Virus record (IMG/VR): IMGVR_UViG_3300030090_002429
Span: 1-21,136 of that record
DNA from: a virus
DNA: 21,136 bases
Direction: 5' to 3' (one strand)
Both the position numbers and the translations under genes were made by a program. Under the pieces are notes generated by a model. The model saw only the letters and a list, made by a program, of their open reading frames with translations, had not been told where the DNA came from and did not search any database. This document shows, piece after piece, positions 1 through 21,136 of the stretch (positions are counted from its first letter, which is position 1; each line of letters begins with the position of its first letter).

Positions 1-198
1 AGCGCCGCCATCATGATAACTAACGGCTGAATGTTCTGGCAGTGGGTTATCAGCATGGCCACTCCACTCAATCCACCCATCGGCATCGGCTTTGACGACA
101 TTCCAGCCTTGCATCTTTCTGCGCCAATCATCTACTTCACCGGCTTCCCCTGTAATCACGCGATGTTCTTTTGTGGTGTTATTCACTGCATAAATCAT
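1..198 (-). CDS. Hypothetical phage protein, 3' end cut by window edge
   Basis: Sixty-six codons are visible, from an ATG at 198 to the window edge with no stop. The start follows GAGGAGAATGAACC, a good SD at normal spacing. The visible protein begins MIYAVNNTTKEHRVITGEAG and contains DADGWIEWSGHADNPLPEHS. A short Trp-rich stretch of the form GWIEW followed by a Pro-rich turn is common in small phage accessory proteins of unknown function; this is recognition by pattern, not a named family. The gene is preceded by a leader that ends in the recurring element at 221-292. A plus-strand open frame across the same bases has no SD and is taken as a shadow. No function is proposed. Confidence 0.75.
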   Translation of the reverse strand, partial: MIYAVNNTTKEHRVITGEAGEVDDWRRKMQGWNVVKADADGWIEWSGHADNPLPEHSAVSYHDGGA

Positions 199-220
199 GG
201 TTCATTCTCCTCGCCGGTAT

Positions 221-292
221 CCCCAAACAATAGCCCACCCCACCACCTCCCCGCTAATGGTATTTTTCTATCGACTCACGCCACTCGATAGC
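221..292 (-). promoter_or_regulatory. Recurring leader element, copy E1
   Basis: On the minus strand this has ATTAGC (258-253), a 20-bp spacer, TATTGT (232-227) and then GGGG, and lies just upstream of the gene starting at 198. Similar blocks occur at 6926-6990, 11396-11467 and 16613-16690. This copy also holds a 7-bp inverted repeat, CTATCGA/TCGATAG (268-291). The fixed spacing and position before a gene suggest a promoter or control site; the -10-like TATTGT is only a moderate sigma70 match. Function is inferred. Confidence 0.5.
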
Positions 293-310
293 CACCACCT
301 ATAAACGGCA

Positions 311-334
311 ACGCCCCGGTAGGTGCCGGGGCGT
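311..334. other. Strong GC-rich hairpin in leader
   Basis: ACGCCCCGG (311-319) pairs perfectly with CCGGGGCGT (326-334) around a 6-base loop. Neither strand has a T-tract after the stem, so it is not a typical intrinsic terminator. It lies inside the untranslated leader between the promoter at 421-429 and the gene starting at 198, and is probably an RNA structural element. Confidence 0.55.
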
Positions 335-373
335 CTAGTGTTGCGATCACCGTCTCACGACGCGCAACCCATT

Positions 374-417
374 ATCAGATAGGATCAACCTCCTTATGGC
401 GGTCTGCCGTATCTGAT
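374..417 (-). promoter_or_regulatory. Inverted repeat enclosing an orphan Shine-Dalgarno
   Basis: ATCAGATA (374-381) and TATCTGAT (410-417) form a perfect 8-bp inverted repeat. Between them the minus strand reads TAAGGAGGT (396-388), a full complement of the 16S rRNA 3' end. No good start codon follows at normal distance. The nearest ATG (372) is 15 nt away and opens only a five-codon frame. The element may control a leader peptide or an RNA switch, or may be the remains of a lost gene. The bases are plain; the role is inference. Confidence 0.4.
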
Positions 418-420
418 TTT

Positions 421-429
421 AGTGTAGCA
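421..429 (-). promoter_or_regulatory. Extended -10 promoter TGCTACACT
   Basis: The minus strand reads TGCTACACT, matching the extended -10 consensus TGnTATAAT, directly after the T-tract of the terminator at 431-456. No clear -35 is seen. It would drive the structured leader and the gene starting at 198. The same TTTTTTGTGCTA junction recurs at 1423-1438 and 14276-14291. Confidence 0.5.
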
Positions 430-430
430 C

Positions 431-456
431 AAAAAAAGACCGCCAGGAGGGCGGTC
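431..456 (-). terminator. Intrinsic terminator after the DUF7370-like gene
   Basis: On the minus strand GACCGCC (456-450), loop CTCCT, GGCGGTC (444-438), then seven T (437-431). It lies about 60 bases after the stop at 518. A second copy of GACCGCC lies downstream (404-398) and could compete for pairing with the 3' arm. Confidence 0.85.
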
Positions 457-517
457 AATAGGAGGAGCAACACACAACAAGGAGTGGGTAGAGTATGGCA
501 GCGTTAGGCCGTGGTGT

Positions 518-901
518 CTAGCACCTCGATCCCTTGACCACCATAAACCCAGTACTCCCGCCCGGCTTAGCAGGCGTCAGCGGTGCAGCGCATCCGTGGG
601 TATCCACAACTTGCAGCGCTGCATATATCTGGTCATAAGCGTCGCTTGGGTTACTGTACTTGAACGACTGACTAGCACCAGAAGGCGCGGACTGAGAGGT
701 AACTTGGCGCGCGCCACCTGACAGGGCCAACAACCCAATCAAGTAGGTATAAATAGCCACTTGGCGGCTTGCGCTGACATTGTTGGCGTCTAAGCAGTCT
801 TGGATTCCGCCAGCTTCCTCAGTGATGGCTTCTAGCAGGAATGACGGAACGGTAATACCCAGCTCGCGTAGATAGGCGGTGGCTTCGTCGGTGGTTATCA
901 T
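518..901 (-). CDS. DUF7370-like phage protein, probable head-completion/adaptor role
   Basis: A 127-residue protein starting at ATG 901. It has the pattern I associate with small phage proteins labelled DUF7370: an N-terminal acidic helical part (TTDEATAYLRELGI, then PSFLLEAI), a central hydrophobic helix near IYTYLIGLLALSGGA (about residues 51-65), then TSQSAPSGASQSFKYS and a C-terminal GCAAPLTP segment. In relatives such genes sit just after the major capsid gene and are annotated as hypothetical or head-tail joining proteins, which agrees with this position. The SD is weak (GAAGG). The gene is followed by a strong terminator, so it ends the capsid-side transcription unit. The family call rests on remembered pattern only; the structural role is inference. 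Confidence 0.65.
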   Translation of the reverse strand: MITTDEATAYLRELGITVPSFLLEAITEEAGGIQDCLDANNVSASRQVAIYTYLIGLLALSGGARQVTSQSAPSGASQSFKYSNPSDAYDQIYAALQVVDTHGCAAPLTPAKPGGSTGFMVVKGSRC

Positions 902-916
902 GGGCGGTAGCCTTCG

Positions 917-1132
917 TTATTCGTCATCATAGGTCGCATCCCCCATTTTAATATAGCCGTTCACTACCGGAACTTCGATGCTGCATTCAGAACAGATAAG
1001 CGCGGCAATAAACGGCTCGCCACCGTGCATCACAACAGGCACCATGCTTTCTTGCGTGCCACACGGGCATGACACAAAACTTGTCTCGCCGCCTTTAAAC
1101 TCTTGGCTCGGCAGCCTAACTACTTTACTCAT
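917..1132 (-). CDS. Small zinc-ribbon-like protein
   Basis: Seventy-one residues from ATG 1132, whose first eight bases (ATGAGTAA) overlap the end of the upstream gene (stop 1127-1125). A longer reading from 1162 is possible but would overlap its neighbour further and lacks an SD. The Cys pattern is C22-x-C24 and C47-x-x-C50, consistent with a small metal-binding ribbon. The C-terminus is acidic. Translational coupling with 1125-1397 is likely. No named family is recognised. It lies among genes downstream of the capsid gene, so a virion assembly role is possible but unproven. Confidence 0.7.
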   Translation of the reverse strand: MSKVVRLPSQEFKGGETSFVSCPCGTQESMVPVVMHGGEPFIAALICSECSIEVPVVNGYIKMGDATYDDE

Positions 1133-1397
1133 AATCGCCACCACGCGCATCGTTACCATCAAACTCGGACTTAGTGTCTAGCCTAGACTGTTCCGGCTCT
1201 TGTTCCTGCTTTGGCTGGCGTTTCTTGCGCGGGCGCTTAGGCGTGGCGACTTCTAGCGTCTTATCAGCGCCACTAGATACGACACGGTATTTATTCGCCC
1301 ATCCGGTAAAATCGTCCGGCACTTCAACCTGTGTGCCTACTGGCACCATCTCGCCGGTTCCGCGATAAACGCCACGGCGGGTGATTTCGATTAGCAT
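1125..1397 (-). CDS. Conserved hypothetical phage protein next to head genes
   Basis: Ninety residues from ATG 1397. The open frame runs further upstream to 1574, but that part lies inside the membrane-protein gene and across its terminator, and only the ATG at 1397 has a clean SD (AGGAGCCAATT before the ATG). The N-terminal 45 residues look like a small beta domain (MLIEITRRGVYRGTGEMVPV); the C-terminal half is highly charged and disordered-looking, rich in Lys, Gln and Glu. A promoter (TGCTAAAAT) lies 26-34 bases upstream of the start. Similar small proteins with a folded N-terminus and charged tail are found near capsid genes in other phages. Function unknown. Confidence 0.75.
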   Translation of the reverse strand: MLIEITRRGVYRGTGEMVPVGTQVEVPDDFTGWANKYRVVSSGADKTLEVATPKRPRKKRQPKQEQEPEQSRLDTKSEFDGNDARGGDYE

Positions 1398-1422
1398 AAT
1401 TGGCTCCTGAGATGTTTCTCTG

Positions 1423-1431
1423 ATTTTAGCA
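1423..1431 (-). promoter_or_regulatory. Extended -10 promoter TGCTAAAAT
   Basis: Minus-strand TGCTAAAAT matches TGnTATAAT and directly follows the terminator T-tract of the membrane-protein gene. The expected transcript start is about 20 bases before the ATG at 1397, leaving room for its SD. No good -35 is seen. Confidence 0.55.
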
Positions 1432-1432
1432 C

Positions 1433-1457
1433 AAAAAAGCCCGCGCTGTGGCGGGCT
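1433..1457 (-). terminator. Intrinsic terminator of the membrane-protein gene
   Basis: Minus strand: AGCCCGC (1457-1451), loop CACAGC, GCGGGCT (1444-1438), then a run of T to 1433. It lies seven bases after the end of the gene at 1465. Confidence 0.85.
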
Positions 1458-1464
1458 GGCAGGG

Positions 1465-1842
1465 CTAGGCGGTGCTATTCTCTTGCTCTTTGTATGCGGT
1501 TTTTGTCTTATTGACAATGGCGGCGGCGAACATCCAGCAGCACAACAGCAAGCTAGCGTGCCAATAGAACTCAAAATAAATCAACAGCATGATACAAGCG
1601 ATTCGAGGAACTGAAGTAACGACCTGATGCCATGGGGTTATGTCTGGCAACGTGTCCAAGTGCTTCATAAAGCAAGCGCCAAAAAACAAGACGCTGAACA
1701 GCCATCCATAAACAAGAATAGAGTAATTGGCAACATTAAACAGGCCGCCGTCAACGAACGGCAGTGCAATACCGCAAGCTGAGATGTACCAATGAACCAA
1801 AAAGTCTTTAATGGTTGGTTTTTTTAGCGTAATTCTATTCAT
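1465..1842 (-). CDS. Multi-pass membrane protein, probable accessory (moron) gene
   Basis: A 125-residue protein from ATG 1842, chosen because AAAGGTG lies seven bases upstream; a GTG at 1851 is less likely. Hydrophobic segments lie near residues 13-31, 40-60, 80-93 and 95-110, giving three to four membrane spans, with charged, soluble ends (N-terminal RITLKKPTIKD, C-terminal NKTKTAYKEQENSTA). It sits alone between the major capsid gene and the head-completion-type genes, bounded by terminators on both sides and with its own candidate promoter and palindrome upstream. Independent insertion of this kind is typical of accessory genes such as superinfection-exclusion proteins. A holin is a possible alternative, but no lysis genes are near. 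No family is recognised. Confidence 0.75.
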   Translation of the reverse strand: MNRITLKKPTIKDFLVHWYISACGIALPFVDGGLFNVANYSILVYGWLFSVLFFGACFMKHLDTLPDITPWHQVVTSVPRIACIMLLIYFEFYWHASLLLCCWMFAAAIVNKTKTAYKEQENSTA

Positions 1843-1907
1843 ATAATTCACCTTTAAGCATTAGGCGAGCGTTTATGGGTGCGGCTAGTGGGCGCTCAAC
1901 TCCACCA

Positions 1908-1921
1908 CGTCTGCGCAGACG
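1908..1921. promoter_or_regulatory. Perfect 14-bp palindrome, candidate operator
   Basis: CGTCTGCGCAGACG is identical on both strands. It lies between the capsid terminator and the membrane-protein gene, just downstream of a possible promoter (minus-strand TAGACA, 17 bp, TATTGC within about 1926-1955). This would suit a repressor or activator dimer site. No binding protein is known. Confidence 0.4.
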
Positions 1922-1964
1922 CTGCCGCAATACAACCATAGCGCACACTTGTCTAGCAAGCAAT

Positions 1965-1990
1965 AAAAAACCCCAGCCTAAGCCGGGGTT
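1965..1990 (-). terminator. Intrinsic terminator after the major capsid gene
   Basis: Minus strand: AACCCC (1990-1985), a 10-base interior able to form a short inner stem, GGGGTT (1974-1969), then T to 1965. It lies about 20 bases after the capsid stop. Confidence 0.85.
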
Positions 1991-2010
1991 TCTGTTTTAG
2001 TGCCTAGCGA

Positions 2011-3021
2011 TTAGGAACCAACACCATAGAACACAGCCGAACGGCCATTGGCGTCTGCTACGATCTCAAAGCCCATCGCACCCATGATCAACATTTGGTA
2101 GTTGTCCATTGGGTAGGTGCGCGGCATCATCTGCGTACCAACGGGCATACCCACGACCGGACGAATGTAGCGGCGGTTAGGCACAAACGCCGTCCACTCG
2201 TTACCAGAAAGCGCATAATCAACCTTGATTTCATTGATTCGGCGGTTGGTGGCAAGCCGCTGGAAGCGCGTACCAGAGAGGTACTCATCCTGGTTGTACG
2301 GCAGGTCTAGGTTGCGCGCAATTTCGGGCGAAACATAGAGGTTCATCGGCTCGGTAACGAGGTTATCGTCAGCCGCGCCGCCTAGCGTTTGCGCCAAGAA
2401 GTTTTCCCATTGCACGGTGGTGGCGGTGGTCAGGTCGATGCCCGTCATATCGACAGATTGCGTATACGGCGAGTTGCGGATACCGTAACCCTGGTAGCCA
2501 TCAAACTGAATGGTAGAATCACCGTCCAGCAAGTAGTTAGCCATGTCGGTGCGCATGTCATACGTGGCCTTTTCTACATCTTCGGCCCATGCGTCAAAAT
2601 CATCGTTTTGCAGGACGTTCCACTCGCGCCACTCTCGACCTACGCCGTTAGTGAAGATAGGAACCGGCACGCCACGGAAGTCATAGCTGCCTTTATCCAT
2701 TGGCTGCGGCTTCTGGCCGCTGATAGAGCGCTGGGTAGTGTTCGCGCCATCAGAGTTGAAGCGATAGCCGTGAACGACCTTGCCGATATTGACCGTGGTC
2801 GCCAGCGGCATCAAATCACCCATGATGACTTGGCCTGCGTTGTCGCGCATTACGCGAGCAGTCACGCTATCGAGCTGTAACCATGGTTGCGGCTTGGTGA
2901 TGGCGTTACCCACAAGCTCTTGCTCACGCTGGGCAAAGTAGCGGCGGTTGAGCGAAAGCTCCTGCCACTTTTGCGCGTGCAGCTTGCTGTTAGTGATTAA
3001 CTGCTTATCAAAATGTAGCAT
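2011..3021 (-). CDS. Major capsid protein (HK97-fold type, DUF2184-like family uncertain)
   Basis: A 336-residue protein, the usual size for a single-domain HK97-fold major capsid protein without a large delta domain. Supporting points are position after the protease/scaffold and cement genes, a strong SD (CAGGAGCGATTGCG) with a TAATG overlap to the cement gene, and a following terminator. The N-terminus is charged and helical (MLHFDKQLITNSKLHAQKWQ). The middle contains VGREWREWNVLQNDDFDAWA and the C-terminus MPVGTQMMPRTYPMDN and IMGAMGFEIVADANGRSAVF, consistent with the conserved capsid core. I cannot distinguish among DUF2184, DUF6260 and related families by eye. The role is secure from synteny. 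Confidence 0.88.
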   Translation of the reverse strand: MLHFDKQLITNSKLHAQKWQELSLNRRYFAQREQELVGNAITKPQPWLQLDSVTARVMRDNAGQVIMGDLMPLATTVNIGKVVHGYRFNSDGANTTQRSISGQKPQPMDKGSYDFRGVPVPIFTNGVGREWREWNVLQNDDFDAWAEDVEKATYDMRTDMANYLLDGDSTIQFDGYQGYGIRNSPYTQSVDMTGIDLTTATTVQWENFLAQTLGGAADDNLVTEPMNLYVSPEIARNLDLPYNQDEYLSGTRFQRLATNRRINEIKVDYALSGNEWTAFVPNRRYIRPVVGMPVGTQMMPRTYPMDNYQMLIMGAMGFEIVADANGRSAVFYGVGS

Positions 3022-3464
3022 TACGCAATCGCTCCTGTAGCTTTGCGAACACGCAGCAAGTCTGCCTCTGCGAGTGTCACGGATTCTTCTGAATAGAACA
3101 GCACTTCTTGCCCAGTGGTGGCTGCGGCTAGCGTACCATCGCCAGCGGATGCTAGTTCAGTAAACCCCTGCACGTAAGTCCCAGCGGCTACGCGGACATT
3201 GAAGAACTGTTCATCAAGTGGGCGGGCGGCAACCACGGTATCACCAGCAGGGATAACATCGTCCGCGCCTTCCAGCTTCATGTAGTTCTCTTGGGCCACC
3301 AAGTAAGTTCCGCGCGCACCAGCGGTGCCATGTGGCTCAAATTCATCACTGGCGTTAACCGTAACGATAGAGCCGGGGGTGATGTCCACAGCCGACGGGC
3401 GCTCCATTACCTGCGGCAATAGCTCGGAGACCGGGCCTGCGTAGATTTTGCTATAACGAGCCAT
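3021..3464 (-). CDS. Structural cement/decoration protein (Gp24-like)
   Basis: A 147-residue protein beginning MARYSKIYAGPVSELLPQV. Its Gly-, Ala- and Val-rich beta sequence includes TPGSIVTVNASDEFEPHGTA, RGTYLVAQENYM, DTVVAARPLDEQFFNVRVAA and GTYVQGFTELASAGDG. This is the usual pattern of phage cement proteins annotated as structural cement protein Gp24, which bind the outer shell and stabilise expanded capsids. It starts with a TAATG overlap to the DUF2213 gene and a good SD (GGAGGCAATCT), and ends with a TAATG overlap to the capsid gene, so the three are translationally coupled. Length and neighbours fit the family. Confidence 0.8.
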   Translation of the reverse strand: MARYSKIYAGPVSELLPQVMERPSAVDITPGSIVTVNASDEFEPHGTAGARGTYLVAQENYMKLEGADDVIPAGDTVVAARPLDEQFFNVRVAAGTYVQGFTELASAGDGTLAAATTGQEVLFYSEESVTLAEADLLRVRKATGAIA

Positions 3465-3820
3465 TAGATTGCCTCCGGTGCTTCAAATTCAAGTTTATCG
3501 GCATTCGTGCTCAACCGCCCACCATTCAGCGGATGATCCGCGCCCTTCGGTGCCTTGCAGTTACGCGCCATGATGCGCAGGGCGTTTACGTCGAGCGCCT
3601 TGGCTTCATCTTCGGTCGCTAGCTTGGCTTCTACCACAGTCGCCTCAAGCGTTTCTTTCTCAGCTTTTGCAGCGGCTTCGGACTCGGCGTTGATCGCGTC
3701 GAGCTTGTCTTGTATGGGTTTGACTGCGTCAGACACGGCAGACGCGATAGCTTGCGCCTGATTCGCTTGCAGTGTTTCGGCCTGCTTATCGAGCATGGCC
3801 TGTAGCTCTTCAGTCGTCAT
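3464..3820 (-). CDS. Probable nested scaffold protein from an internal start
   Basis: In the same frame as the DUF2213 gene, ATG 3820 (codon 264) is preceded by GAGGAACCGCAA, an SD-like AGGA seven bases from the start. Translation here would give 118 residues containing only the coiled-coil scaffold part, beginning MTTEELQAMLDKQAETLQAN. Making scaffold from an in-frame internal start inside the protease gene is well known in lambda (Nu3 inside C). The SD and the exact domain boundary support the same plan here; no expression evidence is available. Confidence 0.55.
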   Translation of the reverse strand: MTTEELQAMLDKQAETLQANQAQAIASAVSDAVKPIQDKLDAINAESEAAAKAEKETLEATVVEAKLATEDEAKALDVNALRIMARNCKAPKGADHPLNGGRLSTNADKLEFEAPEAI

Positions 3821-4609
3821 TTGCGGTTCCTCGGTAGACGTTTGAGAGTTGGTTTGCAGGCCAGCGGCCTCTTCGGTTTTATCGCCGTTCAGCACGGCGC
3901 GTACTGCGTTTTTGATGCGTTCGACTAATCCAGCGTTGCGCTTCTGTTTTTCCTTGCGCTCGTAGCTATCCACGATTTCAAACACCATCGCGGTAACGTA
4001 GTCGTCGTCCATCTCTAGCTCAGAGTTAACGACTTCGACTTGCTCGCCGGAGGAGTTGACCATCATTCCAACGCCTGCATCGGTGCCAATGGCGGGCGTC
4101 TCGGAAATTAAAATCGCATCGTGATCGAATGCAAAGCTGTTGCCTACCCACTCATAGTCAGCGCCTTCGGGTGCTGGTTCGCGCTGCATCAGCAATCCGG
4201 TACTGGTACTAATCGGCTTGCCTTCGTCAATCGCCGCCAGCAGCTTGCGCCCGTTCTCGCTATTCTGGGCAAACTCCACGTCGATAACCTTATCGGCAAA
4301 AACGCGGTCGCCTTCGATGCGTGGGTTGGTGTTCCACGCGCCCGCCCAAAAGCCGTTGATGGCCTCAGGCGTGCGCGCGCTAACAAACTGGTTATTCACC
4401 ACCGGATGCCCAAGCGGGGCGGGCAAACCTTCCAACTGCTGGTAGCTCGCCTCTAGCTCAGCGCGTGGGTAAAAGATGTTGTTTAACACCGTGTCGAACT
4501 TCGCCACAGCGCTAGGCACCACAATCACCTCACGACCATTGCGCTTTTCGCGCTTGATGGCGGCGTTGTTGACGCGGTGCTTGATGTTGACGCGGATTTG
4601 GTCGGCCAT
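3464..4609 (-). CDS. DUF2213 head maturation protease with C-terminal scaffold
   Basis: A 381-residue protein. Residues 1-200 match the DUF2213 pattern, regarded as a phage prohead protease. Candidate catalytic region residues are His68 in PLGHPV, Ser134/Ser136 in ISTSTG and His163 in FDHDAIL. Residues 220-245 are basic. Residues 265-345 are Ala-, Glu-, Gln- and Lys-rich and should form a long coiled coil of the scaffold type, ending in a conserved tail (RIMARNCKAPKGADHPLNGG). The protease cleaves scaffold and possibly capsid during head assembly. A promoter lies at 4637-4666. The SD before ATG 4609 is weak (AGGGC). The protein is followed by cement and capsid genes, the usual order. Confidence 0.87.
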   Translation of the reverse strand: MADQIRVNIKHRVNNAAIKREKRNGREVIVVPSAVAKFDTVLNNIFYPRAELEASYQQLEGLPAPLGHPVVNNQFVSARTPEAINGFWAGAWNTNPRIEGDRVFADKVIDVEFAQNSENGRKLLAAIDEGKPISTSTGLLMQREPAPEGADYEWVGNSFAFDHDAILISETPAIGTDAGVGMMVNSSGEQVEVVNSELEMDDDYVTAMVFEIVDSYERKEKQKRNAGLVERIKNAVRAVLNGDKTEEAAGLQTNSQTSTEEPQMTTEELQAMLDKQAETLQANQAQAIASAVSDAVKPIQDKLDAINAESEAAAKAEKETLEATVVEAKLATEDEAKALDVNALRIMARNCKAPKGADHPLNGGRLSTNADKLEFEAPEAI

Positions 4610-4636
4610 GAATTAGCCCTATTAGAATCTGCTCGC

Positions 4637-4666
4637 AGTATAGCACAAGGCTATCGGTGCGTGCAA
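4637..4666 (-). promoter_or_regulatory. Promoter for the protease-cement-capsid operon
   Basis: Minus strand: TTGCAC (4666-4661), 18 bp, TATACT (4642-4637), with TG and C before it making an extended -10 (TGCTATACT). This is the best single promoter match among the TGCTAnAnT boxes seen here. It would start a transcript about 20 bases before the ATG at 4609. It lies immediately downstream of region A in the direction of transcription. Confidence 0.65.
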
Positions 4667-4718
4667 AGTGGCTCAACCATGTCGTGCGTGCCCACGGGTT
4701 GGCGGCTCATCAAGGTGG

Positions 4719-5019
4719 CGTTACGACGAAAAACAGTGTGCCGTTACAGACGTTACAAGCGTTACAGTCCTAATTAAACTTGTACCGGTGAAAAATCCAA
4801 TGGATTCAAAGGCTTGTGACATATATAACAATAATTACAGAAAATAGATATATATATAGAGAGGTATGTCTATCTAAGTGCCTATCAGTGTTTATGTATA
4901 TGTGACTATCGTTCGCAAAACATCGTAACAAACGTAACGGCTGTAATTTTTTAATTAAAACAACAAGTTGCGCGTTACGCTGGCTATTTTGTGGCGTTAC
5001 GCACTTTTAAAACGTAACG
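4719..5019. repeat. Iteron region A, homologous to region B
   Basis: This gene-free stretch holds nine copies of CGTTAC in either orientation. CGTTAC begins at 4719, 4742, 4751, 4760, 4973 and 4995; CGTAAC begins at 4924, 4933 and 5013. The three at 4742-4766 and the two at 4924-4938 are spaced exactly 9 bp apart. Between the two groups is a core of about 156 bp, much of it A and T with runs such as tatatatata. The 20 bases TCCTAATTAAACTTGTACCG (4768-4787) are identical in region B (16757-16776). The whole gap 4620-5104 contains no gene. The layout suggests a replication origin or a control region bound by a phage protein. Confidence 0.75.
4742..4768 (+). repeat. Three tandem 9-bp iterons, region A left arm
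   Basis: CGTTACAGA, CGTTACAAG and CGTTACAGT follow one another without gaps. The matching left arm of region B is 16731-16757. The regular spacing, close to one helix turn, is typical of cooperative protein binding sites. Confidence 0.85.
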
Positions 5020-5063
5020 ATTGGCCGTTGACGTAAGCGCAAGCTGTGCATATTTCAGCACAC

Positions 5064-5089
5064 AAAAAAACCCGCCGAGGTGGCGGGTT
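5064..5089 (-). terminator. Intrinsic terminator upstream of region A
   Basis: Minus strand: AACCCGCC (5089-5082), loop ACCTC, GGCGGGTT (5076-5069), then T to 5064. It ends the unit that finishes with the gene at 5105-5311 and separates it from region A. Confidence 0.88.
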
Positions 5090-5104
5090 GGTGTTGCAGC
5101 GCGG

Positions 5105-5311
5105 TTAGCTGAAAATAAAATCTGCCCCATCCTGATATGCTTTCACGCATTTCTCTATGTCCGCAGATTTGCCTATGCTGAAATACTTGCCGTTAAAGCA
5201 GAACTCAACCTTTTTTACATCCCACAAGATGGCTTTGTTTTTAGCCTCTCGCACTGCATCCACTAATGATGTTCCTGGCATAAATTTAACTTTTGCTATC
5301 ATGTTACTCAT
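5105..5311 (-). CDS. Small hypothetical protein
   Basis: Sixty-eight residues from ATG 5311, which overlaps the stop of the upstream gene in an ATGA junction; GGAG lies about 10 bases upstream. Starts at 5320 are less likely. The sequence alternates short strands and helices (MIAKVKFMPGTSLVDAVREA, then KVEFCFNGKYFSIG) and ends FIFS, with no membrane segment and no clear motif. It is the last gene before the terminator at 5064-5089. It is somewhat AT-richer than the head genes around it, as often seen for accessory genes. Function unknown. Confidence 0.7.
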   Translation of the reverse strand: MSNMIAKVKFMPGTSLVDAVREAKNKAILWDVKKVEFCFNGKYFSIGKSADIEKCVKAYQDGADFIFS

Positions 5312-5739
5312 CCCAAACACTCCATCAAATACAGTTTATCCCACACATACCGCCCATTAGCGGTGCGCTCCAAGTCACGCATCAACGCCTCACGCGCCTC
5401 TTGCAGCTCGCTAATGATCTGCGCTTGCCCTACCTCTGCATCAGCCTCGCGTGTTTCCATGCTGCCGTCATCATAGCGCAGCACTAGCCTGGCAATGATG
5501 CGCCACCGCAACGGGGCGTGCGTGGCGTACGTGGCAATGTCCTGCTGCTTACGCTGCGGAATATGCGCCGGAAACGACCATTCACCCTCAAATTCCCCGC
5601 CGATATGCCGACCAGTGGCCTTAATACCTACACACCAGCGCCGTGCGTTCGTCTGATAGTGTTGGTACTGCTTCTGACTCACCAGCCGCTTACGGCGCTT
5701 AATCTCGCCAGCCTGGGCGCGTTTTTGGGCGCGGTTCAT
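5308..5739 (-). CDS. Hypothetical phage accessory protein
   Basis: A 143-residue protein beginning MNRAQKRAQAGEIKRRKRLV, a strongly basic N-terminus common in phage accessory proteins and suggestive of nucleic-acid contact. The middle has Trp- and Arg-rich strands (GEWSFPAHIP, RWRIIARLVLRYDD). Residues 100-125 form an acidic, helical segment. ATGA overlaps join it to both neighbours, so it is part of a coupled operon. I do not recognise a named family and cannot assign a role. Confidence 0.75.
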   Translation of the reverse strand: MNRAQKRAQAGEIKRRKRLVSQKQYQHYQTNARRWCVGIKATGRHIGGEFEGEWSFPAHIPQRKQQDIATYATHAPLRWRIIARLVLRYDDGSMETREADAEVGQAQIISELQEAREALMRDLERTANGRYVWDKLYLMECLG

Positions 5740-5999
5740 TGCTGTTCCTCCGGCGCATAAACAATTGCCGCCTGGATCGCGAGCGCCATATCACCAAACG
5801 GCATGTAAGCCTCACTAGCGGCGTCTACCATCTCCTCAGTTGGCTCGACGGGCACGCATTTGTACCCATCCGGGCAGCGGGCTTGCCATGCGGCCCAAGC
5901 CTCATCCGCTGCCGTATGGTAATAACTTCCGTCCACCATTACGCACAAACCCATGTTTCGGCTCTGCGCCCACGCCTCAAAACGCTCTCTTTCAGTCAT
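5736..5999 (-). CDS. Conserved phage accessory protein (FEAW / GYKCVPVEPT type)
   Basis: Eighty-seven residues. The order FEAWAQSRNMG, then DEAWAAWQAR, then GYKCVPVEPTEEMVDAASEA and PFGDMALAIQAAI, is a mosaic motif set very common in small early or accessory phage proteins of Proteobacteria. These proteins have no assigned biochemical role. The start at ATG 5999 overlaps the previous gene by eight bases and has AAGGAG very close to it. The gene is coupled to its neighbour at 5739 by an ATGA overlap. Confidence 0.8.
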   Translation of the reverse strand: MTERERFEAWAQSRNMGLCVMVDGSYYHTAADEAWAAWQARCPDGYKCVPVEPTEEMVDAASEAYMPFGDMALAIQAAIVYAPEEQQ

Positions 6000-6183
6000 A
6001 ACTCCACTCCTTCAATTCACGCTCAAGCGCCATTTCTTCTAGACGTCTGTCAATCAATGGCCGCTTGGCGTAGTGTTTTTCGGTCGCATACACGTCGTTG
6101 CGGATGCGGCTCTGGAATTTGGTTTCGCTGCCGCCGCCCTGAATGTGGCGGCCTGTGAAGCTGGGGATGGTGTAGGTGGTCAT
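5992..6183 (-). CDS. Small charged hypothetical protein
   Basis: Sixty-three residues from ATG 6183, joined by an ATGA overlap to the upstream gene. The open frame extends to 6228, but this start is favoured by the overlap. The sequence begins MTTYTIPSFTGRHIQGGGSE and ends in a charged helix (RLEEMALERELKEWSYD). No Cys pairs, membrane segments or known motif are present. The upstream SD is weak, so translation probably depends on coupling. Function unknown. Confidence 0.65.
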   Translation of the reverse strand: MTTYTIPSFTGRHIQGGGSETKFQSRIRNDVYATEKHYAKRPLIDRRLEEMALERELKEWSYD

Positions 6184-6413
6184 AATATACCTACGGTAGA
6201 AGATGCTGTTTTTGAGGATATTCGCCAAATATGCCCGCAGTTTTTACATTCAGCCTTGTAACCGCCGCGAGGCCCCTTGATAACTCTTACGTGCTCCCAT
6301 GTTCCCTTATAACTGTACACCAATGGATCACCTGAGTAGGTGGTTCTTGTTCCATACTTTTTCCACGCTGCTTCGTAACAAACAACGCATCTAGCAGATC
6401 TCTTCCTGGTCAT
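6180..6413 (-). CDS. Small zinc-ribbon protein
   Basis: Seventy-seven residues from ATG 6413. This start is chosen because GGAGGAGGAAGTG precedes it; the longer open frame to 6551 overlaps another gene. Two Cys pairs, C9-x-x-C12 and C56-x-x-C59 (followed by GHIW), form a four-Cys zinc ribbon pattern. The N-terminus is basic. A hairpin (6429-6445) sits just before the SD and may limit translation. Such proteins may bind DNA or modulate host proteins, but no target can be named. Confidence 0.72.
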   Translation of the reverse strand: MTRKRSARCVVCYEAAWKKYGTRTTYSGDPLVYSYKGTWEHVRVIKGPRGGYKAECKNCGHIWRISSKTASSTVGIL

Positions 6414-6428
6414 CACTTCCTCCTCCAT

Positions 6429-6445
6429 GCCCGCGCTAGGCGGGC
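6429..6445. other. Hairpin directly upstream of a Shine-Dalgarno
   Basis: GCCCGC (6429-6434) and GCGGGC (6440-6445) form a perfect 6-bp GC stem with a 5-base loop. In the minus-strand transcript it ends two or three bases before the GGAGGAGG that serves the gene at 6413. There is no T-tract, so a translational or processing role is more likely than termination. Confidence 0.5.
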
Positions 6446-6453
6446 GGGGTTGT

Positions 6454-6903
6454 TTAATCGAATCGGTAGTGGCCGTGAACCACCTCGTGAGTATCTGGAA
6501 TAACGCGATCACCATGGCTGTCCGGATTGATTGACTCAATATCCAATCCATCCGCTTTTTTCGTAAAATCCTCCAGTATCGCGATCTCTCGCCTCATGTG
6601 ATTAATCTGCTTTCGCTTAAGCATCATTAAATGGTCAAAGGCGTCAGGAAGGGTCTTGAATGCTACTCGGCTACCAACCTTGGCGACCTTGTGTATCTTT
6701 TCGCCGCTTCGCTTAGCAGCCTGTAAGAGGCTTTCATCTTCGCGCTGATAGCTCCTAATATAGCCAGCCCTCGTTTTCTCAATGCACCAATGCCAGCATT
6801 CAGATTCGTGGATGCTAACTAACTCCTTGGTGATAACATTGATTCCTTGCTCGTCTATCGCGAGGCGCATCTTGTAAAAAACATCATGATCTCTCACTAA
6901 CAT
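6454..6903 (-). CDS. Hypothetical accessory protein
   Basis: A 149-residue protein. ATG 6903 is very close to its SD (AGGAGG), and the GTG two codons later has better spacing, so the true start may be either. The sequence is mostly charged and helical, with a Trp/His/Cys patch (SECWHWCIEK, about residues 34-43) and a long predicted helix (DAFDHLMMLKRKQINHMRRE). It has its own leader element upstream (6926-6990). It is AT-richer than the surrounding head genes and interrupts the portal-to-capsid order, so it looks like an inserted accessory gene. No family recognised. Confidence 0.72.
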   Translation of the reverse strand: MLVRDHDVFYKMRLAIDEQGINVITKELVSIHESECWHWCIEKTRAGYIRSYQREDESLLQAAKRSGEKIHKVAKVGSRVAFKTLPDAFDHLMMLKRKQINHMRREIAILEDFTKKADGLDIESINPDSHGDRVIPDTHEVVHGHYRFD

Positions 6904-6925
6904 CCCTCCTCTCTAGTTATACATC

Positions 6926-6990
6926 AACAATAAACCCCAGCGGCTGCCGGGGCTAATGGTATTTTTTTATCGTGTAGCGGTGGATGATAG
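6926..6990 (-). promoter_or_regulatory. Recurring leader element, copy E2
   Basis: Minus strand: ATTAGC (6957-6952), a 19-bp spacer able to form a CCCC/GGGG hairpin, TATTGT (6932-6927). The 3' flank on the plus strand, GGTATTTTTTTATCG, matches E1 closely. It fills the gap between the Mu gpF-like gene and the gene at 6903. Confidence 0.5.
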
Positions 6991-6993
6991 GGG

Positions 6994-7899
6994 TTAGCTA
7001 TCAGGCTCAAACGCGGCGCGCTGTTTTTGCATGCGTTCTTTTAGCGGGCCAAGGATGGGCTGGCCTGATTCGTCTAGGAGTACGCTTTGCTGCGAGCAGC
7101 GGCAATTTATCGATTCACCCCCCTGGCTATAAAACTCCGCAACCTCCTGCGCACTGAATGTGCGCCCATGTTTGGAAGCGTGGCTTTGGCGTGTGCTCGG
7201 CAGTAATGCGCTGTACCACAACATAGCCGTGCGAATGCCTAAGCGCTCTTGTGCGTCTTGATTCTCGTCTCGTGCAGCTCTGCGCAGCGCTGAAGTCACC
7301 TCAGTCCTAGCGATACGCTCTGCTCTGCTCTCGCTAACCTTAAACCGCGCCCGTATATCCTTCGCCACCGTACGCGGATTCAGCCCATCCTCAACGCCCT
7401 GGCTAAGCACACGCCCCAGCTCCGTAGCCGTATCGCCGTTGAATGAGTCCATCTGCTCGAACACCCGCGAACGAATCAACGCCACCCGCCGCTGCCACGG
7501 CTCCGACGCCAAGACCTGCGTTATCTCCCGCGTATAGTCATCCGTCAGCGCCGCTAACTGTGCCACGGCGGTTCCGGTGCCTGCTTCATACGCTAGCACC
7601 GTTTGCGCGGCCATATAATCCGGTGGCACCTCGATGCCCAGGCGACGGCGAATCTCCTCAACAATAAGTCGCAGCTCCTCCACGCTAATTAGGTATTCGT
7701 AGCGCGTTTCGTTGACCACATAGCCCGGCACTTGAGCGTTAATCGTGATCTCACGCTTTGGTATCTCCTCAAAACGCTCTAGCACCCATCGGCGAACGTC
7801 GCGCAAGCCGCGTTTTAAGCGGCTCACGGTCTGTTGTTGCAGGCGGGCGTGCCCCACTGGGTTCTCTGTGTTTCGGGGCAGGGTGGGGTATTTAGGCAT
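6994..7899 (-). CDS. Phage Mu gpF-like minor head protein
   Basis: A 301-residue protein. The C-terminal domain (about residues 140-275) carries the Mu F-type head morphogenesis pattern: a helical part ending RAERIARTEVTSALRRAA (191-208), then a metal-site-like run with His240 and His244 in TRQSHASKHGRTF, and Cys266 and Cys268 in INCRC. The N-terminal half is helical and variable. Proteins of this family are minor capsid components that act with the portal in head assembly. The gene follows the portal with five tiny genes between. It starts at ATG 7899 with an ATGCCTAA overlap to the zinc-ribbon gene upstream. Length is normal for the family. Confidence 0.87.
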   Translation of the reverse strand: MPKYPTLPRNTENPVGHARLQQQTVSRLKRGLRDVRRWVLERFEEIPKREITINAQVPGYVVNETRYEYLISVEELRLIVEEIRRRLGIEVPPDYMAAQTVLAYEAGTGTAVAQLAALTDDYTREITQVLASEPWQRRVALIRSRVFEQMDSFNGDTATELGRVLSQGVEDGLNPRTVAKDIRARFKVSESRAERIARTEVTSALRRAARDENQDAQERLGIRTAMLWYSALLPSTRQSHASKHGRTFSAQEVAEFYSQGGESINCRCSQQSVLLDESGQPILGPLKERMQKQRAAFEPDS

Positions 7900-8044
7900 T
7901 GTGACCGCCAGTCATAAATGTTCTATGCCCACACCCTGGGCAGCGCTTTGATGAGCCACCTTTCTTTATGTCTTTTGCTGTCGGCTCACTCATCTTCGCC
8001 TTAGTTACAGGCTTTAAGCATCTCATGCATATGTAATGATTCAT
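7892..8044 (-). CDS. Tiny zinc-ribbon protein between portal and gpF-like genes
   Basis: Fifty residues from ATG 8044 (sequence begins MNHYICMRCLKPVTKAK). The four Cys, C6-x-x-C9 and C35-x-x-C38 with GH after the last pair, give a clean zinc-ribbon pattern. The start has GAGGGG eight bases upstream and overlaps the preceding 27-residue frame as ATGA; the end overlaps the gpF-like gene as ATGCCTAA. Junctions on both sides support it as real in spite of its size. The basic middle suggests nucleic-acid contact. Function unknown. Confidence 0.65.
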   Translation of the reverse strand: MNHYICMRCLKPVTKAKMSEPTAKDIKKGGSSKRCPGCGHRTFMTGGHNA

Positions 8045-8124
8045 CCCGCCATCCCCTCAATTAACAACATTCCGCCCATCCCACCTACGCCCACGGTCAG
8101 CATCACCACACAAATAACGGTCAT
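8041..8124 (-). CDS. Possible 27-residue single-pass membrane peptide
   Basis: ATG 8124 to the stop at 8041. The peptide begins MTVICVVMLTVGVGGMGGML and is almost wholly hydrophobic with Gly repeats, fitting one membrane span. Its stop overlaps the next start as ATGA. It shares bases 8057-8124 with the larger frame 8057-8248 in a different register, and its SD is weak, so one of the two may not be expressed. Confidence 0.4.
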   Translation of the reverse strand: MTVICVVMLTVGVGGMGGMLLIEGMAG

Positions 8125-8248
8125 GCCAAACCAATCCGGCAGCGCGGCACCCTAACGGGCTATGATTGCTGGGCAATCGAGCGGCCAGATACCACTTGTC
8201 TAGCGTTGCGGTTGCGGCTACCCAGCGCCATGTTTGCAAGATGGTCAT
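8057..8248 (-). CDS. Small hypothetical protein, Trp/Cys/Arg-rich
   Basis: Sixty-three residues from ATG 8248, which overlaps the preceding stop as ATGA. The sequence begins MTILQTWRWVAATATLDKWY and continues with SNHSPLGCRAAGLVWHDRYL. It has no recognised motif. The composition (many Trp, Arg, Cys) is unusual but the start junction is typical of this operon. Confidence is reduced because it overlaps the 27-residue membrane frame at its 3' end. Confidence 0.5.
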   Translation of the reverse strand: MTILQTWRWVAATATLDKWYLAARLPSNHSPLGCRAAGLVWHDRYLCGDADRGRRWDGRNVVN

Positions 8249-8358
8249 ACTACCCCCTTAGGCCGCATATCCAGCCACTTCATCTGCAAATACCACTGAA
8301 ACGCAGCCACCTCTTGGTATTTGGCGGTTTCGTACCAGTGTTGGTGTGTTTCGGTCAT
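8245..8358 (-). CDS. Tiny 37-residue hypothetical protein
   Basis: ATG 8358 overlaps the stop of the DUF551-like gene as ATGA, and its own stop overlaps the next ATG (8248) in the same way. The sequence, MTETHQHWYETAKYQEVAAF followed by QWYLQMKWLDMRPKGVV, is a single amphipathic, aromatic-rich helix without a membrane span. Precise coupling at both ends supports translation. Function unknown. Confidence 0.6.
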   Translation of the reverse strand: MTETHQHWYETAKYQEVAAFQWYLQMKWLDMRPKGVV

Positions 8359-8621
8359 TGTGGTGGCTCCGGAAGTGGCATCCAGTGGGTAGGCTTAAAA
8401 CAATCCCCGATTGGCTCATGGTGCGGATCGTATTCATGGTCGCCAATTTCTGTCCAGTGCTTCCATTGGTCATCTTCAAATATGCAGTCTGTAAGCCTTT
8501 GATCATCACCATCTGTGAAATATTTTTCAAAGTATGCGTTATACCTGGGTACGGCTACTACCCATAAATCTACCATCGTTCCATCAAGTGGCGCTGTATC
8601 AATCGGCTGCCATTCGCTCAT
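8355..8621 (-). CDS. DUF551-like protein
   Basis: Eighty-eight residues from ATG 8621. The open frame extends to 8651, but GGAGAATATG precedes this start. The ends match DUF551: an N-terminal MSEWQPIDTAPLDGT and a C-terminal THWMPLPEPP. DUF551 proteins are frequent in phages and prophages and have no proven biochemical function. The middle here is longer and more acidic than in short members. The 5' end overlaps the portal gene by 23 bases, and the 3' end is coupled by ATGA to the 37-residue gene. Confidence 0.82.
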   Translation of the reverse strand: MSEWQPIDTAPLDGTMVDLWVVAVPRYNAYFEKYFTDGDDQRLTDCIFEDDQWKHWTEIGDHEYDPHHEPIGDCFKPTHWMPLPEPPQ

Positions 8622-10002
8622 CATATTCTCCATTATCATCACCCAAATCATCCGCAGGCACCTCAGGCTCTGTCAGCGCCTCCCACCCAATAATAGCCCG
8701 CAATTCGTCACCTGTCGCGATAATCTCCCCGGTGCCTGCCATGTTTTTAACGGCCTCGGTAGCGGTCTTTAGCATCGCCAGTTTATCAGCAAGCGAGGCG
8801 TCGTTCAGCTCAGACCACATCACTTCGTATTCATCTCCCGGCACGGGTGGAATGATGCGGTATTCCATCAGTCGGTCGATAAAGCGGCGAATATCCGTTT
8901 GCAGGTCGCCCCCCCGGCGCGCCTGACAGCGGTTATTAAAGTCATCCTGGTCTTCGGTGCTTGCCCGCTCGCCCTGCTGATTGCCGATAAGCACCTTCGT
9001 CGGTATTTCCAACGACGCAGCGATGCATTGTACCTGTATCTCGAAATGCTCTTTCGGCTGGGGGACGTTAGCCACCAGCGGGTTAATTTTGCCCCCGGTC
9101 GTGAACGCTGCTGCGTCAATGACCGAGTTTAGGTCGGCCATCATCTCGTTCAGGCGTTCGTTCAGCTCATCCATGCCGACGCCATACGACCGGGCAAGCT
9201 CTGGCAGGCTCTGTGAGTCGCTATACTCAACGCTTAACTGCCGTGAAGCATTCTTCAGAAAACCTTCGCCGCTGCCCCCGGTAATTTTCACTACCGAAAC
9301 GAAGTCGTTATACGCCGCTTCCAGCTCGCTAACGCCTTCCCGGTAATCGCCTACAATCACGACACGGCTATGGTGAATCGTCACGCTACGGGCTGGCGGT
9401 GGTGTGTCTGCGGTCTGAACGTTGCCCTCGTTGTAGTTCCACGTTGTAGGCTGGCCGTAGCGCGGGCTGTTGGGGTTTTCATCCCATGTTCCAGGCGTTA
9501 ATTGCCCTTCCCATGCCGGGATAATCTCAATCAGGTCACCACCGGGCTGCAACTCTTCATCCCATCGCGCATTGTCAGCCACTCGCAGGATTAAACCAGA
9601 GTAAGCCCCCACCATCCGGCGGCGGTCAGCATCCTGGAATTTCTGCCAGACGTTCAGGCGCTTGAACAGCTTTCGAACGTCGCGTTCCCACGGTTTTTCG
9701 GTGGTCTTTTCGTCCGTCGTGTCACCCTGGATGATCCATGGGTTATCCTGCCATGTTTTGCGGATCAGGCGATTGACGCCAGCTTTGGCTAGGCTGTTGC
9801 GCTGGTAGAGATTTAAGAAGTCGTAGAAGTTCAGAGTATTGGGAAATCCATAATTCTCCCAGGACTTCGGTCTTTTCGTGTCGCTGCTGGCGTTATAGCC
9901 CGCGCCATAAGCTAGCGCTTGCCGCATCGACGCCAACCGACGCTCACTCATGTACTGATTAACGGCCATCGTTAGCCGTGTTTCTTTGTCTTGCTGTGCC
10001 AT
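8599..10002 (-). CDS. Portal protein, DUF1073 (HI1409-like)
   Basis: A 467-residue protein of the DUF1073 / HI1409 phage portal type. Marks are GVNRLIRKTWQDNPW near residues 75-90, the strand RSVTIHHSRVVIVGDY, and the conserved IPTKVLIGNQQGERASTEDQ followed by RCQARR. It forms the dodecameric ring at the head vertex through which terminase packs DNA. Position, between terminase and gpF-like genes, agrees. The start is odd: ATG 10002 directly abuts the T-tract of a terminator-like hairpin and no SD is present. The later Met codons near residues 12 and 18 also lack an SD, so 10002 is kept. The acidic C-terminal tail is variable in the family. Confidence 0.9.
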   Translation of the reverse strand: MAQQDKETRLTMAVNQYMSERRLASMRQALAYGAGYNASSDTKRPKSWENYGFPNTLNFYDFLNLYQRNSLAKAGVNRLIRKTWQDNPWIIQGDTTDEKTTEKPWERDVRKLFKRLNVWQKFQDADRRRMVGAYSGLILRVADNARWDEELQPGGDLIEIIPAWEGQLTPGTWDENPNSPRYGQPTTWNYNEGNVQTADTPPPARSVTIHHSRVVIVGDYREGVSELEAAYNDFVSVVKITGGSGEGFLKNASRQLSVEYSDSQSLPELARSYGVGMDELNERLNEMMADLNSVIDAAAFTTGGKINPLVANVPQPKEHFEIQVQCIAASLEIPTKVLIGNQQGERASTEDQDDFNNRCQARRGGDLQTDIRRFIDRLMEYRIIPPVPGDEYEVMWSELNDASLADKLAMLKTATEAVKNMAGTGEIIATGDELRAIIGWEALTEPEVPADDLGDDNGEYDERMAAD

Positions 10003-10036
10003 AAAAAAGCCCCGAAGAGGTGATGTCTTGGGGCTT
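10003..10036 (-). terminator. Terminator-like hairpin abutting the portal start codon
   Basis: Minus strand: AAGCCCC (10036-10030), long loop, GGGGCTT (10013-10007), T-tract to 10003, and the next base is the A of the portal ATG. It could stop transcripts from upstream genes. A transcript starting at the promoter 10037-10045 would begin in the 5' arm and could not form it. Confidence 0.7.
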
Positions 10037-10045
10037 ATTGTAGCA
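10037..10045 (-). promoter_or_regulatory. Extended -10 promoter TGCTACAAT before portal
   Basis: Minus-strand TGCTACAAT is a close match to TGnTATAAT. The predicted start point, about seven bases downstream, falls at 10030 or so, the inner end of the hairpin 5' arm. No convincing -35 is visible. Confidence 0.55.
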
Positions 10046-10057
10046 CCTAGGCTTGAC

Positions 10058-10273
10058 TTAGTCGTCTACGCCTTGAACTCGGTCAATGCTCCACACCTCT
10101 TCTCTAAAATCCCCCCTGGGGTCGCATTGGCCTTCCGTGCCAAAAAAGTCTTCCTCGTGAAGATCATCAAGCATCATGTCTAACGGGCCAGCAATTGATT
10201 CGGCTTCGTCTTCGTCGCCTGCAATTTTAGAAAGCCTTTCTAACACTAGCTTTACGCGCTTTGAGTAGCTCAT
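10058..10273 (-). CDS. Small acidic conserved phage protein
   Basis: Seventy-one residues from ATG 10273, with GAGGAGAAAGAA upstream as SD. A basic N-terminal helix (MSYSKRVKLVLERLSKIAG) is followed by a very acidic segment (DEDEAESIAG, DDLHEEDFFG) and the stretch FFGTEGQCDPRGDFR. I recognise this stretch from small phage proteins of unknown function in Proteobacteria. The gene lies between two accessory units, just upstream of the portal, and is followed by the terminator-like hairpin. A partial E-type leader precedes it. Function unknown. Confidence 0.75.
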   Translation of the reverse strand: MSYSKRVKLVLERLSKIAGDEDEAESIAGPLDMMLDDLHEEDFFGTEGQCDPRGDFREEVWSIDRVQGVDD

Positions 10274-10283
10274 TTCTTTCTCC

Positions 10284-10335
10284 TCAATGCCGCCCTTTTG
10301 AGCGGCTTGGTATTTATCGCGCTGTGGTGTTATGG
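10284..10335 (-). promoter_or_regulatory. Partial leader element, copy E5
   Basis: Resembles the outer part of the E family (plus strand TTGGTATTTATCG near 10307-10319, then a GTGG-rich flank) with a small hairpin CCGCCC/GAGCGG, but lacks the ACAATA box. It fills the 56-base gap before the gene at 10273. Weak evidence. Confidence 0.3.
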
Positions 10336-11367
10336 GCGGCGGACGAAGCGGAAGTTTTCACCAGCGGGGGCAAAATCCCAAGCACGTACATCGCCATCGT
10401 CATCAATTAAATCAAAATCATCATCATCAGGGTCTCTCGGATCACGAACAATGTACTCCTCACCATGCGTAAAGCATCCTCCATGCGAAATAAATTGAAT
10501 AACATCCCCCGCCCGCCAATTCGCCGGGTCAGTCATATCGTCAGCTGGCCGCCCCCACTCAATATTTTCTGGCCACTTAACACAATCATCGTCTGCTGGC
10601 TGTGGTTGTTTGCGGTAGCCTTGCTGGTACAGTCGCTTGGAAAAGCTATGGAAATTATCAGACGCCTGCACATGGCTAACCATCTCCTCAACCGCGCGGT
10701 CTTCTTCGGTGGCTAATGCAGCAGAAGCGCGCTTCTGACATTCAAGGCGCGATGACTGACAGGCATTGCGTGCTATCCATTCCAAAGCTTCCATCATGCG
10801 CTCTACGCAAGTCGCTTGCGGGTGAAAACCATCATCGCGCAAATCTTCGGCGCACTGTTTGGGGCTTGGAATTGGCAAATATCCTTCCTCTGCGACTTCC
10901 TCACGATCCCCCACCTCCGGCACCCATTGTTTGCTAGTCATCTGCGGCTCATCACCAACCGCATTCGTCGCGCTCAGGATTTGGGATAGGGTGAGTTGGC
11001 GCTCTCCCCATCCTGAACCGTTATATCCATGGTACAGATTATCGATTTTCTCGCGCCATCCAAAATAAGGATAAAACTGTCCATCCGACGGATACTCCCC
11101 CTTCCCCGCCCCCGCCGCCATAAACGCTTCTGCCACGGCGTGATAGTCATCTTCGCTAAGCCCTTCGGTAGCGATGTAATCGCCTGGCTGTAATGTTACC
11201 GCCGAGCCATCCTGCTCCGCACCACTCTGCTTCTCACGCAGCACCCACCCGCCGCCATGCTGAATAACCTCGTGCGTATGCGTCAGCCCCTTCCACGTGC
11301 GTGCGCACTTGGCGTTGCCTTCGGTGGCGAACGGGTCGCCGTTGGTGCGTGTGATTAGGTTTGTCAT
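10330..11367 (-). CDS. Hypothetical accessory protein, multidomain
   Basis: A 345-residue protein from ATG 11367 with AGGAG nine bases upstream. It appears modular. Residues 1-145 contain ALTLQPGDYI-like strands (VTLQPGDYIATEGLSEDDYH) and EYPSDGQFYPYFGWRE. Residues 165-245 are Cys-containing and helical (KQCAEDLRDDGF through RASAALATEEDRA). The last 75 residues look like a small beta barrel (WRAGDVIQFISHGG, GEEYIVRDPRD, DLIDDDGDVRAWDF) as found in many phage accessory proteins. None has an assigned function. It is inserted between large terminase and portal with its own E-type leader, so it is an accessory gene in the structural region. Confidence 0.75.
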   Translation of the reverse strand: MTNLITRTNGDPFATEGNAKCARTWKGLTHTHEVIQHGGGWVLREKQSGAEQDGSAVTLQPGDYIATEGLSEDDYHAVAEAFMAAGAGKGEYPSDGQFYPYFGWREKIDNLYHGYNGSGWGERQLTLSQILSATNAVGDEPQMTSKQWVPEVGDREEVAEEGYLPIPSPKQCAEDLRDDGFHPQATCVERMMEALEWIARNACQSSRLECQKRASAALATEEDRAVEEMVSHVQASDNFHSFSKRLYQQGYRKQPQPADDDCVKWPENIEWGRPADDMTDPANWRAGDVIQFISHGGCFTHGEEYIVRDPRDPDDDDFDLIDDDGDVRAWDFAPAGENFRFVRRP

Positions 11368-11395
11368 GGTTGTTTGCTCCTGTTGTTTACTGACA

Positions 11396-11467
11396 CCCCA
11401 AACAATAAACCACCGATGGCAGGGTGGCTAATTGTAATTTCTAATGGTGTGGCGTGGTGGTGATAGG
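11396..11467 (-). promoter_or_regulatory. Recurring leader element, copy E3
   Basis: Minus strand: ATTAGC (11432-11427), 19-bp spacer with a CCACC/GGTGG hairpin, TATTGT (11407-11402), then TGGGG. It occupies the whole gap between the large terminase stop and the gene starting at 11367. Confidence 0.5.
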
Positions 11468-11473
11468 TTTTAC

Positions 11474-12871
11474 CTAACGACGTTTCTTGAGCAATACAGC
11501 AGGGCCGCTCACGTTGCCGCCTAACATATCTGACAGCGCATCCATCATTGGGTCAACCGTGTCATCGTGCTTGGCATTGGGGAAGGAGCTGGTTTCTGCC
11601 AAAAGCTCAGACAGCCACGGGGCATCTTGCGGCAAGTACACATTTCCGGACTGCACCAACGGGGCCGCATCCATCGCCCTGGTAATTTTGTCGCGGTCTC
11701 GCTGTATATCCACCACTGGCACGCCTTCGCGTTTTAGCGTTTGTATTAGCCCGGTGCCTGAAACCTTGTCCTCAACCTTCATTGACCGTAAAAAGCCAGC
11801 ATCACGAACTGCATTGTGCTTATTCCAGAATGCACGGGCATGCGTTAACAGCTCAGGGGCTTCCCATTTGCCTCGGATCATATCAATTAGATACGCTTGG
11901 CCGGATTTTGACTTACCCCAGCACTGAAAAACGCTGTAGTCGTTATGCTCTTTTGTCTTTTGAGCCGTGTCTGCGTATATGCCGCGCCACTCCATTTGCG
12001 GTAGGCGTTGATAATACTGCCACCAAGCATCTTTGAATATGCCGCCGCCAATCGGTGCCGGGCGCTGCATATATTGCCCTGCGAAGCGATAGGCGTCTGA
12101 GCTTTCCATGCGGCGCAAGTCCTCTAACGGGAACTGCTCAGGCCAGAATGACGTATCCGCATCATTGATAGCGGGAATGTTCAAGTGCTCCCAATGCTCG
12201 CCATTACCGCCGTTAAGCAAGTACCCGGATAAATCCTCTTCATGCAGCCGCTGCATGATAACGATGATAGGTGTGTCCGGGCTGTTTTTCCGGCTTTCCA
12301 TTGTTGTGCTAAACCAGTCCAGCACGTTTTGGCGCATCGTGTCACTATTGCCTTCCCCGGCTTTGTGCGGATCGTCAATTATGATTGCCCCGCCAAAGTG
12401 GTCGCGCATTTTACCCGCTCCAAAGCCAGTTATGCTCCCTTCCGCACCAGTGGCGTAAACAACCCCGCCCTCCATAGTTCTAAATTCGTCTTTCGCATTA
12501 GAGTCGTTTTGAAATGCAGGCCTGCCAAATATATTGGCATGCATTTCGTGCTGCATGATTGAACGAACATTATAGGTGTTATTTGTTGCCAGCCTTTTTG
12601 AATAGCTAGCATGAATAAATTCGCTATCAGGAAAATTCCCCATACACCAAGCTATAAAATTAATGACGGCTAACTCTGTCTTTCCAGACCTTGGCGGTAT
12701 ATTGATTATTAACCGCTTGGTCTTTCCAATAACAACCTTCTCCAATGCTGAGCATATAGCATCTTGGTGCCAATTATGCTTTAAATTTGCCCCCTTCCTG
12801 GCTTTAAACATAACCTTAGTGTATGCCAAAAGGTCAGACCTGCATTCTGCAATATCATCAGCGCTCAACAT
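11474..12871 (-). CDS. terL: Terminase large subunit
   Basis: A 465-residue packaging ATPase/nuclease, complete. Walker A is PPRSGKTE (59-66) and Walker B IIIDDPH (163-169). The nuclease domain shows acidic residues at D301 (IYADTAQKT), E367/D368 (MKVEDKVSG) and D436/D437/D440 (HDDTVD). It drives DNA into the prohead and cuts the concatemer. ATG 12871 is preferred over a GTG at 12883 because AGGTGG is well placed before it. Its first bases overlap the end of the GIY-YIG gene, so translation may be coupled to it. Length and residues are normal for the family; no intron or intein is seen. Confidence 0.95.
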   Translation of the reverse strand: MLSADDIAECRSDLLAYTKVMFKARKGANLKHNWHQDAICSALEKVVIGKTKRLIINIPPRSGKTELAVINFIAWCMGNFPDSEFIHASYSKRLATNNTYNVRSIMQHEMHANIFGRPAFQNDSNAKDEFRTMEGGVVYATGAEGSITGFGAGKMRDHFGGAIIIDDPHKAGEGNSDTMRQNVLDWFSTTMESRKNSPDTPIIVIMQRLHEEDLSGYLLNGGNGEHWEHLNIPAINDADTSFWPEQFPLEDLRRMESSDAYRFAGQYMQRPAPIGGGIFKDAWWQYYQRLPQMEWRGIYADTAQKTKEHNDYSVFQCWGKSKSGQAYLIDMIRGKWEAPELLTHARAFWNKHNAVRDAGFLRSMKVEDKVSGTGLIQTLKREGVPVVDIQRDRDKITRAMDAAPLVQSGNVYLPQDAPWLSELLAETSSFPNAKHDDTVDPMMDALSDMLGGNVSGPAVLLKKRR

Positions 12872-13578
12872 GACAGCTTCCACCTGTATCCGTATGCTGT
12901 GTAATCTTCTCTTTTTGTTGCCCGGATTATTTTTGAATGGTTAGCTTTCGGGTATTTGCCTTGCGACCTAACCCACTGTACAGCGTCTGCTATTGCTTCA
13001 AACTGCTCACCTGTGTCTACGCAGGTTACCTTCCTAGCCCTTGCCTTTCTAAGAGACGCGACGTGCTCCGGCGTTTTTTTAACTCCTCGCTGCCTTGCAC
13101 CAGTAGCCTCTCTTACCTCCGGCCTTGCCATTGCTTCTTTTATTTTTTCAATTCGACTAGCACGAACCTCAGGGTTTGACCATGCGTTCCTCAGTCCCTC
13201 TTTGTTTTTTTCAGACATGGGCAACCCTTTCAGTCTTTGAGACATCTTCATCCTTGTCGATTCAACGAATACGCCAGCGTCTCCACCGTCTGTCAGATTG
13301 TATCCAGATGGCGACATAGTATTAAATGACTTTATCCAATAGCGCTCTCTCGAGTTCATTTCCTCGAAGCTTGAACATTGCTCAACTAGCTCAACCGAAA
13401 AGCAGTTAGCACCATGCTTGCGGATGGCAGAATAAAGGGCCGAGCAATTGCCGCTATTTTTGCGAGAATGCCATAAGTGATTTGCAAACCTGTTTTGGTA
13501 GCCGCGAGTTGTCACTCCGACATATTTCTTGCCGTTCTTGCTGTTCGTTATTACATAGACTTCGTATGTTTTTTTCAT
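12865..13578 (-). CDS. Free-standing GIY-YIG homing endonuclease
   Basis: A 237-residue protein from ATG 13578. The GIY-YIG core has YVI (8-10) and YVG (19-21), Arg30, and a Glu at 78 in SRERYWI, the usual catalytic set. Residues 105-180 carry repeated NUMOD3-like DNA-binding segments (MSQRLKGLPMSEKNKEGLRN, NPEVRASRIEKIKEA). Residues 184-232 resemble the NUMOD1/IENR helix-turn-helix. Such enzymes cut a neighbouring gene in phages that lack the insert and spread by repair. It lies between small and large terminase genes and is AT-richer than they are, a sign of insertion. The start is directly behind a terminator-like hairpin that covers its SD. Confidence 0.9.
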   Translation of the reverse strand: MKKTYEVYVITNSKNGKKYVGVTTRGYQNRFANHLWHSRKNSGNCSALYSAIRKHGANCFSVELVEQCSSFEEMNSRERYWIKSFNTMSPSGYNLTDGGDAGVFVESTRMKMSQRLKGLPMSEKNKEGLRNAWSNPEVRASRIEKIKEAMARPEVREATGARQRGVKKTPEHVASLRKARARKVTCVDTGEQFEAIADAVQWVRSQGKYPKANHSKIIRATKREDYTAYGYRWKLSC

Positions 13579-13604
13579 AAAAAAAGCCACCTGTGCAGTG
13601 GCTT
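13579..13604 (-). terminator. Terminator-like hairpin masking the endonuclease ribosome site
   Basis: Minus strand: AAGCCAC (13604-13598), loop TGCACAG, GTGGCTT (13590-13584), T-tract to 13579, then ATG. The only SD, AGGTGG (13592-13587), is eight bases from the ATG and lies in the loop and 3' arm, so folding would hide it. Read-through mRNA from the small terminase would carry the full hairpin. Confidence 0.75.
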
Positions 13605-13605
13605 A

Positions 13606-13634
13606 ATTGTACCCTGTAATAGTTCCCTTTGCTA
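13606..13634 (-). promoter_or_regulatory. Candidate promoter for the homing endonuclease
   Basis: Minus strand: TAGCAA (13634-13629), 17 bp, TACAAT (13611-13606). The -10 matches five of six positions, the -35 only three. The expected start point is near 13599, the end of the hairpin 5' arm, so this transcript would lack the hairpin and leave the SD open. Confidence 0.45.
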
Positions 13635-13635
13635 G

Positions 13636-14016
13636 TCATTCCCGGTACTTTGCTTCCAGCGCCTTAAGCACGGCGTCTTGGGTGGATTGTATTGGTTTGC
13701 CAGCAGTAGTGTGGTCGCTGTCAATCTTATCGTGATACCCATGCTTTCCAAGCAGCAGCTTAACAATCTGCGCATTAAACGTGTTGGTAAGTCCGCCGTT
13801 CATGGCTTTAAACTCTTGCATTTCGTTAACAGCGTCTAATATGTCACTAAACTCAGTATTTTCAGACGCCCATCGATGCAGGGTGCCGCGTGCCACACCT
13901 ACCACAACCGCCATGCCTGCGACCGATGGCACTGCGTGCCCGTGCATCTCATAATCCTGCACGTAAGCGAGGCAGGCCGCTTTTAACTCCTCTGTCATCT
14001 TGGTTGGCCTAGCCAT
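13636..14016 (-). CDS. terS: Terminase small subunit (P22 gp3-like)
   Basis: A 126-residue protein beginning MARPTKMTEELKAACLAYV. It has the P22 gp3-type pattern: GHAVPSVAGMAVVVGVARGT (a helix-turn-helix-like segment, about residues 26-45), then LHRWASENTEFSDILDAV, and GGLTNTFNAQIVKLLLGKHG with YHDK. It binds the packaging site and guides the large subunit. ATG 14016 is chosen because the open frame before it begins only with a TTG that overlaps the previous stop. It overlaps no gene; the preceding gene ends three bases upstream. In most phages the large subunit follows at once; here the homing endonuclease intervenes. Confidence 0.88.
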   Translation of the reverse strand: MARPTKMTEELKAACLAYVQDYEMHGHAVPSVAGMAVVVGVARGTLHRWASENTEFSDILDAVNEMQEFKAMNGGLTNTFNAQIVKLLLGKHGYHDKIDSDHTTAGKPIQSTQDAVLKALEAKYRE

Positions 14017-14018
14017 AA

Positions 14019-14246
14019 TCAAAACCCATCGTTTTCGTCAATCTTGAGTAAGCCGCGATCTTCTTCGTAAACGCCCCAATCTTCGTCAGCATTGCGCGCC
14101 CAAATAGGCGTCTTGTTTAGCAGCTCGGCAAACGACTCACACTCAGCAGCGGGCTGACTAACAATCTTATCAAATGCGGCAATTTGCTCAGCATTTAGGT
14201 GATAGGTGATATGGCCGCTCTCATCGACCGTTTGCGGAATTGGCAT
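14019..14246 (-). CDS. Small acidic protein with DUF1778-like middle
   Basis: Seventy-five residues from ATG 14246, chosen because AGAGGAG lies seven bases upstream. The stretch YHLNAEQIAAFDKIVSQPAA followed by FAELLNKTPIW resembles the C-terminal half of DUF1778 antitoxins (Leu-Ser-x-x-x-x-x-Phe ... Pro-Pro ... Leu-x-x-Leu-Leu ... Pro-x-x-Trp). The usual N-terminal ribbon-helix-helix is not evident and no acetyltransferase toxin gene is adjacent, so an antitoxin role is doubtful. The C-terminal 25 residues are very acidic. It is placed just upstream of the small terminase gene. Confidence 0.65.
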   Translation of the reverse strand: MPIPQTVDESGHITYHLNAEQIAAFDKIVSQPAAECESFAELLNKTPIWARNADEDWGVYEEDRGLLKIDENDGF

Positions 14247-14275
14247 AGTCATCTCCTCTGGTTTCTATTGCGTCC

Positions 14276-14284
14276 ATACTAGCA
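14276..14284 (-). promoter_or_regulatory. Extended -10 promoter TGCTAGTAT
   Basis: Minus-strand TGCTAGTAT resembles TGnTATAAT and directly follows a terminator T-tract, as at 421 and 1423. It would drive the gene at 14246 and the packaging genes. No -35 is clear. Confidence 0.45.
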
Positions 14285-14285
14285 C

Positions 14286-14319
14286 AAAAAACCCCTCAGT
14301 ACGCAGTACGCAAGAGGGG
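14286..14319 (-). terminator. Intrinsic terminator upstream of the packaging genes
   Basis: Minus strand: CCCCTC (14319-14314), 16-base loop, GAGGGG (14297-14292), then six T (14291-14286). The loop holds a tandem 7-mer, GCGTACT twice. It ends the early gene block but also lies just downstream of the promoter at 14333-14361. Confidence 0.75.
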
Positions 14320-14332
14320 CCGTGCTGCATAT

Positions 14333-14361
14333 AAATTACCGCCCCGGCATCTTGCCGTCAA
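14333..14361 (-). promoter_or_regulatory. Sigma70-type promoter followed at once by a terminator
   Basis: Minus strand: TTGACG (14361-14356), 17 bp, TAATTT (14338-14333), a good host-type promoter. The transcript would meet the terminator at 14319-14286 almost immediately, giving an RNA of only about 40 nt unless termination is bypassed. A 6-bp inverted repeat CTGTTT/AAACAG (14363-14388) lies just upstream. Confidence 0.5.
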
Positions 14362-14397
14362 CCTGTTTTGACACCAGCCCCCAAACAGGAGCGTCGA

Positions 14398-14619
14398 TCA
14401 TTGCGCCAAGCAATCATGGCAAACGTATTCGTCATCAATGATCTCCATTTCTGAGGTCTCGCTCCACCAGCCGCAAGTCTCGCAAATCTGTAGCTCTTCC
14501 TCTGCTAAAACTTCGCAGGCTTCTGCGTAATCGACGCCGAGTTCATCAACGGCATCATCCAGGCTGTTGCAGGTTCCGGCCAGATACTCGAGTAATGCTG
14601 CTCGTTTTTCGCTATTCAT
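14398..14619 (-). CDS. Small acidic zinc-binding protein
   Basis: Seventy-three residues from ATG 14619 with GGAGG six bases upstream and an ATGA overlap to the gene before. The N-terminal half is helical (MNSEKRAALLEYLAGTCNSL, DDAVDELGVDYAEACEVLAE) and could be a small helix-turn-helix. The C-terminal half has C46-x-x-C49 and C67-x-x-C70, a four-Cys zinc site. The overall charge is strongly negative, so DNA binding is unlikely, and a protein partner is more plausible. Last gene before the promoter/terminator stretch at 14286-14388. Confidence 0.75.
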   Translation of the reverse strand: MNSEKRAALLEYLAGTCNSLDDAVDELGVDYAEACEVLAEEELQICETCGWWSETSEMEIIDDEYVCHDCLAQ

Positions 14620-14822
14620 CTATTGCCTCCCAAATTAGCCGATACCGGCCCCTCGTTAATATTACTCATCAGCGTATACCCGTCCCGCTGCAACGCGCAA
14701 TAGTTATTCATCGTCATGGCGTAGTACGCCACTTTTGCCCGTGCGAGCGTTTCAAACGTTAGATCATCCGTCATCGTGTCGCGGGTTTTGCCGTATATCA
14801 GGGTGAAGGTTCTGGTGGTCAT
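14616..14822 (-). CDS. Small hypothetical early protein
   Basis: Sixty-eight residues beginning MTTRTFTLIYGKTRDTMTDD. It appears as a short beta strand, an acidic turn, a helix (LARAKVAYYAMTMNNYCALQ) and a C-terminal tail. AGGAG lies eight bases upstream and ATGA overlaps join it to both neighbours. No known family is recognised. It belongs to the coupled run of small genes downstream of region B. Confidence 0.72.
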   Translation of the reverse strand: MTTRTFTLIYGKTRDTMTDDLTFETLARAKVAYYAMTMNNYCALQRDGYTLMSNINEGPVSANLGGNR

Positions 14823-15493
14823 TCGGTTAGCTCCTGGGCGCGTTGGCGAAGGTCATCGGCAAGCTCCATCATTTCGTTGTAATAATCAGCCCCATCACCG
14901 GGATATTCGCGGTGCCCGGTCGATGGGTCTGTGCTGCCGTGCTCGGCATCATAGTCGGTGGCTTTTTGCTCAATAAAATCCGCAGCCAATCGCAAGCCCT
15001 CCGCCTGCTTAATCAGGTCGCGGCGGGTGAGGGCGTTTGTAGGCTCTTGCTTGCTCAAAGTTTCAATATTACCCATCACAGCGTCTGCGAAGCTTTGATA
15101 ATCCGAAGCATTGTAATTTGAGGGAAAGGCCAACACTGCAGCGCAACGCTTCGCGTCAACGATGACGTAACTTAACTGCTCCACATGCGCAACCAACGCC
15201 TCCTCAGCGGCACGGTGAATTTCGAGATCATCTCTTAGTGCTGCTATGTGTGCCTCTAGCTTGGCTATTTGCTCAGTCATCTGTGCATTAGCAGCACGCT
15301 CGCTCTCTAGCGCCTGCGGATTGCACTCATCATGTAACCGCTTGGCTTGTTCCAGATTTGAACCTGCCGCTTTTTTGGCGGCATCCATACCGCGCTGGGC
15401 GGCTTTAGCCTGGCGTGCCAGCAAATACTCTAGCTCGGCAATGCGCTTCTGTGCGTCGCTCAACTCGCCCTCTATTCGCTCCATCGGTGTCAT
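14819..15493 (-). CDS. Coiled-coil accessory protein (Ead/Ea22-like style), paralogue of next gene
   Basis: A 224-residue protein. Residues 1-110 form a long coiled coil rich in Ala, Glu, Lys and Gln (MERIEGELSDAQKRIAELEY; AANAQMTEQIAKLEAHIAAL). Residues 150-180 contain PTNALTRRDLIKQAEGLRLA. The C-terminal part has STDPSTGHREYPGDGADYYN, then a helix. The block EEALVAHVEQL ... LTRRDxxKQAE is shared with the gene at 15490-15948. Such modular coiled-coil proteins are common in the early regions of phages of Proteobacteria (Ead/Ea22-like), with no known biochemical role. Start at ATG 15493 overlaps the previous stop as ATGA. Confidence 0.78.
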   Translation of the reverse strand: MTPMERIEGELSDAQKRIAELEYLLARQAKAAQRGMDAAKKAAGSNLEQAKRLHDECNPQALESERAANAQMTEQIAKLEAHIAALRDDLEIHRAAEEALVAHVEQLSYVIVDAKRCAAVLAFPSNYNASDYQSFADAVMGNIETLSKQEPTNALTRRDLIKQAEGLRLAADFIEQKATDYDAEHGSTDPSTGHREYPGDGADYYNEMMELADDLRQRAQELTE

Positions 15494-15948
15494 TTTGATA
15501 AGCCCTCGGCTTGTTTGCGTTTATCGTTAGCGCGAACCCGTGTTGCTTGAGCAGCGTCGCCATAGCCGCACTGCTTGAGCGCAACCTCTAACTCATCCAA
15601 CGTCTCCGCCTGCTTGAGCGCATCGCGGCGGGTGAGGCAAGTGGTGGGAGATTGACTAATGACTTCCTTTAGTTCGGAGACTTTTTTTATATCGGCCCCG
15701 TCGTCGTCAATAACAAGGCATCCCAGTAACCGTTCAACATAAAGCACCAGCGCCGCCTCGCGCTCAATGGCGGCGTTTAGCTGCTGCAAGGCGTCACGCT
15801 CTCCCCGCTGCCGCAACGCAACCTGTAGCTCATCGCTTAACTGATACGCGTCGACATCCCGCTCTAACCTGATCACCATTAGCGCCAGCTCATGTGTGCC
15901 CATGGCGGTTAACTCGGCAAGTCGCTCTGCGTGCTCAAAATTGTTCAT
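15490..15948 (-). CDS. Coiled-coil accessory protein, paralogue of 14819-15493
   Basis: A 152-residue protein. It shares with its neighbour the block AALVLYVERLLGCL, an intervening spacer, and TTCLTRRDALKQAETLDELE. This supports duplication or exchange of a common module. The N-terminus is helical (HAERLAELTAMGTHELALMV) and the C-terminus basic (RVRANDKRKQAEGLSK). SD GGAGGTGGAAGT is good and the start overlaps the previous stop as ATGA. Role unknown; probably an early accessory factor. Confidence 0.76.
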   Translation of the reverse strand: MNNFEHAERLAELTAMGTHELALMVIRLERDVDAYQLSDELQVALRQRGERDALQQLNAAIEREAALVLYVERLLGCLVIDDDGADIKKVSELKEVISQSPTTCLTRRDALKQAETLDELEVALKQCGYGDAAQATRVRANDKRKQAEGLSK

Positions 15949-16232
15949 ACTTCCACCTCCAGTCGCTGTAGCTGATCAACAATCTCGGTTAGTTTTGCGA
16001 CGGCATCGCACCATTCGGCATTCAGGTAGACGGTCTCGTAAAGCATCGGCTCCGGCCACGTGGAAGGTGGCGCGCTGTAATCCATGCGGCAGTCATGCAC
16101 GCGAATGGTCAATCCGCTCGTATGCGCCGCGTAATCAACAAACACATGGTAAGCCTCGCATTTTATCGCTGCGGCCTGTATGCGGGCGCATAGGGCACGC
16201 GCGGTGTCTGTTTGGATATTGGTTGTGGTCAT
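15945..16232 (-). CDS. Hypothetical small protein
   Basis: Ninety-five residues beginning MTTTNIQTDTARALCARIQA. A helix is followed by strands (AYHVFVDYAAHTSGLTIRVH) and a C-terminal helix (AEWCDAVAKLTEIVDQLQRL). Three Cys are dispersed and do not form ribbon pairs. AAGGAG is well placed upstream of ATG 16232. ATGA overlaps join it to the genes before and after. No family recognised. Confidence 0.74.
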   Translation of the reverse strand: MTTTNIQTDTARALCARIQAAAIKCEAYHVFVDYAAHTSGLTIRVHDCRMDYSAPPSTWPEPMLYETVYLNAEWCDAVAKLTEIVDQLQRLEVEV

Positions 16233-16591
16233 AGGTTTAACTCCTTACTGTCAAGTAGGCCATTAACGTACATAGCCTTAGCTGTTTTATGATCTACCAG
16301 CATCCCGCCTACCGTATTGGCGTTTTCGCTTACCGGGGACTCCGGCTCATACCAGCCTGTTTCTTTTTCTTGGTTTGAAAGCTCTCTTGTATCCAAATAG
16401 CTGGCTTCGCTAGCGTGGCATTCTGTGCAGTAATACGGGCCACACTGAACCATACCAACACCAACATCTACATAATCTGCTTCGCAGCCGTCATAGCCAC
16501 AGTAAGGGCATATTGCCTTCGGCGTGCTGTACGCACTGCGAGCGTATTCGTCACCACCTACAAACTTATGCCGTCCGATTCCTGTGCTCAT
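16229..16591 (-). CDS. Zinc-finger protein, first gene downstream of region B
   Basis: A 120-residue protein from ATG 16591 with GGAGGAGGTCAGGGC upstream. Cys28/Cys31 (ICPYCG), Cys36, Cys50 and Cys55/Cys58 (YYCTEC) suggest one or two zinc sites. The CPYCG start resembles Lar-type restriction-alleviation and related phage zinc proteins, but the match is too short to name it so. The C-terminal half is soluble and acidic. As the first gene behind region B and an E-type leader, it opens the early accessory operon. Confidence 0.75.
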   Translation of the reverse strand: MSTGIGRHKFVGGDEYARSAYSTPKAICPYCGYDGCEADYVDVGVGMVQCGPYYCTECHASEASYLDTRELSNQEKETGWYEPESPVSENANTVGGMLVDHKTAKAMYVNGLLDSKELNL

Positions 16592-16612
16592 GCCCTGACC
16601 TCCTCCGTTGTG

Positions 16613-16690
16613 ATACCCAAAGTATGAACCCGCCGTGGCGTGGTGGCTAATGAGTAATTTTTATGTGGTGGTTGGTGTTGGTAGGTTTTT
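16613..16690 (-). promoter_or_regulatory. Recurring leader element, copy E4
   Basis: Minus strand: ATTAGC (16651-16646), 19-bp spacer rich in CCACC/GGCGG, CATACT (16626-16621), then TTGGG. It lies between region B and the gene at 16591. Spacing agrees with E2 and E3 although the -10-like box differs. Confidence 0.45.
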
Positions 16691-16730
16691 GCTATTACTG
16701 AACCGCGCCCGGCTAGCCATGCCCCGCTAT

Positions 16731-17014
16731 CGTTACGCCCGTTACAGACGTTACGCTCCTAATTAAACTTGTACCGCTAAAAAATCCAGTAAAATCAAAG
16801 CTATGTGACAATAATAACAAAAATAACTAAAAAAGATTTAATTTAATAGAGAGGGGTAGATATTGTCATGCTGACCTATGAGTCTCTATCTCTATAGGTC
16901 TATCTATTGCCGCGTACCGTAACAAACGTAACGGTTGTATAAGTTATTGATATTTATCACAAAAACTGGATTTTTGACCGGTACGCACCGTTACAGCGGT
17001 ACAGAAACGTAACG
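16731..17014. repeat. Iteron region B, homologous to region A
   Basis: Seven copies of the hexamer: CGTTAC begins at 16731, 16740, 16749 and 16989; CGTAAC begins at 16918, 16927 and 17008. The left triplet and the right pair have the same 9-bp spacing as in region A, and the core between them (about 161 bp) is similarly AT-rich. It directly follows the replication genes and their terminator, a good place for an origin. The rest of the gap 16592-17067 contains no gene beyond the leader element E4 and the terminator. Confidence 0.75.
16771..16984. repeat. Near-perfect 20-bp inverted repeat framing region B core
   Basis: Plus-strand 16965-16984 reads ACTGGATTTTTGACCGGTAC, and the reverse complement of 16771-16790 reads ACTGGATTTTTTAGCGGTAC, 18 of 20 identical. 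The left copy has a counterpart in region A (4782-4801); the right copy does not. Inside lies a further 7-bp inverted repeat GACCTAT/ATAGGTC (16873-16879, 16894-16900). Confidence 0.75.
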
Positions 17015-17023
17015 GCTAGGCAT

Positions 17024-17045
17024 AAAAAAGCGCCCATTTGGGCGC
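17024..17045 (-). terminator. Intrinsic terminator of the replication operon
   Basis: Minus strand: GCGCCC (17045-17040), loop AAAT, GGGCGC (17035-17030), then six T (17029-17024). It lies 22 bases after the primase stop and separates replication genes from region B. Confidence 0.88.
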
Positions 17046-17067
17046 TAATCTTGCATTTCCCACCACT

Positions 17068-19785
17068 TCACAAAAACGAATCCAGCGGCACACGTATAGC
17101 CCGCGTCTGTGATCCGGCGAACCGTTGCGGCGCTGGGCATACATCGGCACCCGGTAGCCGCGACAGTACCCGCCGCCAGCCAGCCGCCCACGGCGTATCA
17201 CGAAGCATCCGTTTCAGCTCGTTGTGCGTGTTCGATATGACCAGCAGCCCGCCGTCTACAAACAGGCCATGCCGTGACAGCACCGCGTTGCAGTCATCGG
17301 CGTAGACGTCACCGCTAATTGCCTTCCTACCGCCCGCTGCCATGATGATCTCCGATACCGTGCGCTGGTAGCGGTGCCCGGCGGCGTCGAATGTGAGTTG
17401 TGTTTGCAGTATCGCGTTCAGGCACATGCCTTCGTCAGACACCTCCTCGGATTCTTTGGCTTCATCGAGGTTTATCTTCGATGTCCAGACACGCGCCTCC
17501 TCGATACTGATCTCTCTATCCATAGACAGGCTCACAGCCCCCGCCAGCAGCGTTCCGACCTGATCCCCTATACGTTGACTGCCTAGCGTCTCTGCAACGG
17601 CCTGCGCGAGCGTTTTGGCGTTTTTACGGATAACGGGAATCAGATGGTACGACCGCGCGCGAATCGCAGCGCAGCGCTCAGGCGTTAGCGTATTACCCAC
17701 ATGCAGCACGAACTCATTAAACCGGGCGATTTCGGCGGCAGTTTTGTCAGGCTGTTTTAGCGACACGACCGTAAACCGCGACTCGTCAGCGGCCTGACTC
17801 AGCGACACGTTCACACTCCCCAGCAGGAACATCGAGCGCATACGAAACGCCATGCCACCGCCACCGCTGGTGCCCTTCACGATTTCCGCGCTGCCATCGC
17901 TCGATGATTGTCGTGCTAGCTCGATAACCGATTTCATGCGTTTCTGCGCGCTGTGATCTTCGGATTCTGCCTCATCGAAAATCACCGGGCGCGCATCCTG
18001 CTTGAGGTGCTGACGTATCCCGGCCTCAGTGGTGCCGCCCTGCACCATAAGCGCAGACTGCCCAAGCAGGGGCTGAATGATGTTTTCCTGCACCCACGAT
18101 TTTCCCGCGCCACGCTGCGCCGTCAGCCATACGTGCGGACGCCACCCGAGCGCCCCGCATATCGGCGCTAGCACCGTCCATCCGGCCATCGCCCAGCCGT
18201 GAAACGGCGTTGACCAGTTGAGTTGCTGGAATAGCTTAAACACTTCGTTAGCCGCGTTATTATCGGCTGGCGGTGCGTCAATCGTGGACTCCATCGGCCC
18301 CTGACGTGTGTAAATGAATCGCGTGTCGTGATCCGCGATGCGCTTAGCCTCACCGTTGACAATCAGCCGATCCCCAAGGTGCAGCACGCTGTTACCACCG
18401 TCATACCACGCACCGCGACCACGCACGTTACGCAGGCTGTACACGCCACGCGCCTCGCACGCACGCATACACGACGATGCCGCCGCCTGCCAGTCGGTGC
18501 CGGATTTATCCTTTGGGTACGCCATATCCCACCATTCGACGGGTGCGAGCGCTAGCATTTCAGCGGGCGACGTATGGCTGCCCCGGCGAATCTCGCACAC
18601 CTGCTCAGTCCCACGCGGCAGGTAGTAATACATCGCGCCGTCGAATCCCAGCGCACGAAACGGCATGCTGGTTCGTTCGGTGGCTGCCGCTGGCTCGGCA
18701 GCGGGTAAATCATCTGGCGCATGCGTGTCGGCATCATCCGGGCTGCAAGCGGGCGGCAAGTCATCCGGTGGCATATCGGGCGGCGGTGCTTCCAGTGCAG
18801 CCGCCTGGGGCGATTTTACGCGCTCGCGCTTAATGCCGTACTCGTCCGCCAGCGCCTTGACAGCCTTGCTTGCATCGCCGCCGTGTTCAAACTGGCAAAT
18901 CAGATCAAAAGCGTTAACCGGGCGGCCTGTTTCTTCGCTGCACAGCTCGTCGCTCGCATGATGTATCCAGCACGACTGATCACCGTCAAACATCACAACA
19001 CCAGGTAGACCAGTGTTGCTATGCGGACTCAGAAACCGGCGGCGACCAACGGGCTTGTAGCCGAAACGCTGCAACGTGGCGCGCAAATCCTCACGACTCA
19101 GGCACTCGTCAATAACGCTGGTGCCGTGGTTGTCGCGTGGTTCGCGCGGCGTTTTCGGTGGTGGCGTTTGTTCTCGGACTGCCCATGGGCAAGCGTCTTT
19201 GAATTGTGGCTTGAATTTATCCCACGCTTCCCAGATAGCCAGCAGCCAGTCCGGCGGTGTCGGGAAGTCTTGACCTGCCGCTGGAGGCTTGACTAACCAC
19301 TGGTAAGGCTGTTGTGTTTCGGGATGGATAGAGGGGGGTAGGACGTCCTGCCGTTGTTTGCCGTCACATGCAGCCCGTAGCTCGAATACCGTAAACAGCG
19401 TATCCGCGCCGCGTTTCGGCCAATTCAGCTTGGCATACGGCAGCGCCATGCTATCAGGCACGCGAAACATGACGCGACGGCCCTTAGCGCTACCCTGAAT
19501 CGTTGGGTAGTGATCCAGCGCGTTGCGTGGAATGCCGAACTCGTCTAGCACCGTGCCAAACGACTCCGAACAATCAATGTCCAGGCTGCACATCCGTGAC
19601 GGCCCTAACGCTAGGCCCATATTCCAGTTCGGATGCTCACGATAAAACGCATCGGCAGCATCCGGGTCGCTCAGCACCTGATTGCCCCAGTCGTTCGCCG
19701 TAGGAAATTTGCGGCCCGGCTCTATCGGCACTAACTGGAAACCATACCGCGACACGTACTCACGCGCATATTCATTGATTGTCAT
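17068..19785 (-). CDS. Prim-pol/DUF927 primase-helicase
   Basis: A 905-residue replication protein with two main parts. The N-terminal bifunctional primase-polymerase domain (about residues 5-190) shows FQLVPIEPGRKFP, the catalytic Asp pair at 69 and 71 in LDIDCSE, and KGRRVMFRVP (101-110). A Pro/Ala/Asp-rich linker covers about 325-370. The C-terminal DUF927-like ATPase has Walker A AQRGAGKS (556-563) and Walker B VIFDEAE (601-607), with a following Ser/Gly loop. It should synthesise primers and unwind DNA at the fork. The start at ATG 19785 overlaps the nuclease gene end; GGAG lies upstream. It is the last gene of the replication operon, ended by a terminator and then region B, a possible substrate. 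Confidence 0.9.
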   Translation of the reverse strand: MTINEYAREYVSRYGFQLVPIEPGRKFPTANDWGNQVLSDPDAADAFYREHPNWNMGLALGPSRMCSLDIDCSESFGTVLDEFGIPRNALDHYPTIQGSAKGRRVMFRVPDSMALPYAKLNWPKRGADTLFTVFELRAACDGKQRQDVLPPSIHPETQQPYQWLVKPPAAGQDFPTPPDWLLAIWEAWDKFKPQFKDACPWAVREQTPPPKTPREPRDNHGTSVIDECLSREDLRATLQRFGYKPVGRRRFLSPHSNTGLPGVVMFDGDQSCWIHHASDELCSEETGRPVNAFDLICQFEHGGDASKAVKALADEYGIKRERVKSPQAAALEAPPPDMPPDDLPPACSPDDADTHAPDDLPAAEPAAATERTSMPFRALGFDGAMYYYLPRGTEQVCEIRRGSHTSPAEMLALAPVEWWDMAYPKDKSGTDWQAAASSCMRACEARGVYSLRNVRGRGAWYDGGNSVLHLGDRLIVNGEAKRIADHDTRFIYTRQGPMESTIDAPPADNNAANEVFKLFQQLNWSTPFHGWAMAGWTVLAPICGALGWRPHVWLTAQRGAGKSWVQENIIQPLLGQSALMVQGGTTEAGIRQHLKQDARPVIFDEAESEDHSAQKRMKSVIELARQSSSDGSAEIVKGTSGGGGMAFRMRSMFLLGSVNVSLSQAADESRFTVVSLKQPDKTAAEIARFNEFVLHVGNTLTPERCAAIRARSYHLIPVIRKNAKTLAQAVAETLGSQRIGDQVGTLLAGAVSLSMDREISIEEARVWTSKINLDEAKESEEVSDEGMCLNAILQTQLTFDAAGHRYQRTVSEIIMAAGGRKAISGDVYADDCNAVLSRHGLFVDGGLLVISNTHNELKRMLRDTPWAAGWRRVLSRLPGADVCPAPQRFAGSQTRAIRVPLDSFL

Positions 19786-20140
19786 GCAGCCGCTCTCCTA
19801 GTTGTGTTAGCGCATCATCGGCACTGCGCGCCACGAATCCTATCCCGCCTGCACGGTTCACGGCAACGATGAAGTTTTGTTGTTCTTGTGTTATGCGGCC
19901 TGTTTTTGTTTTGACTTCTACTGCTAGAAACGCGCCGCCGGGGGCGATGCCAAGCACGTCTGAGCTGCCCTTGCACAATCCAAAATGTACCGGACGGCAT
20001 TGGCCTAGCGTTATCTGGTCGCGGGCCTTGTGAAGCTGCTTACCCTGCCATGCCTGCCCAGTGTTCTGCCGCCAAACTAGGCACCCGGCTTGCGAAAGCG
20101 CTAGCATGACTTCACGTTGTATTCTGGCTTCTGGTGTCAT
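19772..20140 (-). CDS. VRR-NUC domain nuclease
   Basis: A 122-residue single-domain VRR-NUC protein. Key residues are Asp61 in GSSDVLG, Glu75 and Lys77 in AVEVKTKTGR, and Gln86 in TQEQQNF, which make up the PD-(D/E)xK-type active site. Phage VRR-NUC proteins are thought to act as structure-specific or Holliday-junction nucleases in replication and recombination. ATG 20140 is chosen rather than 20173: AGGAGG lies four bases upstream and it overlaps the previous stop as ATGA. It lies between helicase and primase genes, a common place. Confidence 0.88.
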   Translation of the reverse strand: MTPEARIQREVMLALSQAGCLVWRQNTGQAWQGKQLHKARDQITLGQCRPVHFGLCKGSSDVLGIAPGGAFLAVEVKTKTGRITQEQQNFIVAVNRAGGIGFVARSADDALTQLGERLHDNQ

Positions 20141-20406
20141 TTTTCCTCCTGTTTGATATTCGGCGCACGCCACCCGGCATCATCACGAAACAGCGCCGCC
20201 AGTGCTTCTCGTGTGCCGTCGCAATCTGCAACCTTGACTTGGCAATGCTCAGGCTCTGAAAAACCCTCGACCATCGTTTTAAACGCATACGGCACGGGCA
20301 CGGTGCAATAGGCCACTGGTTTTTTGGTGCCACCGTGACGGAGTAGCATGTATTTTCCGGGCACGGGGTCGGATGGTGTTATTTCCTGCTGGATTTTACC
20401 GTCCAT
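20137..20406 (-). CDS. Hypothetical protein in the replication operon
   Basis: An 89-residue protein from ATG 20406, overlapping the helicase stop as TGATG, with AGGAGG seven bases upstream. The N-terminus is a small beta structure (PVPGKYMLLRHGGTKKPVAY) and the C-terminus helical (TREALAALFRDDAGWRAP). It is positioned between helicase and VRR-NUC genes and translationally coupled with both. That suggests a role in replication or nucleotide handling, but no motif allows a call. Confidence 0.75.
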   Translation of the reverse strand: MDGKIQQEITPSDPVPGKYMLLRHGGTKKPVAYCTVPVPYAFKTMVEGFSEPEHCQVKVADCDGTREALAALFRDDAGWRAPNIKQEEK

Positions 20407-21136
20407 CAAAACGCCTCCTCTTCACTACTACCACCCTGTTGAATCTCCAGCATCACACGCTTAGCCTCGGCAAAATCCTTCGCCGTGGGCTTGCGTCCTG
20501 CCCTGGCTGACAGCGTGATAGCTGCCCACTGCGAGGGCTTATTCATGCCGCGCCGCAATCCCAACTCTATCAGCTCCCGCAACGTGCGCGCCTGCCCCTG
20601 TTCCCGTTTGCGCTCCCGGCGAATTTGCGCCACGTCGATTTTTTCTAGTTCGCCGTCGACCACTTCAATTTCTGCGCGTGCTTTGCGTGGTAGTGGCTCG
20701 CCACACGATGGGCAACAATCCGGCCCCGCTTTGAATACGTGGTAACAATTCATGCACTGTTGAATTTGTAAATCTGGCTGTTCGTCTTCGTCTTTTTTGC
20801 GCTTGCCTTTTTTGCGGCCTTCTAGGCTCCATTCGCGGTCGTCGTCGGGTAGTCCGTGCTTCCATACACATCCAGCATGGTCAAGGATAACGGCGGGGCG
20901 GTTCTTTTTTCGTAGTGCCCTGAACACCATTTGCAGATAGCGCGCTAATGATTCAGTAGGCCTGAGCAGTATGCAACACTCTAGAGTAATGTCCCTGCCC
21001 ACTTGCGCACTGAGGTCGAAACCTTCAATTACCAATTCGCAGTTACACAGGGTTTTGTAGCGACCGTCTGCAAGCCCTTCGCATGCATCTTTTAGCTCGG
21101 CTGTGGTGGTGTCGGCGTCAACGTGTACGGCAGCTA
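20406..21136 (-). CDS. SF2 helicase, C-terminal part (5' end beyond window)
   Basis: 243 codons are visible and the frame is open to the right edge, so the ATPase half lies outside. The visible start is the second RecA domain: motif V-like ELVIEGFDLS, ILLRPTESLARYLQ and motif VI-like QMVFRALR (visible residues 68-75), then VILDHAGCVWKHGLPDDDRE. This arrangement is typical of DEAD/DEAH helicases of phage replication modules. A zinc site follows (CMNC and CPSC, visible residues about 127-144). The C-terminus is charged. In motif VI the usual Gly before the first Arg is Phe here. It should unwind DNA at forks or recombination intermediates. Confidence 0.87.
   Translation of the reverse strand, partial: AAVHVDADTTTAELKDACEGLADGRYKTLCNCELVIEGFDLSAQVGRDITLECCILLRPTESLARYLQMVFRALRKKNRPAVILDHAGCVWKHGLPDDDREWSLEGRKKGKRKKDEDEQPDLQIQQCMNCYHVFKAGPDCCPSCGEPLPRKARAEIEVVDGELEKIDVAQIRRERKREQGQARTLRELIELGLRRGMNKPSQWAAITLSARAGRKPTAKDFAEAKRVMLEIQQGGSSEEEAF

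Follow-up and report, generated by a model that had tools for sequence, protein, structure and literature searches.

A putative primase-linked replication origin in a PrimPol phage and a diverged second cassette of the same plan ahead of the head operon

The DNA analysed here (the window) is a stretch of 21,136 nucleotides, positions 1 to 21,136 of IMG/VR record IMGVR_UViG_3300030090_002429, and belongs to a phage with a circular genome of 46,088 bp that encodes its own terminase, portal, head and lysis genes. Two iteron/AT-rich cassettes, region A (4719-5019) and region B (16731-17014), lie ca. 12 kb apart, at exactly the coordinates given in an earlier note on this DNA. Region B is located directly 3' of the gene for a 905-aa PrimPol primase-helicase (17068-19785, minus strand), the presumed reader of the iterons, and the nearest unit of B is 54 bp past the primase stop. 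Region A precedes the head operon, which opens with a phrog_760 gene (3464-4609, minus strand) and continues with genes for head decoration and the major virion protein. On the transcribed (minus) strand, each cassette is preceded by a hairpin-plus-T terminator, as the earlier note had described, and followed by a promoter-like sequence. For A, these are a rho-independent-type terminator (5064-5089), whose flank is conserved in relatives, and the σ70-like head-operon promoter TTGCAC-N18-TATACT (4637-4666), which lies outside the cassette and is likewise conserved. For B, a terminator (17024-17046) separates the cassette from the primase gene, and a promoter-like sequence of the following operon (16621-16651) is found beyond it.

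The two cassettes follow one plan. Region A starts with a CGTTAC at 4719-4724, followed by three head-to-tail 9-bp CGTTACnnn iterons (4742-4765, plus strand), a 20-bp block TCCTAATTAAACTTGTACCG (4768-4787, plus strand), an AT-rich core (4788-4923; a candidate unwinding element), an inverted pair of 9-bp units, TGTTAC and CGTTAC (4925-4939, minus strand), and a stretch (4973-5019) with an extra CGTTAC at 4973 and an outer inverted pair (4995-5000 and 5014-5019). Region B contains three head-to-tail iterons (16731-16754, plus strand), an identical copy of the 20-bp block (16757-16776, plus strand), an AT-rich core that may also serve for unwinding (16777-16917), the inverted TGTTAC/CGTTAC pair (16919-16933, minus strand) and an outer inverted CGTTAC/GTAACG pair (16989-17014). 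Over 213 aligned columns A and B are 71% identical, and the A units at 4719 and 4973 have no counterpart in B. The AT content is 64% in A and 63% in B, versus 47% in the genome. A match to the IHF consensus, WATCAANNNNTTR, is present in B (16940-16952, minus strand), and the 46-kb genome contains two such matches in all; unlike B, region A contains no exact match.

Exact CGTTAC/GTAACG hexamers occur eight times in A (4719, 4742, 4751, 4760, 4934, 4973, 4995 and 5014) and six times in B (16731, 16740, 16749, 16928, 16989 and 17009), within ca. 300 bp in each case. Each region also has one TGTTAC next to its inverted unit (4925-4930 and 16919-16924), which brings the number to the sixteen counted earlier. 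A whole-genome search, which the earlier note had proposed, revealed A and B as the only CGTTAC clusters, with no third. In 120 first-order Markov simulations of a 46-kb genome the densest CGTTAC cluster contained at most four hexamers versus the observed eight, and in 40 simulations the densest cluster of any hexamer reached no more than seven, so the clustering does exceed chance. GC skew, another proposed check, showed no turn at either region; it tracks the coding strand and is uninformative.

To place the cassettes in context, the regions next to primase genes of relatives were compared. Of 41 related loci, 37 have a 7-mer with four or more copies in the 430 bp immediately following the primase gene, compared with none of 28 control stretches 5' of primase genes and 8% of random 450-bp stretches from the same loci. 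The repeats surround an AT-rich core, and their sequence is specific to the lineage (CGTTAC, CGTCAC, CGTGAC, GTTACA, GTCAAC, GGTAAC, GCAAAC, GCATAC, TATACA and others), while the plan of iterons, AT-rich core and iterons was constant across these dialects in the relatives inspected. A GCTTACA iteron region likewise follows the primase of a cultured phage, KLER1-1 (OM654378). IHF-consensus matches are found in 13 of the 41 primase-linked regions versus 0.02 expected per region. Even distant relatives of the primase have the repeats 3' of their gene, and about 20 relatives with other head modules have a single cluster, behind the primase. The phage's own group contains three primase types, each with its own dialect in B: CGTTAC with type 1 (the type found in the window), GCTATCC with type 2 and GGTGATTTT with type 3. 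The junction of these replication-module swaps is, across primase types, the same promoter beyond B. On this comparison, the primase, the putative origin and its iteron dialect form a single unit of inheritance and exchange. A comparison of primases with GCAAAC and GCATAC dialects revealed only two separating positions, one of them 56 residues from the C-terminus, which is at most suggestive of coevolution. Searching outward from the iterons, most of 115 viral loci examined that contain CGTTACN3 triples place them inside reading frames; about half of ten large genes picked beside such loci were of the primase/helicase type.

Region A was followed in the same way. In five aligned phages the 9-bp spacing of its iterons is kept, and only 9 of 48 iteron columns are variable versus 138 of 349 other columns (p = 0.006). 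The cassette as a whole has diverged to 74-87% identity, while the iterons and a long AT-rich stretch, nearly invariant part of the core, are conserved. In G087/G088 and G089, whose primase is unrelated to type 1, both A and B are written in dialect 2 and are 68-70% identical to each other; this A cassette cannot be aligned to that of dialect 1, yet its flanks are conserved. Given the shared plan, the 71% identity to B and the resemblance of A and B in dialect 2, we conclude from these alignments that A is a diverged and displaced copy of the origin-type cassette, 12 kb off, with a terminator on one side and the head-operon promoter on the other. The dialects disagree in two of the five phages having both sites: A is CGTTAC in G025 and L179, while B is GCTATCC in the former and GGTGATTTT in the latter. 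The mismatch in G025 is real and not due to a chimeric assembly, because two further contigs agree with it. In one relative, L274, A is absent and the head-operon promoter is retained.

The 905-aa protein matches a single Pfam family, Prim-Pol, and is assigned to DNA primase in PHROGs. A structure model of the C-terminus of the type-2 primase contains a winged helix, with MarR-type regulators and archaeal Orc1-DNA complexes as the nearest folds (E about 0.01-0.02). A fold search with the type-1 C-terminal model gave no significant match. No Rep initiator of the RepA/RepE/TrfA class was found among the larger phage proteins scanned against Pfam or PHROGs.

The earlier note knew of no described element of such form, but precedents do exist. 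The alpha protein of phage P4 is a fused primase-helicase with a DNA-binding C-terminus, and its cis loci, ori and crr, are separate and carry the same repeats. In P1, the origin oriR contains iterons and a second array elsewhere, incA, controls copy number and is without an origin-like AT core; B and A similarly combine presumed origin iterons with a second array. The likeness to P4 lies in two separated loci that share iterons, CGTTAC in A and B, an arrangement that recurs in dialect 2. The differences are an archaeo-eukaryotic PrimPol rather than the TOPRIM-type primase of P4 alpha (PMC4234260), different repeats, and the full origin-like layout of A; two replicons of P4 are also cited in a passage of PMC6092414. 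The origins of PICI/SaPI elements, the other precedent, have an AT-rich region with an iteron set on either side, lie immediately 3' of the primase/initiator gene and occur as alleles that differ in the iterons (PMC6092414). Two iteron sets flank an AT-rich region in A, in B and in the inspected primase-linked regions of relatives as well, and B, like the clusters of the 37 relatives, lies directly 3' of the primase gene, whereas A does not. PICIs are satellites; here, whole phages with a PrimPol primase carry the arrangement, the phage has its own structural genes and so is not a small satellite lacking them, and a second copy is present 12 kb away before the head operon. In PLE, a Vibrio cholerae satellite, the DNA-binding domain of the RepA initiator varies together with the iterons, and the two are exchanged jointly (PMC8263062), as here, but that initiator is of the RepA_N type, without primase or helicase, and the origin is single. 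The PrimPol replicon of archaeal plasmids of the pRN1 type has a C-terminal winged helix, as modelled here for the type-2 primase, and an origin just 3' of the gene (PMC4234260). The pRN1 origin is a large stem-loop without iterons; here the region 3' of the gene is an iteron array around an AT-rich core, in which a stem-loop might form as well. No account of twin primase-linked phage origins turned up in the part of the literature covered.

The earlier note had suggested twin replication origins or, alternatively, control regions for a phage transcription factor. B is most likely the cognate origin of the primase, because its primase-linked layout and the exchange of dialects match the published PICI/SaPI origin plan; for A, an origin is plausible for a diverged copy. 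That A and B instead serve a host or phage transcription factor as operators or promoters, unrelated to replication, is consistent with their location between a terminator and a promoter-like sequence, but we regard it as very improbable, if less so of a phage factor at A alone: the dialect of B is swapped with the primase while the adjoining promoter survives every swap, the location 3' of the primase persists in distant relatives, and L274 retains the head promoter, which lies outside A, in the absence of the cassette. None of the other genomes of the host genus that were searched has the triple array. Host transcription-factor sites were also rejected: in the host assembly the triple array is confined to phage contigs, and among 57 related genomes it is found only in one contig (G077), within or next to reading frames that contain VTP repeats. 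A 16S search of the host assembly found none. Nor does the cassette look like a mobile MITE-like element; just two copies are present per genome, invariably at the same two places. The exact 17-mer block in other viruses (L086, L087 and L092) occurs in records without a CGTTAC cluster and looks like chance.

The remaining alternatives concern A. In G025 and L179, the mismatch of dialects together with the constraint on the A iterons implies that something besides the resident primase would read A. It is unlikely, in our estimate, that A is read by another phage protein, for late-gene control or some other role, with B as the origin. One candidate, a 129-aa protein with weak helix-turn-helix matches (C13:8744-9133), was compared in three phages: it does not differ between the window phage and G025 (100% identity; A in dialect 1 in both), and identity falls to 35% in G088 (A in dialect 2). 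However, A is homologous to B within each dialect, and the head promoter persists without A. The protein cannot be the reader of B, since G001 has an identical B and a helix-turn-helix protein only 34% similar. A passive hitch-hiker, once an origin but relocated by recombination and left without function, would also account for the mismatch in two of five phages, the absence of A from L274 and the strong mosaicism between conserved flanks. We consider this quite unlikely, since iterons and the long AT-rich stretch stayed conserved as the cassette diverged, and where the origin is of dialect 2 the same site carries a cassette of that dialect.

We therefore favor, as fairly probable, a reading in which B is the cognate origin of the PrimPol primase-helicase and A, a diverged origin-type cassette, serves as a second initiator-binding locus. 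The C-terminal part of the primase would probably bind the CGTTAC iterons on either side of the AT-rich core, and host IHF may bend the DNA at B; the core would then melt, the helicase would load and priming would start. A is probably a second origin, a site needed in cis like P4 crr, or a control locus like P1 incA, and we rank the first two ahead of the last. The mismatch between A and B in G025 and L179 speaks against a strict need for both loci in cis. A narrower version, in which A is a dedicated second origin or cis partner site that cassette exchange keeps matched to the primase and a mismatched dialect is read by the initiator of another, possibly co-infecting, replicon, appears unlikely.

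The origin plan of PICI/SaPI satellites would extend to a broad group of autonomous PrimPol phages, so that the origins of many uncultured phages could be located by sequence analysis. Related primases and their matching iteron dialects, more than ten in number, provide a natural series for deriving recognition rules. Relatives swap these repeat stretches like cassettes, and the pair described here could reveal the reason for retaining a second, displaced cassette of the origin type before the head genes, which in some phages is written in a dialect that the resident primase is not expected to read.

The 46,187-base contig that contains the window (C13 of host assembly G000) closes on itself by a 99-base overlap of its ends, which makes the phage genome a circle of 46,088 bp. 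A separate, nearly identical contig of the same assembly, C15, is a permuted copy of this phage with 13 differences; the pair suggests that the phage was present as free DNA or as two variants residing together. Its genome has genes for terminase, portal, head, holin, endolysin, SSB, exonuclease VIII, dUTPase, methyltransferase, and helicases; no integrase or repressor was found among the phage proteins scanned, a subset of the ORFs. An ORF at 12865-13590, flanked by the genes for the small and large subunits of terminase, is predicted, from the appearance of its sequence, to encode a GIY-YIG-type endonuclease, and the terS/ORF/terL block is 99-100% identical throughout to that of a related phage, G088.

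Direct reading of region A (4719-5019), which precedes the head operon, and region B (16731-17014), 3' of the primase-helicase gene, bore out the layout described in the earlier note: head-to-tail iterons, a shared block, an AT-rich core, and inverted units. The sixteen CGTTAC-type units reported there comprise eight exact CGTTAC in A, six in B, and two TGTTAC, with two more units in A than in B, and the 20-bp block TCCTAATTAAACTTGTACCG is indeed the same at 4768-4787 (A) and 16757-16776 (B). An alignment of A with B (213 columns) revealed 71% identity; by their sequences, the two regions are homologous. CGTTAC occurs up to eight times within 320 bp, versus at most four across simulated 46-kb genomes, where the best of all hexamers reached at most seven. 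In the complete phage genome, CGTTAC clusters are present at A and B only.

The nearest unit of region B lies 54 bp past the stop codon of the primase gene, whose 905-aa product has a Prim-Pol domain at its N terminus and shares its C-terminal part with phage DNA primases. IMG/VR relatives of this type 1 primase, down to ca. 37% identity, have a short-repeat cluster around an AT-rich core at the position of B, while those below this identity are mostly without one. The repeat sequence varies with lineage, and the AT-rich cores contain CTCTATATATATCTAT-like stretches. A 7-mer occurring at least four times was found in 37 of 41 regions 3' of related primases versus none of 28 5'-side stretches of the same genes (8% of random stretches qualify), several of the 41 loci being near-duplicates, so that independent cases are fewer. 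Exact matches to the IHF consensus, WATCAANNNNTTR, were observed in 13 of the 41 regions (0.02 expected per region); the phage genome has two, one of them inside B. The cultured Pararheinheimera phage KLER1-1 (OM654378) has a comparable region after its primase: GCTTACA iterons and an AT-rich core (L325 3171-3662), located where the deposited record ends. About 20 type 1 primase phages with other head modules have one cluster each, behind the primase; a second site could have gone unnoticed, as many of the records are fragmentary. At ca. 1500-1640 of another phage locus, L329 (G077:C128), CGTTACN3 triples are located within or next to a VTPVTP-repeat reading frame that adjoins an apparent helicase gene, and iterons may overlap coding sequence in further phages.

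Phages with the window's head genes encode three different PrimPol proteins. Type 1, in the window phage, is accompanied by CGTTAC iterons in B (dialect 1); type 2, with PriCT_2 and DUF3987 domains (G025, G087, G088, and G089), by GCTATCC (dialect 2); and type 3, with an AAA_25 domain (locus L179), by GGTGATTTT (dialect 3). The C-terminal sequence of the type 3 primase in L179 also ends locus L339. For all primase types, similarity to the window restarts at the same next-operon promoter. Since each type has its own B dialect and the junction is common, we conclude that the primase and B are one exchangeable module. In being exchanged together they resemble PLE RepA and its iterons, whose exchange as one module was demonstrated by experiment (PMC8263062).

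We infer that the primase binds the iterons. The modeled C-terminus of the type 2 primase has a winged helix at its extreme end (mean pLDDT 83); the best fold matches were MarR-type regulators and Orc1-DNA complexes (E 0.01-0.02), and no match had E <0.001. The type 1 C-terminus was modeled with good confidence (pLDDT 90), and a fold search with this model gave no significant match.

The site before the head operon contains a CGTTAC cassette in six loci, including L090, which is the window phage (two others, G025/L271 and L089, represent one further phage), and a dialect 2 cassette in four (L269, L270, L275, and L277). No A-type cassette was found at this site in L274; that phage has the same head genes and head promoter as the window, and upstream of 5533 of the locus another gene with its own terminator takes the place of A. 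The terminator and promoter on either side of A are conserved, but the intervening cassettes of different dialects cannot be aligned. Within each dialect A resembles B (71% identity for dialect 1, 68-70% for dialect 2), and the twin arrangement is thus present in two dialects. A 3.4-kb stretch of G088 that surrounds the terminase genes shares 97.7% identity with the window phage, and the head protease 93%; even so, the primase/B and A of G088 are both dialect 2.

The dialects of A and B agree in three of five phages (window, G087/G088, and G089), too few for a statistical test. In G025, B is of dialect 2 and A of dialect 1; an assembly error was ruled out, since two other contigs that overlap one another, L287 and L089, agree exactly with G025. 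In L179, B is of dialect 3 and A of dialect 1. Among five dialect 1 A cassettes, 9 of 48 iteron columns are variable versus 138 of 349 in the rest (p = 0.006, a rough value because sites in one alignment are not fully independent). Judging from such comparisons, A seems to be maintained even with a non-matching primase. A possible candidate for the reader of A is a 129-aa HTH protein, whose allele tracks the A dialect, not the primase, in three phages. This protein (C13:8744-9133; L093) is 100% identical in the window phage and G025, whereas the identity in G001 and G088 is 34-35%; its neighborhood is otherwise well conserved. It was rejected as a reader of B, since G001 has B without the window phage's allele.

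In PICI origins, which immediately follow the initiator gene on its 3' side, an AT-rich region lies between two iteron sets; this plan was termed unique to PICIs by its authors (PMC6092414). Region B has the same plan, but in a whole phage. The primase-helicase of P4 is served by two separated loci, and P1 has an origin plus a second iteron array. We claim no membership in the PICI, P4, or P1 families, because these differ from the phage in primase type and in kind of element. We conclude that B is likely a PICI-like origin of a PrimPol phage, and that A is a second, displaced cassette of this type, which could act like the second P4 locus or the second P1 iteron array, or as a second origin.
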